Source: Paeniglutamicibacter sulfureus (GTDB lineage Bacteria; Actinomycetota; Actinomycetes; Actinomycetales; Micrococcaceae). Taken from it: DNA of 64,000 nt. The DNA is taken from the NCBI RefSeq assembly GCF_030512175.1, contig NZ_JAULBL010000002.1, forward strand, positions 556,149-620,148. Reading direction: 5' to 3'. The notes beneath the pieces were generated by a model. It had not been told where the DNA came from. It saw only the letters and a list, made by a program, of their open reading frames with translations, and ran no database searches. The translations under genes were made by a program, and so were the position numbers. Position 1 is the stretch's first letter. Every line of letters begins with the position of its first letter. Below, piece after piece: positions 1-64,000 of this stretch.

Positions 1-1
1 G

Positions 2-649
2 CGGACCATCATCGAGGCGAAGTCCCAGGAGGTGCGCTCGATCTTCGACGTGCATCGGACCAGCGAGGTCTTCAAGAAGATCGCCAACGACCCCCGCGTT
101 GTGGGCCGGGCCCGGCAGATCCTGGGCTCGGAGGTCTATATCCACCAGTCCCGGGTGAACTTCAAGCCTGGCTTCGAGGGCAAGGAATTTTCCTGGCACT
201 CGGACTTCGAGACCTGGCACGCCGAGGACGGCATGCCGGACCCGCGGGCGGTGAGCATCTCGATCTCGCTGACCGACAACTACACGTTCAACGGGCCGTT
301 GATGATCATGCCCGGCTCGCACAAGAAGTTCATTTCCTGCGGTGGCGAAACGCCGGAGGACAACTACAAGAAGTCCCTCATCATGCAGGGAGCAGGAACC
401 CCTGACAAGGAGACGCTGACCCGGTTCGCCGATGAATACGGGATTGACGTGCTCGAGGGCAAGGCCGGCGGGGCAGTGATGTTCGATTCGAACTGCATGC
501 ACGCCTCGAACGGCAACGTGAGCCCGTACCCGCGCTCGAACATCTTCATCGTGTTCAACAGCGTCAAAAACACGTTGGTCGAACCGTTCGGCGCGGACCA
601 GCCGCGCCCGGACTACATCGGGGTCCGGGACTTCACCCCGGCCGGCTAG
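2..649 (+). CDS. ectD: Ectoine hydroxylase EctD, C-terminal part (gene enters from the left edge)
   Basis: Fe(II)/2-oxoglutarate dioxygenase that converts ectoine to 5-hydroxyectoine, a cytoplasmic compatible solute. About 215 residues are visible of a family length near 300, and the open frame runs off the left edge. The iron motif H-x-D is seen in FSWHSDFETWH, the distal iron histidine in NCMHASNGN, and the 2-oxoglutarate-binding arginine in YPRSN. The conserved segments VYIHQSRVNFKPGF and LMIMPGSHKKF are typical of EctD and separate it from phytanoyl-CoA hydroxylases. The ectABC genes would be expected to the left, outside the window. The stop codon overlaps that of the convergent next gene. 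Confidence 0.95.
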   Translation, partial: RTIIEAKSQEVRSIFDVHRTSEVFKKIANDPRVVGRARQILGSEVYIHQSRVNFKPGFEGKEFSWHSDFETWHAEDGMPDPRAVSISISLTDNYTFNGPLMIMPGSHKKFISCGGETPEDNYKKSLIMQGAGTPDKETLTRFADEYGIDVLEGKAGGAVMFDSNCMHASNGNVSPYPRSNIFIVFNSVKNTLVEPFGADQPRPDYIGVRDFTPAG

Positions 650-1101
650 CTCCGGCGTCCGGCTTCGGGCCGTTCCCAGGACTCGATGTCCCCGGGGACG
701 GCCCCGAAGGCGGGATGCAGCCGGGGCGGATCATCCGCTGCCAACAGGGCCTCGCGATCCGGATCGCGCATCGCCAGCTTGCCCAGCAGGTGCTCGCGCT
801 CGTAGCCGACCTGACCGGCGGTGACCGTCAGCAGGCGGATCGGGCCGCGGGCAGGCGGGCGCAAAACCAATGCCCGGTTGAAGTTATAGCCGCGCGCATC
901 TGCCTCCAGGGCGATGCCCTCGAGGTAGTTTCCGACCGCGGCGAGTGGATCTTCCGTGGCCCGGAAACGCTGTAATTGCGGGTGGTTCCGGTAGCCCGTG
1001 GTCTTTCCGTCCAACACCTTTTGCGCCAACAGGGTTTCCCGCCAGCAGGCGAGCAGGCCCTTAGTGTCCAGGTATTGGGGGTGCAGGCTCCATAGGCGCA
1101 T
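646..1101 (-). CDS. Pyrimidine dimer DNA glycosylase (endonuclease V/DenV-like)
   Basis: 151 residues starting MRLWSLHPQYLDTKGLLACW, the hallmark N-terminus of the Pyr_excise family, in which the residues near the N-terminus form the active site. The family cuts the glycosyl bond of UV-induced cyclobutane pyrimidine dimers and nicks the abasic site. Further family segments include LLAQKVLDGKTTGYRNHPQL. The length is normal for bacterial members. It is transcribed convergently with ectD and the two stop codons share two bases. Activity on dimers is inferred from the family. Confidence 0.85.
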   Translation of the reverse strand: MRLWSLHPQYLDTKGLLACWRETLLAQKVLDGKTTGYRNHPQLQRFRATEDPLAAVGNYLEGIALEADARGYNFNRALVLRPPARGPIRLLTVTAGQVGYEREHLLGKLAMRDPDREALLAADDPPRLHPAFGAVPGDIESWERPEAGRRS

Positions 1102-1192
1102 CCACCCATCCTAGCGATGCGCCGGAAACACCGGGTCGCCAGGTGCCGTAAACAACAGCGGACTTTCCGCGCGGCTCTGGTGCAATGGTGGG

Positions 1193-1639
1193 ATGAATGA
1201 AGAAACCTCACGCGAAAATGCAGGCCAGGGAACAGGTGAGCCCTTCGAACTCTCCTTGCAGCTGCGCTGGTCGGACATGGACGCACTGGGGCACGTTAAC
1301 AACGCGCGAATCGTGACGCTCATGGAAGAGGCACGGCTGCGTTGGTCACGACCCGATGCGCACACCGGGCGGTTCGAATTCGGTTTGGTCGTGGCCTCGC
1401 TGCAGGTGGACTACCTCCGCCCGGTTCTCTATCGGCCGGAGATCCGCATTCGGGTCGGGGTGGTGCGCATCGGCACCAAGTCTTTCACTGTGCGCCACTC
1501 CGGTTATATGGACGGCCAGCCGGTGTTTGACGGGACCACGGTGATGGTTCCACTAGCCGAGGACGGGGTGTCATCGCGAGCGCTGAGCAAGCCGGAGCGC
1601 GGCTGGCTTGAGAGTTCGCTGATCCAGGCCCGGACCTGA
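1193..1639 (+). CDS. Acyl-CoA thioesterase, hotdog (4HBT) family
   Basis: 148 residues. After about 20 variable residues comes LRWSDMDALGHVNNARIVTL, the classical 4HBT motif in which the Asp after the conserved W-S-D-M is the catalytic acid and HVNN lines the active site. A single hotdog domain (about residues 22-135) follows, with the strand VDYLRPVLYRPEIRIRV. The likely role is hydrolysis of a small or medium acyl-CoA in the cytoplasm; the substrate cannot be read from sequence. The gene stands alone, with a GGTGGG stretch before ATG as a plausible ribosome site. Confidence 0.85.
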   Translation: MNEETSRENAGQGTGEPFELSLQLRWSDMDALGHVNNARIVTLMEEARLRWSRPDAHTGRFEFGLVVASLQVDYLRPVLYRPEIRIRVGVVRIGTKSFTVRHSGYMDGQPVFDGTTVMVPLAEDGVSSRALSKPERGWLESSLIQART

Positions 1640-1786
1640 TTTTCCGCACCGAAGGTTTACCGTAGCGGATCTCTTGCGCCAGAAGATCTCGGGTTCGGTG
1701 AAGACGCTTGGGCGATATCCTCTCCACGCCCTCGGATTCCGATCTCAAGCATTTTCGTTCGGCGGTACCCGGTGGAGAATTGACCC

Positions 1787-2002
1787 ATGCTTAAGGCATC
1801 CAACAGCTACCTCTGGGCTCTCGTCGTTGCCCTGTATTTTCTGGAGTACGGGGTATGGCAGCTTGCCACTGATGAATTCGGGGCCGGGGTCATTTTCACG
1901 GTGATGGCGCTCGTATGGGTTGCGCTTGCCAGAGTGCAGTATCGCAAAACTCGCGAGAAAAAGCCGAAAATGAATCCGGCGGACCGCAGGTCGGATCGAT
2001 GA
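1787..2002 (+). CDS. Small two-helix membrane protein, unknown function
   Basis: 71 residues with two hydrophobic helices (about 8-28 and 32-50), followed by a strongly basic tail rich in K and R (RKTREKKPK) that should lie in the cytoplasm. I recognise no family beyond small actinobacterial membrane proteins. The start ATG follows a GGTGGAG element. It stands apart from the flanking genes. Confidence 0.55.
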   Translation: MLKASNSYLWALVVALYFLEYGVWQLATDEFGAGVIFTVMALVWVALARVQYRKTREKKPKMNPADRRSDR

Positions 2003-2098
2003 CTCCACGGCACATGCCGTCTAATTGTCGAAGTCGACTGCACGGAAGGCTGATCCTACGGGAGCAACTGCGCGCAAATTTTCCATCACCGCCAGATT

Positions 2099-2119
2099 CA
2101 CTTGCCATAGTGACAAGTG
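2099..2119. promoter_or_regulatory. Inverted repeat over a putative -10, upstream of the membrane protein/HTH pair
   Basis: CACTTG (2099-2104) and CAAGTG (2114-2119) form perfect 6-bp arms around a 9-nt centre that contains CATAGT, a plausible -10 hexamer. Transcription would start near 2118, twenty bases before the ATG at 2138. The position fits an operator through which the HTH protein encoded at 2598 could repress its own two-gene unit. The role is inferred. Confidence 0.4.
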
Positions 2120-2137
2120 ACCATTACTCTTTCCACT

Positions 2138-2611
2138 ATGGAAAGTAACTTAAGGGGTTCGTCGCCAGAAGAGGCGGCAAATGCCCTGGACACGCTGGCG
2201 TTCGACCGTAAGCGCCTCGCAGCGAGCCTTCAGACACCGTGGGTACTCTTGGCCGCTTTCGGAGCCGTAGGCGCGTGGTGGGTCTCAACGGCTGCGACCA
2301 CCAACCCCGGTGAGAACTATGACCCGCCCTCCAGCAGCTGGCTGGCTCTCGTCGGGGCACTTGTGGTGGCACACCTAATCAGGCGCGAGACCGGTGTTGG
2401 CTTTCGCACTATGGGCGCGCATGCCAGCTGGGCTCTGGGCGGGATCGTTGCCAGCTGTCTTGCGCTCTTCAGCGTCTCACTCGGCTTCGTCTCGTTCGGT
2501 CTGCGGTGGCCGGTCGCATTGGCTAGCTTGGCCGCGTTTGCAACGACAACGTGGTTGGCCGGTGTCGCCTATCGGTCGGCAGTGGAGTTGTTGGCACGTG
2601 AACGAGGCTAG
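2138..2611 (+). CDS. Predicted membrane protein paired with an HTH regulator
   Basis: 157 residues from ATG 2138 (an upstream in-frame GTG at 2117 is possible but falls at the predicted transcription start). A short soluble N-terminus (EEAANALDTLAFDRKRLAASL) precedes four hydrophobic segments at about residues 35-52, 69-82, 96-117 and 121-143. Actinobacterial membrane proteins of this type commonly overlap an HTH_34 regulator gene, as here, where the next gene begins inside its last codons. The function is unknown; such pairs are often autoregulated. Confidence 0.7.
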   Translation: MESNLRGSSPEEAANALDTLAFDRKRLAASLQTPWVLLAAFGAVGAWWVSTAATTNPGENYDPPSSSWLALVGALVVAHLIRRETGVGFRTMGAHASWALGGIVASCLALFSVSLGFVSFGLRWPVALASLAAFATTTWLAGVAYRSAVELLARERG

Positions 2612-2903
2612 GTTCGATGACGTCATCCACGCCCCCGTGCGGTTGCGCATCTGCGGACTCCTGCGTCGGGTCGACCGTCTCGACTTCGCAGTGCTGCGAG
2701 ATGCGCTGGAGGTCGCTGACGCCACGCTTTCCAAACACGTGAAGATCCTCGCCACGGCCGGCTACGTCTCATCTGGCAAAGCAGCATCCTCGGATCGCAG
2801 CGACGCTCGCCAGATCACTTGGTTGTCCCTCACCGGGGCGGGGAGGTCCGCCTTCGACGCACACGTGCGGGAACTTCGGAAGATCGCGGGGCCATCCAGC
2901 TGA
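2598..2903 (+). CDS. Winged-helix transcriptional regulator (HTH_34 type)
   Basis: 101 residues from GTG 2598, which overlaps the preceding gene by 14 bp and sets up translational coupling. HAPVRLRICGLLRRVDRL begins the domain; VADATLSKHVKILATAGYV is the recognition helix and following turn, and the wing (SSDRSDARQITWLSLTG) ends with a C-terminal helix. This is the MarR/ArsR-like HTH_34 domain as a single-domain protein. It probably regulates its own operon with the membrane protein upstream. A longer reading of the frame exists, but it lies inside the upstream gene and is not protein-like. Confidence 0.85.
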   Translation: MNEARFDDVIHAPVRLRICGLLRRVDRLDFAVLRDALEVADATLSKHVKILATAGYVSSGKAASSDRSDARQITWLSLTGAGRSAFDAHVRELRKIAGPSS

Positions 2904-3123
2904 CAGGCTGAGGCCCGGCACGCGGATCCCGGCACACCTGACCGGTGGTCGTACTTCGGCTAGGCATTCGGAAAGCAAGGAGTCAAACGAATGCGCAAAG
3001 CGCCATTTTGGCTCGTTGGTTTTTGAGCGCCAGGCCCGGGACAACGTCAGTATCATGGAGACACTCTCGATGAGTTGAGGACGCCAAGACGAAGACACAT
3101 GAGCCAGCAGGGGGAGCCCGATC

Positions 3124-3651
3124 GTGACACACGACAAAACACCGGACACCACCCCGGACGGACACCACCTCATCATCAATGGGAGAAAGTGGAGAGCGAG
3201 CGATCCCTCCATCCCTCCGAAACTTCGCCAGGAACTCGTCGAGGAACTTATGGCCGCCCGACGAGCCGTCAAGGCCCATGAGAACGAGGCTCGGGCACGA
3301 GTCAATGATGCAAAGATCGCGCTGGGTGAGCGCGGCCAACCTTGGTGGGAGGCGCCCGAGCCCCAGGCCTTCAATGAAAGAATTTCTGCGACCATCCGAG
3401 CACTTCTGCGCAAGCGCATAGACTCGTCGATTTGCCCGAGCGAAGTCGCCCGAATCGTGAGTGGTAAGGGGGATGCTTGGCGTGACCACATGAGCAAGGT
3501 CCGTCGTGTCGCGTCCGAGATGGCTTGCCGCGGCGAGATCGTTGCAACCCAGAAGGGTATCCCGGTGGAAGCTGACAACGTTCGTGGTCCCATTCGCCTT
3601 AAGCGCGGTACCTCGGTTGGGGACATTCCCTCTGGCACCCGGTCCGAGTAG
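3124..3651 (+). CDS. DUF3253 domain protein
   Basis: 175 residues. The N-terminal part contains HHLIINGRKWRASDPSIP and ELVEELMAARRAV, a region often seen at the start of actinobacterial proteins of this family. The C-terminal part (about 88-165) carries DSSICPSEVARIV and RRVASEMACRGEIVATQKG, followed by RGPIRL, the signature of DUF3253, a small winged-helix-like domain. The start gtgacacac is preceded by an AGGGGGAG ribosome site. Biochemical role unknown; it may bind nucleic acid. Confidence 0.75.
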   Translation: MTHDKTPDTTPDGHHLIINGRKWRASDPSIPPKLRQELVEELMAARRAVKAHENEARARVNDAKIALGERGQPWWEAPEPQAFNERISATIRALLRKRIDSSICPSEVARIVSGKGDAWRDHMSKVRRVASEMACRGEIVATQKGIPVEADNVRGPIRLKRGTSVGDIPSGTRSE

Positions 3652-4145
3652 CCGAAGTCCATACCCGCATGCAGGAATCGATTTCATGTGAGAGGGACTT
3701 CGCGTGCTGGTTCGGACCCGTACGAACGGCGTATCCCCGTGCTCGGACGACAGATTGCAGTTGCGACGGGGTGACAGCCCCTATCGAGGCCTGATCACAG
3801 ATCGGTAGGCATCCGCTCTACCCGATTCATGATGTTCCGCCATCGTCACTTCCCAGCCGGACCCGAAACAGTGCTTGAGAGAGATTGACCAAGGCCAACG
3901 GGAAACTCCTTTCGTACGGGGACGGGCAATACCTGGCTGGCCGATCGATCTTGGCGTTCGCGCTAGTTTCCCGAGATTGACCGATACCGGTCCATCTAGG
4001 GTTCACAAGGTGTAGAGGCCGGCGACTGGGAACTCGAGAGGTTGTTTCCAAGGCGAAATTATGCAGCTTCTGGTTCCGGTGATCCCATGCATTGCGAAGG
4101 AACTCGAAGGATTCGGTCGCTGTCCAATGGCTCGAATCGACTGTT
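3652..4145. other. Intergenic stretch with no supported gene
   Basis: About 490 bases without a convincing reading frame. A 123-codon frame on the minus strand shows no family motif and no ribosome site and is not called. Base composition looks less GC-rich than in the flanking conserved genes, as in the ORF that follows, so this may be part of an acquired or decayed segment. Confidence 0.5.
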
Positions 4146-4634
4146 CTAGATTTCGCGAGAATCCCCGGGAGACAGACGATCTTGGAAAACCTCGTCATAT
4201 TCCATAACGGTCAACGCGGCAATCTGAACTGCTTCAATCAGTGCCAATTCCGCAGCACGGACATACGTGCTTTGGTGTTCGCTTTGCTCATCAACGACGC
4301 GCACATACCCATCTAGATAGGGAAGCACTTCAACGGCGTCGATCCCTGACTCTCGAAACCCATTGCAGACTATTCCCATTATTGAGGAAGCATCCATGCT
4401 GCGCAGGGCAGAGGACCACAGAAATGCAGCGACAGCCTCAAGAGCCGCACGCGGATGCTCGGTCTTTTCAACATCCCCTGACGGTTTGCGCACGAGGGCC
4501 GCCCGGTCATCGAGCAACTGGCGAATTATGCCTGGACGATAGAACTCGTTGGATGGTCCGATAAGACTGCCAAACCGGGCAGCCAGCATGTGAGCTGTAG
4601 AAAAGTTTTCCGGATCTAATCGGTCAGGCTGCAT
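4146..4634 (-). CDS. Hypothetical protein, no recognised family
   Basis: 162 residues from ATG 4634, chosen because AGGAG lies just upstream (complement of 4641-4645); a longer frame to 4682 is less likely. The protein looks soluble and largely helical, with an acidic composition and the segments HPRAALEAVAAFLWSSALR and ELALIEAVQIAALTVMEY, which suggest packed helices. No signal peptide or membrane segment. Codon use is less GC-biased than in the neighbours, which suggests recent acquisition. No function can be assigned. Confidence 0.5.
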   Translation of the reverse strand: MQPDRLDPENFSTAHMLAARFGSLIGPSNEFYRPGIIRQLLDDRAALVRKPSGDVEKTEHPRAALEAVAAFLWSSALRSMDASSIMGIVCNGFRESGIDAVEVLPYLDGYVRVVDEQSEHQSTYVRAAELALIEAVQIAALTVMEYDEVFQDRLSPGDSREI

Positions 4635-4858
4635 TCGAATCTCCTGATTTCTTGTCGGAATTTCGGTTATGCACCAGAACATCAGCTAACGTATCCGAAC
4701 TCAAGGTTTCGGAAGTCTCTTCCTGGAAACGAAGCTCAACTGCCGCTCAAGTCCGCAGGGCAGCGGCACTCAACCGCGTTTTTCCCCTAGTATCCAGAGA
4801 TCGGCGAGGAGACTCGGCGGAACAGCGTCTTCAGTTTCGCGTGGGTCTGGGCCGATGA

Positions 4859-6109
4859 TCAGAGGAACGGGCGCAGCGGGATGAGGATGGTTTCGCTGAT
4901 CGGCGCGGCGAAGTTCCGTTCCTTCCACTCAGTCAGTGTCAGTTCCCTGCAGTTTGTGCTGTCGATTTCGAAGATCTTTTCCATGTCGGCTGCGAATGCC
5001 CGGTCGTGGATCTCCAAGTTCGTTTCGTAGTTCCCGGTCAGGCTCAGCCGGTCGATGTTGGCGGTGCCGATTGTGGACCAGTGGCCGTCGATGGTGGCGG
5101 TCTTGGCGTGGATCATCGCGTTGCGGTAGAGCAGGACGGTCACTCCTTCGCGTAGCAAGGATGTGTAGAACCCCCGGGAGAGCCAGTCCGCAAGGACGTG
5201 GTTTGAGTCTTCCGGCTGGATAAGCCTGACGTCGACGCCCCTCTTGCTGGCAGCGATCAGGGCGCGCAGGATTTGCTTGTCCGGGATGAAGTAGGCGGTG
5301 GTGATGTAGACGTGGCTCTGCGCGCGGTTGATCGCTTCCAAGTAGATGCCCCGGATCGGGTACACCAGGTGGGCCGGGATGTTGTTCACCGTCCGGATAT
5401 GTGGGTCCCACGACTGCGGGGGGTGGTGCGGGATCTCCGGCTCTGCGCACACGGTATTCCAGACGCCCACAAAGGCCTGGCGCAGGTCCCACACGGAGGG
5501 ACCAGTGATCCGCACATGGGTGTCGCGCCATTCGGTGGCGTACAGGTCCCCGATGTTGTATCCGCCCACGAAGCCGGTCTCGTCGTCCACGACCAATAGC
5601 TTGCGGTGGTCCAGCCCGGTGCTGCGCAGCGGGGTGAACAACCTGGACGGGCGCAGGACCGGGAATCGGTAGACGTGGATCTTCGGGTGGAACCGGTAGA
5701 AAGATTGCGGAACAACGAGGTTGGCGAATCCGTCGTAGACGACGAAGACCTCCACGCCGCGCTCGGCGGCTTCGGCCAGCGCCTCCTTAAACCGCCTCCC
5801 GGTGTCGTCGGACTTCCAGATGAACGTCTCCAGGAAGACCCGGGTCTTGGCGCCCCGGATGGCGGCCAGCATATCGGCGTAGAGGTCTTCGCCGTAGGTG
5901 TAGATCGTCACCTCCGAATCCGCGACGCGTCCTTCGAATACCCCGGGCTGTGGGAAATTCGGGCGCTTCGTCCTTTGCCGGTGCTTGAAGGCATCGTAGA
6001 GGACCAAGGCGCCGACTACGGCGGCCTGCACGGCCAGGAACGCCATGACGAGTCGCGTGACCGACTTTTTCGCCGCGACTACTACGGGATCAGGTATCTC
6101 GGGAAGCAT
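4859..6109 (-). CDS. Phospholipase D / cardiolipin synthase-like protein
   Basis: 416 residues with one N-terminal membrane anchor (about 18-38) and two PLDc domains. HKD motif 1 is DHRKLLVVDDETGFVGG (His168), and motif 2 is IHAKTATIDGHWSTIGTAN (His334). This is the architecture of bacterial ClsA/B-type cardiolipin synthases, which transfer a phosphatidyl group between lipids, or of related phospholipases; the family cannot be split further by eye. A single anchor rather than two favours the ClsB/PLD-like branch. It stands alone, with short gaps on both sides. Confidence 0.85.
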   Translation of the reverse strand: MLPEIPDPVVVAAKKSVTRLVMAFLAVQAAVVGALVLYDAFKHRQRTKRPNFPQPGVFEGRVADSEVTIYTYGEDLYADMLAAIRGAKTRVFLETFIWKSDDTGRRFKEALAEAAERGVEVFVVYDGFANLVVPQSFYRFHPKIHVYRFPVLRPSRLFTPLRSTGLDHRKLLVVDDETGFVGGYNIGDLYATEWRDTHVRITGPSVWDLRQAFVGVWNTVCAEPEIPHHPPQSWDPHIRTVNNIPAHLVYPIRGIYLEAINRAQSHVYITTAYFIPDKQILRALIAASKRGVDVRLIQPEDSNHVLADWLSRGFYTSLLREGVTVLLYRNAMIHAKTATIDGHWSTIGTANIDRLSLTGNYETNLEIHDRAFAADMEKIFEIDSTNCRELTLTEWKERNFAAPISETILIPLRPFL

Positions 6110-6246
6110 GACCCCAGCATAGCGGCGGGAGAATGCCGTGCGGTGCCACAGATGACGCAGGCTGTGACTGTGGACGTGGCCAGCCGCGGATTGCCAATGT
6201 GGCGTGGCCCTTATCAGCTGGAGGCCTTGCGCGCTGGTTGGCCGCG

Positions 6247-7722
6247 TTAGTGCAGGGTGATCCAGATGGTCTTGATCTGTGTGTACTGTTCGAACGCTTC
6301 CAATCCGTTGTCTCTCCCACCGAAACCAGAGGTCTTGTACCCTCCGAAGGGCGTCGTGATGTCACCCTCGCTGTAGCCATTCACGGCAACCGTTCCGGCC
6401 CGCACTCCTCGCGCCAGTCGCAGTGCGGTGTCGATGTCTCTGCTCCAGACCGTGGCCGCCAGACCGTACTCTGTGTCGTTGGCCAGACGAAGCGCTTCAT
6501 CCAAATCGGTGAAACCAAGAACGGCGACGACCGGGCCAAAGATCTCCTCGCGGGCGACGGACATATCGGCGGTGACGTCGTCCAAGACCGTGGGTCCTAT
6601 GAACCAGCCACCGGTTTCTTCAAGGACGCGTTTCCCGCCCGTGACGATTCGGGCGCCGGCGGTCTTGGCTTGATCGATAAATCCCAAGACACGATCCATG
6701 GCGTCCTCCTCGATCATCGCCCCGATGACTGTGGCGTCCAGCGTCGGGTCACCGACTTTGCGCGCCGAGGCTTCGCGGGCCAGGGCAGCGACAAAGGGGA
6801 CCTTGAGGGATTCGTGCACCAGGATCCGTGACCCCGCTGAACAGTTCTGGCCTGCATTCCAGAACGCCGAATCGGCCAGGTCAGCAGCTATCTGGTCGAG
6901 GCGGTCGCCGTTGTCGGCGGTGATGATTTGCGGGTTTTTTCCTCCGCATTCGAGCACGATGTTCTTCAGGTTGCTGTTGGCGGAGTAGCGAAGAAATTCG
7001 CGGCCAATTTCCGTTGACCCGGTGAAAGTGATCATGTCGACGTCGTGGTGGAGGCCCAGTGCCTTGCCTGCCACATGGCCGAGTCCCGGTATGACGTTGA
7101 AGACGCCGTCCGGCAATCCCGCTTGGGTGGCAAGCTCAGCGATGCGAAGCGTAGTGAGCGATGCCAGTTCCGGCGGCTTGACCACTACGGAGTTGCCAGC
7201 CGCCAGCGCCGGCGCCAGTTTCCACATCAGCATGGCGGCCGGAAAATTCCACGGCAGTACTGCCCCGACAACGCCGATTGGTTCGCGGACGATCATTCCG
7301 AGGTGCCCCGACCCCGTGGGTGAGGTTTTGCCGAAAACCTTGTCGATGGCTTCCGCGTACCAACGCAACGTATTGATCACGTCTGGGAGATCGAAGTCCC
7401 GGCAATCAGTGATCGGTTTACCTGCATCCAGTGTTTCCAATTCCGCCAATTCCGCCACGTTTTTTTCGATCAGATCCGCGAAGCGGAGCAGGGTATTCTT
7501 CCGGACGTTGGGGTCTGCCGTGCTCCAGGCACCTGATTCAAAAGCCGTGCGGGCGGAAGCGACGGCACGGTCCACGTCGGCCGGACCGCAAGCTGCGATG
7601 TTGGCGATGGCCTTGCCGGTTGCAGGGTTGAGTGTCTCAAAGGTGGCGGCATCGCTTGCGTCAGTGAATTGTCCGTCGATATAAGCCTGCCGGTGGATGC
7701 CATCCAGGGTCGTATTTGTCAT
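6247..7722 (-). CDS. NAD(P)-dependent aldehyde dehydrogenase, PuuC/AldA-like
   Basis: 491 residues from ATG 7722, with a GAGGACCGGG element upstream; the frame stays open 107 codons further but that part is not protein-like. Catalytic residues are visible: Glu258 in LECGGKNPQ and Cys294 in FWNAGQNCSAGSRI. The cofactor loop is VLPWNFPAAM and the substrate-side motif is EEIFGPVVAV. Closest in feel to gamma-glutamyl-gamma-aminobutyraldehyde or phenylacetaldehyde-type dehydrogenases, so it probably oxidises an amine- or solute-derived aldehyde. No operon partner fixes the substrate. Confidence 0.88.
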   Translation of the reverse strand: MTNTTLDGIHRQAYIDGQFTDASDAATFETLNPATGKAIANIAACGPADVDRAVASARTAFESGAWSTADPNVRKNTLLRFADLIEKNVAELAELETLDAGKPITDCRDFDLPDVINTLRWYAEAIDKVFGKTSPTGSGHLGMIVREPIGVVGAVLPWNFPAAMLMWKLAPALAAGNSVVVKPPELASLTTLRIAELATQAGLPDGVFNVIPGLGHVAGKALGLHHDVDMITFTGSTEIGREFLRYSANSNLKNIVLECGGKNPQIITADNGDRLDQIAADLADSAFWNAGQNCSAGSRILVHESLKVPFVAALAREASARKVGDPTLDATVIGAMIEEDAMDRVLGFIDQAKTAGARIVTGGKRVLEETGGWFIGPTVLDDVTADMSVAREEIFGPVVAVLGFTDLDEALRLANDTEYGLAATVWSRDIDTALRLARGVRAGTVAVNGYSEGDITTPFGGYKTSGFGGRDNGLEAFEQYTQIKTIWITLH

Positions 7723-8454
7723 TTTCCCGGTCCTCGCTGTCTGTGGTGAATATAGAGGGGGTGGATCGCTGCTCCGGTGGTGCGGCGTCGGGGTGTGGAT
7801 GTGGAAGGCTTTTCGGGCGGTTTGCCCGGCCGGTATTTCCGAGGGTGTGGGCAAGGTCGGGAACACCGCGCCGCGCGCTTGTTTCCAATTGCGGCGCTGT
7901 TCGCGGTAGCGGGGGGTGCCCACTGGGTGTGGCGACGCTTCCGGGGCTATCGCGACAAGATGTCCACGCCGTGTCGGGCTGTAAACATTCCCGCGCCATC
8001 GGTTTCTCTGTGATCTTGATGGCAGTCGACTAAAGCCTGACATCGTTCCTGGTTATCAACTCGGCTGGATCGCAGCAAATCAAGACAGCGGCCCAAGAGC
8101 AGTCCGGCACCGTGATGGTCCATGTCGGGAACCTGGCGAGGCAATTGGCGAGCGCCCGTGTTTGACGTGCCGATCATGACTGCGATTTTCGCAGCCATCG
8201 CTACTTTCCACAACACCCTCTCACGCTACCTGTGGGCGCTGGATCGGCGGAGTCTGGTCTGGAGCCGGATGTGGTCTGCCCGCCTGATCGTCAAGACACC
8301 GCATGCTTCAGCAACGGTTCAACCCATTGGCGTTTGCCTGGCTGCACCCGTAGCCGGACCATGGCCATCATTGCCGAACCGTCCCGATTTCGAACAGGTG
8401 TTGATGCGGGACCATCCTCGGGGGAACTCGTCCACCGAACCGGACAGTCGGGGC
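7723..8454. other. Long intergenic stretch without a supported gene
   Basis: About 730 bases between two minus-strand genes. Several frames are open because of GC bias, but none has a family motif, a consistent ribosome site or a codon pattern like the neighbours. The aldehyde dehydrogenase promoter should lie near 7730-7800. It could hold remains of a lost gene, but I cannot name one. Confidence 0.5.
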
Positions 8455-9273
8455 TCAGTACAAGAAAACCGCCAACCAATCGCGGTTGTGCGCGTGCACC
8501 AATACGAGGAACAAAACGAAGTCGAAGATTAGGTGCACTGAGACGACGTAGGTCAGCGACTTCGTCAGCTTGAAGGTGTAGCCCTGCAACAGCGCGAAGG
8601 GAAAGGTCAACAGCGGACCCCAGGCCTGGTAGCCGATCTCCCAGAGAAAAGACGAGAAGATCACCGCCTGCAGGATGTTGGCGAGCCAGTCCGGAAAGTG
8701 TCGCCGCAGCAGCGTGAAGGTGGTGCAGATAAAGAACAGCTCATCCCAAATGCCAACAGCATTCACGCCCAAGAAGAGCCGCCAAAAGATGATGGGATCC
8801 GATGCATCCGGCCAGTTTTGGTAGACCCCTGTGCTGATCAGGTACACCGGCAAAATGAGGTAGCCAAGTGCTACGACACCGATCAGGTACAGCTTGGCCG
8901 CCAATGGCCATTTGCGGCCGGTGTTCACCGGAAATTTGATGATCTCTTCACGGTAGGCAAAACGCGAGGTCAGCCATGGCACCAGCACGGCCAACCCGAG
9001 TGCACCACCCATGAGGACCATGTGCTGGATGCTCAAATCAGCATTCAACGGGACCAAGCTGATGATCACCAGTCCCACCGCAATGAGCGCCAAGTGGCGC
9101 GCGAGCGCGGAGTCGATGATCGCGGCCGTGATCAGGGCCAGGGCGAGTAGGCCGTAACCCACCGGGTCATTGCCGACACCAAAAAGCAGAACTCCGGACG
9201 CCGAGAGCAACAATGCCGGCAAGAGTTTCCAGCTGAGCGCGGTACGGGGTGGTTCAGTCAGGATCGTTCTCAC
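8455..9273 (-). CDS. CPBP-like intramembrane protein (Abi family relative)
   Basis: 272 residues from GTG 9273; an extension to 9345 is open but lies before the first helix. About seven or eight membrane helices are visible. The region WDELFFICTTFTLLRRHFP resembles motif 1 of CPBP glutamic proteases (EExxxR), and SVHLIFDFVLF resembles the last histidine motif. However, the first Glu of the pair is Asp, and the middle motif (FSSFLWEIGYQAWG) lacks its usual His. It may be a diverged or non-proteolytic member. Function unknown. Confidence 0.65.
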   Translation of the reverse strand: MRTILTEPPRTALSWKLLPALLLSASGVLLFGVGNDPVGYGLLALALITAAIIDSALARHLALIAVGLVIISLVPLNADLSIQHMVLMGGALGLAVLVPWLTSRFAYREEIIKFPVNTGRKWPLAAKLYLIGVVALGYLILPVYLISTGVYQNWPDASDPIIFWRLFLGVNAVGIWDELFFICTTFTLLRRHFPDWLANILQAVIFSSFLWEIGYQAWGPLLTFPFALLQGYTFKLTKSLTYVVSVHLIFDFVLFLVLVHAHNRDWLAVFLY

Positions 9274-9482
9274 ACCATTAGCATGCCAGCACCGCCCATA
9301 TCGCAAAACCATTGACATGCATTCGGCCTGGACCGAAACCAACACGCACTACGCGGGCCGCGTCGTAGGAGCCATCGGGGCGGGAAGGCAGCGGGCGCGC
9401 GGGATCCGTGCCAGCGCGGCCGGGTCTAAACGTGCGGGGCGGGGCCGAAGGACCGTGCCAAGGTCCCAAGGGCGCCGAAGCG

Positions 9483-10991
9483 TTAGCCCAGGTGCCCCGC
9501 CAAGCGTTCGCGCATCGCGGCGCTGGCTTCGTTCAAGCCAGCGATCTCCACCCGCTTACCGCCGGCCTCGTACTTGGCCGTGATGGCGTCGAGTGCCGCC
9601 AGCGTGGAAACGTCCCAAAGGTGCGAGGCGTGCATGTCTATGACCACGTTCTCGGGATCCAGCGCGTACTGGAACTGGGTGTAGAGGTCGTTGGACGAGG
9701 CAAAGAAGAGCTCGCCGTTGACCGTGTAGGTTGCGGTTTCGCCCGCGGCATCCACCGTGCGCTTGACCGTGACGAAGTGCGCCACGCGCCGGGCGAAGAG
9801 CACCATCGCGGTGAGCACTCCGGCTCCCACGCCCACGGCCAGGTTGTGCGAGGACACCGTGGCCACCACGGTGATGAGCATGACCGAGGTTTCGCTCTTG
9901 GGCATGCGGCGCAGCGTGGAGGGACGGATGGAATGCCAGTCGAAGGTCGCCCACGACACGAAGATCATGACCGCGACCAGCGCGACCATGGGGATCAGCG
10001 CCACGACGTCGCCGAAGACCACCACCAGCACCAGCAGGAAGACGCCGGCCAGGAACGTGGAAATCCGGGTCCGGGCCCCGGAGGCCTTCACGTTGATCAT
10101 GGTCTGCCCGATCATGGCGCAGCCGCCCATGCCGCCGAAGAACCCCGTCACCAGGTTGGCCACGCCCTGGCCCCAGGCCTCGCGGGTCTTGCTGGAGCCG
10201 GTGTCTGTCACGTCGTCGACCAGCTTGGCGGTCATCAGGGATTCGAGCAGGCCCACGAATGCCACCGCCAGAGCGTACGGCGCAATGACCTGGAAGGTCT
10301 CAAAGGTCAACGGGATCTGCGGGAAGAAAAGCTCCGGGAGGCTTGAGGGCAGCTCACCCTTGTCGCCCACCGTGGGAACCGCAATGGCACTGAAGACAGT
10401 CACCAGGGTCAGCACCACGATCGCCACCAGCGGGGCCGGGACCTTCGTCGTAATCTTCGGCAGCCCAAAGACGATCAACAGGGCGAGGCCCAGCAACGGG
10501 TAGACCAGCCAAGGGACGCCCATGAGCTCGGGCATCTGGGCGATGAACACCAGGATCGCCAACGCGTTCACGAACCCGACCATGACCTGGCGGGGGATGA
10601 AGCGCATCAACTTGGCCACGCCCAACACCGCCAGCAGCACCTGGAACACGCCTGCCAGCAGGATGGCAGCGACCAGGTAGTGCACGCCGTGGCTGGCCAC
10701 CAGCGGTGCGATGACCAGGGCCACCGCACCGGTGGCGGCCGAGATCATCGCGGGGCGCCCGCCCACCACCGCGATGGTCACCGCCATGGTGAAAGCCGAA
10801 AACAGTCCGACCCTGGGGTCGACCCCGGCGATGATGGAGAACGCGATCGCCTCCGGGATCAGCGCGAGCGCCACCACCAACCCGCCGAGGACCTCCACGC
10901 CGAGCAGCTTCGGGGAGCGCAGGGTGCGAAGCACCGACTGGCGTTCGACGGGCGTCGGCACGGCGGTTGCGGTGGCGGGCAGGGAAGGCAT
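9483..10991 (-). CDS. SulP-family anion transporter with C-terminal STAS domain
   Basis: 502 residues from ATG 10991; an open extension upstream is not protein-like. About 10-12 membrane helices fill residues 30-400. SulP features include [17 protein letters not shown] in the first helices and [17 protein letters not shown] in the middle. The C-terminus (about 410-500) is a short STAS domain with [17 protein letters not shown]. Bacterial SulP proteins carry sulfate, bicarbonate or dicarboxylates, often with Na+ or H+. The substrate here is not fixed by context. Confidence 0.9.
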
Positions 10992-11426
10992 GCGGGGGTC
11001 CGTTCGGAAGAATGGGCTTGCGGGGCGCCGGCTTCGGTGGGACCCACCGGCGCAACTAAGGGGCAGGTGTCGCACAAGCGGCGAAAAACAGGGGATTCAG
11101 CCCAATTCTAGGGGAGTCGGGGGCACCGCGGGTGGCCAATGTGTCCGAGAGGACATTCCGAAGCTTGGGGAAACTGCCGCGCGCCGAAGGAGCCGAAAAC
11201 CGCCGCAGTGAATTGCTGCCGGCTTCCCGGCCCATCGGGGGGCGGCGTCCAGGTGCTGCCACAGAGGGTCAAAACGGGGAAATGGCGTTTAGGATGAGGT
11301 AACAGATGAGGTAACAAGAGACCCGTCGCCATGTGGCACTGGCGGGATCCCTGAGGAACAGCCGGAGGTGCCACCTCGGCGCACCGGTGAACGTGCAACG
11401 AGTGCATAGGGGGGGAAAGGGGTGGC
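10992..11426. other. Divergent intergenic region between sulP and the LuxR gene
   Basis: About 435 bases that should hold both promoters. A short inverted repeat TGTCC-gaga-GGACA lies at 11142-11155 on the sulP side, and a 12-bp tandem repeat lies at 11293-11316 on the LuxR side. Frames open here are continuations of non-coding frames. No RNA gene is evident. Confidence 0.5.
11293..11316. repeat. Perfect 12-bp tandem repeat upstream of the LuxR gene
   Basis: GATGAGGTAACA occurs twice head to tail (11293-11304 and 11305-11316), about 110 bases before the LuxR start. Two identical sites on roughly the same DNA face would suit a cooperative activator or the gene's own product. It may also simply be a replication-slippage duplication. 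Confidence 0.6.
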
Positions 11427-13745
11427 ATGGGGGCCGCATCCGGTCGACAGACGATTCATCCTGCCTTGGCGAGGTTCCTTGCCTGGGACGACGGAACGTG
11501 CAGGTTGCTGTTCATCCGCGCCGCGGCCGGAACCGGCCGCGAAATTTTTGCGCGCTCGTGGATCGGGAACAAGGTAGGGGAAGTTCTCGATTGGTCCGGC
11601 GGGGACATCGACGAGGCAACCGAAGTGGACCTGCTGGTTCAACGGCTCCGTGCGGATGCCACATTGCACGTGGCCGTCATCCTGGCGCCGACCGCCTCCC
11701 TCTGGGACCTCTCCTCGCGGACCCCGTGCCTCGTGGCAAAACACCGCGACCTGCTGCTGGACGCCAGCGAGACGGCGCAGCTTGTCGGCCCGGGCACGGC
11801 GGCCGAGCGGGACGAGGCCCGTCTCATCCACGAATTGTCCGGAGGGTGGCTCGCGGCGACGCGGGCCCTTGCAGCGGATCCGCAGGCGCGCCCGCGCGCC
11901 CAGCAGATCATCCGCAGCGGCCTGGTCATCTGGCTGGCCAGCCGCGATCCAGACGGGGCGTTGTCGGAGGCGGCGTTCCTGCCCGCATACGACAGGCGCA
12001 CCGTCGAGGCTTTCTACGGTGAATTTTCCCCTGTGGTCCACACCCTGGATGAACTCGTCGAGGCGGGCCTGGTGCAAGCCGACGGGCGAGGCGGTTGGAT
12101 GATGCCGGCGATGGTACGCAAGGTGTTGGTGGAACGGGTTGGACAGCGTGGCCGCGAGTCCACCGTCGTGCTGGAACAGGCCGCCGTCAACGCGATGGCC
12201 GCAACCCGCGGGGTAGGCGCAGCGGTGGAGTCGGCGGTGGCGCGCCGCAGCTGGCAGGCGCTGCTGAACATGCTGCTGGAGAACTGGGTGGACATCCTCA
12301 TGCGCAACCCCAAGCAGTTGGGCGTGATCGCGGCCAAGATCCCGCGGTTCATTGCGAACCAGACCGAATACATGCGCATCGGCCTGCGGATGCTGGGCCA
12401 GGCGGACCGGGACGGACTTGCACTGCAGCTGCCGGGGTTCGAACCCGACTACGCCACCAACCAAACGGCCCAGCGCCTGCATCGTGACACGGTGCGACTC
12501 TACGCCAAGCCAAACACACACGCGCTGACGGTAGGCATTCTGGAAATGCTCCACTTGCGGCAGTCAGGCTTTTACCCGGAAGCGGCGGCCGCCGCCCATC
12601 GCCTCCGCGAGGCGCTGCACCGTGCGCTTGACGCCCAAAGGCTCAACCCGGCCCTGGTGTCGATGGTTGATCTCCAGGCCGGGATTACCCTGCAGCTGGC
12701 CGGCCGCGATGCCGAGGCCCGCCAGGCCTATGAGCAGGGCTTCCACTGGGCGCAGGTCTCCGGCAAGGCCTTCCTGCTGGCCGACGTGGCAGGAAAGATG
12801 GCGCTGCTCGATGTGCTGGAAGGGGACAGTGGCTCTGCCATGCGCTGGCTGGCCAAGCACGATGCCTCCATCGGCGAAGTCGGGTGGGGAAAGGTGATGG
12901 TGGAGCGCACGGCCGCAATGGCCCGTGCGTTCATGGCCCTGGCCCGGCTCGACTACGCCGGCTTCGATGTGGAGATGGGCGCCCTGCCGTCCGTCGTGGA
13001 CAACGACGAATTCTGGCCCGTACATGTCCAGCTGCTGGCGCTGCAGAAACTCAATGCCGGCATCTTCGATGCTGCGCGGGACTTGATCTCCTCCCTGCGC
13101 CAAGAGCGTCGCTACGCGGCGGCCGCGCCCCTGGCGCGGCGGTTGTTCGACGACACGCTGCTGCTGGCCGAGATCCTGGAGCGCGGCGGCGTGCGCCCTG
13201 GAACCGGGATCGAAAACAGGGACCCCCTGCTGGTGGCGCTCGGGCACCTGCTGGGCGGGAATCCCGACGCAGCCCTGGCCGCCCTTCAGGAAGTTCCGCT
13301 CACCGGGGGCATGCGCCGGCGGGGAAACCTGGTGCTGTATTTGGATATCGCCGCCAGGAACCCCCGGGGCCCGACTCCGGCGACATTGCAGCGAGTGAAG
13401 CAGCAGCATCGGGACTCGGGGGTCCTCTACGAACTCGCGATTCTGGGCATGGTCCCCGGGTGGTCCGAGGTGAGCCGGCACCTGGAGCTTGATCCCGAAG
13501 AGCTCCAGCGGCTGGGGTACGCGCTGGATCTTGCGCCCACGCCGTTGCCCAGGCGGCCGGTGCTGACAGTGCGGGAGCAGGAGGTCTTGAGGCAGTTGCG
13601 TGCGGGAATGACCCGCCGCCAGATCGCCGAGGCAGACTACCGGTCCGAAAACACGGTCAAGTCCCAGATGCGCAGCCTGTATCGGAAACTGGAAGCCTCC
13701 GACGTGGAGCAGGCATTGGCGAACGCGCGGGCCTGGGGCCTCTGA
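11427..13745 (+). CDS. Large LuxR-family transcriptional regulator (MalT/STAND-like)
   Basis: 772 residues. The C-terminal 65 residues form a LuxR HTH: LTVREQEVLRQLRAGMTRRQIAEA, then SENTVKSQMRSLYRKLEA. The middle (about 300-690) is a helical repeat array resembling the MalT/TPR arm. The N-terminus resembles a STAND NTPase domain, but the P-loop position reads RAAAGTGREIF, without the usual G-K-S/T, so nucleotide binding may be lost or altered. Related proteins sense a ligand and activate nearby genes. Possible targets are the adjacent sulP gene or its own promoter. Confidence 0.85.
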   Translation: MGAASGRQTIHPALARFLAWDDGTCRLLFIRAAAGTGREIFARSWIGNKVGEVLDWSGGDIDEATEVDLLVQRLRADATLHVAVILAPTASLWDLSSRTPCLVAKHRDLLLDASETAQLVGPGTAAERDEARLIHELSGGWLAATRALAADPQARPRAQQIIRSGLVIWLASRDPDGALSEAAFLPAYDRRTVEAFYGEFSPVVHTLDELVEAGLVQADGRGGWMMPAMVRKVLVERVGQRGRESTVVLEQAAVNAMAATRGVGAAVESAVARRSWQALLNMLLENWVDILMRNPKQLGVIAAKIPRFIANQTEYMRIGLRMLGQADRDGLALQLPGFEPDYATNQTAQRLHRDTVRLYAKPNTHALTVGILEMLHLRQSGFYPEAAAAAHRLREALHRALDAQRLNPALVSMVDLQAGITLQLAGRDAEARQAYEQGFHWAQVSGKAFLLADVAGKMALLDVLEGDSGSAMRWLAKHDASIGEVGWGKVMVERTAAMARAFMALARLDYAGFDVEMGALPSVVDNDEFWPVHVQLLALQKLNAGIFDAARDLISSLRQERRYAAAAPLARRLFDDTLLLAEILERGGVRPGTGIENRDPLLVALGHLLGGNPDAALAALQEVPLTGGMRRRGNLVLYLDIAARNPRGPTPATLQRVKQQHRDSGVLYELAILGMVPGWSEVSRHLELDPEELQRLGYALDLAPTPLPRRPVLTVREQEVLRQLRAGMTRRQIAEADYRSENTVKSQMRSLYRKLEASDVEQALANARAWGL

Positions 13746-13761
13746 GCCCGGGGAGGCATCC

Positions 13762-14418
13762 CTAGAGTTGCTTGCCCATTTCCAGTTCGGTGCCGATCAG
13801 CCGCGCCGCGCGGACGACCTTCTCCCCGAAGTCCAGGCCGGGGGAGGTCTCAACCCGGATCAGCGGCATGGCCAGGCAGAGCGTGGCGATCATCTGGTCG
13901 CGCAGCATCACCGGTGCGCTGACCGAGCCCAGGCCCGGGGTTCGCCGGCCCACCGATTCAACCCATCCGTGTTGCTCCACGGAATCGAGGGCCTCGGGAT
14001 CGCGGGAGAGCAGTCGTCCGCTCGACCCGTTGGGCAGTTCCAGCACGGAGCCCGCCGGGAGCGTGGCCTTGAGCTCGTGTTGGCTGTCCACCGTCACCCG
14101 GCAGATGCGCCGTTCTCCCCGGCGAATCCACAATTGGGCGGTCTCTCCGGTGGCATTGCGCAGCTCGGTGAGTACCGGGGCGGCAATCGATTCCAACGCG
14201 GTGCGCACGAAGCGGTGGCCCAGCTTGAAGTCGCCGTCATCGATCCGGCGCAGGAACCCGTACTCCACCATCGACAGCGCCAAGCGGTGGACCGTCGACA
14301 CCGACAGGCCGGTGCGCCGTGCCAGTTCGCTGGCCGAGGCCGACGAACCATCCACCGCATCAAGGACCATGGCGACTCGTTCGAGCATGCGGTTGCTGGT
14401 GGCTGCCGACTCGGCCAT
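13762..14418 (-). CDS. IclR-family transcriptional regulator (CoA-transferase/lyase locus)
   Basis: 218 residues with an N-terminal winged helix (MLERVAMVLDAVDG, then ASELARRTGLSVSTVHRLAL) and a C-terminal effector domain of the IclR type that usually binds small carboxylates. A GAGGAG ribosome site precedes ATG 14418. It is divergent from the CoA-transferase gene, with 256 bases between them, so it probably controls that operon. At 218 residues it is shorter than the usual 240-260, chiefly in the effector domain. Confidence 0.9.
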   Translation of the reverse strand: MAESAATSNRMLERVAMVLDAVDGSSASASELARRTGLSVSTVHRLALSMVEYGFLRRIDDGDFKLGHRFVRTALESIAAPVLTELRNATGETAQLWIRRGERRICRVTVDSQHELKATLPAGSVLELPNGSSGRLLSRDPEALDSVEQHGWVESVGRRTPGLGSVSAPVMLRDQMIATLCLAMPLIRVETSPGLDFGEKVVRAARLIGTELEMGKQL

Positions 14419-14623
14419 GACTGTCTCCTCATGGTGTGGGCGAGCGTGTCTGCCGCCCGTGGGTTGTGACGCAATTTTTCATGAATCAAGAAAACAGCCC
14501 GTGATGTCGGGTTCCGCGCCCAAGGACCGCGGTCAGGGGCGCTGGATGCGAAGCTCTTGCCGCAACGCCTCTTGCTGTGTCCTGAATCACTTGCTACTGT
14601 CTTCCTGCCTGCAGGGAATCATA

Positions 14624-14638
14624 TCCCATTGTGTGGGA
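14624..14638. promoter_or_regulatory. Candidate IclR operator before the CoA-transferase gene
   Basis: TCCCA and TGGGA flank TTGTG in a 15-bp site about 37-50 bases upstream of ATG 14675, where a repressor could block transcription of the CoA-transferase/lyase/transporter unit. Length and symmetry are typical of IclR sites. Assignment to the divergent IclR gene is inferred from position. Confidence 0.4.
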
Positions 14639-14674
14639 AATTTCGATGCAGTCACCTTGGAAAGGGCGAAGACC

Positions 14675-15910
14675 ATGACTGAAAATCTCCACCTCCCGGG
14701 CAGTACGCTGCCGCTCGAGGGAATCCGCGTGCTGGAACTGGGAAGCTTCATTGCCGCCCCGTTCGCTGCACGGCTCTTCGGTGACTTCGGGGCCGAAGTC
14801 ATCAAGATCGAGAAGCCCGAGGGCGGCGACGAGCTGCGCGACTGGCGCAAGACCCGCGGCACCACCTCGATGCTTTTCCGGACCATGGGGCGAAACAAGA
14901 AATCCGTCGCGCTGGACCTGCGCAGCGAGCTGGGCCGTGAGGCCGTCCTGCGGATCGTGGCCAAGACCGATGTCGTCATCGAGAACTTCCGCCCGGGGAC
15001 GCTGGAAAAGTGGGGACTGGGTCCCGAGGAGCTGCACGCCGCGAACCCCAACCTGGTCATGGTCCGCATCTCCGGCTACGGACAGACCGGACCGTACAAG
15101 AACCGTGCCGGGTTCGGCAGCTCAGCCGAGTCCTTCGCCGGCCTGCGCTACATCACCGGCGAACCGGACCGCCCGGCGGGCCGCGCGGCAGCCAGCGTCG
15201 GGGACACCGTCTCGGGTCTTTACGGCGTCATCGGCGCGCTGATGTTGATGTTCCAAAAGGCCCAGGGCGTGAAAAGCGAGGGCCCGCAGATCGTCGACGT
15301 GGCGCTCTACGAGGGCGTCTTCTCCCTGCTCGAGTCCCTGGTCCCGGACTACGACGCCTACGGCATGGTCCGCAAGCGCACCGGAGGCGCATTGCCGGGC
15401 GTCGTGCCCACCGGCTCCTACCCGTGCGGGGACGACCTGGAGGTCGTGATCGGCGGCAACTCCAACTCGGTGTTCATCCGCCTCATGAAGGCGATCGGAC
15501 GCGAAGACCTCGCCGCCGATGCGACCCTGCTGACCACCGAGGGCCGCGGGGCGCGCGAAGAGGAACTCAACGGAGCCATCGCCGCCTGGACGTCCTCGAT
15601 GCCGCTGGCCGAGGTGCTCAACGAGCTGGACACCGCCGGGGTGCCTGCCGGCCCGGTCTACGACGCCCCCTCGATCGCCAAGGACGAGCACTACCTGGCC
15701 CGCGACATGATCCAAACCCACGAGGTGATCATCGAGGACGAACCCGAGCTGATCCGCTTCCCCGGCGTGGTCCCCAAGATCCCCGGGCACGAGGGCCGCG
15801 TGGCCTGGATCGGTCCGGAACTCGGCGAACACACCCACGAAGTCCTGCGCGACCTGGCCGGACTGAGCATCCAGGACATCGACTCGCTCGGCGTCAAGGA
15901 GAAGAACTGA
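14675..15910 (+). CDS. Class III CoA-transferase (CaiB/BaiF family)
   Basis: 411 residues from ATG 14675, with GGAAAGGG upstream. Motifs include LELGSFIAAPFAARLFGDFG and EVIKIEKP at the N-terminus, then SGYGQTGPY, and the nucleophile region SVGDTVSG, in which Asp177 is the expected catalytic aspartate. Family III enzymes move CoA between carboxylic acids such as succinate and a hydroxy acid. The next gene, one base away, is an HMG-CoA-lyase homologue, so the likely acceptor is a branched hydroxydicarboxylate such as citramalate or 3-hydroxy-3-methylglutarate. The substrate choice is inference. Confidence 0.88.
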   Translation: MTENLHLPGSTLPLEGIRVLELGSFIAAPFAARLFGDFGAEVIKIEKPEGGDELRDWRKTRGTTSMLFRTMGRNKKSVALDLRSELGREAVLRIVAKTDVVIENFRPGTLEKWGLGPEELHAANPNLVMVRISGYGQTGPYKNRAGFGSSAESFAGLRYITGEPDRPAGRAAASVGDTVSGLYGVIGALMLMFQKAQGVKSEGPQIVDVALYEGVFSLLESLVPDYDAYGMVRKRTGGALPGVVPTGSYPCGDDLEVVIGGNSNSVFIRLMKAIGREDLAADATLLTTEGRGAREEELNGAIAAWTSSMPLAEVLNELDTAGVPAGPVYDAPSIAKDEHYLARDMIQTHEVIIEDEPELIRFPGVVPKIPGHEGRVAWIGPELGEHTHEVLRDLAGLSIQDIDSLGVKEKN

Positions 15911-15911
15911 C

Positions 15912-16790
15912 ATGCAGATCCACATCACCGACGTCTTCCTGCGCGACGGCCTGCAGGACGAAAACGTCATCGTCTCCACGGGCGACAAGCTGGCGATTGC
16001 CGAAGCGCTGGTGGCTTCGGGCGTGAAGCGGCTCGAGGTCGCCTCCTTCGTGAACCCGGCCCGCGTGCCGCAGATGGGCGACGCCGACGCGGTGCTCACC
16101 GGACTGCCGACCGGCACCGGGGCGACGTTCACCTCCCTGGCCCTGAACGGCAAGGGGATCGTGCGGGCCGTGGCCGCCGGTGCCACCCACATCCAGGTGG
16201 TGACCTCCGCCAGCCAGACACACAGCACCGCGAACGCCGGGTACAGCATCGAGCAGGCACTCGAATCCCTCGCCGCCGACGTGGCCGCCCACCCGGGCAT
16301 CAACTTCTTCGCCGGGATCTCCACCGCCTTCACCTGCCCCTTCGAGGGCGAGATCGATTCCGGCCACCTGCTGCGCGTGGTGCGCGCCTACAAGGCCATG
16401 GGCATCACCCAGATCGGACTGGCCGACACCCTGGGCACCACCCCCACCGAACGGCTCATGCAAAGTGTGCGCCACGTCCAAGACGCGGAACCGGAGTTGA
16501 CCTACTACCTGCACCTGCACAACGCCCACGGGCAGGCGCTGGCAACCATCGACGCGGCCATCGCGGCGGGCATCACGCGCTTTGACAGCGCGCTGGGTGG
16601 CTACGGCGGCTGCCCGTTTGCCCCGGGCGCGGCGGGGAACCTTGCCACCGAGGAACTCGTGGCCCACCTGCACGCCGCCGGGCACGAGACCGGCATCGAC
16701 GAAGCCGGGCTGAACCGGGCAGTACGGCTGGGCAGCGATGCGGTCTCCAACTCCCCGGCACTGCCGGTGAACGCCCTGACCGGGCACTAG
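15912..16790 (+). CDS. Hydroxymethylglutaryl-CoA lyase family protein
   Basis: 292 residues, the usual HMG-CoA lyase length. The TIM-barrel enzyme has DVFLRDGLQDE at the start (Arg11, Asp12), the metal-binding HLHNAHG (His201, His203), and the active-site cysteine loop GGYGGCPFAPGAAGNLATEE (Cys234). It cleaves a 3-hydroxyacyl-CoA to acetyl-CoA plus an oxo acid. ATG starts one base after the CoA-transferase stop, so the two are co-translated. With that partner it may act on citramalyl-CoA (giving pyruvate) or HMG-CoA (giving acetoacetate). Confidence 0.9.
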   Translation: MQIHITDVFLRDGLQDENVIVSTGDKLAIAEALVASGVKRLEVASFVNPARVPQMGDADAVLTGLPTGTGATFTSLALNGKGIVRAVAAGATHIQVVTSASQTHSTANAGYSIEQALESLAADVAAHPGINFFAGISTAFTCPFEGEIDSGHLLRVVRAYKAMGITQIGLADTLGTTPTERLMQSVRHVQDAEPELTYYLHLHNAHGQALATIDAAIAAGITRFDSALGGYGGCPFAPGAAGNLATEELVAHLHAAGHETGIDEAGLNRAVRLGSDAVSNSPALPVNALTGH

Positions 16791-16866
16791 AAACACCTCC
16801 CATCCACCGCACGCCGGGATGCCTCCGTCAGGAGCCGGTGCGCCCCATCATTCTGCGAGGACGACG

Positions 16867-18276
16867 ATGTCTCAGACTGAAAACCCCGTTTCCACCCTTG
16901 GGAACCAGCACCCCGACGATCCCGGCGTCCAACGCCGCGTCGAACCCCATGTCGGCAAGCTGCGCGGCACGCACTTCCCCGGCCCGCGCGGCACCCGGAT
17001 CGCCAGCCTGCCGGCAGCGCTCTTCATCGTGCTTGCCGTCATGGTGTTCATTGCCGCAGCCACCGGCAAGCTGCCGGACTCCATGCTCTCGGGCTTCACT
17101 GTCACGATCCTGCTCGGCGGGCTGCTGATCTGGATCGGCAACCTGTTCCCGGTGGTGCGCGACTTCGGCCTGCCCACGGTGCTGTGCACGTTCATTCCAG
17201 CCACGCTCATGTCCTTCGACCTCTTGCCTGCAAACCTGGTGGAGGTCGTGGAGAACTTCGTCAAGGGACACGGGTTCCTGGACTTCTTCGTCATCACCAT
17301 CATCGCCGGCTCCATCCTGGGCATGCCTCGCGCCCTGCTGCTGAAGGCCGGACCGCGCTTCGCGGTGCCGCTGGTCGGCTGCCTCGTGGCAACGTTCGTG
17401 TTGGTCGGTCTGCTGGGTGCTGCCACCGGCTTCGGGTTCATGGAGGGCATCCTGTTCATTGCCGCCCCCATCATGGCCGGCGGGCTGGGCGTGGGCGCGC
17501 TGCCGATGAGCGAGATGTACGCGGCCCGCACCGGTGAGGATTCGGCGACGTTCATGGGGGAACTGATGTCGGCCGTCGTGGTGGCCAACATCGTGTGCAT
17601 CATCATTGCCGGCATCTACAACGGGCTGGGCAAGACCCGCAAGCAGTTCTTCGTCGGGTTCAACGGCCACGGCGAGCTGATGCGCATCAAGGGCAAGAAA
17701 TCCGAGCTTTCCCTGCCGCCCAAGAACGAGTCCTCCTCGTTCATTGCCCTGGGCAAGGGCCTGCTCTTTGCCGGCGCGCTGTTTATCTTCGGGCAGCTGG
17801 TCGGCTCCTACCTCGAGGTCCTGCACCCCTACGCGTGGACCATCATCGCCGCCGCCGCGGTGAAGATCTTCGGATGGCTGCCCAAGGACATCGAGGAATC
17901 CACGGCCGACTGGGGCGACATGGTGGGCGCCACCATGGTCCCGGCGCTGCTGGTGGGCGTGAGCATCAGCTACATCAACATGGACGAGGTCGTAGCCTCG
18001 CTGAGCAACCCGAAGTTCATCCTGCTGACCGTCGTGACGGTGCTGATCGCGACGTTGACCTCCGGCATCCTGGGCTGGCTCATGAAGTTCAACTTCGTGG
18101 AAGCCTCCATCACCCCGGGCCTGGTCATGGCCGACACCGGTGGCAGCGGAGATGTCGCGGTGCTCAGCGCCGCGAACCGCATGCACCTGATGCCCTTCGC
18201 CGCGTTGACCAACCGGCTCGGCGGCGCGCTGGTGCTGTTCGTGACCTCGCTGCTGGTCCCGTTCCTGGTGCTTTAG
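16867..18276 (+). CDS. 2-hydroxycarboxylate transporter (CitS/CitP/MleP family)
   Basis: 469 residues from ATG 16867, preceded by GCGAGGACG; about 11 membrane helices. Both re-entrant-loop signatures of the 2HCT family are present: MAGGLGVGALPMSEMYA and TGGSGDVAVLSAANRMHLMP. Characterised members carry citrate, malate, lactate or citramalate with Na+ or H+ or by exchange. It lies 76 bases after the lyase gene in the same direction and is probably the uptake component of that pathway. Confidence 0.92.
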   Translation: MSQTENPVSTLGNQHPDDPGVQRRVEPHVGKLRGTHFPGPRGTRIASLPAALFIVLAVMVFIAAATGKLPDSMLSGFTVTILLGGLLIWIGNLFPVVRDFGLPTVLCTFIPATLMSFDLLPANLVEVVENFVKGHGFLDFFVITIIAGSILGMPRALLLKAGPRFAVPLVGCLVATFVLVGLLGAATGFGFMEGILFIAAPIMAGGLGVGALPMSEMYAARTGEDSATFMGELMSAVVVANIVCIIIAGIYNGLGKTRKQFFVGFNGHGELMRIKGKKSELSLPPKNESSSFIALGKGLLFAGALFIFGQLVGSYLEVLHPYAWTIIAAAAVKIFGWLPKDIEESTADWGDMVGATMVPALLVGVSISYINMDEVVASLSNPKFILLTVVTVLIATLTSGILGWLMKFNFVEASITPGLVMADTGGSGDVAVLSAANRMHLMPFAALTNRLGGALVLFVTSLLVPFLVL

Positions 18277-18301
18277 CCGTTCCCGGCCCGCCGGAAAAAA
18301 G

Positions 18302-18326
18302 GCCCCCGACACTCGGTGTCGGGGGC
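18302..18326 (-). terminator. Rho-independent terminator for the second IclR gene
   Basis: GCCCCCGACAC and GTGTCGGGGGC form an 11-bp perfect stem with a 3-nt loop. The run of A just to its left (18294-18300) becomes a U-tract on the minus strand, so it mainly ends the iclR transcript and may also stop the transporter operon. Confidence 0.85.
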
Positions 18327-18332
18327 GCTCCG

Positions 18333-19121
18333 TCATTCCGGGTGCGTGTCCAGGGTGCCGCGGATAGCGGCGCAGGCCGCCAGCAGCAGGGAAACGACCC
18401 GGGCGCCCTGCAGGTCCCCGGCGCGGGAGATCGGTGCGCTGAGGGACAAGGCAAAGGACTTCCCGTTGGCCAGCGGACCCACGGGAGCGCCGATGGCCGC
18501 GAGCTCCGGTTCGGTGCGGCCGATGTTGATCGCGTAGTTCCTGGCCCGGACCTGGGCGAGCTCGGAGAGCAAATGGGCAAGGCCCCCGGCATCCAGCTCG
18601 TTGCCCTCGCTCCGGGTGGCACGGCGGCGGTAGAGCTGGGCAACGGCCGCATCGGAGAGGACCGAGAGTGCGGCCAATCCGGCGGAGGACGTGCCGGCCG
18701 GGAGCACCGTTCCCGTGCGGTCGCCGATCCGCACCAGCTGCGGACCTTCGACGCTGTGGCGGAACCGGGCGCTCGCCCCGATGCGCTCCACCAGGTTCAC
18801 GGTTTCGCCCGTCGCCGCAGCCAGCGCCTCGAGCTGCGGTCGCACCGCGGCGACCAGTCTTCGGGCCGGATTCCGTGCCGCATCGAGGTGCAAGTTGGGT
18901 CCGGCGGCGTAGTGCTTCTGCGGATCCTGCACCGCGAAGCCCCGGTAGACGAGAGTCGCCAGGAGCCGGTGGGCGGTGGAGGGTGCCACGCCCAGCTCCC
19001 TGGCCGCATCGACGATGCGCAGCGCATCGCGTTCCTGCAGCAGCACCAGGATGCGCAAGGCATTTTCCACCGATTCGACGGCGTGGACGGGCCGTTTGAC
19101 GATCCGATTAGTTTTCTGCAC
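18333..19121 (-). CDS. IclR-family regulator next to the hydroxybenzoate monooxygenase
   Basis: 262 residues from GTG 19121. HTH region: AVESVENALRILVLLQERDA, then AARELGVAPSTAHRLLATL; the C-terminal domain is typical IclR effector-binding. It lies downstream of the MobA-like monooxygenase on the same strand, 54 bases away. A palindrome over its own start (19114-19128) is nearly identical to one in front of the monooxygenase gene (21174-21196), strong sequence evidence for autoregulation and for control of that gene. The likely effector is an aromatic acid. Confidence 0.9.
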   Translation of the reverse strand: MQKTNRIVKRPVHAVESVENALRILVLLQERDALRIVDAARELGVAPSTAHRLLATLVYRGFAVQDPQKHYAAGPNLHLDAARNPARRLVAAVRPQLEALAAATGETVNLVERIGASARFRHSVEGPQLVRIGDRTGTVLPAGTSSAGLAALSVLSDAAVAQLYRRRATRSEGNELDAGGLAHLLSELAQVRARNYAINIGRTEPELAAIGAPVGPLANGKSFALSLSAPISRAGDLQGARVVSLLLAACAAIRGTLDTHPE

Positions 19122-19128
19122 AACAGAA
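19114..19128. promoter_or_regulatory. IclR operator copy at the regulator's own start codon
   Basis: TTCTGCACAACAGAA has perfect 5-bp arms (TTCTG/CAGAA) around CACAA and covers the GTG start of the iclR gene. It matches the centre of the site at 21174-21196 at 14 of 15 bases, which points to one protein binding both places. Confidence 0.65.
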
Positions 19129-19175
19129 TCCTACGGGTGGTCGCGGGTTCCGTGGAGCCCGCGACCGCATCAAGG

Positions 19176-21089
19176 TCAGACGAGCGCCGGGGCGCGCATG
19201 ATGCCTGCGAAGAAGGCGGCCAGCTCCGCGTGGGCATCCAGCGGCAGCACGTGGGCCACGTACTGGTCGGGGCGGACCACCACGATGGCGCCGAGCTCGC
19301 GGTCGATCCCGCGTGCGGCGAAGATGTCGTTCGCCGCATCCGCGGTGAAGACCTTCTCGTAGTCGATGAGTCCCAGCGGCGCCTTGCGTGGAAGCAGGAA
19401 CGCGGGAACGTCCCCGGGCTCCACGTCGCGGTGGTGCTGCTGGAGCACCGCACGCACGTCGAAGACCGCGTCGTCGTCGACCCCGGCAGGGGTGAAGGAG
19501 CACACCGGGGAGGAAGGGGCCTCGGCCAGGAAGGTGCAGAGCGCGGCAAGGCGGGAATCGGCTGCGTCGGGGCGTGCGGCGTCCGCGAACACGTAGATCC
19601 GCCAGCGGCCGTCGGCCAGCGCCTGGTGGCCGAGCTGCAGCGGCTTGGCATCGGCGAGCCGGATGACCGGTGAGGAGTGGAAGCGCTCGCCGACCGGGAA
19701 GCCGGAGGCCAGGTGCTCGTGGGTGCCTTCCCCTGTGATCATGCCCGGGCGGTAGTCGGTGGCGAATCCGGCGGTGAATCGGCCGCCCTGGGTGAAGATG
19801 CCCTGGCGTTCGGCGGCATCCATGCCGCCGGCATCCGGGTTGGCGGGGTCCTTGGGCTTGGCAGCCATCGCGGTGGACCACTTGAGGTCGAAGTCGATCA
19901 GTTCCTGGGCGATCACCTGGCGTTCTTCGGAATAGGTGTCCAGCAGGGCCTCGGGGCTGCGGCCCTGCAACACCGCCGCCAGCTTCCAGCCCAGGTTGAA
20001 GCCGTCCTGCATGGAGACGTTCATGCCCTGGCCGGCCTTGGCGCTATGGGTGTGGCAGGCGTCCCCGGCGATGAACACGCGCGGGGTGCGGGTGCCGCGG
20101 TCCTCGGGAAGCACGTCGTCGAACCGCTCGGCGATGCGCTGGCCCACCTCGTAGACGCTCCACCAGGCGATTTCCTTCACATCCAGCGTGTAGGGGTGCA
20201 GGATCTTCTGTGCCGCCTCGATGACCGAATCGGCGGTGAAACGGCTCCGGGCCTCGCGATCACCGGGGTCGATGTCGCCGAGGTCCACGTAGAGGCGCAC
20301 CAGGTAGCCGCCCTCGCGCGGGATCAGCAGGATGGATCCGCCGGAGGCCGACTGGATGGCGGACTTCAGGCGGATGTCGGGGAAATCGGTGACCGCCAGC
20401 ATGTCCATGACGCCCCAGGCGTGGTTGCGGGCATCGCCCTGCATCTTGATGCCCAGCGAGCGGCGCACGTTCGAGCGGGCGCCCTCGCAGCCCACGGCGT
20501 ACTTCGCGGCCACGGTGATATCCGCCCCTGGCTCGGCCCCGGTGCGGCGCAGCGTTGCTGTGACGGGGTGGTCGCCGGTTTCGGCGACGGATACGTCGAT
20601 GAGTTCCAGACCGTAGTCGGGGACCAGCCGGGAAGGGGAGTTGGCCATGTGCTCGAGCAGCAGGTCCTGCATGCGGGCCTGGTTCACGATCACGTGGGGG
20701 TATTCGGAGAGGCCGTCGGCGACGTCCTGGATCCGGCCGGTGCGTGCGATCCCGTCGGCGGAGTCCGGGCCCCAGAAGCTGGTCTCATTGACCCAGTAGG
20801 CCTCGCGCATCAGGCGCTCGGCCAGCCCGAAGCCGTTGAACATCTCCACGGTGCGGCAGGCGACGCCGTCGGCGTGCCCCAGTTCGAGGGCCGCCTCGCG
20901 GCGCTCAACCACGAGTGTGGAGATGTCGGGGAACTCGGCCAGCTGGGCGGCCAGGACCGACCCGGCGGGGCCGGTGCCGGCGATGAGCACGTCCACCTGC
21001 TCGGGGAAAGTTCCCGGTGCGCGGCGGCCGGGTGCGGCGGGGCGGATGTCGGGGTCTCCCGGGCGGTAGCCATCCTGGTAGAACTGCAT
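19176..21089 (-). CDS. FAD-dependent aromatic monooxygenase, MobA-like (probable 3-hydroxybenzoate 4-monooxygenase)
   Basis: 638 residues from ATG 21089, chosen for its GAGGAG ribosome site; an open extension upstream is ignored. The N-terminal FAD fold has VLIAGTGPAGSVLAAQL; the second FAD motif is RVFIAGDACHTHSAKAGQGMN (written in part; Asp343); and a thioredoxin-like C-terminal domain spans about 480-638. This is the phenol 2-monooxygenase / 3-hydroxybenzoate 4-hydroxylase architecture, and the length matches Comamonas MobA (639). The product would be protocatechuate, which the pca genes at 41-46 kb could use. Substrate is inferred. Confidence 0.85.
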   Translation of the reverse strand: MQFYQDGYRPGDPDIRPAAPGRRAPGTFPEQVDVLIAGTGPAGSVLAAQLAEFPDISTLVVERREAALELGHADGVACRTVEMFNGFGLAERLMREAYWVNETSFWGPDSADGIARTGRIQDVADGLSEYPHVIVNQARMQDLLLEHMANSPSRLVPDYGLELIDVSVAETGDHPVTATLRRTGAEPGADITVAAKYAVGCEGARSNVRRSLGIKMQGDARNHAWGVMDMLAVTDFPDIRLKSAIQSASGGSILLIPREGGYLVRLYVDLGDIDPGDREARSRFTADSVIEAAQKILHPYTLDVKEIAWWSVYEVGQRIAERFDDVLPEDRGTRTPRVFIAGDACHTHSAKAGQGMNVSMQDGFNLGWKLAAVLQGRSPEALLDTYSEERQVIAQELIDFDLKWSTAMAAKPKDPANPDAGGMDAAERQGIFTQGGRFTAGFATDYRPGMITGEGTHEHLASGFPVGERFHSSPVIRLADAKPLQLGHQALADGRWRIYVFADAARPDAADSRLAALCTFLAEAPSSPVCSFTPAGVDDDAVFDVRAVLQQHHRDVEPGDVPAFLLPRKAPLGLIDYEKVFTADAANDIFAARGIDRELGAIVVVRPDQYVAHVLPLDAHAELAAFFAGIMRAPALV

Positions 21090-21173
21090 GCTGCTCCTCG
21101 GTATGCCGGCGCCCAAAGGCGGCGTTGTGATCTGGTTCATCAACCGTAGGACCGGTCTCCTTCCCGGTGCCAG

Positions 21174-21196
21174 GACATTCTGCACAGCAGAATGTC
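21174..21196. promoter_or_regulatory. 23-bp palindromic operator upstream of the monooxygenase gene
   Basis: GACATTCTGC (21174-21183) and GCAGAATGTC (21187-21196) are perfect 10-bp arms around ACA, 85 bases before the monooxygenase ATG. The core recurs at the start of the iclR gene (19114-19128). The most likely binding protein is that IclR regulator. Confidence 0.7.
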
Positions 21197-21261
21197 GAGG
21201 CAACGCCAGGCCCGCACGAATCCGCGTCTGGCACCTCCGGGGTTTGGTGAGCGGTGAACAG

Positions 21262-21297
21262 CACCTTATTTACTTGAAGAATCAACTAAATAAGGTG
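21262..21297. promoter_or_regulatory. 36-bp nested palindrome just upstream of the dioxygenase start
   Basis: Outer arms CACCTTATTTA (21262-21272) and TAAATAAGGTG (21287-21297) match perfectly over 11 bp; inner arms TTGA (21274-21277) and TCAA (21282-21285) continue the symmetry. The right arm contains TAAGGT, a plausible -10, and ends 12 bases before ATG 21310, so a bound repressor would block initiation. The AT-rich character differs from the IclR-type site 80 bases away and suggests a different regulator, perhaps MarR or TetR type, not in this interval. Confidence 0.6.
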
Positions 21298-21309
21298 TAT
21301 GCTCATTAC

Positions 21310-22107
21310 ATGACTACTGCAGCCGACCGCCCACCGGTACTCTTTCTCTCCCACGGCGCCCCGCCCCTGGCCGACGACGCCACGTGGACATCTCAATTGG
21401 CAGGCTGGTCGGGGACCATGGAAAAGCCCAAGGACATCCTGATGATTTCCGCGCACTGGGAGAATGCACCGGTGTCGCTGAGTGCCACGCACCGGAAGCA
21501 GGAATTGGTCTACGACTTTTGGGGCTTCCCGCAGCACTACTACGACGTGCGCTACGACGCCCCCATGGCACCGGAGCTGGCCGACGAGGTCGCCCGGCTG
21601 ACCGGCACCCACGGCCACCACGTGGAACGCGACGAGACCCGCGGCCTGGACCACGGCGCCTACGTGCCGCTGAAGGAAATGTTCCCCGACGCGGATGTCC
21701 CGGTGGTGCAGATGTCAATGCCCACCCTGGATCCCCAGGGCCTCTTCGCCCTCGGCCAGTCTCTGGCTCCGCTGCGCGACCGCGGCACCATGATCATCGG
21801 ATCCGGCTTCACCACGCACAACCTGCGCTGGTTCAACCCGGCAGGCGGACCCGACGTCACCCCGCCGGCCGCATCGAGCGAATTCGACCACTGGGCCGAA
21901 GAGGCCATGGGCCGCGGCGACGTGGACTCCATCCTCGACTTCCTGCACAAGGCGCCTGCCGCCCGCGAGGCGCACCCGCGCTCCGAGCACTGGGCACCGC
22001 TCTATGTAGCCCTTGGCGCGGCATATGCCTCGGGAGGCATCGAGGCCAAGACCGCCATCGACGGCTTCTGGTTCGGGCTCTCCAAGCGCTCCTGGACGCT
22101 CACCTAA
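21310..22107 (+). CDS. LigB-type extradiol dioxygenase (4,5-DOPA dioxygenase/YgiD family)
   Basis: 265 residues from ATG 21310. Expected metal ligands are visible: His15 in FLSHGAPPL, His49 in ISAHWE and His227 in SEHWAPLYVALGAA; DHGAYVPLK (His115) is the conserved acid-base region. The family uses a non-haem metal (zinc in YgiD) and opens catechol-type rings. The gene is divergent from the monooxygenase, which makes a catecholic product, but its real substrate is unknown. There is almost no leader, so translation may start without a Shine-Dalgarno. Confidence 0.88.
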   Translation: MTTAADRPPVLFLSHGAPPLADDATWTSQLAGWSGTMEKPKDILMISAHWENAPVSLSATHRKQELVYDFWGFPQHYYDVRYDAPMAPELADEVARLTGTHGHHVERDETRGLDHGAYVPLKEMFPDADVPVVQMSMPTLDPQGLFALGQSLAPLRDRGTMIIGSGFTTHNLRWFNPAGGPDVTPPAASSEFDHWAEEAMGRGDVDSILDFLHKAPAAREAHPRSEHWAPLYVALGAAYASGGIEAKTAIDGFWFGLSKRSWTLT

Positions 22108-22119
22108 CCCCGAAGTAGG

Positions 22120-22725
22120 TCAGGGATTCGATCGGAGGTCGCGGCGCATGATCAGCCGCGGCATCCTGCTGGCCACCGCGTCGGTGGTGCCGATGACGCG
22201 GAACCCGGCCTGCTCGAACATGGACCGGGTTCCGACGAACGCCATGGTCGTGTCCATCCTGCCCGGGGGATCCACGGGGTGTGCCTCGATGGCCGGCGCG
22301 CCGCGGGAAGCCGCGTACTCCACGGCCCCCTCAAGCAGGCGGGCCATGACGCCCTGCCGCCGGTGCCCGCTGCGCACCACCACGCAGATGATGCTCCACA
22401 CCGGGACACCGTCCACGGGCCGGATGAGCTTTGACGCCGCCAGCCGCGGGATCTCGGCGCGAGGGCCAATGCTGCACCACCCGACGGGCTCGCCGTCGCG
22501 GTATGTGATCACGCCTGGCGGATTCTCCCGCTCGCAGAGCCTGCGCATGGCGGTCTCGCGATTGCCGCCGCCGAGCTCCTCGATGTCCTTGACGCCCAAG
22601 CGGTGCGAGAGGCACCAGCAGTGCGTGTCCCGCCGGGTCGGGTTGATGACGTCGGCGAAATCCTCGAAGTTCTCGGGCGTGACCGGATGGGTCTGCCACC
22701 GGTGGATCGATGCGGTCTCGGGCAT
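22120..22725 (-). CDS. GNAT-family N-acetyltransferase
   Basis: 201 residues from ATG 22725; starts at 22746 and 22791 are in frame, but a putative -10 (TAAGGT, minus strand) just before 22791 argues against the longest one. The acetyl-CoA-binding motif A is SIICVVVRSGHRRQGVMARL (R-x-x-G-x form), followed by LLEGAVEYAASRGAPAIEAHP. The N-terminal part contains CWCLSHR, common in actinobacterial GNAT proteins of this type. The substrate is unknown. It ends 13 bases from the convergent dioxygenase. Confidence 0.8.
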   Translation of the reverse strand: MPETASIHRWQTHPVTPENFEDFADVINPTRRDTHCWCLSHRLGVKDIEELGGGNRETAMRRLCERENPPGVITYRDGEPVGWCSIGPRAEIPRLAASKLIRPVDGVPVWSIICVVVRSGHRRQGVMARLLEGAVEYAASRGAPAIEAHPVDPPGRMDTTMAFVGTRSMFEQAGFRVIGTTDAVASRMPRLIMRRDLRSNP

Positions 22726-23329
22726 ATGCCCATTCTGCCGTTCCATCCCGACCCCGGCTACCACCCGGCGACCGTGGACACTGATTTTCATACCTTATTA
22801 ACTGCCTCCGGCCGCGACATTGAGAATCACCTGAAGATCGCGGCCGGAGCTGTTGGGGCAGCGCTTGGCCTCGGGGCGTCTGGATCGACTTGGCGTGCGC
22901 CGATGCGGGTGGAATGCATCCGGCGTCAGCGGGGAGTTGTGTTCATCGACCAGTGATTAAGCGCTGGAAAGCTCCGCCACCAACTTGCGCCCGGGTAGGC
23001 AGACAGTGGCGAACACATGGAGGCGCGGCAGGTACTCCTCGACGAGCGGGGGCCAATGCCCAGAATCTCTGGACCCGTGAGCTTATCGATGAGCCCGATG
23101 TACACGGGGTGGCAAATTCGTTGGACTGTTGCCAGTTTCCGGCCTAGCGTGGGCATAGGGGGCAGGCCGCACGAGAAGGGCCAGGTTGGAGGGGCAACCA
23201 GCGAACCGTCACGGCCGGCGGGATGTTCCCATTACCTGGCAACCAACGAACCGCAAGTTCCCCGACCCAAGCAACCCGCCTGCGAAGCCCATGCACCGCA
23301 CACCAGTCCACCAGATAAGGAACCACAAA
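22726..23329. other. Intergenic region with a hairpin and possible gene remains
   Basis: About 600 bases. A 12-bp inverted repeat lies at 22806-22849. On the minus strand, around 22957-23156, two different frames each look locally protein-like (one ends VFATVCLPGRKLVAELSSA before a stop; the other has GRKLATVQRICHPVYIGLID), as expected for a frameshifted, decayed gene. I cannot name the family. The promoter of the aldehyde dehydrogenase gene should be near the right end. Confidence 0.4.
22806..22849. terminator. Inverted repeat, possible terminator
   Basis: CTCCGGCCGCGA (22806-22817) and TCGCGGCCGGAG (22838-22849) match over 12 bp with a 20-nt loop. No clear T-run follows on either strand, so termination is uncertain. 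It could be the end of the decayed frame to its right. Confidence 0.4.
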
Positions 23330-24790
23330 GTGTCATTGCTTGAAGAATCACTCTGGAACTCGAAGATCAACGTCAACGGCTGGGTGGTCGGCGGCGCCGG
23401 CACCCAAGACGTCGTGGAGCCCGCCACCGGAAACGTACTTGGCACCCTCGGATTGGCCTCCGCCGACGACGTCTTGCGTGCTGCCACGGCGGCCGCCAAG
23501 GCACAGGTTGCCTGGGCCGCGAAGAAGCCGGAGGAACGGGCAGCGGTGCTGCGTAGGGCCGGCCTGCTCTGGGAGGAGCACGCGGACGAGGTCAATGAGT
23601 GGCTGGTGCGCGAATCCGGGGGCATTCCCGCCAAGGCTGCGCTCGAGACGCACACCGCGGCCAACGAGTGCTACGAGGCCTCCGCGCTGCCGTCGCTTCC
23701 GGCCGGCGAGGTGCTCACCACCAACGAAGAACGCTGGTCCTTCGCCCGTCGCCGCCCGGTCGGGGTCGTCAGCGTCATTGCCCCGTTCAACTTCCCGCTG
23801 ATCCTGGGCATTCGTGCCGTTGCGCCGGCGTTGGCCCTGGGCAACGCGGTGCTGCTCAAGCCCGACCCGCGCACCTCGGTCTGCGCGGGTGTGACCATCA
23901 TGCGGATCTTCGAGGAAGCCGGATTGCCCGAGGGGCTATTGCATCTGCTTCCCGGCGGCGCGGATGTCGGGGCCGCCGTGGTCGAAGCACCGGAGGTGCG
24001 CGTCATTGCGTTCACCGGGTCGACGGCCGCCGGTCGCAAGATCGGGGAAAGCGCCGCGCGGCTGCTCAAGCGTGCGCACCTCGAGCTGGGCGGCAACAGC
24101 GCCATGATCGTGCTCCCCGGTGCCGACCTGGCCAAGGCGGCATCCGCGGCTGCGTTCGGCTCCTTCATGCACCAGGGCCAGATCTGCATGGCCACCGGCC
24201 GGCACATTGTGCACCGGGACATTTACGAGGACTATGTGGCGGCACTGGCCGAAAAGGCACGGAACTTGCCGGTCGGCGACCCGAAGTCCGGCACGGTCGC
24301 GATCGGGCCGATCATCGATGGCCGGCAGCTGGAGCGGATCGATTCCATGGTGCAGTCCGCCGTTGCCGGCGGTGCCCGGCTGGCGGCCGGCGGGAAGCGC
24401 GGCGAGGGATGGTTCTACCCGCCCACCGTCCTGGCGGACTTGGACCCGGACCACGATGCGTGGAAGGAGGAGATCTTTGGACCTGTAGCTCCGGTGCGCA
24501 GTTTCTCCACCATCGACGAAGCGGTGCAGATGGCCAACGCGTCGAGTTACGGGCTCTCGGTGTCCATCCTCGGGGACGTGGGGATGGCCATGAAGATTGC
24601 CGACCGGGTCGATTCCGGAAAGGTCCACATCAATGAGCAGACCGTCTCCGACGAGCCCAACTCTCCGTTCGGCGGGGTCAAGGATTCGGGCAACGGCGGG
24701 CGCATTGGCGGACCGGCGGCCAACATGGAGGCCTTCACCGAGACCCAGTGGCTGACCATGCGCCCGGAGATCGCGCCCTACCCGTTCTAA
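23330..24790 (+). CDS. Benzaldehyde dehydrogenase-like NAD(P)-dependent aldehyde dehydrogenase
   Basis: 486 residues from GTG 23330, preceded by AAGGA; the frame is open upstream but not protein-like. Catalytic Glu252 is in HLELGGNSAMIV and Cys286 in HQGQICMATGRHIV, the latter typical of XylC/vanillin-dehydrogenase-like enzymes. NFPLILGIRAVAPALALGNAV is a hallmark of benzaldehyde dehydrogenases. A role in oxidising benzaldehyde, vanillin or a hydroxybenzaldehyde to the acid would fit the aromatic pathways in the window. It is monocistronic and ends at a strong hairpin. Confidence 0.87.
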   Translation: MSLLEESLWNSKINVNGWVVGGAGTQDVVEPATGNVLGTLGLASADDVLRAATAAAKAQVAWAAKKPEERAAVLRRAGLLWEEHADEVNEWLVRESGGIPAKAALETHTAANECYEASALPSLPAGEVLTTNEERWSFARRRPVGVVSVIAPFNFPLILGIRAVAPALALGNAVLLKPDPRTSVCAGVTIMRIFEEAGLPEGLLHLLPGGADVGAAVVEAPEVRVIAFTGSTAAGRKIGESAARLLKRAHLELGGNSAMIVLPGADLAKAASAAAFGSFMHQGQICMATGRHIVHRDIYEDYVAALAEKARNLPVGDPKSGTVAIGPIIDGRQLERIDSMVQSAVAGGARLAAGGKRGEGWFYPPTVLADLDPDHDAWKEEIFGPVAPVRSFSTIDEAVQMANASSYGLSVSILGDVGMAMKIADRVDSGKVHINEQTVSDEPNSPFGGVKDSGNGGRIGGPAANMEAFTETQWLTMRPEIAPYPF

Positions 24791-24849
24791 ACCGGACCAA
24801 CTGACGATCCGTCCCGCAGCGAGGGGTCGGTTCCAGCCCAACTCAAAAA

Positions 24850-24900
24850 AAGGGGGTGAAGGTCGACACGGTCACAATCCGTGTCGACCTTCACCCCCTT
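24850..24900. terminator. Strong 22-bp terminator hairpin between convergent transcripts
   Basis: Perfect 22-bp arms at 24850-24871 and 24879-24900 around TCACAAT. The A-run at 24845-24851 gives a U-tract on the minus strand, so it ends the tct operon; the plus-strand aldehyde dehydrogenase transcript also meets it. Confidence 0.92.
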
Positions 24901-24933
24901 AGCTGGTGGTTCGGGTCAAGCAAGCCCGAATGC

Positions 24934-26478
24934 CTAGACGCCGATCTTGTCGGAGTCGAATTTCATAGCCTGGTTCCGTGCCGCCTTGCTGTGGCGGAGG
25001 TGCTGAATGCCGGTGATCACGAGGGTGATGGCCAGCAGTCCGTACAGCACCATGGTGACCGGGCTGTCGATGAGGATCGACAGGTCGCCTTCCGAGACAG
25101 TCAGCGCGCGGCGCAGTTCCGTTTCGGCCAGCGGCCCGAGGATCACCGCGATCAGTACCGGGGCGAGCGGGAACTTGTAGCGGCGCATCAGGAAGCCCAA
25201 CAGGCCGATGACCAGCAAGATCCACAGGTCGACGATCGAGGAACTGATCGCGTAGACGCCAAGTACCGAGAGCACCGTGATGCCCGCATAGAGGTAGTGC
25301 CGGGGGATGAGCAGAAGCTTGGCCCAGAGCACGGCGAACTGCATGTTCAGGATCAGCAGGACGACCAAGCCAATGAACAGCGACGCGAGCAGCGTCCAGA
25401 CCATCGGACCGCTGCGTTCGAACAGCAACGGGCCCGGCTGCATTCCATACTGCTGGAAGGCGGCCAACATGATGGCAGCTGTTGCCGAGGTGGGAAGGCC
25501 GAGGGCGAGCAGGGCGCCCATGGCGGTGCCGGCCGTGGCATTCGCCGCGGCTTCCGGGGCCGCAACGCCACGGATCGAGCCGGTGGTGCCAAAATCGGTG
25601 TCTCCATTGCGGGCAGCGAGCCGCTTCTCCGTGCCGTAGGCCAGGAAGGTGGGTACCTCGGAACCGCCGGCGGGAATGACGCCGAAGGGAACACCGAATG
25701 CCGTGCCGCGCAACCAGGCAGGCATGGCCCTGCGGATGTCTTTCAGTTCCAGTCGCGGCCGGCCCTTGGATTCAACCCGGACGGCTGTCTCGTCGCGGTG
25801 GATACGCGAGGCGATATGCAGGACTTCACCCAGTGCCAGCAGCCCAACGGTGATCACGACGATGGACATGCCGTCGAAGAGCTGCGGCAAGCCCAGGGTG
25901 TAGCGGGCAGTTCCGGACGGGCCGTCCACGCCGACCAGGGCAAGGACGAGACCCAGTCCCAAGGACATCAGGCCCTTGACCACTGAATCGGAGACCACGG
26001 AGGAAATCGCAAGGAAGGCGAAGACCGCCAGGGCGAAGTATTCGGCGGGGCCGAATGCCGTTGCCATCTTCACCAGCACCGGGGCGAAGAATACGACTAC
26101 CGTCGTCGCAATGAGGCCACCGATGAAAGCTCCCATGGCCGCAGTGGCCAGTGCCTTCGCGGCCCTGCCATCAAGTGCCATGCGGTGGCCCTCGAAGGTG
26201 GAGGCGATGGCAGATGAATTGCCTGGCGTGTTAAGCAGGATCCCGGAGGTTGAATCCCCGAAGAGACCACCAAAGTAGACCCCGGCGAACATGATGAATG
26301 CCGCGGTCGGATCAAGCGAAAAGGTAATGGGAAGCAACAACGCGACGGCCATAGCCGAACCGAGTCCGGGCAGCACGCCCACGGCGGTTCCGAGGACCGC
26401 GCCGATCAGCACCCACAAAAGATTCATGGGAGTCAGGGCCTGCGAGAAGCCCTCCATCAACAGGGATAAGGATTCCAT
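24934..26478 (-). CDS. tctA: Tripartite tricarboxylate transporter, large permease TctA
   Basis: 514 residues with about 11-12 membrane helices. TctA features include VGVLPGLGSAMAVALLLP near residue 35-50 and GNSSAIASTFEGHRMA, followed by PFGVIPAGGSEVPTFLAYG in the middle and LALGLPTSATAAIMLAAF. It is the large membrane subunit of a secondary, receptor-dependent transporter for citrate or similar acids. It begins two bases after the tctB stop, as the last gene of tctCBA. The adjacent two-component system and the TcuA-like gene suggest a tri- or dicarboxylate substrate. Confidence 0.95.
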   Translation of the reverse strand: MESLSLLMEGFSQALTPMNLLWVLIGAVLGTAVGVLPGLGSAMAVALLLPITFSLDPTAAFIMFAGVYFGGLFGDSTSGILLNTPGNSSAIASTFEGHRMALDGRAAKALATAAMGAFIGGLIATTVVVFFAPVLVKMATAFGPAEYFALAVFAFLAISSVVSDSVVKGLMSLGLGLVLALVGVDGPSGTARYTLGLPQLFDGMSIVVITVGLLALGEVLHIASRIHRDETAVRVESKGRPRLELKDIRRAMPAWLRGTAFGVPFGVIPAGGSEVPTFLAYGTEKRLAARNGDTDFGTTGSIRGVAAPEAAANATAGTAMGALLALGLPTSATAAIMLAAFQQYGMQPGPLLFERSGPMVWTLLASLFIGLVVLLILNMQFAVLWAKLLLIPRHYLYAGITVLSVLGVYAISSSIVDLWILLVIGLLGFLMRRYKFPLAPVLIAVILGPLAETELRRALTVSEGDLSILIDSPVTMVLYGLLAITLVITGIQHLRHSKAARNQAMKFDSDKIGV

Positions 26479-26479
26479 G

Positions 26480-27121
26480 TTAGATCAGTCCTTCCAGGAA
26501 GCCGGAGGGCAGGTTGAGGCCGAGTCCGGCATTGAAGGCCAGCTGGATGACCGCGGAAAAAAGGATGGAGACGCTGAGGTCGAACAATGGACGTCGGCTT
26601 CCCAAAGCGCGGCACACGACCCAGAACAGGCCAGCAGCACTCAGTATCCAGCCCAGGACGGGCAGCGCCAGAATGAACGCAGCCACTGCTCCGATGACCA
26701 TTCCGAGCGTCTTCCAATCCGAGTAGGCCTTGCGTTTGCCTGTGGCCGAAGGCAGCGTGCTTGGGCCGTAGATGGATGTGCGCTCGGTGTCGGCCAGATC
26801 GCCGAGCATGTCCGTGGAAAAGTCGGGGTTCTGCCCTTCGCTGTCCTCGTGCGGGAAACGCCGAGTGCGCAGGATCTGCACCGTGTGGATGGCGGCCACC
26901 GAGAACAGCAGCACACAGACGATGGTGGGGAAGAACTGCGGGCCCGGAACGCTGGTGCCCATCACCTGCATGGTCGCGGTCCCGTAGGAGAGGAAGCCGG
27001 CGAGGATGAATACCAATGCCGGGACGATCAGCTCGCTGCGTCCCGACCAGAAGCCGGTGATGCGTATCGGGTAGTCATCTGCCGTCCGCACGGTTGCGGA
27101 GGATTCGTCGATCGATTTCAC
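26480..27121 (-). CDS. tctB: Tripartite tricarboxylate transporter, small permease TctB
   Basis: 213 residues with four membrane helices (first about 30-48, the rest in the C-terminal half) and a long soluble loop between helices 2 and 3. The start is GTG, sharing GTGA with the tctC stop, so it is translationally coupled. TctB is the poorly conserved small subunit, and its place between tctC and tctA supports the assignment as much as its sequence does. Confidence 0.9.
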   Translation of the reverse strand: MKSIDESSATVRTADDYPIRITGFWSGRSELIVPALVFILAGFLSYGTATMQVMGTSVPGPQFFPTIVCVLLFSVAAIHTVQILRTRRFPHEDSEGQNPDFSTDMLGDLADTERTSIYGPSTLPSATGKRKAYSDWKTLGMVIGAVAAFILALPVLGWILSAAGLFWVVCRALGSRRPLFDLSVSILFSAVIQLAFNAGLGLNLPSGFLEGLI

Positions 27122-28107
27122 AGTCCCAGTCCTTCCACGATGTCCTTGGTCACTGCGACCTCCGAGTCGATGAACTCCTCGAATTCATCGCCCGTCATGA
27201 AGCTGTCCGTCCAGCTGTTGCGTTCCAGAGCTCCCTGCCAGTGCTCGGTCTGGCGGTATTCGGAAACGATGTCCACGAATTCCTGCTTTTGCTCCTCGGT
27301 GATGCCGGGGGCAGCGGCGACGCCGCGCCAGTTGGCCATCGAGGCGTCGACGCCCTGTTCCTTGAAGGTGGGGATATCGACTCCGGGGAGACGCTCTTCC
27401 GAGGAAATTGCCAAGGCGCGCAGGCTGCCGGATTCGATTTGATCGGCTACCTCGTTGTAACCCGACATTCCGCCGACGGTCGTTCCGGAAAGCATCGAGG
27501 TCAGCGCCTCGCCGCCGCCGGAGTAGGCGATGTAGTTGGTCTCGATCGGATCGATGCCGACCTTCTGTGCCACCAAGCCGGTCAGCAGGTGGTCGATGGA
27601 ACCCAGCGAACCGCCGGAGATCGAGGTCCCGCCGGGATTCTCCTTCCAGCGCTTGACGAAGTCATCCAGCGTCTTGAACTCCGACTTGGCCGGCACCACC
27701 AACACGGCGAAGTCATCTGCAAGCCGGGCAATGGGCACGATGTCGTCGAAGGTGGACTCGGAGTCGGAGAGCTCGATGGCGCCGACCATGACGCCGCCGG
27801 TGACCATCAACATGTCGTGGCGACCGTGCATCTGGACGAACTGGCTCAAGCCGATGGTTCCGCCGGCACCTGGCACATTGACGACCTGCGCGTTGTTCAC
27901 CACGCCACCTGACTTCAGGGCCTGCTGTGACTCGCGGGCGAACCCGTCCCAGCCACCGCCGGGAGCCGCCGGGGCCATGAGGACGAGTTTCGAACGCGCG
28001 GTCGCCTCGCCTCCGCTTGCGGCCGCATTGACCAGTGCCAGGCCCGCCACGACAGCGACGACGGTGCCGTACAGCGTCTTCTTGATTATGCTCTTGCTCA
28101 TTTTCAT
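27118..28107 (-). CDS. tctC: Tripartite tricarboxylate transporter receptor TctC
   Basis: 329 residues from ATG 28107 (ATG 28101 is also possible). A signal peptide (KKTLYGTVVAVVAGLALVN, then AAA) has no lipobox cysteine. The mature part has the TTT-receptor signature LMAPAAPGGGWDGFARE and VVNVPGAGGTIGLSQF. This extracytoplasmic receptor binds the carboxylate and hands it to TctAB. First gene of the operon, divergent from the sensor kinase gene, with an inverted repeat between them. Confidence 0.93.
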   Translation of the reverse strand: MKMSKSIIKKTLYGTVVAVVAGLALVNAAASGGEATARSKLVLMAPAAPGGGWDGFARESQQALKSGGVVNNAQVVNVPGAGGTIGLSQFVQMHGRHDMLMVTGGVMVGAIELSDSESTFDDIVPIARLADDFAVLVVPAKSEFKTLDDFVKRWKENPGGTSISGGSLGSIDHLLTGLVAQKVGIDPIETNYIAYSGGGEALTSMLSGTTVGGMSGYNEVADQIESGSLRALAISSEERLPGVDIPTFKEQGVDASMANWRGVAAAPGITEEQKQEFVDIVSEYRQTEHWQGALERNSWTDSFMTGDEFEEFIDSEVAVTKDIVEGLGL

Positions 28108-28182
28108 CCGTAATCTCATGGGTGGTGGACCGGGTGTCATTGGCGGGTCCCTCGACCACAAAGGTGCCAGAGAAGTGATCTG

Positions 28183-28203
28183 AAGCACAGCGAAAATGTG
28201 CTT
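28183..28203. promoter_or_regulatory. Inverted repeat between tctC and the sensor kinase gene
   Basis: AAGCACA (28183-28189) and TGTGCTT (28197-28203) are perfect 7-bp arms around GCGAAAA, roughly midway between the divergent starts. It is a candidate site for the response regulator of this locus. The binding protein is inferred from position. Confidence 0.45.
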
Positions 28204-28243
28204 TAGTTCATAAGAACAGTAAAGAAAACAAAGTCAACGAAAA

Positions 28244-29863
28244 GTGAAAGAGGCCCGAAGCACAGTGCGATCCCTGTCTAGACACCGCCGCCGGGCACAG
28301 CTCTTGGCCATGCAGCTGGGAATCGTGCTGGGGTTGATGAGCGCAGTGTCCGTGGTGATCCTGGTCTTCGAGGACCACCGGACCCAAGAAGTCGCCTTTG
28401 AGCGTGTTCACACCGTGGCTCTCCAGATGGCCGCCAACGGGTCAGTGCGGGAAAGCCTGGATGGACCCAGGGCCACCGAGGTGATCGCGCCAATTGCCGA
28501 GCTCGCGACTTCGGTTTCCGGTGTCCAGTATGTGACGGTGGCGGATCTGGCGGGCATCCGGGTGGCGCACCCGGAACCGGAACTCATCGGGGAGCCGGTA
28601 TCCTCCGACCATGACGCGGTCCGGGAGGGGCAGTCCTTCAGGGGCACGGAGATGGGGCCGCAGGGCGTGACGCTTCGGGCGAAGGAGCCGGTGCGTTTCA
28701 ACGGGAAAATTGTCGGAACCGTGTCGGTGGGCATCTTGCAGAGCGAGATTCGCGGGGAATTGCTGGAAATCGTGGCGGAGGTGGCTCCCTGGATTCTGGG
28801 CGCGGCGGCCGCGGGAACCGTTGCCTCGGCGGTGGTCGCGCGGGTGGTCCGCAGGCGGATCTACGGAGTTGAGCCCGAAGCCGTGGCGGGCCTGCTGCAG
28901 TCCCAGCAGGCGTTGCTGTTCAGCGTGCATGACGGCGTCGTCGGCGTGGATTCCGCGGGGCGGCTGACCTTGGTCAACGACGAGGCGCGGCGCCTGCTCG
29001 GGTTGACGGGGGAGGTCGTGGGGAAGCTGGCCTCCGAGGTACTCGATCCCACGGTCAGCGCCCAGCTCGGCAGTGAAGACCCGTGGGCCGAGGAAACGCA
29101 ATACGTCCTGTCGGGGGAGCGCATCCTGGTGGCAACCCGGCGCGAGGCACTGGCCAACGGCAAGTCGCTGGGCCGGACGCTGACGCTGCAGGACCGCACG
29201 GAGCTGGAGGAAACGCTGCGCGAATTGCAGGGGCAAAGAAGCCTCGCCGACGCCTTGAGCTCGCAGGCCCACGAGTTCGCGAACCGGCTGCATGTGCTCT
29301 CGGGCTACCTGTCCTTTGGCGAGCCGGGGGAGGCCGCCGAGTACCTGCAGCGGATCAGCGGCGCCGCCCTCGGGGCAGACGCCGGGATCCTGAAAGATCC
29401 GGCGCTCTCCGGGCTCGTCGGCGCCAATGCGGCAGGTGCGCGCGAAGCCGGGGTGAGGCTGCTGGTGGATCCGGAATCCCGCATCGAACCGGGCTGGCGT
29501 GCGGACGAGGACGTCCTGACGGTGGTCGGGAACTTGCTGGGCAACGCGATCGAGGCCGCCGGTGACGGGGGAACGGTGCGGCTGCTGGTGAAGGCCGGGC
29601 CCGGGCGCCTGGGCATATGGGTGGAGGACAGCGGACCGGGCATTGACCCGGGCGAGGTGGATCAGATCTTTCGCCGCGGGGTGAGCAGCAAGGCCGACAC
29701 CGGGCGCGGCATCGGCCTGGCCCTCGTGGACCGGGTGATCCGGCGCCGTGCCGGTTCGGTGTCGGTGGATACCGGGGAACTGGGAGGGGCCTTGTTCGCG
29801 GTCGAGTGGAATGGGGTGGCGCCGGGGACGGCGCCGGGAAGCCAAACGGAGGAACCGGCATGA
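28244..29863 (+). CDS. CitA/DctS/DcuS-type sensor histidine kinase
   Basis: 539 residues from GTG 28244 (GTG 28265, behind AGAGG, is an alternative). TM1 is about 22-42; a periplasmic PAS-like sensor domain follows at 45-180; TM2 is about 182-200. A cytoplasmic PAS spans about 215-320. The phosphoacceptor His343 is in SSQAHEFANRLHVLSGYL, the CitA/DcuS form, and the ATPase has GNLLGNAIEAA, EDSGPGI and GRGIGLALV. These kinases sense citrate or C4-dicarboxylates and control transporter genes, here probably the divergent tctCBA. Its stop overlaps the response-regulator start (ATGA). Confidence 0.93.
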   Translation: MKEARSTVRSLSRHRRRAQLLAMQLGIVLGLMSAVSVVILVFEDHRTQEVAFERVHTVALQMAANGSVRESLDGPRATEVIAPIAELATSVSGVQYVTVADLAGIRVAHPEPELIGEPVSSDHDAVREGQSFRGTEMGPQGVTLRAKEPVRFNGKIVGTVSVGILQSEIRGELLEIVAEVAPWILGAAAAGTVASAVVARVVRRRIYGVEPEAVAGLLQSQQALLFSVHDGVVGVDSAGRLTLVNDEARRLLGLTGEVVGKLASEVLDPTVSAQLGSEDPWAEETQYVLSGERILVATRREALANGKSLGRTLTLQDRTELEETLRELQGQRSLADALSSQAHEFANRLHVLSGYLSFGEPGEAAEYLQRISGAALGADAGILKDPALSGLVGANAAGAREAGVRLLVDPESRIEPGWRADEDVLTVVGNLLGNAIEAAGDGGTVRLLVKAGPGRLGIWVEDSGPGIDPGEVDQIFRRGVSSKADTGRGIGLALVDRVIRRRAGSVSVDTGELGGALFAVEWNGVAPGTAPGSQTEEPA

Positions 29864-30515
29864 TTAGGACCTTGGTTGTCGACGACGATCCGGATATCGC
29901 ACGCCTTCATTCCCGCTACGTGGCAGCGCTCGAAGGGTTCGAGGTGGCCGGCGTGCTGGAGCGCGGCGGGCCTGTCCTGGCGTTTCTCGAGGCGGAGCAC
30001 GTCGACCTGGTATTGCTGGATGTGAACCTGCCGGACATGGACGGCCTCCAGGTGCTGGAGGATCTGCGCGGCAGCGGGCACGACACCGGCGTCATCATGA
30101 TCACCGCTGCCAGCGAGCGCGACACCGTGCGCTTCGCCGTTGGCCGCGGCATCGACGACTACCTGGTCAAGCCCTTCACCGTGACCGATTTCAACCGCCG
30201 GCTCGAGGCTTTCAGGGCTTCGCGGTCCGCGGCGACGGACAGGCCGTGCCGGCTGCTGCGGCACTCGACGCGCCGCTGCCCAAGGGATTTTCCCGGCCAA
30301 CCGTCGAGCTGGTGGGCCAGGCGCTGCGCGCTGCGGCTGGCGCGGGCGGGACCGGCGACATGTCCGCCGCCGAGATCTCCGAGACCTGCGGAATTTCCCG
30401 GGTGAGTGCGCGGCGGTACCTGGAGATGATGGCCGGGCGCGGGCTGGCGGAATTGCGGCCCAAGTACGGCGCGCCCGGCCGCCCGGAACACCGCTACCGC
30501 TGGACCGGCCGGTAG
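29860..30515 (+). pseudogene. CitB/DctR-type response regulator, frameshifted
   Basis: ATG 29860 overlaps the kinase stop and follows GGAGGA. The receiver is intact: acidic pocket DDD at 8-10, Asp54 in LLDVNLPDMDG, Thr82, and Lys104 in YLVKPF. About residue 120 the frame turns into non-protein sequence ending at 30405. The expected CitB-type linker and HTH appear in another frame (from about 30228 to 30515): LPKGFSRPTVELV, then AAEISETCGISRVSARRYLE and GAPGRPEHRYRW. Joining them needs a -1 (or +2) shift near 30215-30245. It may be a true mutation, a sequencing error or a recoding site; as it stands the protein lacks DNA binding. Confidence 0.85.
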
Positions 30516-30576
30516 CCGCGCCAAGCCCCGCTTCACCGACCAGGGAACGACACCCTCTGGCGCTCTTTGTATATTT

Positions 30577-30586
30577 GTGTATACAC
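30577..30586. promoter_or_regulatory. Palindrome before tcuA, candidate GntR operator
   Basis: GTGTATACAC is a perfect 10-bp palindrome 50 bases before the tcuA start, inside an AT-rich stretch likely to hold the promoter. GntR/FadR-type proteins bind short sites with a T-A-rich centre like this one, and a GntR gene follows tcuA. The link is inference. Confidence 0.5.
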
Positions 30587-30635
30587 TCGTATCCAGAAGG
30601 TTCCGGACGGGGGCCGAAGACAGGGAGGCTCGATC

Positions 30636-32129
30636 ATGGGCAGCATGGAAAACGAAGCAGGCAACGAACTCGCGGCAGACGTCATCGTCGTGGGCGGCGG
30701 CAACGCGGCCTTCACCGCGGCGCACGCCGCGAGGGAGCGCGGGCGCAAGGTCCTGCTGCTGGAGAAGGCGCCACAGAACCAGTTCGGCGGCAACAGCTAC
30801 TACACCGCGGGCGCCACCCGCATCGCCCACGACGGGCTCGAGGACCTGAGCGACTTCATCGAGGCCGACGAGCGCCACGCCGTGAGCGTTGTCCCGCCGT
30901 ACTCCGCCGCCGACTACGCTGCCGACCTCAAGAAGGTCACCGAGGGACGCAACGACCCGGAATTGACCGAGGTGCTGGTCACCGAGTCCGCACCGGGCCT
31001 GCGCTGGCTCCAGGGCCTGGGGTTGAAGTACCGCCTGATGTACGAGCGCCAGGCCTACGAGCGCGAGGACGGCAGCTACCTCTTCTGGGGCGGTCTGCAT
31101 GTCGGAAACGTCGGCGGCGGAGAGGGCCTGATGCACGACCACGTCGCCGTCGCGGCCAAGCTCGGCACCGAGGTCCGCTACGGACAGGACGTCTTCTACC
31201 TGATCATCGAGGACGGCGCCGTCAAGGGCGTCAAGGTCCGCGCCGAGGACGGCAGCGTGCAGGAGCTGCGCGCCGAATCGGTGGTCCTGGGTGCCGGCGG
31301 CTTCGAATCGAACCCTGAACTGCGACGCAAGCACCTGGGCGAAGGCTGGGAGAACGCCAGGATCCGCGGCACCGCCTTCAACCACGGCGAGATGATCACT
31401 GCCGGCCTGGCCGCCGGCGCGGCCAAGGGCGGGGACTGGGGAACCTGCCACTCCGTGCAGTGGGATGCAGACCCCGCCATCAACGAATCCAACCGCGAGC
31501 TGACCAACCGGCTGACCCGCCAGAGCTACCCGCTGGGCATCATCGTGAACAACCGCGGCGAGCGCTTCCTGGACGAGGGCGCCGACTTCCGCAACCTCAC
31601 CTACGCCAAGTACGGCAGGGTCATCCTGCAGCAGCCGGATTCCGTTGCCTACCAGGTCTTCGATGCCTCGCTGCGCCCAATGCTGCGGGCCGAGGAATAC
31701 GAGATGCCCGGCATCTCCGAGGTCATCGCCGACACCATCGAGGAACTGGCGGACAAGTTGGGCGTGGACGCCGCGGCGCTGTCCAAGACCGTCAGCGATT
31801 TCAACGGCTCCATCGACACCTCGATCGCCTACGACCCGAACGTGCTCGATGGCCGCGCGGCCAAGGTGACCCCGCCGAAGAGCAACTGGGCCATGCCCCT
31901 GGAGACCGGCCCGTTCTACGCCTACCCGGTCACCTGTGGCATCACCTTCACCTTCGGCGGCCTGAAGTCCGACACCCACGGCCGGGTGCTGAACGAGGAC
32001 GGCGAGCACATCGACGGGCTGTACGTCTGCGGCGAAATGCTCGGCGGGCTCTTCTCCGCCAACTACCCGGGCGGTTCAGGGCTTGCTGCCGGCGTCGTGT
32101 TCGGGCGCCGTGCCGGTACGCTGGCCTAG
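30636..32129 (+). CDS. tcuA: FAD-dependent tricarballylate dehydrogenase-like flavoprotein TcuA
   Basis: 497 residues from ATG 30636, with GGGAGG upstream. FAD-binding ADVIVVGGGNAAFTAAHAA starts at about 14; GGNSYYTAGATRIAHDGL and the C-terminal TFGGLKSDTHGRVL and ANYPGGSGLAAGVVFGRRAG are typical of TcuA/fumarate reductase flavoproteins. Salmonella TcuA oxidises tricarballylate to cis-aconitate and passes electrons to TcuB. No tcuB is seen here, so the electron acceptor is unclear. Its position next to tctCBA and a citrate-type sensor supports a tricarboxylate substrate, but other succinate-like substrates are possible. Confidence 0.82.
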   Translation: MGSMENEAGNELAADVIVVGGGNAAFTAAHAARERGRKVLLLEKAPQNQFGGNSYYTAGATRIAHDGLEDLSDFIEADERHAVSVVPPYSAADYAADLKKVTEGRNDPELTEVLVTESAPGLRWLQGLGLKYRLMYERQAYEREDGSYLFWGGLHVGNVGGGEGLMHDHVAVAAKLGTEVRYGQDVFYLIIEDGAVKGVKVRAEDGSVQELRAESVVLGAGGFESNPELRRKHLGEGWENARIRGTAFNHGEMITAGLAAGAAKGGDWGTCHSVQWDADPAINESNRELTNRLTRQSYPLGIIVNNRGERFLDEGADFRNLTYAKYGRVILQQPDSVAYQVFDASLRPMLRAEEYEMPGISEVIADTIEELADKLGVDAAALSKTVSDFNGSIDTSIAYDPNVLDGRAAKVTPPKSNWAMPLETGPFYAYPVTCGITFTFGGLKSDTHGRVLNEDGEHIDGLYVCGEMLGGLFSANYPGGSGLAAGVVFGRRAGTLA

Positions 32130-32179
32130 GCAAGAAATTACGACGGAGCCCCTTTTGCGCGGGGCGGAGGTGGGTTGAG

Positions 32180-32833
32180 ATGGCGGCAAAGGTGGATTCG
32201 GAGACGATCCATGCCGAACTGCGTGCCGAAATACTGCACGGCTCCCACGCTCCGGGCACCGCGTTCAAGGAAGTGGCCCTGGCCGACCGCTTTGGCGTCT
32301 CGCGCACCCCGGTGCGCGAGGCGCTGGGCCGGCTCCAGCAGGAGGGGTTGCTCGAACGCGGGGTCCGCGGGCTCCAGGTGCGCAACATCGACCCCGAGCA
32401 GCTCATGCAGGTCTACGACCTGAGGATCTTGCTGGAGGGGCAGGCCGCCCTGGAAGCAGCCGCCACGCGGACCGAGATGGACTTGATCCGCCTCGAGGGC
32501 CTGGTTGATCGGGACAGGGCATTGCCGGATCCGGATGACCAGACGCGTCTGCGCACCAACATCGAGTTCCACTCCGCACTCTGGACGGCGGCGCACAACC
32601 CGATCCTGAAGGACCTGCTGGACCGCCTGTCGACCCACCAGATCCACGCGCCCTCCTCGACCCTGTCGGTCGGCGCCAGGTGGGCGGATTCCCTGGACGA
32701 GCATGCCGAGATGGTGCGGCTCATCCGGAACCGCGATGGCGCCGAGGCGCAGGAGGCCATGCGCCGGCACATGGGCGAGGCGCGCAGGATCCGGCTCTCG
32801 CTCTTTGGGCAGATAGGCCTGCCCAACGGCTGA
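32180..32833 (+). CDS. GntR-family transcriptional regulator (FCD/FadR subfamily)
   Basis: 217 residues from ATG 32180 behind GGAGG. HTH: VALADRFGVSRTPVREALGRLQQEGLL. The FCD effector domain follows (about 80-205) with YDLRILLEGQAALEAA, the metal-ligand type residues in NIEFHSALWTAAHN, and a late MRRHMGEARR. FCD proteins commonly bind carboxylates. It lies 50 bases after tcuA and probably controls it through the palindrome at 30577-30586. Confidence 0.92.
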   Translation: MAAKVDSETIHAELRAEILHGSHAPGTAFKEVALADRFGVSRTPVREALGRLQQEGLLERGVRGLQVRNIDPEQLMQVYDLRILLEGQAALEAAATRTEMDLIRLEGLVDRDRALPDPDDQTRLRTNIEFHSALWTAAHNPILKDLLDRLSTHQIHAPSSTLSVGARWADSLDEHAEMVRLIRNRDGAEAQEAMRRHMGEARRIRLSLFGQIGLPNG

Positions 32834-32923
32834 AACGCCGGCACCGCCCCGCCCGACACGGGCTTGACCGGGCCCCGCCGATCCGCATGGAATGCCGATG
32901 GCCGTGAAGTTGTTGTGATCCAC

Positions 32924-33565
32924 ATGACAACCATCGGCATCATCGGTGCAGGAAACATTGGCTCCCAGATCGCACGCAAGGCCGTGCAACTGGGTTACGA
33001 CGTGGTCATCAGCAACTCGCGGGGACCCGAAACCCTCGCGGAGCTGGTGGTCGAACTGGGGCCCCGGGCGCGTGCCGCGACGGCCTCGGAAGCGGGGACC
33101 GCGGCGGACTTTGCCGTGCTCACCATTCCGTTGGGGAACTTGGACCGGATTTCGGCGGAATCGCTGGCCGGCAAGGTCGTGATCGACACCATCAACTACT
33201 ACTGGGAGCGCGACGGCCACATCGAGGCCCTGGATCGCGGGGAGGCCACGACCTCGGGCATGGTCCAGGAGCACCTGCGGGACTCGCGGGTGGCCAAGGG
33301 TTTCAACCATATTCTCGCAGCAGAAATCACCACGACCGGAAGCCCGGAAGGGACCGAAAACCGCCGGGCGATGGCCACTGCCAGCGACCATGCAGACGCT
33401 TCGGCACTCGTGGCCGAGCTCTACGACGAGTTCGGCTTTGACACGGTGGACATCGGCCCGCTCTCCGAGAGCTGGCGGGTGGAGCGCGACCGCCCCGCCT
33501 ACCTGGTGCGGCAGAATGCGGCAGAGCTGGAGACAAACCTGGCTCGTGCCCCACGGACCGTCTAG
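32924..33565 (+). CDS. NAD(P)-binding protein of the F420-dependent NADP reductase-like family
   Basis: 213 residues from ATG 32924. The N-terminal Rossmann motif is TIGIIGAGNIGSQIARKAV, then VVISNSRGPETL, a form seen in NADPH:F420 oxidoreductases and related short proteins. The middle has DTINYYWERDG and the end has FGFDTVDIGPLSESWRVE. Such proteins reduce unknown partners with NADPH; F420 use cannot be judged here. It follows gntR by 90 bases and may belong to the same transcript. Confidence 0.8.
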   Translation: MTTIGIIGAGNIGSQIARKAVQLGYDVVISNSRGPETLAELVVELGPRARAATASEAGTAADFAVLTIPLGNLDRISAESLAGKVVIDTINYYWERDGHIEALDRGEATTSGMVQEHLRDSRVAKGFNHILAAEITTTGSPEGTENRRAMATASDHADASALVAELYDEFGFDTVDIGPLSESWRVERDRPAYLVRQNAAELETNLARAPRTV

Positions 33566-33576
33566 ACCGCTGCGGC

Positions 33577-33623
33577 AAACCGTCCCCGGACGGGCGCTTG
33601 ATGCGCCCGCCCGGGGACGGTTT
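33577..33623. terminator. Bidirectional terminator hairpin
   Basis: AAACCGTCCCCGG pairs with the CCGGGGACGGTTT that ends at 33623, and inner arms CGGGCGC/GCGCCCG extend the stem. It lies exactly between the convergent reductase and 3-hydroxybutyrate dehydrogenase genes. Confidence 0.88.
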
Positions 33624-33649
33624 CGTTGCTGCGGGGCGGAAGGCGAAAG

Positions 33650-34450
33650 CTAACGGGCCGACCAGCCGCCGTCCATGGTGTAGCTGGCGCCGGTGACCAT
33701 CGAGGCCTCGTCACCGGCCAGCCAGGCCACCAGCGAGGCGACTTCCTCCGGCTCGACCAGGCGCTTGATGGCGCTCTCGGTCAGCATGATCTTGGCCAGC
33801 ACCTCGGACTCGGGGATGGAATGGACGCGGGCCTGGTCCGCCAGCTGCTTCTCCACCAGCGGGGTCCGCACGTAGCCGGGGTTGACGCAATTGCTGGTCA
33901 CCCCGAACTCCCCGCCCTCCAGCGCGGTGACCTTGGACAGGCCCTCGAGCCCGTGCTTGGCCGTCACGTAGGCGGACTTGAACGCGGAGGCGCGCAACCC
34001 GTGCACGGAGGAGACGTTGATGATCCGTCCGAATCCCTGCGCGTACATCTTGGGCAGCGCCGCGCGGATCAACAGGAACGGGACCTCCACCATGAGGGTC
34101 ATGATCCGGCGGAAGTCCGCCGGCTCGAAGTCCTGGATCGGGCTGACGTGCTGGATCCCGGCGTTGTTGACCAGGATGTCCACCCCGTCCAGCGCCTGCG
34201 CCAGTTTTTCGTCGGTGACGGCGGCCGGGTCGAGCAAATCCACCGCCCAGGCGGTGCCGCCGACTTCCGCGGCCACCGTCCTGGCTCCCGCCGCGTCCTT
34301 GTCAGCGACGACGACGTGGGCGCCGCGGGCGGCCAGCGTGCGCGCCGCGGCCAGGCCGATCCCGCTGGCGCCGCCGGTGACCAGCGCCCGCCTTCCCGAG
34401 AGCGGCTGCAGGGCGGACGTGGTCGTCCGTTCGGTTTCCTGGTTCGTCAT
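33650..34450 (-). CDS. 3-hydroxybutyrate dehydrogenase (SDR family)
   Basis: 266 residues from ATG 34450, with AAGGGAAA upstream. SDR cofactor motif ALVTGGASGIGLAAARTL; NNAGIQHVSPI; and the catalytic region SSVHGLRASAFKSAYVTAKH (Ser-Tyr-x3-Lys), whose HGL..S.FKSAY form is characteristic of D-3-hydroxybutyrate dehydrogenases. It oxidises 3-hydroxybutyrate to acetoacetate with NAD+. The MHS transporter gene upstream on the same strand, 47 bases away, may import its substrate. Confidence 0.88.
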   Translation of the reverse strand: MTNQETERTTTSALQPLSGRRALVTGGASGIGLAAARTLAARGAHVVVADKDAAGARTVAAEVGGTAWAVDLLDPAAVTDEKLAQALDGVDILVNNAGIQHVSPIQDFEPADFRRIMTLMVEVPFLLIRAALPKMYAQGFGRIINVSSVHGLRASAFKSAYVTAKHGLEGLSKVTALEGGEFGVTSNCVNPGYVRTPLVEKQLADQARVHSIPESEVLAKIMLTESAIKRLVEPEEVASLVAWLAGDEASMVTGASYTMDGGWSAR

Positions 34451-34497
34451 GTGTTTTCCCTTGGGTAGAACGTGGTGGGTGCGGGGCGCGGGGGCGC

Positions 34498-35871
34498 TTA
34501 GCCGTTGACCCGGGCGGTGTTCAGCCCGTGCTTGCGGGCATCGGCGTCGTCGATGTCGTGGAGCGAGGCGCCACGGGTTTCCTTCAGGGTCACCACCGCG
34601 ACGGCGGTGACGGCGCAGGCCGCCGCGACGTAGATGGCCACCGGCAGCCAGGAGCCGAAGTCCTTGAGCAAGGCGGTCGCGATGATCGGCGCCATCGAGC
34701 CGGCCACGATCGAGGTGACCTGGTAGCCCAGGGAAACCCCGGAGTAGCGCATGCGGGTCGGGAACATCTCGGCCATGATGGCCGGCTGCCCGGCGTACAT
34801 CAGCGCGTGGAAGCACAGTCCGATGGTGACGGCCAGGATGATGACGACCGGGTTGCGGGTGTCGAACATCGGGAAGGCGAAGAACGCCCAGGTGGCTCCG
34901 AGCACCGCTCCGGCCAGGTAGACCGGCTTGCGCCCGAAGGCATCGGAGAGCCGTCCGACCTGCGGGATCACCAGGAAGTGGATGACGTGGGCGACCAGCA
35001 GGGCCAGCAGCAGCTGGCTCGTGTCATAGGCGTGCACTGTCTTCAGGTACACGATGGTGAAGGAGACGATGATGTAGTAGAGGATGTTCTCGGCAAAGCG
35101 CAGGCCCATGGCCCCGAAGATGCCCTTGGGGTACTTCTTCACAACTTCAAGCACGCCGTAGCTGACTGCCTTGTCGGCTTCCACCTGGGCGCGGGCCTCA
35201 AGGAAGATCGGCGCCTCGGACACGTGGGTGCGGATGTAGTAGCCGATGACGACGATGACCGCGGACAGCCAGAAGGCCACGCGCCAGCCCCAGGAAAGGA
35301 ACTGGTCGGACGGAAGGATCCAGCTCATGCCCAGCAGCACCAGGGTGGCCAGCAGGTTGCCCACCGGAACGGCGGCCTGCGGCCAGCTGGACCAGAACGC
35401 ACGCGACTTGTTCGGGCTGTGCTCGGCCACCAGCAGGACGGCACCGCCCCATTCGCCGCCCACGGCGAAGCCCTGAATGAAGCGCAGGATCACCAGCAGC
35501 GCCGGGGCCCAGTAGCCAATGGAGTTGAAGCCCGGTAGGCAGCCCATCAGGAACGTGGCCACGCCGACCATGATGATGGTGACCTGCAGCGTGTGCTTGC
35601 GCCCGAGCTTGTCGCCGATCTGGCCGAACACGATGCCGCCCAGCGGCCGGGCGATGAACCCCACCGCGTAGGTCAGGAATGCCGCGATGATGCCGTCCAG
35701 CTCGCTGTCGGCGTTGGGGAAGAAGAACTTGCCGAAGACCAGGGAAGCCGCGGTGGCGTAGAGGAAGAACTCGTACCACTCCACCACCGTGCCCACCATC
35801 GAGGCGGCGACAATCTTTCTCAGCCCCGAGTCCTCTTTCGTGCCTACATCCGTTGGCTGGTTGACGCTCAT
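34498..35871 (-). CDS. MFS transporter, metabolite:H+ symporter (MHS) family
   Basis: 457 residues from ATG 35871, with AAAGGAG upstream. Twelve membrane helices; the MHS N-terminal signature is VGTVVEWYEFFLYATAASLV and the MFS loop motif is GDKLGRKHTLQ. RFIQGFAVGGEWGGAVLLVAE is highly conserved in MHS members (ShiA, ProP, KgtP relatives). These carry organic acids or osmolytes with protons. The 3-hydroxybutyrate dehydrogenase gene follows, so ketone-body or hydroxy-acid uptake is a reasonable guess. It is divergent from a LysR gene. Confidence 0.9.
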   Translation of the reverse strand: MSVNQPTDVGTKEDSGLRKIVAASMVGTVVEWYEFFLYATAASLVFGKFFFPNADSELDGIIAAFLTYAVGFIARPLGGIVFGQIGDKLGRKHTLQVTIIMVGVATFLMGCLPGFNSIGYWAPALLVILRFIQGFAVGGEWGGAVLLVAEHSPNKSRAFWSSWPQAAVPVGNLLATLVLLGMSWILPSDQFLSWGWRVAFWLSAVIVVIGYYIRTHVSEAPIFLEARAQVEADKAVSYGVLEVVKKYPKGIFGAMGLRFAENILYYIIVSFTIVYLKTVHAYDTSQLLLALLVAHVIHFLVIPQVGRLSDAFGRKPVYLAGAVLGATWAFFAFPMFDTRNPVVIILAVTIGLCFHALMYAGQPAIMAEMFPTRMRYSGVSLGYQVTSIVAGSMAPIIATALLKDFGSWLPVAIYVAAACAVTAVAVVTLKETRGASLHDIDDADARKHGLNTARVNG

Positions 35872-35950
35872 CGGCGCACTCCTTTGTTCTGCCGGTGTCT
35901 GCGTCGACCTCGGCGTTGCGGGTGGTCCTGTGACCCATCGCACAGGAAGA

Positions 35951-36016
35951 CTGCACCCAGTATGGACACGAACCCGACTCTGCAACAATGACCACTTAGG
36001 CAGAGATCGGGTGCAG
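35951..36016. promoter_or_regulatory. Widely spaced inverted repeat in the MFS-LysR divergent promoter
   Basis: CTGCACCC (35951-35958) and GGGTGCAG (36009-36016) are perfect complements 50 bases apart in the 155-bp gap between the divergent genes. LysR proteins often bind two half-sites and bend DNA, so this could be the autoregulatory region. The pairing could also be chance, since the arms are GC-rich. Confidence 0.35.
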
Positions 36017-36026
36017 AATTGCAGAT

Positions 36027-36959
36027 ATGAAATCCCCGTCACCCGGCGGCACCGCCGCCAACCCCGATGACCTGCTGATCCTGCTCGCCGTGGCGCGCAC
36101 CGGGCGCTTCACGACCGCGGCCGAAAGCCTGGGCCTGAACCACACCACCGTCTCGCGCCGGATCGCCGCCCTGGAAAAGGCCCTTGGGGGCCGAACGCTG
36201 GCGCGCACCGTAGGCGGGTGGGAGCTGACGGACCTGGGCCGAAGGGCAGTGCGGGCGGCGGAGGACGTGGAAACCGCGGTGGCCACCATCGTGGCGGGCG
36301 ATGAAGACGCGGACAAGATCGCCGGCGTGGTGCGCATTTCCGCCACCGACGGATTCAGTGCGTTCATCATTGCCCCGGCGGTGGCCCAGCTGCGCCGAAA
36401 GCACCCGAAGCTCAGCGTGGAGATCGTCAACGTCACCCGCCGGGCGCTGCAGCACCGCTCCGGGCTGGACCTGGAGGTGGTGGTCGGCGAGCCGCAGGTG
36501 CACCGGGCGGAGGCGATCCGGCTCGGCGACTACACGCTGGGGATGTACGCCTCGCGCCGCTACCTGGATGAATTCGGCACGCCCTCCGGTGTCACCGAAC
36601 TGGGCGCACACGGGCTGGTGTACTTCGTCGACTCGATGCTGCAGGTCGATGACCTGGATGCCCCGCGCCGGCTGGTTCCCGGGATGTCGGATGCGCTCAG
36701 CTCCACCAACGTCTTCGTCCACGTCGAGGCCACGCGTGCCGGGGCCGGGATCGGCTTCCTGCCCTGCTACATGGCCGACCGCCACCCGGATCTGGTGCGG
36801 CTGTTGCCCGGGGACTTTGCCGAACGGCTGCCGTACTGGATGGTGCTGCGCCCGGACTCGCTGCGCCAGCCCGCGGTCGCCGCGGTGGCGCAGGCGCTGC
36901 GGAACCGCACGGCCGCCGTCCAGGAGGCCCTGCTGGGCGCCGAGGTGCTGGAGTACTGA
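36027..36959 (+). CDS. LysR-family transcriptional regulator
   Basis: 310 residues. HTH at about 14-70: LLILLAVARTGRFTTAAESL, then LNHTTVSRRIAALEKALGG. The substrate-binding domain covers about 98-300. NHTTVSRR instead of the more usual Q-PALS-Q places it in the subgroup of short-target regulators often linked to transporters. It is divergent from the MHS transporter and 3-hydroxybutyrate dehydrogenase genes, its probable targets. Confidence 0.92.
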   Translation: MKSPSPGGTAANPDDLLILLAVARTGRFTTAAESLGLNHTTVSRRIAALEKALGGRTLARTVGGWELTDLGRRAVRAAEDVETAVATIVAGDEDADKIAGVVRISATDGFSAFIIAPAVAQLRRKHPKLSVEIVNVTRRALQHRSGLDLEVVVGEPQVHRAEAIRLGDYTLGMYASRRYLDEFGTPSGVTELGAHGLVYFVDSMLQVDDLDAPRRLVPGMSDALSSTNVFVHVEATRAGAGIGFLPCYMADRHPDLVRLLPGDFAERLPYWMVLRPDSLRQPAVAAVAQALRNRTAAVQEALLGAEVLEY

Positions 36960-36983
36960 GGATTCCCCGGGCACCGCCCGGGC

Positions 36984-37943
36984 TCAGCCCAGCAGGTTGA
37001 CCGGCGTCCCCGCCGCCCAGGCGGCAATGTCCTTGACCGCGCCGGTGTAAAAGATCCTGAACTGGTCCTCGGTCACGTAGCCCAGATGCGGGGTGGCGAT
37101 CACCCCGGGGGTATGGGCCAGGCGGTGGTTGGCGGGCAGGGGCTCGATGTCGAATACGTCGATGGCGGCCAGCGCCGGGGCGCCGAATTCCAATGCAGCC
37201 ACCAGGGCATCCTCGTCGATGATGGCGCTGCGCGAGGTGTTGACCAGGATCGAGCCGTGCTTCATCAGCGCCAGCTGCCGCGCTCCCACCACGCCGGTGG
37301 AACGCTCGGAGAGCTTGAGGTGGATGGTGAGCACGTCGCTGCGCGCAAAGAGCTCATCCTCGCCGACCAGCTCGACCCCGACCTCCGCGGCGCGTTCGGC
37401 GGTGAGGTTCTGGCTGTGGGCGATGACGCGCATTCCGAAGGCCTGGCCGATGCGGGCGACCTGGCTTCCCAGCTTGCCCAGGCCGTAGACCCCGAGGGCC
37501 TTTCCCGACAGCTCGGTGCCCAGGGTCTGCTGCCATGGTTGGTCGGGTGCCGCCGGGCGTGCGGCGGAGAACAACTCGACATCCAGGCGGCGGGCCGCCG
37601 CCATGATCAGCGCCCAGGTGTGTTCGGTAGCCGCCGCGGGGCTGCCGGCGGTGCCGCACACGGTGATGCCCAAGTCGCTCGCCGCGTCCAGGTCGATCGA
37701 GGCATTGCGCATGCCCGTGGTGACCAGCAGCCGCAACGACGGGAGCCGGCGCAGCCGCTCCGCGGTGAAGGGTGTGCGTTCGCGCATGGCCACGATGACG
37801 TCGAAGTCCCGCAGCGCGGCGGCGACCGCGGAATCGTCGTGCCCCAGGAACGCGGTGAAGAAAACGACCTCGCCGGGAAGCGAATCCCAGTCGGCGAGGG
37901 AAGAGGCAACGTCTTGGTAGTCATCGAGGACGGCTATGCGCAT
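36984..37943 (-). CDS. D-2-hydroxyacid dehydrogenase family protein
   Basis: 319 residues. NAD-binding fold with GKALGVYGLGKLGSQVARIG, and the catalytic set: Arg in VNTSRSAIIDEDAL, Glu in DVFDIEPLP and His in TPHLGYVTE. MRERTPFTAERL and TTGMRNASIDLDAA complete the substrate domain. It would reduce or oxidise a 2-oxo/2-hydroxy acid in the cytoplasm; the substrate is not determined. It converges with lysR, leaving a 24-base gap that contains a small GC hairpin (CCCGGGC/GCCCGGG). Confidence 0.9.
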   Translation of the reverse strand: MRIAVLDDYQDVASSLADWDSLPGEVVFFTAFLGHDDSAVAAALRDFDVIVAMRERTPFTAERLRRLPSLRLLVTTGMRNASIDLDAASDLGITVCGTAGSPAAATEHTWALIMAAARRLDVELFSAARPAAPDQPWQQTLGTELSGKALGVYGLGKLGSQVARIGQAFGMRVIAHSQNLTAERAAEVGVELVGEDELFARSDVLTIHLKLSERSTGVVGARQLALMKHGSILVNTSRSAIIDEDALVAALEFGAPALAAIDVFDIEPLPANHRLAHTPGVIATPHLGYVTEDQFRIFYTGAVKDIAAWAAGTPVNLLG

Positions 37944-38136
37944 GGCCCCAGTCTAGAAGCCCCGGGGCGGGTACGGTGCAGACACGGCCGCGGTGCACCG
38001 ACGCGAACCCGGAAGATGCCGCCCGGTCGCGCCGTTGAACGAACCGAAAGACGGACAAGTCCATGAACGGGCGGCAGGGCGTTCCGTGGCGGATACCCCT
38101 GCCGGCCGCTCGCCTCGGACCATTGCCCCCCGGCGG

Positions 38137-39015
38137 TTAGGCCTGTTGGGTGGCCAATTCACCGGCGGCGGAGCGAACAGCCTGGGCCAGCGTCGTGGCG
38201 GGCCGGCCGATCAGGGAGCTCAGGGCGTTGCCCTCGACGAGCAGCTCGCCGCGGGCGATGCCGCTGTCGCTGTCTGCCAGGATCCTCGCGAAGGACTCGG
38301 GCACCCCGGCGCCCACGAGCAAGCGCGAGAAATCCTCCTCCGGCAAGTCCTGGTAGGTCACTGTCTGGCCCGTGGCGGTGCTGACCTCGCGGGCCAGATC
38401 GTCAAGGGTGAAGGATTCTTCGCCGCCCAGCTCGTAGACCATGCCCGCCTGGTCGTCCGCGAGAAGCACCGCCGCGGCGGCCTGTGCCAGATCGGCCCGG
38501 CTGGCGCCGTTGAGCCGGCCTTCGCCCGCGCTGCCGAAGACCGAGCCATGCTGCAGGTATCCTTCCAGCTGGTCGGTGTAGTTTTCCAGGTACCAGCCGT
38601 TGCGCAACAGGACGTAGGGGATCCCGGAGTCGCGCAGTGCCCGCTCGGTTACCTGGTGGTCCTCGGCCAGGGCCATGGTGGTGGTGTCGGCGTTGGGGAT
38701 GCTGGTGTAGGCCAGCAGCTGGACACCTGCCTCCTTGGCGGTCTCGATGACGTCGAGGTGCTGGGCCACGCGCGGACCCGGCTCACTGCCGGATACCAGC
38801 AGCAATTTCTCGACACCGGTGAATGCCTCGCGCAGCGATGCGGGGTCGGAGTAGTCCATGGCGCGGACCTTGACCCCGAGTTGGGCGAGGTCGGCGAGCC
38901 TCGAAAGGTTCCTGCCCCCGGCCACAATCTGTTCCGCTGGAACGTTTCGCTCCAGGAGTGCTTCAACAACGAGGCGGCCGAGCTTGCCGGTGGCGCCGGT
39001 GACGAGAATGGTCAT
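38137..39015 (-). CDS. NmrA-type NAD(P)H:quinone oxidoreductase-like protein (QorB/YtfG family)
   Basis: 292 residues. Atypical SDR: MTILVTGATGKLGRLVVEAL at the start, AGGRNLSRLADLAQLGVKV, then LLAYTSIPNADTTTMALAEDH, as in E. coli QOR2. It lacks the Tyr-x3-Lys catalytic pair of classical SDRs. The likely role is two-electron reduction of quinones or a redox-sensing function. It is monocistronic. The AT-richer leader (39020-39110) may hold a HxlR-type site as seen at homologous genes, but no such regulator is in the window. Confidence 0.83.
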   Translation of the reverse strand: MTILVTGATGKLGRLVVEALLERNVPAEQIVAGGRNLSRLADLAQLGVKVRAMDYSDPASLREAFTGVEKLLLVSGSEPGPRVAQHLDVIETAKEAGVQLLAYTSIPNADTTTMALAEDHQVTERALRDSGIPYVLLRNGWYLENYTDQLEGYLQHGSVFGSAGEGRLNGASRADLAQAAAAVLLADDQAGMVYELGGEESFTLDDLAREVSTATGQTVTYQDLPEEDFSRLLVGAGVPESFARILADSDSGIARGELLVEGNALSSLIGRPATTLAQAVRSAAGELATQQA

Positions 39016-39261
39016 GGGGGAGTCCCTTCAAGGAATAATGACTGTCCCCCATCACAACCGCGGATCCGGAACATTACTTCCCGAAAGTCGGAACGCACTT
39101 TAATGCAAGGTGTTTTCACCTCGGCAACCCGGCGCCTCCAACCATTGGATGTTGAGTGCCGCGGTGAGCCGGGATTTGATTCCGCGCTTGCTACGGGCGA
39201 ACAGCACTATCGGTGTTTTGCCTGGTCCGCTCACGGCGTGGTCTCTTGGATCCGGGGCGTA

Positions 39262-39684
39262 TTAGGCGGCGGCTGGAGCGAGGGACTCGATGAGGCCCTC
39301 GATTCGGGTCTTGATTTCGTCGCGGATCGGGCGGACTGCGACTACGCCCTGGCCGGCGGGGTCCTCGAGGACCCAGTCCTCGTAGCGCTTGCCGGGGAAA
39401 TACGGGCACTCGTCGCCGCAACCCATGGTGATGACGACGTCGGATTCCTTGACGGCTTCGGTCGTGAGGACCTTGGGGATCTCGGCGGACATGTCGATGC
39501 CGAGTTCGGCCATGGCCTCGACGGCGGCCGGGTTGACCGCGTCCGCGGGCTGCGAGCCCGCCGAACGGACCTCGATGGCGCCGCGGGAAAGCGTGGTGAG
39601 GAACGCGGCGGCCATCTGGGAGCGGCCCGCGTTGTGCACGCAGACGAAGAGGACGGATGGCTTCTTGGTGGTTTCAGTGCTCAC
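39262..39684 (-). CDS. arsC: Arsenate reductase ArsC, low-molecular-weight phosphatase fold
   Basis: 140 residues. The P-loop is VLFVCVHNAGRSQMAAAF (C-x5-R), and the second redox pair lies in TMGCGDECPYFPGKRYEDW. This is the phosphatase-fold ArsC that reduces arsenate to arsenite using thioredoxin or mycothiol; the two later cysteines fit a disulfide relay. It is 60 bases downstream of the ArsR-phosphatase fusion on the same strand and is probably co-transcribed. No arsenite pump gene is next to it; the divergent aquaporin may release the product. Confidence 0.92.
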   Translation of the reverse strand: MSTETTKKPSVLFVCVHNAGRSQMAAAFLTTLSRGAIEVRSAGSQPADAVNPAAVEAMAELGIDMSAEIPKVLTTEAVKESDVVITMGCGDECPYFPGKRYEDWVLEDPAGQGVVAVRPIRDEIKTRIEGLIESLAPAAA

Positions 39685-39744
39685 TGGATTCTCCTGTGGT
39701 GGGCGGGGCTGGTGTCTGTTTGGATTGGGTTCGGGGATTCGCGG

Positions 39745-40419
39745 CTAGGCGGCGTGCAGCCGGGGCGCGAGGCCTTGGACGCGGCGGGCGATATCGAGGT
39801 AGGCGTCTTCGAAGGCTGCGCCGGTGTCCAGGCGCAGGGGATCGGGAACGGACCAATGGATGCCGTCCAGCTCGGTCAGTTCCTCGTGGGCGTTGTCGCA
39901 CACCGTCACGACGAAGTCCCCATCGCGGGCCACCTGCTCCAAGCTTCGGGGCGCGAGGCTCGTAAGCTCCAGGCCATGGCGAAGGGCAACCTCGGTGGCG
40001 CCTTGGGCAATGCGGTCCGCCGGATGCGTCCCGGCCGAAGTCGCGGGGATTTCGCTGACTTGCCGCCAAAGCGCGGTCGCAAGTTGCGAACGGGCGCTAT
40101 TGCGCGTGCAGACAAACAGGATGCGGTGGGCACCGTGCTCGGTGCCCGGGACCAGCCCGTCCAGTGCGCCGGTGGCCAGCCGGAAATAGCTACGGCGCTT
40201 GTCCGCCTCGGAGCGTTGGCGCATGATGAGGCCGGCCCCTTCCAACGCGCGCAGGTGGTGGGAAAGCAGGTTCGAGGGCATTCCGAGCTCGGCCTGCAGC
40301 TCCTTGGGGGAAAGGTCGCCCAGGGTCAGCATGTCCACGATGCGCAGTCGCGCAGGATCCGCGAGGGCGGCATGCCTGGCGGCACGCTCCCTCAGGGAAT
40401 CCGTTAGCTCAATATTCAT
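39745..40419 (-). CDS. ArsR-type regulator fused to a low-molecular-weight phosphatase/arsenate reductase domain
   Basis: 224 residues in two domains. Residues 1-90 are an ArsR winged helix: LADPARLRIVDMLTLGDLSP and AELGMPSNLLSHHLRALEGAG. Residues 98-215 are an LMW-phosphatase fold with RILFVCTRNSARSQLA (Cys104, Arg110) and the general-acid region VPDPL. There is no cysteine in the DNA-binding half, so the usual ArsR arsenite site is absent and sensing may occur in the phosphatase half. Divergent from the aquaporin gene by 46 bases, with an inverted repeat between. Confidence 0.9.
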   Translation of the reverse strand: MNIELTDSLRERAARHAALADPARLRIVDMLTLGDLSPKELQAELGMPSNLLSHHLRALEGAGLIMRQRSEADKRRSYFRLATGALDGLVPGTEHGAHRILFVCTRNSARSQLATALWRQVSEIPATSAGTHPADRIAQGATEVALRHGLELTSLAPRSLEQVARDGDFVVTVCDNAHEELTELDGIHWSVPDPLRLDTGAAFEDAYLDIARRVQGLAPRLHAA

Positions 40420-40429
40420 TGGTTCAACT

Positions 40430-40455
40430 TTGACTGAGATAAATTATTCTGTCAA
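40430..40455. promoter_or_regulatory. Operator-like inverted repeat between the ArsR fusion and the aquaporin
   Basis: TTGAC (40430-40434) and GTCAA (40451-40455) frame an AT-rich centre containing ATAAATTAT. It fills most of the 46-base gap between the two divergent starts, so one bound dimer would control both directions. Symmetry and AT content resemble known ArsR boxes. Confidence 0.65.
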
Positions 40456-40465
40456 GCTGATTTCC

Positions 40466-41206
40466 ATGACTTCACACCAGCCGCCATTGTGGCGCCGCGC
40501 CATCGCCGAAGTGCTTGGAACCGGCTTGCTTGTGGCCATCGTCGTCGGTTCGGGGATTGCCGCCCAGCAGCTCTCCCCGAACGACATCGGCCTGCAGCTG
40601 CTCCAGAACAGCACCGCAACCGTGCTGGGCCTGACGGTGTTGATCCTCGTGTTGGGACCGGTCAGCGGCGCACACTTTAATCCCGTGGTTTCCCTGGTCG
40701 ACTCGATCCTGGGCAGGCGCAGCGGCACCGGGCTGAGCGTGCCCGAGCTTGGAACCTACGTGGTGGCGCAGACGGTGGGTGGCATCGGCGGCAGCGTCTT
40801 GGCGAACGCCATGTTCGAGGTGGGCACCTCAATTTCCACCAAGGACCGGGCCACCCCGGGGCATTTGCTGGCCGAGGTGGTTGCCACCGCCGGGCTCGTC
40901 CTGCTGATCTTCGCACTGGCCGCCACCAACAGGGGCGTGTTGGCCGCGCCGGCGGTTGGTGCCTACATCGGGGCGGCGTACTGGTTCACCTCCTCGACAT
41001 CGTTCGCGAACCCGGCCGTGACCGTGGGACGTATCTTCAGCGACACGTTTGCCGGCATCGCCCCCGCATCGGCCCCCGGCTTCATCGTGGCGCAGCTAAT
41101 TGGTGCGGCGGTGGGCCTGGGCCTGCTCCTTGTCCTGTTTCCGTTCGCGGGACGCTCCGCGGACGACGTGGTGCTCCCGCACGGCGCCCAGAGCTCCAAC
41201 CCCTAG
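40466..41206 (+). CDS. MIP/aquaporin-family channel of the arsenic locus (AqpS-like role)
   Basis: 246 residues from ATG 40466, six membrane helices plus two half-helices. The first pore motif is GAHFNPVVSLVDS, with NPV in place of NPA (residues 72-74). The second is SFANPAVTVGRIF, where the arginine that normally follows NPA in the selectivity filter is Val. These changes suggest a wider pore than in a water channel. With ArsR and ArsC alongside, passive arsenite release as described for Sinorhizobium AqpS is likely. Confidence 0.85.
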   Translation: MTSHQPPLWRRAIAEVLGTGLLVAIVVGSGIAAQQLSPNDIGLQLLQNSTATVLGLTVLILVLGPVSGAHFNPVVSLVDSILGRRSGTGLSVPELGTYVVAQTVGGIGGSVLANAMFEVGTSISTKDRATPGHLLAEVVATAGLVLLIFALAATNRGVLAAPAVGAYIGAAYWFTSSTSFANPAVTVGRIFSDTFAGIAPASAPGFIVAQLIGAAVGLGLLLVLFPFAGRSADDVVLPHGAQSSNP

Positions 41207-41247
41207 CAGTTGTCACCGACGGGCCGCGGACGCCCGGACATGATCCA

Positions 41248-41299
41248 AAAACGCCGGGTCCCTGACAATTCAGCTGAATCGTCAGGGGCCCGGCGTTTT
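41248..41299. terminator. Strong bidirectional terminator
   Basis: AAAACGCCGGG... pairs with ...CCCGGCGTTTT, and the inner arms CCCTGAC/GTCAGGG extend the stem to about 18 bp with one mismatch. A-run on the left and T-run on the right serve both the aquaporin and pca transcripts. Confidence 0.93.
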
Positions 41300-41315
41300 G
41301 TGTGTGGCAGGAAGC

Positions 41316-41723
41316 CTACTTGGCGTCCTGCGCCTCATATTCGGCAAGGACTGCCTTGCCGATCTTGAAAGCGGTGTTGGCCGCAGGCACCGAGCAGTAG
41401 ATGGCCGACTGCAGGAAGACTTCCTTGATCTCGTCCGGGGTCATGCCGTTGCGCAATGCGGCGTGCACGTGCATTTCCAGTTCTTCCCAGTAGCCGCCGG
41501 CGATCAGCGCGGTCAGCGTGATGGCGCTGCGTGTGGTGCGCGGAAGCCCGTCGCGGGTCCAGATGGTGCCCCAGGCGTAGCGGGTGATCATTTCCTGGAA
41601 CTCGTCGGTGAAGTTGGTCGAGTTGGCCGTGGCGCGCTCGACGTGTTCGGTGCCCAGGACCTGCTTGCGGACCTCGAGCCCGGCGTCGTAGGTGTCGCCG
41701 GGCAGGCGGGAAGAATCGGTCAT
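41316..41723 (-). CDS. pcaC: 4-carboxymuconolactone decarboxylase PcaC
   Basis: 135 residues from ATG 41723. Decarboxylates 4-carboxymuconolactone to 3-oxoadipate enol-lactone in the protocatechuate branch of the beta-ketoadipate pathway. Family motifs: RYAWGTIWTRDGLPRTTRS, then MHVHAALRNGMTPDEIKEVF and the end YCSVPAANTAFKIG. The start overlaps the pcaD stop (ATGA). Many actinobacteria carry a fused PcaL (PcaD+PcaC); here the two remain separate and overlap in different frames. Last gene before the terminator. Confidence 0.96.
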   Translation of the reverse strand: MTDSSRLPGDTYDAGLEVRKQVLGTEHVERATANSTNFTDEFQEMITRYAWGTIWTRDGLPRTTRSAITLTALIAGGYWEELEMHVHAALRNGMTPDEIKEVFLQSAIYCSVPAANTAFKIGKAVLAEYEAQDAK

Positions 41724-42535
41724 GCCTTGGTCTCCTGTGTGACGGAAGCAAAGAACTCGACCAACAGTGCGGCGGTCGCCTTCGGGTCCTCGGCCGGGGC
41801 CAGGTGCGCGACGGTGTCGATGGTGGCAGCCTGGGCGTTGGGTGCGTGCTCGGCGATGAACTGCGCGTCGGCCGGAGGGCAGACGACATCGTGGGCACCG
41901 GCGATGGCCAGGATCGGGTCCTGCATGGAGGGAAGCGCCTCGCGCAGGTCGAAGCCGGCCAGGGCGCCGCAGACGTGCGCGTAGGCGAACCGGTCCGCAT
42001 CCTGCAGGTTGTGCAAAAGGTCGGTGGACACCACCGGGTTGGCCTCGATGAAGCCGGGGGCGAACCAGCGCTCGGCCGAACCGGAGAGAACCACCGGGGT
42101 GCCGGCCTTGGCCACGAGCTCGGCGCGTTCCGTCCAGCCCTCCGGGGTGCCAATCTTGGCCGCGGAGCAGATGACCGAGAGCCCGGCGAAGGCACCGGGG
42201 AAGTCGTTGGCCAGCTGCAGGGCAATGGCCCCGCCCACGGAAACGCCGGCGTAGAACAGCGGGGCCGACGCGGTGATGGCCTTGTCGGTCTCCAACGCCT
42301 CGATCATCTTGATGACACCGGCGGCCAGCTCGGCCATGGAGAATTCCTCGGTTGACGGCGCGGACTCGCCGTGGCCGGGCAGATCCCAGGCCACCAGCTG
42401 GAAGTGTTCCTTGAGGAACGGCACGGCCGGTCCCCACAGGGCCAGCGAGCCGGTGCCCAGCGAGGGGCCCAGCACCAGGGTGGGGAGGTCGGCTGCCGAA
42501 TGCAGCAGGGACGGGGTCAGGGCGGGAATGCTCAT
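41720..42535 (-). CDS. pcaD: 3-oxoadipate enol-lactonase PcaD
   Basis: 271 residues from ATG 42535, with GGAAGGA upstream. Alpha/beta hydrolase: LVAWDLPGHGESA, nucleophile region FYAGVSVGGAIALQLA (Ser), acid Asp in AGAHDVVCPP and final His in TVAHLAPAEDP. It hydrolyses the enol-lactone to 3-oxoadipate. It overlaps pcaB by 4 bases and pcaC by 4 bases, so the three are translationally coupled. Confidence 0.94.
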   Translation of the reverse strand: MSIPALTPSLLHSAADLPTLVLGPSLGTGSLALWGPAVPFLKEHFQLVAWDLPGHGESAPSTEEFSMAELAAGVIKMIEALETDKAITASAPLFYAGVSVGGAIALQLANDFPGAFAGLSVICSAAKIGTPEGWTERAELVAKAGTPVVLSGSAERWFAPGFIEANPVVSTDLLHNLQDADRFAYAHVCGALAGFDLREALPSMQDPILAIAGAHDVVCPPADAQFIAEHAPNAQAATIDTVAHLAPAEDPKATAALLVEFFASVTQETKA

Positions 42536-43941
42536 GAGTCCTTCCAATCTGTGAAGTCTTCGCGGATACGGGTAATGAAATCGGTGGCCGAACCCAGGTA
42601 GCCGGCCGGGTCCAGCAGGTCATCGAGGAACAACTGGTTGTCCATGTCCGAGGGCAGCGCCCCCTGCAACAGGGTACGCAACGGGGTGCCGGTGCGCAGG
42701 GAATCAAGGACCAGTTCCTGCACCGCGGCCTTGCCGCCCGCAACCAGGGGTGCTGCGACGGTGGCGATGCGTTCGGAAACCAGCAGGTCCCCGGACAGGG
42801 CCATGTTCCGCGACATGGCCTCGGGGTGCACGACCAGCCCGGTGGCCAGGACTGCCGCATGGTGCGCGGCGCCCCCGGCCAGGCGGACTAGCTCGCGCAC
42901 CGAAGCCCACTCGGCGTGCCAGCCGCCGTCGGGGCGTTCGTCCACCGCCGTGCCGGCGGCGGTGTAGAGCGCGGCAACGTGGGCGGGGGCGGAGAGTGCC
43001 GCGTTGCGCAGCAGCACCGAGTGCACGGGGTTCTGCTTTTGCGGCATGGCCGAGGACCCGCCCTTGCCCGCCTCGCGCGGTTCGGACAGCTCGCCGATTT
43101 CCGGGCGCGAGGCGGTGAGCACGTCGGCGCCGAAGGTGCCCGCGGCGGCGATGACGGATCCCAGCGCGGAGCCGAGCCCCAGCACGGGCTGGCGCACGGT
43201 GTGCCACGGGGCGATCGGTGCGACCAGGCCGAGTTCTGCCGCCAGCGCGGCGGTGAGCTCGTGGGCGCGTTCGGCCAGGCGCTTTTCGGACTTGTACGGC
43301 AGCGCGGAACCCAGGCGCTGGTGCAGCGAGGCCAGGGTGCCCACGGCACCGCCCCATTGCAGCGGCAGGGAGGCGGCGACGGCGTCCAGTTGGCGCCCGG
43401 CGGCGGTGAGGGATGAAAGCCAATTGGCGGCGCGCAGCCCGAAGACCGTGGGCAGTGCATGTTGGGTGAGCGAGCGCGCCACGCACAGCGTCGAGGCATG
43501 GGCCGCACTGATCTCGGACAGGGCGCCGGCTGCGGTGAGCAGGTCGGTGCGGATCCCCGCGATGGAGCGGGAGGCAACGAGCATCAGGGCGGAATCGATG
43601 ATGTCCTGGCTGGTGGCCCCGCGGTGCAGGGCGGTCGCGGCGGTGGCCGGTGCCCCCGTGTCAGCGAGTTGCTTGCGCATCATGCCCAGCAGCGGGATCA
43701 GCGCGTTGGCGCCGTCCGGGCCCGCGGAGGCGAGTGCGGCCAGGTCGTAGAGTTCGACCTTGGCGATCTGCTCCACGGCCTGCGCATCCGCGGAGCTGCA
43801 CAGCCCGGCTTCGGCCTGGACCTTGACCCAGGTTGCCTCGACATCGAGCATTCCCTGGGCGAAGGCGGCGTCCGAGGCGGTTTGCGCCACGGGCGTCGCC
43901 GCCCATGCCGGGGTCAACAATCCGTAATCGGCCGGGTACAT
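42532..43941 (-). CDS. pcaB: 3-carboxy-cis,cis-muconate cycloisomerase PcaB
   Basis: 469 residues of the fumarase/aspartase superfamily. The signature loop is GSSAMPQKQNPVHS, and upstream regions are HRGATSQDIIDSAL and LTQHALPTVFGLRAANW. It cyclises 3-carboxymuconate to 4-carboxymuconolactone, the step after ring cleavage. It begins 172 bases after the pcaG stop, a larger gap than elsewhere in the cluster, so it may have an extra promoter or be reached by read-through. Confidence 0.96.
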   Translation of the reverse strand: MYPADYGLLTPAWAATPVAQTASDAAFAQGMLDVEATWVKVQAEAGLCSSADAQAVEQIAKVELYDLAALASAGPDGANALIPLLGMMRKQLADTGAPATAATALHRGATSQDIIDSALMLVASRSIAGIRTDLLTAAGALSEISAAHASTLCVARSLTQHALPTVFGLRAANWLSSLTAAGRQLDAVAASLPLQWGGAVGTLASLHQRLGSALPYKSEKRLAERAHELTAALAAELGLVAPIAPWHTVRQPVLGLGSALGSVIAAAGTFGADVLTASRPEIGELSEPREAGKGGSSAMPQKQNPVHSVLLRNAALSAPAHVAALYTAAGTAVDERPDGGWHAEWASVRELVRLAGGAAHHAAVLATGLVVHPEAMSRNMALSGDLLVSERIATVAAPLVAGGKAAVQELVLDSLRTGTPLRTLLQGALPSDMDNQLFLDDLLDPAGYLGSATDFITRIREDFTDWKDS

Positions 43942-44113
43942 GGGCGGTGCTTCTCCTGTGGGTCTGTGGTTCGGGGGTGTTGCAGGCGGTGGGGGGGCGT
44001 GAACCCCACAAAACCCCCGCAGCGCGGGAACCCGCCTTTTCCATCATCCCGGTTTGGGAGGGGATCGGCGAGTTCCGTGGCGCACGGGGGTCACATGCGG
44101 GATGCGGCGTTGG

Positions 44114-44707
44114 CTAGCTCTCGCGCGGGTAGGAGAGGAACACTGTTTCGTCCTCGCCCTGGAGCGAAATGTCGAAGCGCAGCGAGCCGTCGGCCTCGCG
44201 GGTGGCGATCAGCGTCTTGCGCTGTGCGTCGTCCAGCGAGGAGAGCAGCGGATCGCTGGCCAGCGCCGCTGTGTCCTCCGGCAGGTAGATGCGGGTGAAC
44301 AGGCGGTTGAGCAGGCCGCGGGCGAACACCGTGAGCATGATGAACGGTGCCTTGCCGGCCTCGGTTGCCCCGGGGTTCAGTGTGGTGAAGGTGTAGTGTC
44401 CGACGTTGTCCACGGCGGTGCGGCCCCAGCCGGTGAAGGTGTAGCCGTCGCGCACCAGCGAGCCGTCCTTGGAGACGATGTTGCCGTGCTCATCGGCCTG
44501 CCAGATTTCCAGCAGGGCGTCGGGGATCACGGTGCCGGCACCGTCGGTGACCACGCCGTGCAGGCGCACCGAAGCAGGGTGGGCCTGGTTGACCAGCTCG
44601 TTGTCCTTCTCGAAGGGCAGCGCGTAGCCGTAGAACGGGCCGATGGTCTGGCCCGGCGTGGCGGCGAGCTTGAGCGCGGGGGCCTGGGTGTTTGGTGACT
44701 GTGCCAT
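44114..44707 (-). CDS. pcaG: Protocatechuate 3,4-dioxygenase alpha subunit PcaG
   Basis: 197 residues from ATG 44707 behind GGGAGA. The intradiol fold is shown by TPGQTIGPFYGYALPF, LEIWQADEHGNIVSKDG, and FTGWGRTAVDNVGHYTFTT. The alpha subunit lacks the iron ligands and completes the active site of PcaH. One base separates it from the pcaH stop. It opens protocatechuate to 3-carboxy-cis,cis-muconate. Confidence 0.96.
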   Translation of the reverse strand: MAQSPNTQAPALKLAATPGQTIGPFYGYALPFEKDNELVNQAHPASVRLHGVVTDGAGTVIPDALLEIWQADEHGNIVSKDGSLVRDGYTFTGWGRTAVDNVGHYTFTTLNPGATEAGKAPFIMLTVFARGLLNRLFTRIYLPEDTAALASDPLLSSLDDAQRKTLIATREADGSLRFDISLQGEDETVFLSYPRES

Positions 44708-44708
44708 G

Positions 44709-45542
44709 TTAGTGATCTCCCTCTTCGTCTTCCATCCAGGTCCGGTTGCTGCCGGTGAGTACGATGTCCCAGTTGTAGCCGGTGGCCCATTCGTGCGACG
44801 TAATCGAGTGGTCGTAGGTGGCGACCAGGCGGTCGCGGGCATCCTTGTCCGTGATCGCCTGGTAGATCGGGTCGAGGGGGAAGAGCGGATCGCCCGGGAA
44901 GTACATCTGGGTGATCATGCGCTGGGTGAAGTCGGTGCCGAAGAGCGAGAAGTGGATGTGCGCCGGGCGCCAGGCATTGTGGTGGTTCTTCCACGGGTAG
45001 GGTGCCGGCTTGATGGTGGTGAAGGAGTATTCGCCGTTGGGTCCGGTGATGGAGCGGCCCACGCCGGTGAAGTTCGGGTCGATCGGGGCAGGGTGCTGGT
45101 CGCGCTTGTGGATGTAGCGTCCGGCGGCGTTGGCCTGCCAGATTTCCACCAGCTGGCCGGCGACCGGGCGGCCGTCTCCATCGAGCACGCGGCCCGCGAC
45201 CACGATGCGCTCGCCGATGGGCTCGCCGTTGTGCTGGATGGTCAAATCCGACTCCAGGGCGTGCACGTCGCGCTCGCCGAAGGCGGGGGAGTGCAGCTCG
45301 ATGGTCTCGGGGTCCGCGTGGTGCAGGTTCTTGGTGGGGTGGCGCAGCAGCGAGGAGCGGTAGGGGGCGAAGTCGATGCGCGGCTGCGTCTCGGCCTTCT
45401 TCCCGTCCACGACCGACTGGCGGTAGGCCGCGTGGATGTCGGTGATTTCCTTGCTGATGGATTCCTGCGAGACGGTCGTGGCGGCGGGGTCCAGGACGTG
45501 CGAATCGTTGAACGTCTCGTTCGCGGTGGTTTGGGTGCTCAC
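44709..45542 (-). CDS. pcaH: Protocatechuate 3,4-dioxygenase beta subunit PcaH
   Basis: 277 residues from GTG 45542 with AAAGGAG upstream; the open frame further up is ignored. The non-haem Fe(III) ligands are in GRYIHKRDQHPAP (Tyr), APYPWKNHHNAW (Tyr) and RPAHIHFSLFG (two His). LVEIWQANAAGRY and NFTGVGRSITGPNGEY are further intradiol motifs. It forms the catalytic heteromer with PcaG. It follows pobA by 58 bases on the same strand. Confidence 0.96.
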   Translation of the reverse strand: MSTQTTANETFNDSHVLDPAATTVSQESISKEITDIHAAYRQSVVDGKKAETQPRIDFAPYRSSLLRHPTKNLHHADPETIELHSPAFGERDVHALESDLTIQHNGEPIGERIVVAGRVLDGDGRPVAGQLVEIWQANAAGRYIHKRDQHPAPIDPNFTGVGRSITGPNGEYSFTTIKPAPYPWKNHHNAWRPAHIHFSLFGTDFTQRMITQMYFPGDPLFPLDPIYQAITDKDARDRLVATYDHSITSHEWATGYNWDIVLTGSNRTWMEDEEGDH

Positions 45543-45600
45543 TGCGTGCTCCTTTCGGTGGGGCGTGCGGATGTGGTGAAGGGGGTGAACGGGGGCGGGG

Positions 45601-46797
45601 CTAGGCGTGCGGCCAGCCGGTGTAGGACTCGGCCAGATATTGCTGTCCATAGCGCGAGGAGGTGACGGTGTCGAGCTCGCCCAGGGCGCGCTTGGCCATG
45701 AACGGGTCGGCGTCCACCGGGGTGTGCAGCATCGAGGTCATCCAGTAGGAGAAGTTCTGCGCCTTCCACACGCGTTTGAGCGCCTTGTCCGAGTAGCCGT
45801 GTAGCAGGGACTCGTTCCGGGTGGAGTAGTAGGAGTCGAGGGCTTCGAAGAGCACCTTGACGTCGGCGAACGCGAGGTTCAGGCCTTTGGCGCCGGTGGG
45901 CGGGACGGTGTGTCCGGCATCGCCGATGAGATACATCCGGCCGTGGGAGAGCGGTTCGCGCACGAACGAGCGGAACTTCAGCACGGTCTTGTCGAAGATG
46001 TTCCCGGTCTTCAGGGTGAACCCGTCCGGCCCGTCGACGCGGCGCTGCAGCTCGTTCCAGATGCGGTCCTGCGACCAGTCATCGACGTTCTCGTTCGGGT
46101 CGCACTGGAAGTACATGCGCTGGACGGTCTCGGAGCGCTGGGAGATCAGCGCGAAGCCGTGCGGGGAGTTGGCGTAGATGAGTTCGGGGGCGGACTTGGG
46201 TGCCTCGGTGAGGATCCCGAACCAGGCGAAGGGGTACTCGACCTTGAAGTCCTTGCGGTTGGTGTCGGGCATCTGCCGGCGGCAGAAGGAGCGCGAGCCG
46301 TCCGCGCCGACCAGCACGTCGCAGTGCACCTCGAACTCGGCACCCGTCTCGTCGGTGAAGCGGAACTTGGGGGTGTCGGTTTCCAGGTCCAGCAGTTCGG
46401 TGACCTCACTGGAGTAGCGCACATCGCCGGCATCGCGCTTGCGTGCGGCGGCGAGGTCGACGAAGACCTCGTTTTGCGCGTAGAGGGTGACGGTGGCGTC
46501 GACCAGGTCGCGGAAGTCCAGCGGGTGGGATTCGCCGTTGAAGCGCAGGTCGATCCCGGCGTGCTCGTCCCCGTGGGTGAGCACGCGTCCCTCGACACCG
46601 GAGTCCACCAGCATCTTCACGGCCTGAGATTCGAGGATCCCGGCACGGTGGGTGTTGCGGATGGTCTCGTGGTCCCGGGCCTCCACGACGATGTTCTCGA
46701 TGCCGGTCTTGGCGAGCAGGTGCGAAAGCATCAAGCCGGCGGGGCCGCCGCCGACGATGCCGACCTGGGTCTTGAGAATGGTGCGCGCTGGTGCCAT
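45601..46797 (-). CDS. pobA: 4-hydroxybenzoate 3-monooxygenase PobA
   Basis: 398 residues from ATG 46797 with AAAGGAA upstream. FAD motif QVGIVGGGPAGLMLSHLL near the start; RAGILESQAVKMLVDSGV; the DG region DVLVGADGSRSFCRR; and MYLIGDAGHTVPPTGAKGLN near 285-305. It makes protocatechuate from 4-hydroxybenzoate using NAD(P)H and O2. Its product feeds the pcaHG genes immediately downstream. A short palindrome lies about 140 bases upstream, but no pobR is in the window. Confidence 0.95.
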   Translation of the reverse strand: MAPARTILKTQVGIVGGGPAGLMLSHLLAKTGIENIVVEARDHETIRNTHRAGILESQAVKMLVDSGVEGRVLTHGDEHAGIDLRFNGESHPLDFRDLVDATVTLYAQNEVFVDLAAARKRDAGDVRYSSEVTELLDLETDTPKFRFTDETGAEFEVHCDVLVGADGSRSFCRRQMPDTNRKDFKVEYPFAWFGILTEAPKSAPELIYANSPHGFALISQRSETVQRMYFQCDPNENVDDWSQDRIWNELQRRVDGPDGFTLKTGNIFDKTVLKFRSFVREPLSHGRMYLIGDAGHTVPPTGAKGLNLAFADVKVLFEALDSYYSTRNESLLHGYSDKALKRVWKAQNFSYWMTSMLHTPVDADPFMAKRALGELDTVTSSRYGQQYLAESYTGWPHA

Positions 46798-46937
46798 GGG
46801 GGGATCGCGTTCCTTTGGTGCGGCGGATCGGCGGGTGGCAGCGGCACGTCGTCGTGTGGTGTGCTCCCGGCAGCGATCTGGGTTTGTGGGGTATCTGCAT
46901 CCAGTCTGTGGGCGCGGACACCAAACGGCCACGACCA

Positions 46938-46952
46938 TCTCATTGAATGAGA
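46938..46952. promoter_or_regulatory. Perfect palindrome upstream of pobA
   Basis: TCTCATT and AATGAGA flank a single G. The site is 141 bases before the pobA ATG in the gap behind modC. It is a candidate operator for a regulator of the pob-pca genes, which must be encoded outside this interval. Confidence 0.45.
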
Positions 46953-46999
46953 ATTATCTGCCGCGTCTCCCAGCGTCCCCGCAAAGACGGAAAGGGAGA

Positions 47000-48046
47000 T
47001 CAGGCCGCGTAAATGGTGACGGCGGTGGCCTTGAGCACGAAGTAGGCGCGGGTTCCAGGCACCAGTCCAAGGTCCGCCAGCGCCGCCGGGGTGATGTCGG
47101 CGGCCAGGTCACCCGCGCGCACCCGGATGGCGTCGCCGTGCGGCTCCAGGTCCGTCACGGTTGCCTCGAGCATGTTGCGCGGGCTTCCGTGTGGCGGTTC
47201 CAGGTACACCGAGACGGCGGAAGCGGGGAATGCCGCGGCCGCCGCCTCGCCGGGGACCAGCTCGGATTCACGAGTTCCGAAGATCCGCCCGAAGGCCGTG
47301 TCGATTCCATCCCCGTGCGCGGTGCCGGTGACGAGGTTCAGCCCGGCGAGCCCGGCGGCGAAGCGGGATCGCGGCCTTCCCAGTACGTCCCGGGTTGGAC
47401 CGCTCTCGGTGATTCGTCCGTTCTCCAAGATGACGACCTTGTCCGCCAGCATGAGCGCATCGAGGATGTCGTGGGTGATGATGATGGCACTGCGCTCGGC
47501 GAGGACGTGTTTGAGCAACCGACGCATCAGGGGCGCGGCGTGGATGTCCAGGGCCGCCATGGGTTCGTCGAGCAACAGCAGGTCAGGGCCCGCTGCCAGC
47601 GCCCGGGCGACAGCGACCCGCTGCGCCTGCCCGCCGGACAGTTCGCCGGGCTTCCGTGCGGCCAGGGTCTGGGTGTCCGTGGCTTCGAGCCATTGACGGG
47701 CCGCCACCCTGGATTTGGCCGCTCCGGTGCCCTTGCTCCGCGGACCGAACGCGACGTTCTCGAGAACGCTCAGGTGCGGAAAGAGCAGGGGTTCCTGCGC
47801 AAGCAACGCGGTGCCCCTCGCGTGCGGCGCCAACCATTGCGGGCGCGCGGAATCGAGGTCAAAGAGCGTGCGCTCGCCGATGGACGCCGTTCCGGAATCC
47901 GGGCGCAGCAACCCGGCCATGATCGAGAGCAACGTCGACTTGCCGGCCCCGTTCGGTCCCAAGACCGCGAGGGTTTCGCCCCGGGCGAGATCCAGGGAGA
48001 CGTCGAAATGCCGTGCGGTGAGCGTGGCTTCAAAACGGATCGTCAC
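47000..48046 (-). CDS. modC: Molybdate ABC transporter ATP-binding protein ModC
   Basis: 348 residues from GTG 48046 (GTGA overlap with modB). Walker A is GPNGAGKST; the Q-loop region is [19 protein letters not shown]; the signature [15 protein letters not shown] is followed by Walker [13 protein letters not shown] and the switch His in IIITHD. The C-terminal part (about 285-345) is a TOBE/Mop domain, [25 protein letters not shown] (written in part). It powers molybdate uptake. Confidence 0.93.
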
Positions 48047-48894
48047 CGTGCCGCCCCCGGCATGGCCTTCTTCGTGCGGTGCCCGCCATAGGACAGGGCC
48101 ACCACGATGACGGCCACGGCAACCAGGACCAGGGACAGGGCCACTGCCGCGTCGGCATCGGTCTCGCGCTGCAGGTAGATCTCCAGGGGCAGGGTCCGCG
48201 TGACACCCTGCAGGGAACCGGCAAAGGTCAACGTTGCCCCGAACTCGCCGAGGCTGCGTGCAAAGGAGAGGACCGCCCCGGAGGCCAAGCCGGGCAGCAC
48301 CAAAGGAAGGCTCACCCGACGCAGCACCGTGGTCGGACGGGCGCCCAGAGTTGCTGCAACGGCTTCGTACTTTCCCCCGGCGGTGCGCAGGGCGCCCTCG
48401 AGGCTGACGACCAGGAAGGGCAGGGCAACAAAGGTCTGGGCCAGAATGACCGCTGTAGTGGAGAACGCGATCTGGATCCCCGCAATCTCAAGACTGCGGC
48501 CCAGCAGGCCCTGGCGCCCGAAGGTGTAGAGCAGGGCGATGCCGCCCACCACGGGCGGCAGCACCAGTGGCAGGAGCACGAAGGCCCGCAGCACGCGCTG
48601 GCCCGGGAAGCTTCCACGGGCCAGGACCAGCGCCAGCGGAACGCCCAAGAGGATGCACAGCATGGTGCTGGCCGCCGAGGTGCGCAGGCTCAACCCCAGC
48701 GCGCTCAGCGAGGATTCGGAGGTGATGAGAGGAATGAACTGGGGCCAATTAACCCTGGCGAGCATCGCCAGCAGCGGGAGCAGCACAAACAATGCTCCCG
48801 CGCAGGCGAGGACGTAAATCCACGAGGGAACGGCGGAGTACCCGGTGCCGCTGCGGCGAAACACCGGGGCCCTACGGCTTTCCGAAGCCGGCAT
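48043..48894 (-). CDS. modB: Molybdate ABC transporter permease ModB
   Basis: 283 residues with five or six membrane helices. The cytoplasmic EAA loop reads [21 protein letters not shown], and [18 protein letters not shown] is the ModB/CysT form. [18 protein letters not shown] is another molybdate/sulfate permease segment. It overlaps modA by 23 bases. It forms the membrane channel with ModC. Confidence 0.93.
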
Positions 48895-49657
48895 CGGCCA
48901 GGACCTTCCTGCCCTCGGGGCCGGTCACGGCGGAGATGAACGAGTTGGCCAGATCCTTGTTAGCGCTGGTGGCGACACCGGCTATCGGGTAGGCGTTGAC
49001 CGCCGTTTTGGATTCGGGGAACTTGATTCCCTTGACCTTGTCGCCGGCCGCCAAGACGTCAGTGACATAGACCAGCCCGGCATCTGCCTCACCGCTGGTC
49101 ACCTTGCCCAATACGTCGGTGACGGAGGATTCCTCACTGACCGGAGTGAGCGTTGTCCTTGCGGCATCCTCGACGCTCTTGGTTGCTGCACCGCACGGTA
49201 CCTGCGGCGCACAGATGACGACCTTCACCCCCGGAGTTGCAAGGTCGGAAAACGTGGCGATCGAGGCCGGGTTGTCCGGTGGGACCGCGATGGCCAGGGT
49301 ATTGGTGGCGAAGGTTGTGGGCGCGCCGTCGACGAGCCCCGCCGCGGAAAGCTTGTCCATGTTGCTTGGGTCGGCCGACGCGAACACATCGGCGGGTGCT
49401 CCGGCGGAGATTTGGGTGACTAGGTCAGAGGACCCGGCGAAGTTCAGCCCGATCGCCGTGCCCGGGTGTTTCGCCTCGAATCCTTCCGCGATCTCGGTAA
49501 ACGGGGCCTTCAGCGAGGCCGCGGCAAATACGGTGATTTCCCCGCTCGGGCCCGCGCCGACCGGTGGTGGCTGAGCGGGGGATGCGCATCCGGCCAGTCC
49601 CAGGACCCATGCCAAGGCGAGGACGATTGCAGCGCCGATCCTGCGGCGGACGCTCAT
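48872..49657 (-). CDS. modA: Molybdate-binding lipoprotein ModA
   Basis: 261 residues from ATG 49657. Lipoprotein signal with hydrophobic core [16 protein letters not shown]; Cys24 is the probable lipidation site. The mature protein begins [18 protein letters not shown], the ModA motif whose Ser/Ala residues bind the oxyanion, followed by [21 protein letters not shown]. It captures molybdate outside the membrane. The start overlaps the stop of the HTH-TOBE gene upstream. Confidence 0.94.
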
Positions 49658-50064
49658 GTCCCCGTCTTTCCCTGCGGGGATTCGATGATGACGGTGGTCG
49701 CCTTGACCACTGCCGTGGCGATCGATCCCAGCTCGAGTCCCAGTTCGCGGGCGGCTTCGCTGCTCATCAGGGACACGACGCGAAACGGGCCGCATTGCAG
49801 CTCGACCTGGGCCATGACGGTATCCATGGTGATGCCGGTGACCAATCCGACGAACCTATTGCGGGCCGAGGACCCAACCAGCGACTGGTCATCGGGGAGC
49901 TGGGCCTGGCTGCGTGACAGTTGGGCAAGCTCGAGTCCGTCCACGGCCACGCGACCGGAATCGTCCTTATGCGCGGTAAGGGTTCCGTTGTCGGTCCAGC
50001 GGCGAATGGTGTCGTCGCTGACACCGAGGAAGCGGGCTGCTTCGGAGACTCGAATTTTCGGCAT
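49654..50064 (-). CDS. HTH-TOBE protein, molybdate-responsive regulator candidate
   Basis: 136 residues. The N-terminal half is an excisionase/MerR-type winged helix: RVSEAARFLGVSDDTIRRW, then DNGTLTAHKDDSGRVAVDGLE. The C-terminal half (about 68-130) is a Mop/TOBE domain: NRFVGLVTGITMDTVMAQVEL and LGLELGSIATAVVKATTVII. TOBE domains bind molybdate. Its position as first gene of modABC, with a 4-base overlap, supports a role as a molybdate sensor or storage protein. It is not the classical ModE layout. Confidence 0.88.
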   Translation of the reverse strand: MPKIRVSEAARFLGVSDDTIRRWTDNGTLTAHKDDSGRVAVDGLELAQLSRSQAQLPDDQSLVGSSARNRFVGLVTGITMDTVMAQVELQCGPFRVVSLMSSEAARELGLELGSIATAVVKATTVIIESPQGKTGT

Positions 50065-50224
50065 GGTTCAATAATGCCTCATATGCGGTGATTTGAGGTT
50101 GATATCGTCGCAAATTCCAAATCCGAAGGATGCTGTCGAGACCAAACGGTGCTGCGGAGGGGCGGGTGGTTCCTTCGTTGCGCAGTGGTGCGGGGGCTGC
50201 GCGGGCGTTGCCGGGGGACTCGGT

Positions 50225-50692
50225 CTAATCACGGAAGGCAATGCGCGAGAGCAGTTCGCGCAGGGTCTCTTGTTCGGGCTTGCTCAGCATCGCCATGGCA
50301 ATGGCTTCACCTTCGGCCGTGGCCGTCCGTGCCTTCTTGTAAAGCTGCTCGCCGGCCTTCGTCCCGGTGATGACCTTCGAGCGGCGGTCGTTGGGGTCGG
50401 CGGTCCGCTCGACCAGCCCCTCGCCCTCCAGCGCGTCCACCAGCGGCACGATCTGGCTCGGATCCAGCGAAAGGAATTCCGCCAGTTCGCGCTGCGTGGG
50501 TGCCAGCCCGCTGCAGGCCAGCGAGAGCACCGAGTAGGAGCGGACCTTTAGCCCCAGCGGGGCCAGGAGCCTGTTGGCGCGTGCCGATCCCAGTGAGCGG
50601 GTGCGGGCGGTGAGGAACTCGATGTCTCCCGCCAGTTCGCTGTCCAGGAATCGTTCAATGGTGTTCATGGTGGTGCCCGGCTTGGTCGCCAT
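50225..50692 (-). CDS. phdR: MarR-family regulator of the phenylpropanoid operon (PhdR/CouR-like)
   Basis: 155 residues. The winged helix includes LACSGLAPTQRELAEFLSLDPSQIVPLVDALEGEGLV (only partly quoted: TQRELAEFL, QIVPLVDALE) and the wing DPNDRRSKVITGT. Divergent from phdB. PhdR of Corynebacterium and CouR of Rhodococcus repress the equivalent operon until a hydroxycinnamoyl-CoA binds; the same arrangement here supports that role. Two interleaved inverted repeats sit between it and phdB. Confidence 0.87.
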   Translation of the reverse strand: MATKPGTTMNTIERFLDSELAGDIEFLTARTRSLGSARANRLLAPLGLKVRSYSVLSLACSGLAPTQRELAEFLSLDPSQIVPLVDALEGEGLVERTADPNDRRSKVITGTKAGEQLYKKARTATAEGEAIAMAMLSKPEQETLRELLSRIAFRD

Positions 50693-50709
50693 GCTGCTGC
50701 CCCTCGGGA

Positions 50710-50752
50710 TTGATAAGAAACTTAATCGTTGACTTTATCAAGAGTTTAAGTT
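50710..50752. promoter_or_regulatory. Interleaved inverted repeats between phdR and phdB
   Basis: TTGATAA (50710-50716) pairs with TTATCAA (50735-50741), and AACTTAA (50719-50725) pairs with TTAAGTT (50746-50752). Two overlapping symmetric AT-rich sites close to the phdR start suit binding of one or two MarR dimers and control in both directions. Confidence 0.65.
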
Positions 50753-50820
50753 GTTATGTATATAGCAAGGTTCCCACGACAGGGTCGGCGGGGGCAATAA
50801 CTACCCTTGAAGGAGCAGAC

Positions 50821-51747
50821 ATGTCACTGTCTGGAAAAGTTGCAATCGTTACCGGCAGCGGCCGCGGACTCGGCCTGAGCTACGCGCAGGAACTGGCCCG
50901 CCAGGGTGCCGCAGTGGTCATCAACGACGTCGATGCAGACGTGGCCGCCGAGGCCGTAGCCTCGATCAACGCGGCGGGCGGCAAGGCCGTGTCGGTCGTG
51001 GCCCCCGTTGGTTCCACTGAAACCGCCAAGGCGCTCGTGGCCTCCGCCGTGGAAAACTTCGGGCGCCTGGACATCCTGGTCACCAACGCCGGCGTCCTGC
51101 GCGACAAGTCGATCCTGAAGATGACCGACGAGGACTTCGATACGGTCATCAACGTGCACCTGCGCGGCACCTTCACCTGCGTCCGCGAGGCCTACGGCTA
51201 CTTCAAGGAAAACAACATCGCCGGCCGCATCATCACCATCGGCTCGCCGACCGGGCAGCGCGGCAACTTCGGCCAGACCAACTACGCCGCCGCCAAGGCC
51301 GGCATTGTGGGCATGGTGCGCACCTGGGCCATGGAAATGAAGCGCGCCGGGGTCACCGTCAACGCCGTCATCCCTGTGGCAGCCACCGCCATGACCAAGA
51401 CCGTCCCGTTCTTCGCCAAGGCCGTCGAGGCCGACCAGCGCGGCGAGGCCATGCCGGACTTCTTCCGCAAGGAGCTGGGTTTCGGCACCGCCGACGACGT
51501 CGCCGGACTCATCGCCTTCCTCGCCTCGGAGGAAGCCGGCAACATCACCGGCCAGGCGATCGGCGCCGGCGGGGACCGCCTGCAGCTCTGGAGCCACCCG
51601 GAGGCCATCGCCTCGGAATTCAACGACGGCGGCTGGGATTACGCCGCCTTGCGCGAACGCTTCCCGTTCTCCGATAACCTGCAGTCGGTCGGCGAGACGT
51701 TCCCCGAGCTGCCGGCCGAGCTGCAGCCCGAACCGGCCGCCAAGTAG
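50821..51747 (+). CDS. phdB: 3-hydroxyacyl-CoA dehydrogenase of the SDR family, phenylpropanoid pathway (PhdB-like)
   Basis: 308 residues from ATG 50821 behind GAAGGAG. SDR motifs: VAIVTGSGRGLGLSYAQEL, TNAGVLRDKSI, Ser in TIGSPTGQRGN and catalytic YAAAK in QTNYAAAKAGIVGM. The shape resembles the multifunctional-protein type 3-hydroxyacyl-CoA dehydrogenases. In the phd/cou pathway it would oxidise 3-hydroxy-3-aryl-propionyl-CoA to the 3-oxoacyl-CoA. First gene of the operon phdBCDE with phdA following. Confidence 0.87.
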   Translation: MSLSGKVAIVTGSGRGLGLSYAQELARQGAAVVINDVDADVAAEAVASINAAGGKAVSVVAPVGSTETAKALVASAVENFGRLDILVTNAGVLRDKSILKMTDEDFDTVINVHLRGTFTCVREAYGYFKENNIAGRIITIGSPTGQRGNFGQTNYAAAKAGIVGMVRTWAMEMKRAGVTVNAVIPVAATAMTKTVPFFAKAVEADQRGEAMPDFFRKELGFGTADDVAGLIAFLASEEAGNITGQAIGAGGDRLQLWSHPEAIASEFNDGGWDYAALRERFPFSDNLQSVGETFPELPAELQPEPAAK

Positions 51748-51764
51748 AAAGCACCCGCACCACG

Positions 51765-52658
51765 ATGAGCGTTCGCTACGAATCCAGGATCGACCTTGAG
51801 GCGATCACCGCAATCGACATGCACGTGCATGTCGAGGTCGATGATTGCGGGCACAAGGCCATGCCGGAGGACCTCTTCGAGGCCTCGGCCGCGTACTTCA
51901 AGTCCGAGGACCGCACCCCTTCGGTGGACCGCATCGCGCAGGTGTACCGCGACGCGAAGATGGCGGCGGTGCTGTTCACCGTCGACGCGCGCACCGCGCT
52001 GGGCCACGAGCCGAACTCCATTGACGACCTGGTGGCCGGGGCCGCGCGCAACAACGACGTGCTGATCCCCTTCGGCTCTGTCGACCCGCGCACCGGCCCG
52101 GCCGCGATCACCGAGGCGCGCCGCCAGGCGGACGAGCTCGGGGTGCGCGGCTTCAAGTTCCATCCCTCGCTGCAGGGATTTGACCCCTCCTCCCAGGAGT
52201 TCTACCCGCTGTGGGAGGTGCTCCAGGAACTGGGTCTGCCGTGCATCTTCCACACCGGGCAGAACGGCATGGGCGCCGGGCTTCCCGGCGGGCGAGGCAT
52301 CAAGCTGCGCTACTCCAACCCGCTGCTGCTCGACGACGTGGCCGCGGACTTCCCGGGGCTGACCATCATCATGGCCCACCCCTCGGTGCCGTGGCAGGAC
52401 GAGGCCAACTCGATCGCCACGCACAAGGCGAACGTGTTCATCGACCTTTCGGGCTGGAGCCCGAAGTACTTCCCGGCATCGCTGGTGAAGATGAGCAACA
52501 ACGTGCTCTCGACCAAGGTGCTCTTCGGCACCGATTACCCGTTGATCACCCCGGCAAAGTGGCTCGGAGCCTTCGCCGAGCTGCCGTTGAAGGACGAGGT
52601 TCGCCCGCTGATCTTGAAGGAGAACGCGGTGCGGGTGTTGGGACTGGGCAAGTCATGA
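51765..52658 (+). CDS. phdC: Amidohydrolase-fold aryl-beta-ketoacyl-CoA hydrolase (PhdC/CouO-like)
   Basis: 297 residues. Amidohydrolase-2 family: metal motif AIDMHVHVEVDD, GFKFHPSLQGF (His), IIMAHPSVPWQDEA (His) and FGTDYPLI (Asp). CouO of Rhodococcus, in the same operon order, hydrolyses 4-hydroxyphenyl-beta-ketopropionyl-CoA to 4-hydroxybenzoate and acetyl-CoA. The stop overlaps the phdD start (ATGA). The activity is assigned from operon context; by sequence alone it would only be a metal-dependent hydrolase. Confidence 0.83.
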   Translation: MSVRYESRIDLEAITAIDMHVHVEVDDCGHKAMPEDLFEASAAYFKSEDRTPSVDRIAQVYRDAKMAAVLFTVDARTALGHEPNSIDDLVAGAARNNDVLIPFGSVDPRTGPAAITEARRQADELGVRGFKFHPSLQGFDPSSQEFYPLWEVLQELGLPCIFHTGQNGMGAGLPGGRGIKLRYSNPLLLDDVAADFPGLTIIMAHPSVPWQDEANSIATHKANVFIDLSGWSPKYFPASLVKMSNNVLSTKVLFGTDYPLITPAKWLGAFAELPLKDEVRPLILKENAVRVLGLGKS

Positions 52659-53842
52659 CCGATTTCTACCCCAGTGACCAGTACGGCTTCGCCCGGCTGC
52701 TGTCCGACGCCGAACGGGCGGCGCTGCTGCGCCTGCGCGCCGTGCTTGATACGCACGTGCGTCCGGTGCTCGCCGATCATTGGGAGCGCGGGGAATTCCC
52801 CGAATCCATCGTCGCCCCGCTGATCGAGCTGGACATGATGCGCCCGGCCGAGGTGCTGGCCGCCGGCGAACAGGTTCGCGGCCTCTTCGGGGGCTTTAGG
52901 AACTTCGAGCTGGCCCGGGTGGACGCCTCGGTGGTCACCTTCTACAACGCCCAGTCCGGGCTGTTCCGCACCACGGTGAACCTGGGCGGCAGTCCGGAGC
53001 AGGCCGCGGAGCTGGATCCGCGCATCGCCTCCTACGAATACAAGGGCGTCTTCGCGCTCACCGAACCGGACCATGGATCGGACATCGCCGGGGGACTGGC
53101 CACCACTGCCACATTCACCGACGACGGCCGGGGAGGGCACTGGGTGATCAACGGAGCCAAGCGCTGGATCGGCGGAGCGGCCCAGGCGGACGTGCTGGCC
53201 GTCTTCGCCCGCGACACCGCGGACGGAAAGGTCAAGTGCTTCCTGGTTCCCACCGATGCCCCCGGGTTGAAGCTGAGCAAGATCGAGCGCAAGACCAGCC
53301 TGCGGATCATGCAGAACGCCGACATCGAATTGGTTGACGTCAGGGTTCCGGAGACGGCGCGGCTGGCGAACATCAACTCTTTCGCCGACGTCGCGGCGTG
53401 CCTGCGCAACATGCGCTCGGACGTCGCCTGGATCGCCGCAGGCGCGGCGGCCGGCGCCTACGAGGCAGCGCTGAAATACGTCACCGAACGCCACCAGTTC
53501 GGCAAGCCGCTGGCGTCCTTCCAATTGATCCAGGAAAAGCTCGCCACGATGCTCACCAACGTGACAGCCTCCCTGGCCATGGTCACCAGCCTGACCCAGG
53601 CCCAGGACGAGGGCATCTACAAGGATGAGAACTCGGCCATGGCCAAGATGTTCACCGCGCGCATGCTGCGCGAGACCGCTGCCCTGGCGCGGGAGGTCTG
53701 CGGGGGCAACGGCATCGTGCTTGACTACGATGTCGCCCGTTTCCACGCCGACGCCGAGGCCATCTATTCCTACGAGGGCACCGACGAGATCAACGCGTTG
53801 ATCCTCGGCCGGGCCATCACCGGCATCGGGGCCTTCCGCTAG
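52655..53842 (+). CDS. phdD: Acyl-CoA dehydrogenase of the phenylpropanoid operon (PhdD-like)
   Basis: 395 residues from ATG 52655. Acyl-CoA dehydrogenase signatures: FALTEPDHGSDIAGGL in the middle domain; ITERHQFGKPLASFQ-type text reads VTERHQFGKPLASFQLIQE; CGGNGIVLDYDVARFHAD; and the catalytic base in YSYEGTDEINALILGRAITG. It would desaturate an arylpropionyl-CoA (for example dihydro-p-coumaroyl-CoA) to the cinnamoyl-CoA, giving electrons to an ETF. This lets the pathway accept saturated side chains. Confidence 0.9.
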   Translation: MTDFYPSDQYGFARLLSDAERAALLRLRAVLDTHVRPVLADHWERGEFPESIVAPLIELDMMRPAEVLAAGEQVRGLFGGFRNFELARVDASVVTFYNAQSGLFRTTVNLGGSPEQAAELDPRIASYEYKGVFALTEPDHGSDIAGGLATTATFTDDGRGGHWVINGAKRWIGGAAQADVLAVFARDTADGKVKCFLVPTDAPGLKLSKIERKTSLRIMQNADIELVDVRVPETARLANINSFADVAACLRNMRSDVAWIAAGAAAGAYEAALKYVTERHQFGKPLASFQLIQEKLATMLTNVTASLAMVTSLTQAQDEGIYKDENSAMAKMFTARMLRETAALAREVCGGNGIVLDYDVARFHADAEAIYSYEGTDEINALILGRAITGIGAFR

Positions 53843-53917
53843 GCCAGGGCCCCGGCACCGCCAAAATCCCTACCAAACACGTCAATACCAACCACGTAAT
53901 TAAAAGGAGTACCCATC

Positions 53918-54373
53918 ATGGGCCAGACAGTTCTTTCCTACGAACAGCTCGCAACCGCCGCCGGCACCGACCTGGGGTACAGCGACTTCCGCACCGTCAC
54001 CCAGGACCAGGTCAACACGTTTGCCGACGCGACCGACGACCACCAGTGGATCCACACCGATCCGGAAAAGGCCAAGGACGGCCCCTTCGGCGGTCCGATC
54101 GCCCACGGCTACCTGTCCCTGAGCCTGCAGATCGCCTTCTGGTCCGAGCTTTTCGACGTCACCGGGGTCTCCACCCGCGTGAACTACGGCCTGGACAAGG
54201 TCCGCTTCCCCTCGCCGGTGCCCGTCGGTGCACAGATCCGCATGAAGGCTCAGATTTCCGAGGTTGAAGAGGTCAAGGGCGGCTACCAGATCGCCGTCGA
54301 CCAGGTCGTCGAGGTCGAGGGCGCCCCGAAGCCGGCCGTGGTGTCCCGCGGCATCTACCGCTTCTACGCCTAG
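53918..54373 (+). CDS. phdE: MaoC-family enoyl-CoA hydratase (PhdE-like)
   Basis: 151 residues with an AAAGGAG ribosome site. Single hotdog MaoC domain: the catalytic Asp-His pair is in FADATDDHQWIHTDPEKA, and GPFGGPIAHGYLSLSL is the second conserved block. It would add water to the cinnamoyl-CoA double bond to give the 3-hydroxyacyl-CoA. It replaces the crotonase-type hydratase/lyase of ferulate pathways in proteobacteria and implies a beta-oxidation-like, CoA-dependent route. Confidence 0.92.
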   Translation: MGQTVLSYEQLATAAGTDLGYSDFRTVTQDQVNTFADATDDHQWIHTDPEKAKDGPFGGPIAHGYLSLSLQIAFWSELFDVTGVSTRVNYGLDKVRFPSPVPVGAQIRMKAQISEVEEVKGGYQIAVDQVVEVEGAPKPAVVSRGIYRFYA

Positions 54374-54548
54374 CCGTCGTTCCGGGCACGCCGCGCGGCG
54401 GCTGGCCCGGTGCGGCTGACCCAGGTGGGCGCGGGAAGCCCCGCGCCCACCGTGGCGCCCCCCTTGTGCCCGAAATTGCACAGCCCCCACACTTGAACAC
54501 ACCTCGGCAGCGCCATCGAAACAGCGGTGGATGGAAGGAGAAACGCTC

Positions 54549-56081
54549 ATGTTGAACCAAGGACTTGGAAGCTGGATCCACAAACGCCGCGTGAAGTCGC
54601 ACGGACAAACGGCCGTCATCGACGGCGCGGTGACGCTGCGCTACGAAGAGCTGGCCGAGCGCATCGACAGGCTGGCCAACGCGCTCGCGGGTGCGGGGAT
54701 CGGGCGCGGGGACCGCGTGGCCTACCTGGGCAACAACCATCCCGCCTTCCTCGAGACGCTCTTTGCCTGCGGCAGCCTCGGCGCGATATTTGTTCCGGTC
54801 AACACCAGGCTGGCACCGCGCGAGGTGGCCTTTGCCCTGCAGGATTCCGGAACCAGCCTGCTGGTCAACGCCCGCCAGTTGGAGTCCCTGGCCGCGGCGG
54901 CCACCGAGATCGCCCCCGTCGCCGCGCGGCTCGTCGTGGAGGAGAACCCCGAGACCGTGGGGTCCTACGAGGCGGCCATCCGCTCGGCTTCGGCGGAACA
55001 CCGGGACGAGCCGGTCGCGCTTGAGGACACCGCCATCATCCTCTACACCTCCGGCACCACCGGGAACCCCAAGGGCGCGATCCTGACCCACGGGAACATG
55101 ACGTGGAATTCGCTGAACGTGCTGGTCGACTACGACGTCACCAGTACCCAGGTGGCGTTGATGATCGCACCGATGTTCCACGTCGCTTCCCTGGGGATGG
55201 GCGCGCTGCCCACCCTGCTCAAGGGCGGAACCCTGGTCCTGCAGGACCGCTTCGAGCCCTCGGCTGTGCTGGCGGCCATCGAGCACTACGGCGTCACCGC
55301 GCTCTCCGGGGTGCCGACCACCTACCAAATGCTCGCCGAGCACCCCGCGTGGGAAGCCACCGATCTTTCCTCGATCCGCATGCTCACCTGCGGCGGATCC
55401 GCCGTCCCGATGCGGGTGCTTGAGGCCTACGAGGCCCGCGGGCTGTCCTTTTCCGGGGGCTACGGCATGACGGAAACCGCCCCGGGGGCCACGTCGCTGC
55501 AGCCCGAGTACTCCCGCGAAAAGGCCGGATCGGCCGGTCTTGCGCACTTCTTCACCGGCATTCGCGTCGTCGACGCCCTGGGGGAGGACCTTCCCGCCCA
55601 CGAGGTCGGGGAAATCCTGATCGAGGGCCCCAACGTGATCCCCGGCTATTGGAACCAGGAGGACGCCACGGCGTCCTCCTTCCAGGACGGGACGTGGTTC
55701 AAGTCCGGCGACATGGGGTACCTGGACGACCAGGGTTTCCTCTTCATCGCGGACCGCCTGAAGGACATGATCATTTCCGGCGGGGAAAACGTCTACCCGG
55801 CCCAGGTCGAGCAGGCCATCATGGAATTGCCCGCGGTGGCCTCCGTGGCGGTGATCGGCGTTCCGGACGAGAAATGGGGCGAGGCCGTGCATGCGGTCAT
55901 CGTTCCCGCGGAGGGACAGCACGTCACGCGCGAGGACATCGCCGCCCACCTCGACGGGAAGCTTGCCCGCTACAAGATCCCGCGCACCATCGAGGTCGTT
56001 GCGGACCTGCCGCGCACGGCCAGCGGAAAGATCCGCAAGACCGACCTGCGCGAGAACCACCGCAAGAGCACCCTGGCCTGA
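54549..56081 (+). CDS. phdA: Acyl-CoA synthetase, hydroxycinnamate:CoA ligase (PhdA/CouL-like)
   Basis: 510 residues from ATG 54549 behind GGAAGGAG. ANL-superfamily motifs: ILYTSGTTGNPKGAILTH, GGYGMTETAPG, FKSGDMGYLDDQGFLFIADR, and the C-terminal lysine in TASGKIRKTDLR. It activates a carboxylic acid to its CoA thioester with ATP through an acyl-AMP. Placed 175 bases after phdE in the same direction and closed by a terminator. p-Coumarate, caffeate or ferulate are the expected substrates from context. Confidence 0.9.
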   Translation: MLNQGLGSWIHKRRVKSHGQTAVIDGAVTLRYEELAERIDRLANALAGAGIGRGDRVAYLGNNHPAFLETLFACGSLGAIFVPVNTRLAPREVAFALQDSGTSLLVNARQLESLAAAATEIAPVAARLVVEENPETVGSYEAAIRSASAEHRDEPVALEDTAIILYTSGTTGNPKGAILTHGNMTWNSLNVLVDYDVTSTQVALMIAPMFHVASLGMGALPTLLKGGTLVLQDRFEPSAVLAAIEHYGVTALSGVPTTYQMLAEHPAWEATDLSSIRMLTCGGSAVPMRVLEAYEARGLSFSGGYGMTETAPGATSLQPEYSREKAGSAGLAHFFTGIRVVDALGEDLPAHEVGEILIEGPNVIPGYWNQEDATASSFQDGTWFKSGDMGYLDDQGFLFIADRLKDMIISGGENVYPAQVEQAIMELPAVASVAVIGVPDEKWGEAVHAVIVPAEGQHVTREDIAAHLDGKLARYKIPRTIEVVADLPRTASGKIRKTDLRENHRKSTLA

Positions 56082-56097
56082 GCCCGGGGCAAGACTA

Positions 56098-56139
56098 CGG
56101 AGGCGGGGAAAGGCGCAAGCGTGTCTTCCCCCGCCTCCG
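56098..56139 (+). terminator. Terminator after phdA
   Basis: CGGAGGCGGGG (56098-56108) and CCCCGCCTCCG (56129-56139), an 11-bp perfect stem 16 bases after the phdA stop. It separates the phd operon from the transport genes. No long T-run follows. Confidence 0.75.
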
Positions 56140-56243
56140 GCGTTTCCCGGCTGCGGGGCGAACGGCCACCTGCCTTCCTGCCCGCTGGCACTGGCCCCGC
56201 AGCCCATGTGCCAAGGCCGACCAGAGCATTCAATGAACAATTA

Positions 56244-56273
56244 TTGATTTACTCAATGGTTTGGTTTAGGTTG
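56244..56273 (+). promoter_or_regulatory. Promoter with operator-like repeat before the first binding-protein gene
   Basis: TTGATT (56245-56250) and TAGGTT (56268-56273) are spaced by 17 bases, a sound sigma-70-type promoter about 80 bases before ATG 56353. The inverted repeat ATTGA-tttac-TCAAT (56244-56258) covers the -35, so a repressor there would block it. The PhdR site at 50710 also uses TTGA/TCAA-type ends, but the sequences are not clearly the same. Confidence 0.55.
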
Positions 56274-56352
56274 TAGATATGGCCTGTGGCGAGGGTCACA
56301 CATCGCAAATGAAGCCGGGGTTTCTTGGCCCCCGGACTAGCAAGGAGAACTC

Positions 56353-57351
56353 ATGAAGAAGCGTCTTTCCACGCTCATCGCAGGCGCATCGATTGCCGCG
56401 CTGGCGCTGACCGGTTGCGGCCAGGGCTCGCTTTCCGGCTCGGCCGCGTCCGACAGCGAGTCGGCGGGCGCCTCGGGCGACGGCGCGTTGACGAAGGTGG
56501 TCGTCGGGGTCTTGCCCATCGCCCCGTCCGTGGCGGTGAAGTACGGAATCGACAAGGGGATTTTCGAAAAGCACGGGCTGGACGTGGAATTCACGACCAG
56601 TTCGGCTGGTGCCGCGATGCTGCCCGCTGTCTCCACCGGGGACCTGAACTTTGCCGTCGGCAACCCGCTCTCCGTGCTGACCGCCGTGGACAAGGGCCTG
56701 GACATGAAAATCGTCTCCGGCTACTCGGATTCCAAGGCCGAGGGCGATGACATCAACGGCGTGGTCGTGCGCGCCGACTCGGGAATCAAGGACTTTGCCG
56801 GCCTGGCAGGCAAGACCACCTCGGTCAATGCACTGAAGACGCAAGGCGACCTGACCATCATGGAATCAGCCACGATCGACGGCGGGGACGCGGGCGCCCT
56901 GAAATTCTCGGAGATGCCGTTCCCGGACATGGAAGCCCAGCTCGACCGCGGCAATATGGACGCCGTCTGGCTCCCGGAGCCGTTCCTGTCCAAGGCCCTG
57001 GCCAACCCGGACAACGAACTGCTTGGCTACCCGAACCAGAAGGCCATCCCGGGCTTGCCGACCATGGTCAGCTTCACCAGCGGCAAGTACGCCCAGGAAA
57101 ACCCCGAGGTCGTCGCCGACTTCAAGGCCGCAATGACCGAAACCTTGGCAGCGGCCGAGGGCGACCAGGCCGGCGCCAAGGCCATGTTGCCGGAATTCAT
57201 GAAGATGGACGCCAAGGTGGCCGAAAACCTGAAGATGGAAACCTGGGACGGCGCCGTGCCCAGCGACCAGCTGGCCAAGCTCGCCGAACTCGCAGCCAAG
57301 CTCGAATTCCTCTCCAAGGCCCCGGACGTCGAGGCCATGACCGTCAAGTAG
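56353..57351 (+). CDS. ABC-transporter substrate-binding lipoprotein 1 (NMT1/THI5-like)
   Basis: 332 residues behind AAGGAG. Lipobox ALALTGCGQG: Cys22 would be lipidated. The mature domain is SsuA/NMT1-like: VGVLPIAPSVAVKYGIDKGIF and AAMLPAVSTGDLNFAVGNPL. It is a paralogue of the proteins at 57482 and 62697. Such receptors bind small organic acids, sulfonates or pyrimidine precursors; here an aromatic acid is likely because phd, lig and pca genes surround it. A strong hairpin separates it from the next gene. Confidence 0.88.
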   Translation: MKKRLSTLIAGASIAALALTGCGQGSLSGSAASDSESAGASGDGALTKVVVGVLPIAPSVAVKYGIDKGIFEKHGLDVEFTTSSAGAAMLPAVSTGDLNFAVGNPLSVLTAVDKGLDMKIVSGYSDSKAEGDDINGVVVRADSGIKDFAGLAGKTTSVNALKTQGDLTIMESATIDGGDAGALKFSEMPFPDMEAQLDRGNMDAVWLPEPFLSKALANPDNELLGYPNQKAIPGLPTMVSFTSGKYAQENPEVVADFKAAMTETLAAAEGDQAGAKAMLPEFMKMDAKVAENLKMETWDGAVPSDQLAKLAELAAKLEFLSKAPDVEAMTVK

Positions 57352-57384
57352 CCGCCGCGCCCCCGGGCGCGACATGCAGCAACC

Positions 57385-57424
57385 GGCGTGCGGCGCGGAG
57401 GGGGCACTCCCCGCGCCGCACGCC
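57385..57424 (+). terminator. Strong hairpin between two binding-protein genes
   Basis: GGCGTGCGGCGCGG (57385-57398) and CCGCGCCGCACGCC (57411-57424) form a perfect 14-bp stem. No T-run follows. It may terminate part of the transcripts or protect the upstream mRNA, giving more binding protein 1 than downstream membrane parts. Confidence 0.7.
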
Positions 57425-57481
57425 CAACGATCCATGGCGGGGCATCCCGCCGCACCCACCGTCAAGGCACGATGAGGATTC

Positions 57482-58459
57482 ATGAGAAACAAACTTGCAC
57501 TCGCAATGGCCGCACTGGGGATCCTGGCCCTGGGCGCCTGCGGTTCGGGGTCGCCCAGCGGCCAGACCGCCTCCACGGCTGCGGATGGCGGAGCCGGCCT
57601 GGAGAAGATCACCGTCGGAGTCATCCCGATCGTGGACACCGCGCCGATCTTCTTGGGCGACTCCAAGGGCTTCTTCGAAGCCGAGGGCCTGGACCTGGAC
57701 ATCCAGACCGCCACCGGCGGCTCGGCCATCGTGCCGGGGATCCAATCAGGAAGCTACGACTTCGCCTTCTCCAACTACGTCTCGCTCATGGTCGCCAATG
57801 ACAAGGGCCTGAGCATGAAGGTCGTTGCCAACGGCGTGACCACCTCCGGGAACGAGGACGGGGACTTCGGTGCCGTGGTGGTCCCGAAGGACTCGCCCAT
57901 CAAGAGTCCGAAGGACCTGGCAGGCAAGAAGGTCTCGGTGAACAACCTTTCCAACATCGGAGACATCACCGTTTCGCAGGTCGTCAAGGACGACGGCGGG
58001 GATCCGAGCACCGTTGACTTCGTCGAGGTTCCGTTCCCCGAGGCCCCGGCGGCCCTGGAAAACGGCATAGTGGATGCCGCCTGGATCCTCGATCCCTTCC
58101 TGGTCCAGGCCAAGGGCGACGGCGCGCGGGTCGTGAGCAACAACTTCTCCGACTTCGATGCGGAACTGGACATCGCCGGCTACTTCACCTCCACGGACAA
58201 GGTCGCCGCCGAACCCGAGCTGACGGCCAAGTTCCAGCGCGCCATGAACAAGTCGCTGGAATACGCGAACGAGAACCCGCAGGAGGTCCGCGACATCGTG
58301 GGCACCTACACCAAGATCGACGAGGAAACCCGCGCCAAGCTGGTGCTGCCGCGCTACCGCGTGGACATCAACAAGGACGCAGCACAGAAGCTCGGCGACG
58401 CGACCCGGGAATTCGGGGCCATTTCCAAGCCCGTTGACCTCGAGACCCTGTTGCCATGA
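57482..58459 (+). CDS. ABC-transporter substrate-binding lipoprotein 2 (NMT1/THI5-like)
   Basis: 325 residues. Lipobox ILALGACGSG (Cys20). The mature part contains VGVIPIVDTAPIFLGDSKG, then GFFEAEGLDLDIQTATGGS and ALENGIVDAAWILDPFLV. More similar to the protein at 62697 than to the one at 56353. The stop overlaps the first permease gene (ATGA), so this is the receptor most directly tied to the transporter. Ligand unknown; aromatic acids are suggested by context. Confidence 0.9.
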   Translation: MRNKLALAMAALGILALGACGSGSPSGQTASTAADGGAGLEKITVGVIPIVDTAPIFLGDSKGFFEAEGLDLDIQTATGGSAIVPGIQSGSYDFAFSNYVSLMVANDKGLSMKVVANGVTTSGNEDGDFGAVVVPKDSPIKSPKDLAGKKVSVNNLSNIGDITVSQVVKDDGGDPSTVDFVEVPFPEAPAALENGIVDAAWILDPFLVQAKGDGARVVSNNFSDFDAELDIAGYFTSTDKVAAEPELTAKFQRAMNKSLEYANENPQEVRDIVGTYTKIDEETRAKLVLPRYRVDINKDAAQKLGDATREFGAISKPVDLETLLP

Positions 58460-59295
58460 CCCATACGACCGAACCATCGACGCGCGCCGCGGTGAAGGCC
58501 AAGGCCTCCCGCGCGCCGTCCAAGGGTCTGCCGAAGTGGGTGTTGGGTCTGGTGGGCATCGTGGTGTTCCTGGGGTTCTGGGAGCTGATGCCGGCACTGG
58601 GCGTGGTGCAGGCCAAGTACCTGCCGCCGGCTTCCGAGGTCATCGCGGCGCTGGTGACGGACCTGGGTTTGACGGCGTTCTGGGTGGCCGTGGGTGACAC
58701 CATGGCCGCCTGGGCGATCGGGTTGGCGATTGCGGTGGTGGCCGCGCTGGTGTTGGGCCTGGTGATCGGGATGTCCCCGTTTTTGCGCCGCTTCACCAAC
58801 TCGTCCATCGAGTTTTTGCGTCCGATCCCGTCGGTGGCGCTAATCCCGCTGGCGGTGCTGCTCTTTGGCATCAAGATCGAGTCCTCGCTGCTGTTGATCG
58901 TTTACGCCTGCTTCTGGCAGGTTCTCATCCAGGTGCTCTACGGGGTGGCGGACGTGGACAACGTGGCGATGCAGACTGCGCGGTCCTACGGCTTCTCCTA
59001 CGCGCAGCGGGTGCGGGACGTTGTGTTCCCCACGATGCTGCCGTACCTGATGACGGGTATCCGATTGGCCGCTTCGGTGGCGCTGATCCTGGCGATCACC
59101 GCGGAGTTGCTGATCGGGTCCCCGGGGCTGGGCAAGGAGATTGCCTTGGCGCAGTCCGGCGGCGCGATCTCGGGGATGTATGCGTTGATCCTGGCCACCG
59201 GGTTCCTGGGTGTGGGCATCAACGCGGTGACGCGGGTGGTGGAGAAGCGGGTGCTGTCCTGGCACCCGTCGGTTCGCGGGGAGGCGACGGTATGA
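58456..59295 (+). CDS. ABC-transporter permease 1 (SsuC/TauC-like)
   Basis: 279 residues with about six membrane helices. Motifs: GFWELMPALGVVQAKYLPP near the start and the EAA loop, MQTARSYGFSYAQRVRDVVFP. Typical of nitrate/sulfonate/taurine-type importers. It overlaps both neighbours (ATGA type). It pairs with the second permease to form a heterodimeric channel, whereas most members of this family use a single permease as a homodimer. Confidence 0.92.
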   Translation: MTHTTEPSTRAAVKAKASRAPSKGLPKWVLGLVGIVVFLGFWELMPALGVVQAKYLPPASEVIAALVTDLGLTAFWVAVGDTMAAWAIGLAIAVVAALVLGLVIGMSPFLRRFTNSSIEFLRPIPSVALIPLAVLLFGIKIESSLLLIVYACFWQVLIQVLYGVADVDNVAMQTARSYGFSYAQRVRDVVFPTMLPYLMTGIRLAASVALILAITAELLIGSPGLGKEIALAQSGGAISGMYALILATGFLGVGINAVTRVVEKRVLSWHPSVRGEATV

Positions 59296-60065
59296 AAACC
59301 CTGAAATCCTTCGGCTACCTGTTGGGGTTGCCGCTTATCCTGTTGGCCTGGTGGTGGCTGGCGACCTCTGGGGAGCCTAACTTCTTCGTGCCCACCCCGG
59401 CGAAGCTTCTGACGACGTTCGTGGAGACCTGGTTCGGGGAGCGGATGCTCACCGACGTGCTACCCAGCATCATGCGCCTTCTCGTCGGCGTGCTGGCCGC
59501 GATCGTACTGGGCATTGTGCTGGGGCTGGCCGTGGGCCTGAACCGCACGCTGCGTGCGGTGACCGAGCCGGTGTTCGAGTTCTTCCGCGCGCTGCCGCCC
59601 CCGGTGCTGGTGCCGGTGCTGATGCTGCTGGTGGGCATCAACGACGGGATGAAGATCGCCGTGATCATTTCCGGCTGCGTCTGGCCGGTGCTGCTGAACA
59701 CCATCGAGGGCGTGCGTTCCATCGACCCGGTGCAGAACGAGACCTCGCGGTCCTACGGGATCACCGGGTTCTCCCGGATCCGCTACCAGATCCTGCCTTC
59801 GGCGACCCCGACGATCATGGCCGGCGTGCGCCAGGCGCTGTCCATCGGGTTGATCCTGATGGTCATCTCCGAGATGTTTGCCTCGTCCTCCGGCCTGGGG
59901 TTCACCATCGTGCAGTTCCAGCGGTCCTTCGCGGTCCCGGAAATGTGGTCCGGCATCGTGGTGCTGGGGCTGATCGGCGTGGCCCTGTCCTTCATATTCC
60001 AATGGGTCCAGCGGCGCGTGCTGCGCTGGTACCACGGCCTGAAAGAGGTTGAAAATGCTGTCTAA
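59292..60065 (+). CDS. ABC-transporter permease 2 (SsuC/TauC-like)
   Basis: 257 residues, about six membrane helices. The EAA loop is NETSRSYGITGFSRIRYQILP, and the N-terminal LILLAWWWLATSGEPNFFVP matches the family start. It overlaps the first permease by 4 bases and runs 11 bases into the ATPase gene. Its sequence differs from permease 1, so the pair did not arise by a very recent duplication. Confidence 0.92.
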   Translation: MKTLKSFGYLLGLPLILLAWWWLATSGEPNFFVPTPAKLLTTFVETWFGERMLTDVLPSIMRLLVGVLAAIVLGIVLGLAVGLNRTLRAVTEPVFEFFRALPPPVLVPVLMLLVGINDGMKIAVIISGCVWPVLLNTIEGVRSIDPVQNETSRSYGITGFSRIRYQILPSATPTIMAGVRQALSIGLILMVISEMFASSSGLGFTIVQFQRSFAVPEMWSGIVVLGLIGVALSFIFQWVQRRVLRWYHGLKEVENAV

Positions 60066-60918
60066 CAATCCCACGTCCCACCAAGGCGGGCGGACCCTGC
60101 CCGAGGGGCAGGCACTGCTGTCGGTCCGCGGACTGAAGAAGGTCTATCACACCGATGCCGGGGACATCGAGGCGGTGCGGAACCTGACCTTTGATTTGGG
60201 CCGCGGCGAGCTGGTTTGCCTGGTCGGTCCCTCGGGCTCGGGCAAGACGACGCTGCTCAAGTGCATTGCCGGGCTGTTGGGCACCACCGAGGGCGAGGTG
60301 CTGCTGGACGGGCAAAAGGTCACCGGGCCGCCGAAGAAGATGGCGGTGGTGTTCCAGGAATACGGCCGCTCCCTCTTCCCCTGGCTGCGGGTGGCCGAGA
60401 ACGTCGAGTTGCCGCTGAAAAACGCCGGGGTTCCCAAGGAGGAACGCAAGCGCCTGGTGGCCGAAGCGCTGGAGGCGGTGGGCCTGGCGCACGTGCCCAA
60501 GTCCTACCCGTGGCAGCTCTCCGGCGGCATGCAGCAGCGCGTGGCGATCGCCCGCGCCGTGGCCTACCAGCCCGAGGTGCTGTTGATGGACGAGCCCTTC
60601 GCCGCGGTGGACGCGCAGACCCGTGCGGACCTGGAGGACCTGATCCGCAGTGTCTGGAAGAAGCTGGGCGTCACGGTCCTGTTCGTCACCCACGACATCG
60701 ACGAGTCGATCTACCTGGGGGAGCGGGTGATCATCCTGTCCTCCTCCCCGACGATCGTGCAGGAGGACATCATGATCGACCTTCCGGCCGAGCGGGACCA
60801 GCTGGAGACCCGGTCGCTGCCGCGCTTCACCGAGCTGCGCCACCACGTGTATGCGGAGATCCAGAAGGCCAAGCAGGGGCACCGCCCCGAGGAAGCCATC
60901 ACCATGACCGCCAAGTAG
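60055..60918 (+). CDS. ABC-transporter ATP-binding protein (SsuB/TauB-like)
   Basis: 287 residues from ATG 60055 behind AGAGG. Walker A GPSGSGKTTLLKC; Q-loop VVFQEYGRSLFPW; signature LSGGMQQRVAIARAVA; Walker B VLLMDEPFAAVD; switch His in LFVTHDIDESIYLGERV. It energises the two permeases before it. Followed by a hairpin shared with the convergent ligM transcript. Confidence 0.94.
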   Translation: MLSNNPTSHQGGRTLPEGQALLSVRGLKKVYHTDAGDIEAVRNLTFDLGRGELVCLVGPSGSGKTTLLKCIAGLLGTTEGEVLLDGQKVTGPPKKMAVVFQEYGRSLFPWLRVAENVELPLKNAGVPKEERKRLVAEALEAVGLAHVPKSYPWQLSGGMQQRVAIARAVAYQPEVLLMDEPFAAVDAQTRADLEDLIRSVWKKLGVTVLFVTHDIDESIYLGERVIILSSSPTIVQEDIMIDLPAERDQLETRSLPRFTELRHHVYAEIQKAKQGHRPEEAITMTAK

Positions 60919-60938
60919 CGCCTTGGTCGACCAACGAG

Positions 60939-60976
60939 GCAGGGCCGCCGACTCCCGAGGGAGCCGGCGGCCCTGC
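60939..60976. terminator. Hairpin between the transporter and ligM transcripts
   Basis: GCAGGGCCGCCG (60939-60950) and CGGCGGCCCTGC (60965-60976); inner arms CTCCC/GGGAG add to the stem with one mismatch. It lies between convergent genes and probably stops both. Confidence 0.8.
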
Positions 60977-60989
60977 GTCCGTAACCGGC

Positions 60990-62696
<1,707 letters not shown>

Positions 62697-63695
62697 ATGA
62701 AAAAGATCAAGGGGGCCCTGGCCCTGCTTGCGGCATTGAGCCTGGCCGCCTGCGGCAGCGGATCGCCGTCGAGCGGCCCGGCCGAATCGTCCACGGGGGC
62801 GGCGACTGGCAGTGGTGCGGCCACCGCGCTGGAACAGATCGAGGTTGGCGTGATCCCGATCGTCGACGTTGCCCCGATCTACCTTGGGGTCAAGGAGGGG
62901 CTCTTTGAAAAGGAAGGCCTAGACGTCAAGCTGACCCTGGCCCAAGGCGGAGCGGCCATCGTCCCGGCCATCACGAGCAAGCAGATGGACTTCGGCTTCT
63001 CGAACGTCACCTCCATGATCGTGGCCCGTTCAAAGAACCTGCCGCTGAAGATGGTGGCACCCGGGGGCAGCTCCACCGGCGACACCAAGGCGGACTTTGC
63101 CGCGGTGATGACCAAGCCGGACAGCGGCATCAAGGACATCAAGGACCTGGTGGGAAAGAAGGTCGCCGTGAACACCCTGAACAACATTTCCGACTCCACC
63201 ATCAGCGAGGCCGTGAAGCTGGCCGGCGGAGACTACACGAAGGTTCAGTTCGTGGAGATGGGCTTCCCCGACATGGCGGCACAGCTCGCTGCCGGCAACG
63301 TCGATGCGATGGCGGCGGTCGAACCCTTCGTGACCATCTCCGAGGCAGACGGAAACGTTCCGGTCTTCTCCAACTACGCCGAGCCGGTCGATGACCTGAC
63401 CGTCGCCGTCTACTTCACCTCGGATGAGTACATCGAGGAGAATCCCGAAACGGCGGCCAAGTTTGCCCGGGCCATGATTGCCTCGCAGAAGTTCGCCGAT
63501 GAGAACCCGGATAAGGCTAAGGCGGTTCTTCCCGACTACACCTCGCTGGAACCGGACGTGATTGAGAAGCTCACGATGCCCCGCTTCTACACCGAGGTGA
63601 ATGAGGCTTCCATTGAGAAGATTGCCGAGATCTCGCTGGACCGCGGGCTCATCGAGCAGGTCCCGGATCTTGCGGCACTGCTGCCTGCCAAGTAG
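62697..63695 (+). CDS. ABC-transporter substrate-binding lipoprotein 3 (NMT1/THI5-like)
   Basis: 332 residues behind GGAG. Lipobox ALSLAACGSG (Cys19). The mature part has VGVIPIVDVAPIYLGVKEG, then GAAIVPAITSKQMDFGFSN; clearly paralogous to the receptor at 57482. It has no permease or ATPase of its own and is divergent from ligM, so it probably serves the permease-ATPase set at 58456-60918, perhaps with a methoxylated ligand such as vanillate. Ends at a strong hairpin. Confidence 0.9.
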   Translation: MKKIKGALALLAALSLAACGSGSPSSGPAESSTGAATGSGAATALEQIEVGVIPIVDVAPIYLGVKEGLFEKEGLDVKLTLAQGGAAIVPAITSKQMDFGFSNVTSMIVARSKNLPLKMVAPGGSSTGDTKADFAAVMTKPDSGIKDIKDLVGKKVAVNTLNNISDSTISEAVKLAGGDYTKVQFVEMGFPDMAAQLAAGNVDAMAAVEPFVTISEADGNVPVFSNYAEPVDDLTVAVYFTSDEYIEENPETAAKFARAMIASQKFADENPDKAKAVLPDYTSLEPDVIEKLTMPRFYTEVNEASIEKIAEISLDRGLIEQVPDLAALLPAK

Positions 63696-63714
63696 CACGC
63701 AGATGACATGACGG

Positions 63715-63754
63715 CGGTGGCCCGCCGGGAATGAGATTTCCCGGCGGGCCACCG
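63715..63754. terminator. 17-bp terminator hairpin between convergent genes
   Basis: Perfect arms of 17 bp at 63715-63731 and 63738-63754 around TGAGAT. It separates binding protein 3 from the convergent reductase fragment and probably serves both. Confidence 0.88.
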
Positions 63755-63774
63755 TTGTCGCATGTTGTTGGGCG

Positions 63775-64000
63775 TCAGCGATGTGCGGCGACCCAGTCCG
63801 CGGTCGTCTCGATGCCGCCGAAGGTGTAGAAATGTAGCTTGATCTGTCCGTGCAGCGTCGGGACATGGTCCCGGGCCAGGTCCGCGACGAAGCGCTCGGG
63901 CCCGGCGGTTCCCAGCAGGTTCCCCAGGGAGAATCCGTAGCGCTTGGCTATCCCCGCGGAGGAGGCGACGCCGAACCTCCGGGCGTAGCCCAGCAGCCGC
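63775..64000 (-). CDS. Methylenetetrahydrofolate reductase, C-terminal part (runs off the right edge)
   Basis: Only the last 75 codons are inside the window; the stop TGA is at 63777-63775. The visible sequence includes RFGVASSAGIAKRYGFSLGN, then LLGTAGPERF and LHGQIKLHFYTFGGIETT, the C-terminal pattern of MetF-type reductases. The enzyme interconverts 5-methyl- and 5,10-methylene-THF. Next to ligM it may oxidise the methyl-THF produced by demethylation, as MetF does in Sphingobium. The identification rests on a short fragment. Confidence 0.72.
   Translation of the reverse strand, partial: RLLGYARRFGVASSAGIAKRYGFSLGNLLGTAGPERFVADLARDHVPTLHGQIKLHFYTFGGIETTADWVAAHR

Follow-up and report, generated by a model that had tools for sequence, protein, structure and literature searches.

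The removal of methyl groups from methoxylated aromatics is a bottleneck when lignin is used. It can follow two routes: one produces formaldehyde, which is toxic, and consumes oxygen and reductant; the other feeds the folate pool. The locus considered here carries genes for both routes, raising the question of why two demethylases should be kept in one cell and whether a single regulator switches them on together. The window is the whole stretch of DNA analysed, 64,000 nt in length; coordinates are window positions, and those above 64000 lie past its end.

Catabolic genes in and beyond the window

Gene content gives good support to reading the locus as a complete hydroxycinnamate, vanillate and 4-hydroxybenzoate catabolic region of a Micrococcaceae actinobacterium, probably a Paeniglutamicibacter. 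After import, p-coumarate and ferulate would be activated and shortened by the phd-type enzymes, yielding 4-hydroxybenzoate or vanillate; PobA would lead on to protocatechuate, and PcaHGBDC with PcaIJF, the latter encoded outside the window, would complete the beta-ketoadipate route. Profile searches located the following genes, and ligM as well, where a preliminary description of this DNA had placed them.

41316..41723, minus strand: pcaC, 4-carboxymuconolactone decarboxylase (TIGR02425, 159.1 bits, cut-off 155.7)
41720..42535, minus strand: pcaD, probable 3-oxoadipate enol-lactonase (TIGR02427, 206.6 bits, below the cut-off of 255.85)
42532..43941, minus strand: pcaB, probable 3-carboxymuconate cycloisomerase (TIGR02426, 290.5 bits, below the cut-off of 355.75; context)
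44114..44707, minus strand: pcaG, protocatechuate 3,4-dioxygenase alpha (TIGR02423, 186.8, cut-off 126.25)
44709..45542, minus strand: pcaH, protocatechuate 3,4-dioxygenase beta (TIGR02422, 344.8, cut-off 296.4)
45601..46797, minus strand: pobA, 4-hydroxybenzoate 3-monooxygenase (NF006091, 509.6, cut-off 351)
47000..50064, minus strand: probable modABC with an HTH/TOBE regulator, molybdate (TOBE, SBP_bac_11, BPD_transp_1, HTH_17)
50225..50692, minus strand: probable phdR, MarR regulator, divergent from phdB (PF01047)
50821..51747, plus strand: phdB-like SDR dehydrogenase (PF13561)
51765..52658, plus strand: phdC-like amidohydrolase (PF04909)
52655..53842, plus strand: phdD-like acyl-CoA dehydrogenase (PF00441, PF02770)
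53918..54373, plus strand: phdE-like MaoC hydratase (PF01575)
54549..56081, plus strand: phdA-like acyl-CoA synthetase, AMP-ligase (PF00501)
56353..60918, plus strand: NMT1/SsuA-type ABC importer with sbp1, sbp2, two permeases and an ATPase (PF09084, PF00528, PF00005)

The hydroxycinnamate-to-3-oxoadipate route drawn in the preliminary description is borne out by this gene content, but the route is not short of its last steps, as had been supposed. The absence of pcaIJF is an effect of the window edge: pcaF, pcaI and pcaJ lie at 82487-85087, 18-21 kb past the window end. With these genes and the vanAB genes just beyond the window counted, the pathway is complete, and in itself ordinary.

PcaHG, PcaC and PcaIJ all exceed their profile cut-offs. 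The evidence is weaker for PcaB, PcaD and PcaF, which fall below equivalog cut-offs and are assigned by context; PcaF reaches 443.2 bits against a cut-off of 597, the top profile match of PcaB is a nitrosuccinate lyase (369.5 bits, itself below the cut-off of 650), and PcaD matches the first part of the PcaDC profile with 246.3 bits. PobA is likewise under the TIGR02360 cut-off (397.8 against 538.7). A frameshifted pcaDC fusion was ruled out, as these are two genes with an ATGA overlap, the pcaC ATG at 41723 overlapping the pcaD stop, and no frameshift.

The phd genes match broad families only, and their weaker identification draws on family composition and on gene order; the cou genes of Rhodococcus jostii are a comparable set for CoA-dependent phenylpropanoid degradation. 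A PhdC relative is found in 128 of 295 genomes of the family. The phdA-like protein is 68-70% identical to its copies in congeners, which stand on the opposite side of sbp1, and the phdA/sbp1 order at this locus thus differs from theirs. The ABC genes at 47000-50064 were rejected as an aromatic importer, since the HTH and TOBE protein, the SBP_bac_11 protein and the TOBE ATPase resemble molybdate modABC. The putative importer that fits the aromatic pathway is the one at 56353-60918, whose NCBIfam SsuA-type matches are below cut-off. In the available text on the Corynebacterium glutamicum phd cluster [PMC10576375] an acyl-CoA synthetase and CoA-dependent phenylpropanoid degradation are described, as is likely at our locus, but with a PhdT transporter where we find an ABC importer.

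Two predicted vanillate demethylases and a possibly mobile cassette

The right-hand end of the window and the DNA that follows it hold the genes with which the remainder of this report is concerned.

60990..62396, minus strand: ligM, tetrahydrofolate (THF)-dependent vanillate/3-O-methylgallate O-demethylase (NF047885, 895.8, cut-off 580)
62697..63695, plus strand: sbp3, NMT1/SsuA-type solute-binding protein, divergent from ligM (TIGR01728, 127.2, below the cut-off of 163.5)
63775..64632, minus strand: metF, SYK-6-type, the window holding its 3' end, 63775..64000 (PDB 7xg9, 272.7 bits)
64804-65385, minus strand: vanR, PadR regulator (PF03551)
65502-66596, plus strand: vanA, Rieske vanillate demethylase oxygenase (PF19112, VanA_C; PF00355, Rieske)
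66633-67643, plus strand: vanB, ferredoxin-type reductase (PF00111)

LigM aligns with the enzyme of SYK-6 (PDB 5x1i, residues 2-464, 753 bits), and its Y246 and R121, invariant across 13 aligned proteins, align with a Tyr and an Arg of that structure; the catalytic residues of SYK-6 LigM are presumably Tyr247 and Arg122. From this similarity, LigM is predicted to demethylate vanillate in a THF-dependent manner. It is not the only vanillate demethylase, for a Rieske vanA begins 1.5 kb past the window end. The VanAB architecture is present, a Rieske and VanA_C oxygenase with a ferredoxin-type reductase, although neither VanA nor VanB has an NCBIfam match above its cut-off (E to 1e-20). VanR is related over residues 1-191 (171.8 bits) to PDB 6lg2/5z7b, which we take to be C. 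glutamicum VanR.

The MetF protein is of an unusual kind. Its next-best structure match after 7xg9, presumably the SYK-6 enzyme S6MTHFR, reaches only 20.5 bits, its match to the Pfam MTHFR family PF02219 (20.3 bits) is under the cut-off of 24, and a canonical MetF is encoded elsewhere in the genome, as are one FTHFS and three PurU proteins over cut-off. Vanillate would be demethylated in two ways: Rieske VanAB would use O2 and release formaldehyde, and LigM would pass the methyl group to THF. The resulting 5-methyl-THF would be oxidised to methylene-THF by the SYK-6-type MetF, and FTHFS and PurU would handle the one-carbon unit. In one inspected locus a purU-like gene lies between metF and ligM.

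The ligM-sbp3-metF cassette, 3.9 kb in length, immediately precedes vanR-vanAB, and three congener loci (L130-L132) have an empty site in its place. It would have been inserted between the importer and vanR; we infer gain rather than loss, and with it the direction of insertion.

In the ligM-metF-ligH operon of SYK-6 [PMC6888825, PMC12585457], LigM likewise stands beside the unusual short MetF (S6MTHFR) and the methyl group goes to THF. The differences from that Sphingobium operon are several: no ligH adjoins at our locus and sbp3 lies between ligM and metF, the nearest regulator is a PadR protein rather than the MarR protein DesR, protocatechuate is cleaved at 3,4 rather than 4,5, and a Rieske vanAB is found beside ligM. 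Novosphingobium aromaticivorans [PMC8091115], a proteobacterium, also has two mechanistically unlike O-demethylases, LigM and the VanA-like DmtS, there called redundant; DmtS, however, shares only some 27% identity with VanA, and a common regulator of the two is not described in the available part of that source.

Distribution and ancestry of LigM

LigM occurs above cut-off in 78 of the 295 family genomes, and in 24 of these 78, from 7 genera (assigned by hand), a PhdC relative is encoded no more than 25 kb away. LigM is thus common in this family, and the view that a mixture of phd-type and LigM-type steps is unusual is not supported. Counted over all 78 LigM genomes, LigM and VanA co-occur in 37 genomes against 17 on a plain expectation that ignores kinship. 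The ligM-vanA distances comprise 84 entries for 118 ligM rows, one entry (G004) being without coordinates; among the rows omitted, the genomes G104, G007 and G027 have VanA, by eye in no case within 30 kb of ligM.

The preliminary description had also implied that ligM reached this actinobacterial locus recently, by horizontal transfer from sphingomonads. LigM is indeed about 70-71% identical to Novosphingobium LigM across phyla, and because of this an ancient transfer from one phylum to another is likely, but a recent one is very improbable. In a quick tree on the best-80 sample of LigM matches, all 20 proteobacterial (Pseudomonadota) rows form one clade (support 100), separate from the 52-row actinobacterial clade (support 95) in which the window's LigM groups with other Micrococcaceae; 19 further actinobacterial rows fall outside both (support 82). 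LigM-type enzymes have been reported in Actinobacteria before, in a Micromonosporaceae MAG [PMC9296663] and, as genes annotated vanillate/3-O-methylgallate O-demethylase, in Arthrobacter sp. GBD-1 [PMC5547118], the accessible parts of these sources describing no neighbourhood or regulation like that found here.

Operator-like sites and proposed shared control

A matrix trained solely on 8 vanR-vanA sites was run over 88,852 bp. Its top matches outside the training set are the two in the ligM-sbp3 intergenic region.

62503..62526, plus strand: VanR-type operator-like site, ligM-sbp3 intergenic (matrix score 28.5)
62618..62641, plus strand: second operator-like site, sbp3 side (matrix score 22.4; exact CTATNNNNATAGNTA)

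The best score in reversed sequence is 12.5, and CTATNNNNATAGNTA occurs with a mean of 0.00 in shuffled sequence. Both sites are kept in the three nearest relatives (L043-L045). The site before metF is borderline: its 13.1, against the null of 12.5 and 12.6 at the unrelated place 8028, cannot be told from background by score. The exact core pattern, which was picked after the sites had been seen and from which the 62503 site deviates, occurs four times in the 4.55-Mb genome, with three of the occurrences in promoters of the ligM/sbp3/van region, and not at all in a backwards control. The fourth (C9:860999), where a LysR-like reading frame ends, was taken as a chance match.

We considered the possibility that this is an ordinary lignin-monomer island in which ligM is a spare, uncoordinated demethylase, the motif being a general PadR-family half-site or a property of AT-rich promoters. 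The borderline metF site would fit such a view, as would the behaviour of column-permuted matrices: in 76 loci from genomes not used for training, a sample rich in Microbacterium and not phylogenetically independent, 100 permuted matrices placed their best site 0-300 bp before metF or ligM in 6.0 loci on average and 16 at most, so AT-rich promoters do attract matches. With the real matrix, however, the top-scoring site anywhere in the locus is so placed in 38 of the 76, and this, together with the confinement of the core pattern and the conservation of the ligM-sbp3 sites, makes the uncoordinated reading unlikely. In other genera, the best site stands just before metF or ligM in 27 of 29 loci with both PadR and MetF, in only 9 of 20 actinobacterial loci with MetF and no PadR in reach, and in 1 of 20 Pseudomonadota loci. 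Two Arthrobacter loci (L049 and L050) have the cassette, and the matrix search found no operator-like site in them.

A different account, compatible with a shared regulon, is that LigM and VanAB are not redundant but differ in substrates (3-O-methylgallate as against vanillate, for example) or in the oxygen supply under which they serve. The LigM family model itself spans vanillate and 3-O-methylgallate, in several relatives a LigM paralogue with lower scores (about 440-565 bits), probably DesA-like, is encoded near ligM, and the excess of genomes with both demethylases, kinship being ignored, points the same way. The present genome, however, has no such paralogue, its three other matches to the LigM profile all being at or below 72.8 bits. 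Such a division of labour is quite possible, if a little short of even odds.

The reading that we prefer, with a probability of roughly 0.7, is that one VanR/PadR regulon drives both the O2-dependent (VanAB) and the folate-dependent (LigM) vanillate demethylases. VanR would most likely repress vanAB, ligM, sbp3 and perhaps metF by binding a common inverted-repeat operator, predicted to be based on CTATNNNNATAG flanked by ACT/AGT; vanillate, the presumed effector, would relieve this repression and open both fluxes. According to PMC8358305, the PadR-type VanR of C. glutamicum adjoins vanAB (vanABK), as here, and ferulate, vanillin and vanillate lift its repression in vivo; at the present locus, by contrast, a site of the same type also stands in the ligM-sbp3 interval, and perhaps in front of metF. 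VanR or PadR control of ligM is not described in the titles and abstract openings among the literature matches listed.

A broader form of this proposal we consider somewhat better than an even bet: that in many Actinobacteria a metF and ligM module belongs to the VanR regulon; that in this genus it takes the form of a mobile, operator-bearing ligM-sbp3-metF cassette set beside vanR-vanAB; that a single vanillate signal induces both the formaldehyde-forming and the formaldehyde-free demethylase; and that sbp3 is the shared importer's dedicated vanillate-binding protein. A ligM mutant that grew normally on ferulate could be misleading, since vanAB may make up for the missing ligM.

The pathway itself is ordinary; what stands out, being absent from the literature matches listed, is the proposed shared control of LigM and VanAB. 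If one regulator does switch on both routes, why cells should keep both demethylases can be tested directly, and the proposal supplies a predicted operator for the ligM loci of Micrococcaceae, Microbacteriaceae and Brevibacteriaceae.

Gene content of the region and its continuation past the window

The window covers C9:556149-620148 of a 4.55 Mb genome, and it does hold the pca, pobA, phd-type, importer and ligM genes that the preliminary description reported. The 3-oxoadipate CoA-transferase and thiolase genes (pcaIJF), described there as absent, lie within the next 25 kb together with vanAB, so that the pathway is complete and the apparent gap was the window edge. The genes concerned are as follows.

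Minus strand: pobA-pcaH-pcaG-pcaB-pcaD-pcaC, closely packed
Adjoining pobA: a probable molybdate system
MarR regulator gene, then divergent SDR, amidohydrolase, acyl-CoA dehydrogenase, MaoC hydratase and AMP-forming ligase genes
After the ligase gene, 56353-60918: NMT1-type ABC importer (sbp1, sbp2, permeases, ATPase)
Minus strand: ligM, THF-dependent vanillate O-demethylase, 895.8 bits (cut-off 580)
Within 25 kb past 64000: MetF, PadR regulator, vanA, vanB (Rieske vanillate demethylase) and pcaF-pcaI-pcaJ
After pcaF-pcaI-pcaJ: IclR regulator of the PcaR type

ATGA overlaps occur at the pcaB/pcaD and pcaD/pcaC junctions; PcaB, PcaD and PcaF miss their equivalog cut-offs, and the phd genes were named by family composition only. 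LigM can be aligned with SYK-6 LigM over residues 2-464, and its closest named relatives among the best 80 of at least 572, from Arthrobacter sp. AQ5-05 and Paeniglutamicibacter psychrophenolicus, are 94% identical, which makes Paeniglutamicibacter (Micrococcaceae) the probable genus. The MetF past the window end matches PDB 7xg9 at 272.7 bits and barely matches the general MTHFR family. Elsewhere the genome encodes a single FTHFS, three PurU proteins over cut-off and another MetF, of canonical type, and these could handle the one-carbon unit.

Some other features were seen in passing. The phdR-phdB interval contains a palindrome-like stretch (50748-50771), a candidate MarR operator with a weak VanR-matrix score of 11.4. 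An FAD monooxygenase of the phenol-hydroxylase type (19176-21203; PF01494 and PF07976) has an HMGL-like protein and a 2-hydroxycarboxylate transporter encoded upstream, and a second PhdC-like amidohydrolase, 54% identical, is encoded elsewhere in this genome (G000:C9:956548-957414).

Distribution of LigM, PhdC and VanA

The mix of phd-type and LigM-type steps had been called unusual, a view that the family does not bear out. LigM exceeds the cut-off in 78 of 295 sampled Micrococcaceae genomes (8 of 15 within the genus, own genome counted). PhdC relatives (E to 1e-50) occur in 128 of the 295, among them 76 of the 78 LigM genomes; in 24 of the 78, from 7 of the 17 genera with LigM, one lies no more than 25 kb from ligM. 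A quick LigM tree of 106 proteins, from 79 loci plus the window and sampled from the best 80 of at least 572 relatives (91 rows above 60% identity called LigM, 15 paralogues), placed all 20 Pseudomonadota rows in one clade with support 100, and the window among the Micrococcaceae. The region is an ordinary actinobacterial pathway. Of the LigM paralogues with lower scores (about 450-565 bits), several have an in-frame stop in the matched frame, for example in G030:C8, G119:C3 and G102:C1.

VanA (E to 1e-90) was found in 65 of the 295 genomes, and together with LigM in 37; chance would give 17 if kinship is not corrected for. In nine of the 37 the two genes lie within 30 kb of each other, namely in the eight LigM carriers of the genus and one further genome, G007. 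LigM-type enzymes of Actinobacteria (PMC9296663, PMC5547118) and one organism that combines LigM with a distant VanA-like demethylase (PMC8091115) are already in print, and thus neither the enzymes nor their coexistence is new in kind.

The ligM-sbp3-metF cassette beside vanR

Three congeners that lack ligM (L130-L132) have vanR-vanAB directly after the importer ATPase gene. DNA of the window genome aligns with L130 up to 60919, and the alignment resumes at 64804; in place of the intervening 3.88 kb, which carries ligM, metF and sbp3 (a binding-protein gene divergent from ligM), L130 has about 0.1 kb. Loci of other genera (L137-L139) likewise have the importer followed by van genes without ligM. 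Two more congeners without ligM (L133, L134) carry vanRAB at another place, next to pcaFIJ, and no VanA match (E to 1e-90) was found in G094 or G141, two of the seven congeners without ligM. The cassette stands between importer and vanR in all four loci examined (L135, L136, L140, L141) from the seven other ligM-carrying congeners, L135 having one extra binding-protein gene there. Gain of the cassette is favoured over its loss because the ligM-sbp3-metF arrangement occurs in Arthrobacter (L046-L050) and in L089 with no vanAB within the examined flank. In many other actinobacterial loci metF comes first, then, about 0.9 kb further on, ligM and PadR; in Brevibacterium (L063) the gap between metF and ligM holds what looks like a purU-like reading frame.

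Separately, phdA (54549-56081) precedes sbp1 in the window, an order shared by L138 and L139 from another genus. In eight of nine congeners examined it comes after sbp1 and shares only 68-70% identity, and the stretch of the ninth (L134) ends at sbp1; the ligase gene may have been replaced or rearranged.

A candidate operator shared by two demethylases

Two inverted repeats in the vanR-vanA intergenic region are conserved across four genomes, and a matrix was trained on those eight sites alone. Across 88,852 bp spanning the window, the top matches after the training sites are at 62503 (28.5) and 62618 (22.4), both in the ligM-sbp3 interval. The next, at 64675 upstream of metF, scores 13.1. An unrelated place (8028) comes close with 12.6, as does the best match in reversed sequence (12.5), so that the score alone does not decide the case of metF. 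The exact pattern CTATNNNNATAGNTA, picked after the sites had been seen, occurs at four places genome-wide, three being promoters of this locus, that of metF among them, and the fourth the end of a LysR-like reading frame; its backwards control gave none. The ligM-side site at 62503 deviates from it.

The matrix was also applied to 76 held-out LigM loci (L046-L121), excluding the training-site donors L043-L045. The best site of the locus fell 0-300 bp before metF or ligM in 38 of the 76; 100 column-permuted matrices reached 6.0 on average and 16 at most. Among actinobacterial loci this was so for 27 of 29 with PadR and MetF, 9 of 20 with MetF only, none of one with PadR only and 1 of 6 with neither; among Pseudomonadota, for 1 of 20. 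No VanR-type site was found in L049 or L050 despite the cassette. The congener L136 has additional VanR-type sites, one ahead of sbp2 (position 7235 of the reoriented stretch, score 29) and one past the ATPase gene (10990, score 28), hinting that its importer may belong to the VanR regulon.

Over its full length, the PadR protein is related to two solved regulator structures, 6lg2 and 5z7b, which are of C. glutamicum VanR. Most likely, vanillate would release VanR and so turn on vanAB, ligM, sbp3 and perhaps metF. VanAB would consume oxygen and produce formaldehyde, whereas LigM would transfer the methyl group to folate for oxidation by MetF. This folate route is reported for SYK-6, and similar gene sets are said to be present in many other bacteria (PMC12585457).

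The known regulators are given as the PadR-type VanR for vanAB and the MarR-type DesR for ligM (PMC12314914), and no VanR-LigM link appeared among the papers that the literature searches listed. What is new is that two unlike demethylases appear to share one candidate control site. Such shared control would be moderately interesting and is readily testable.
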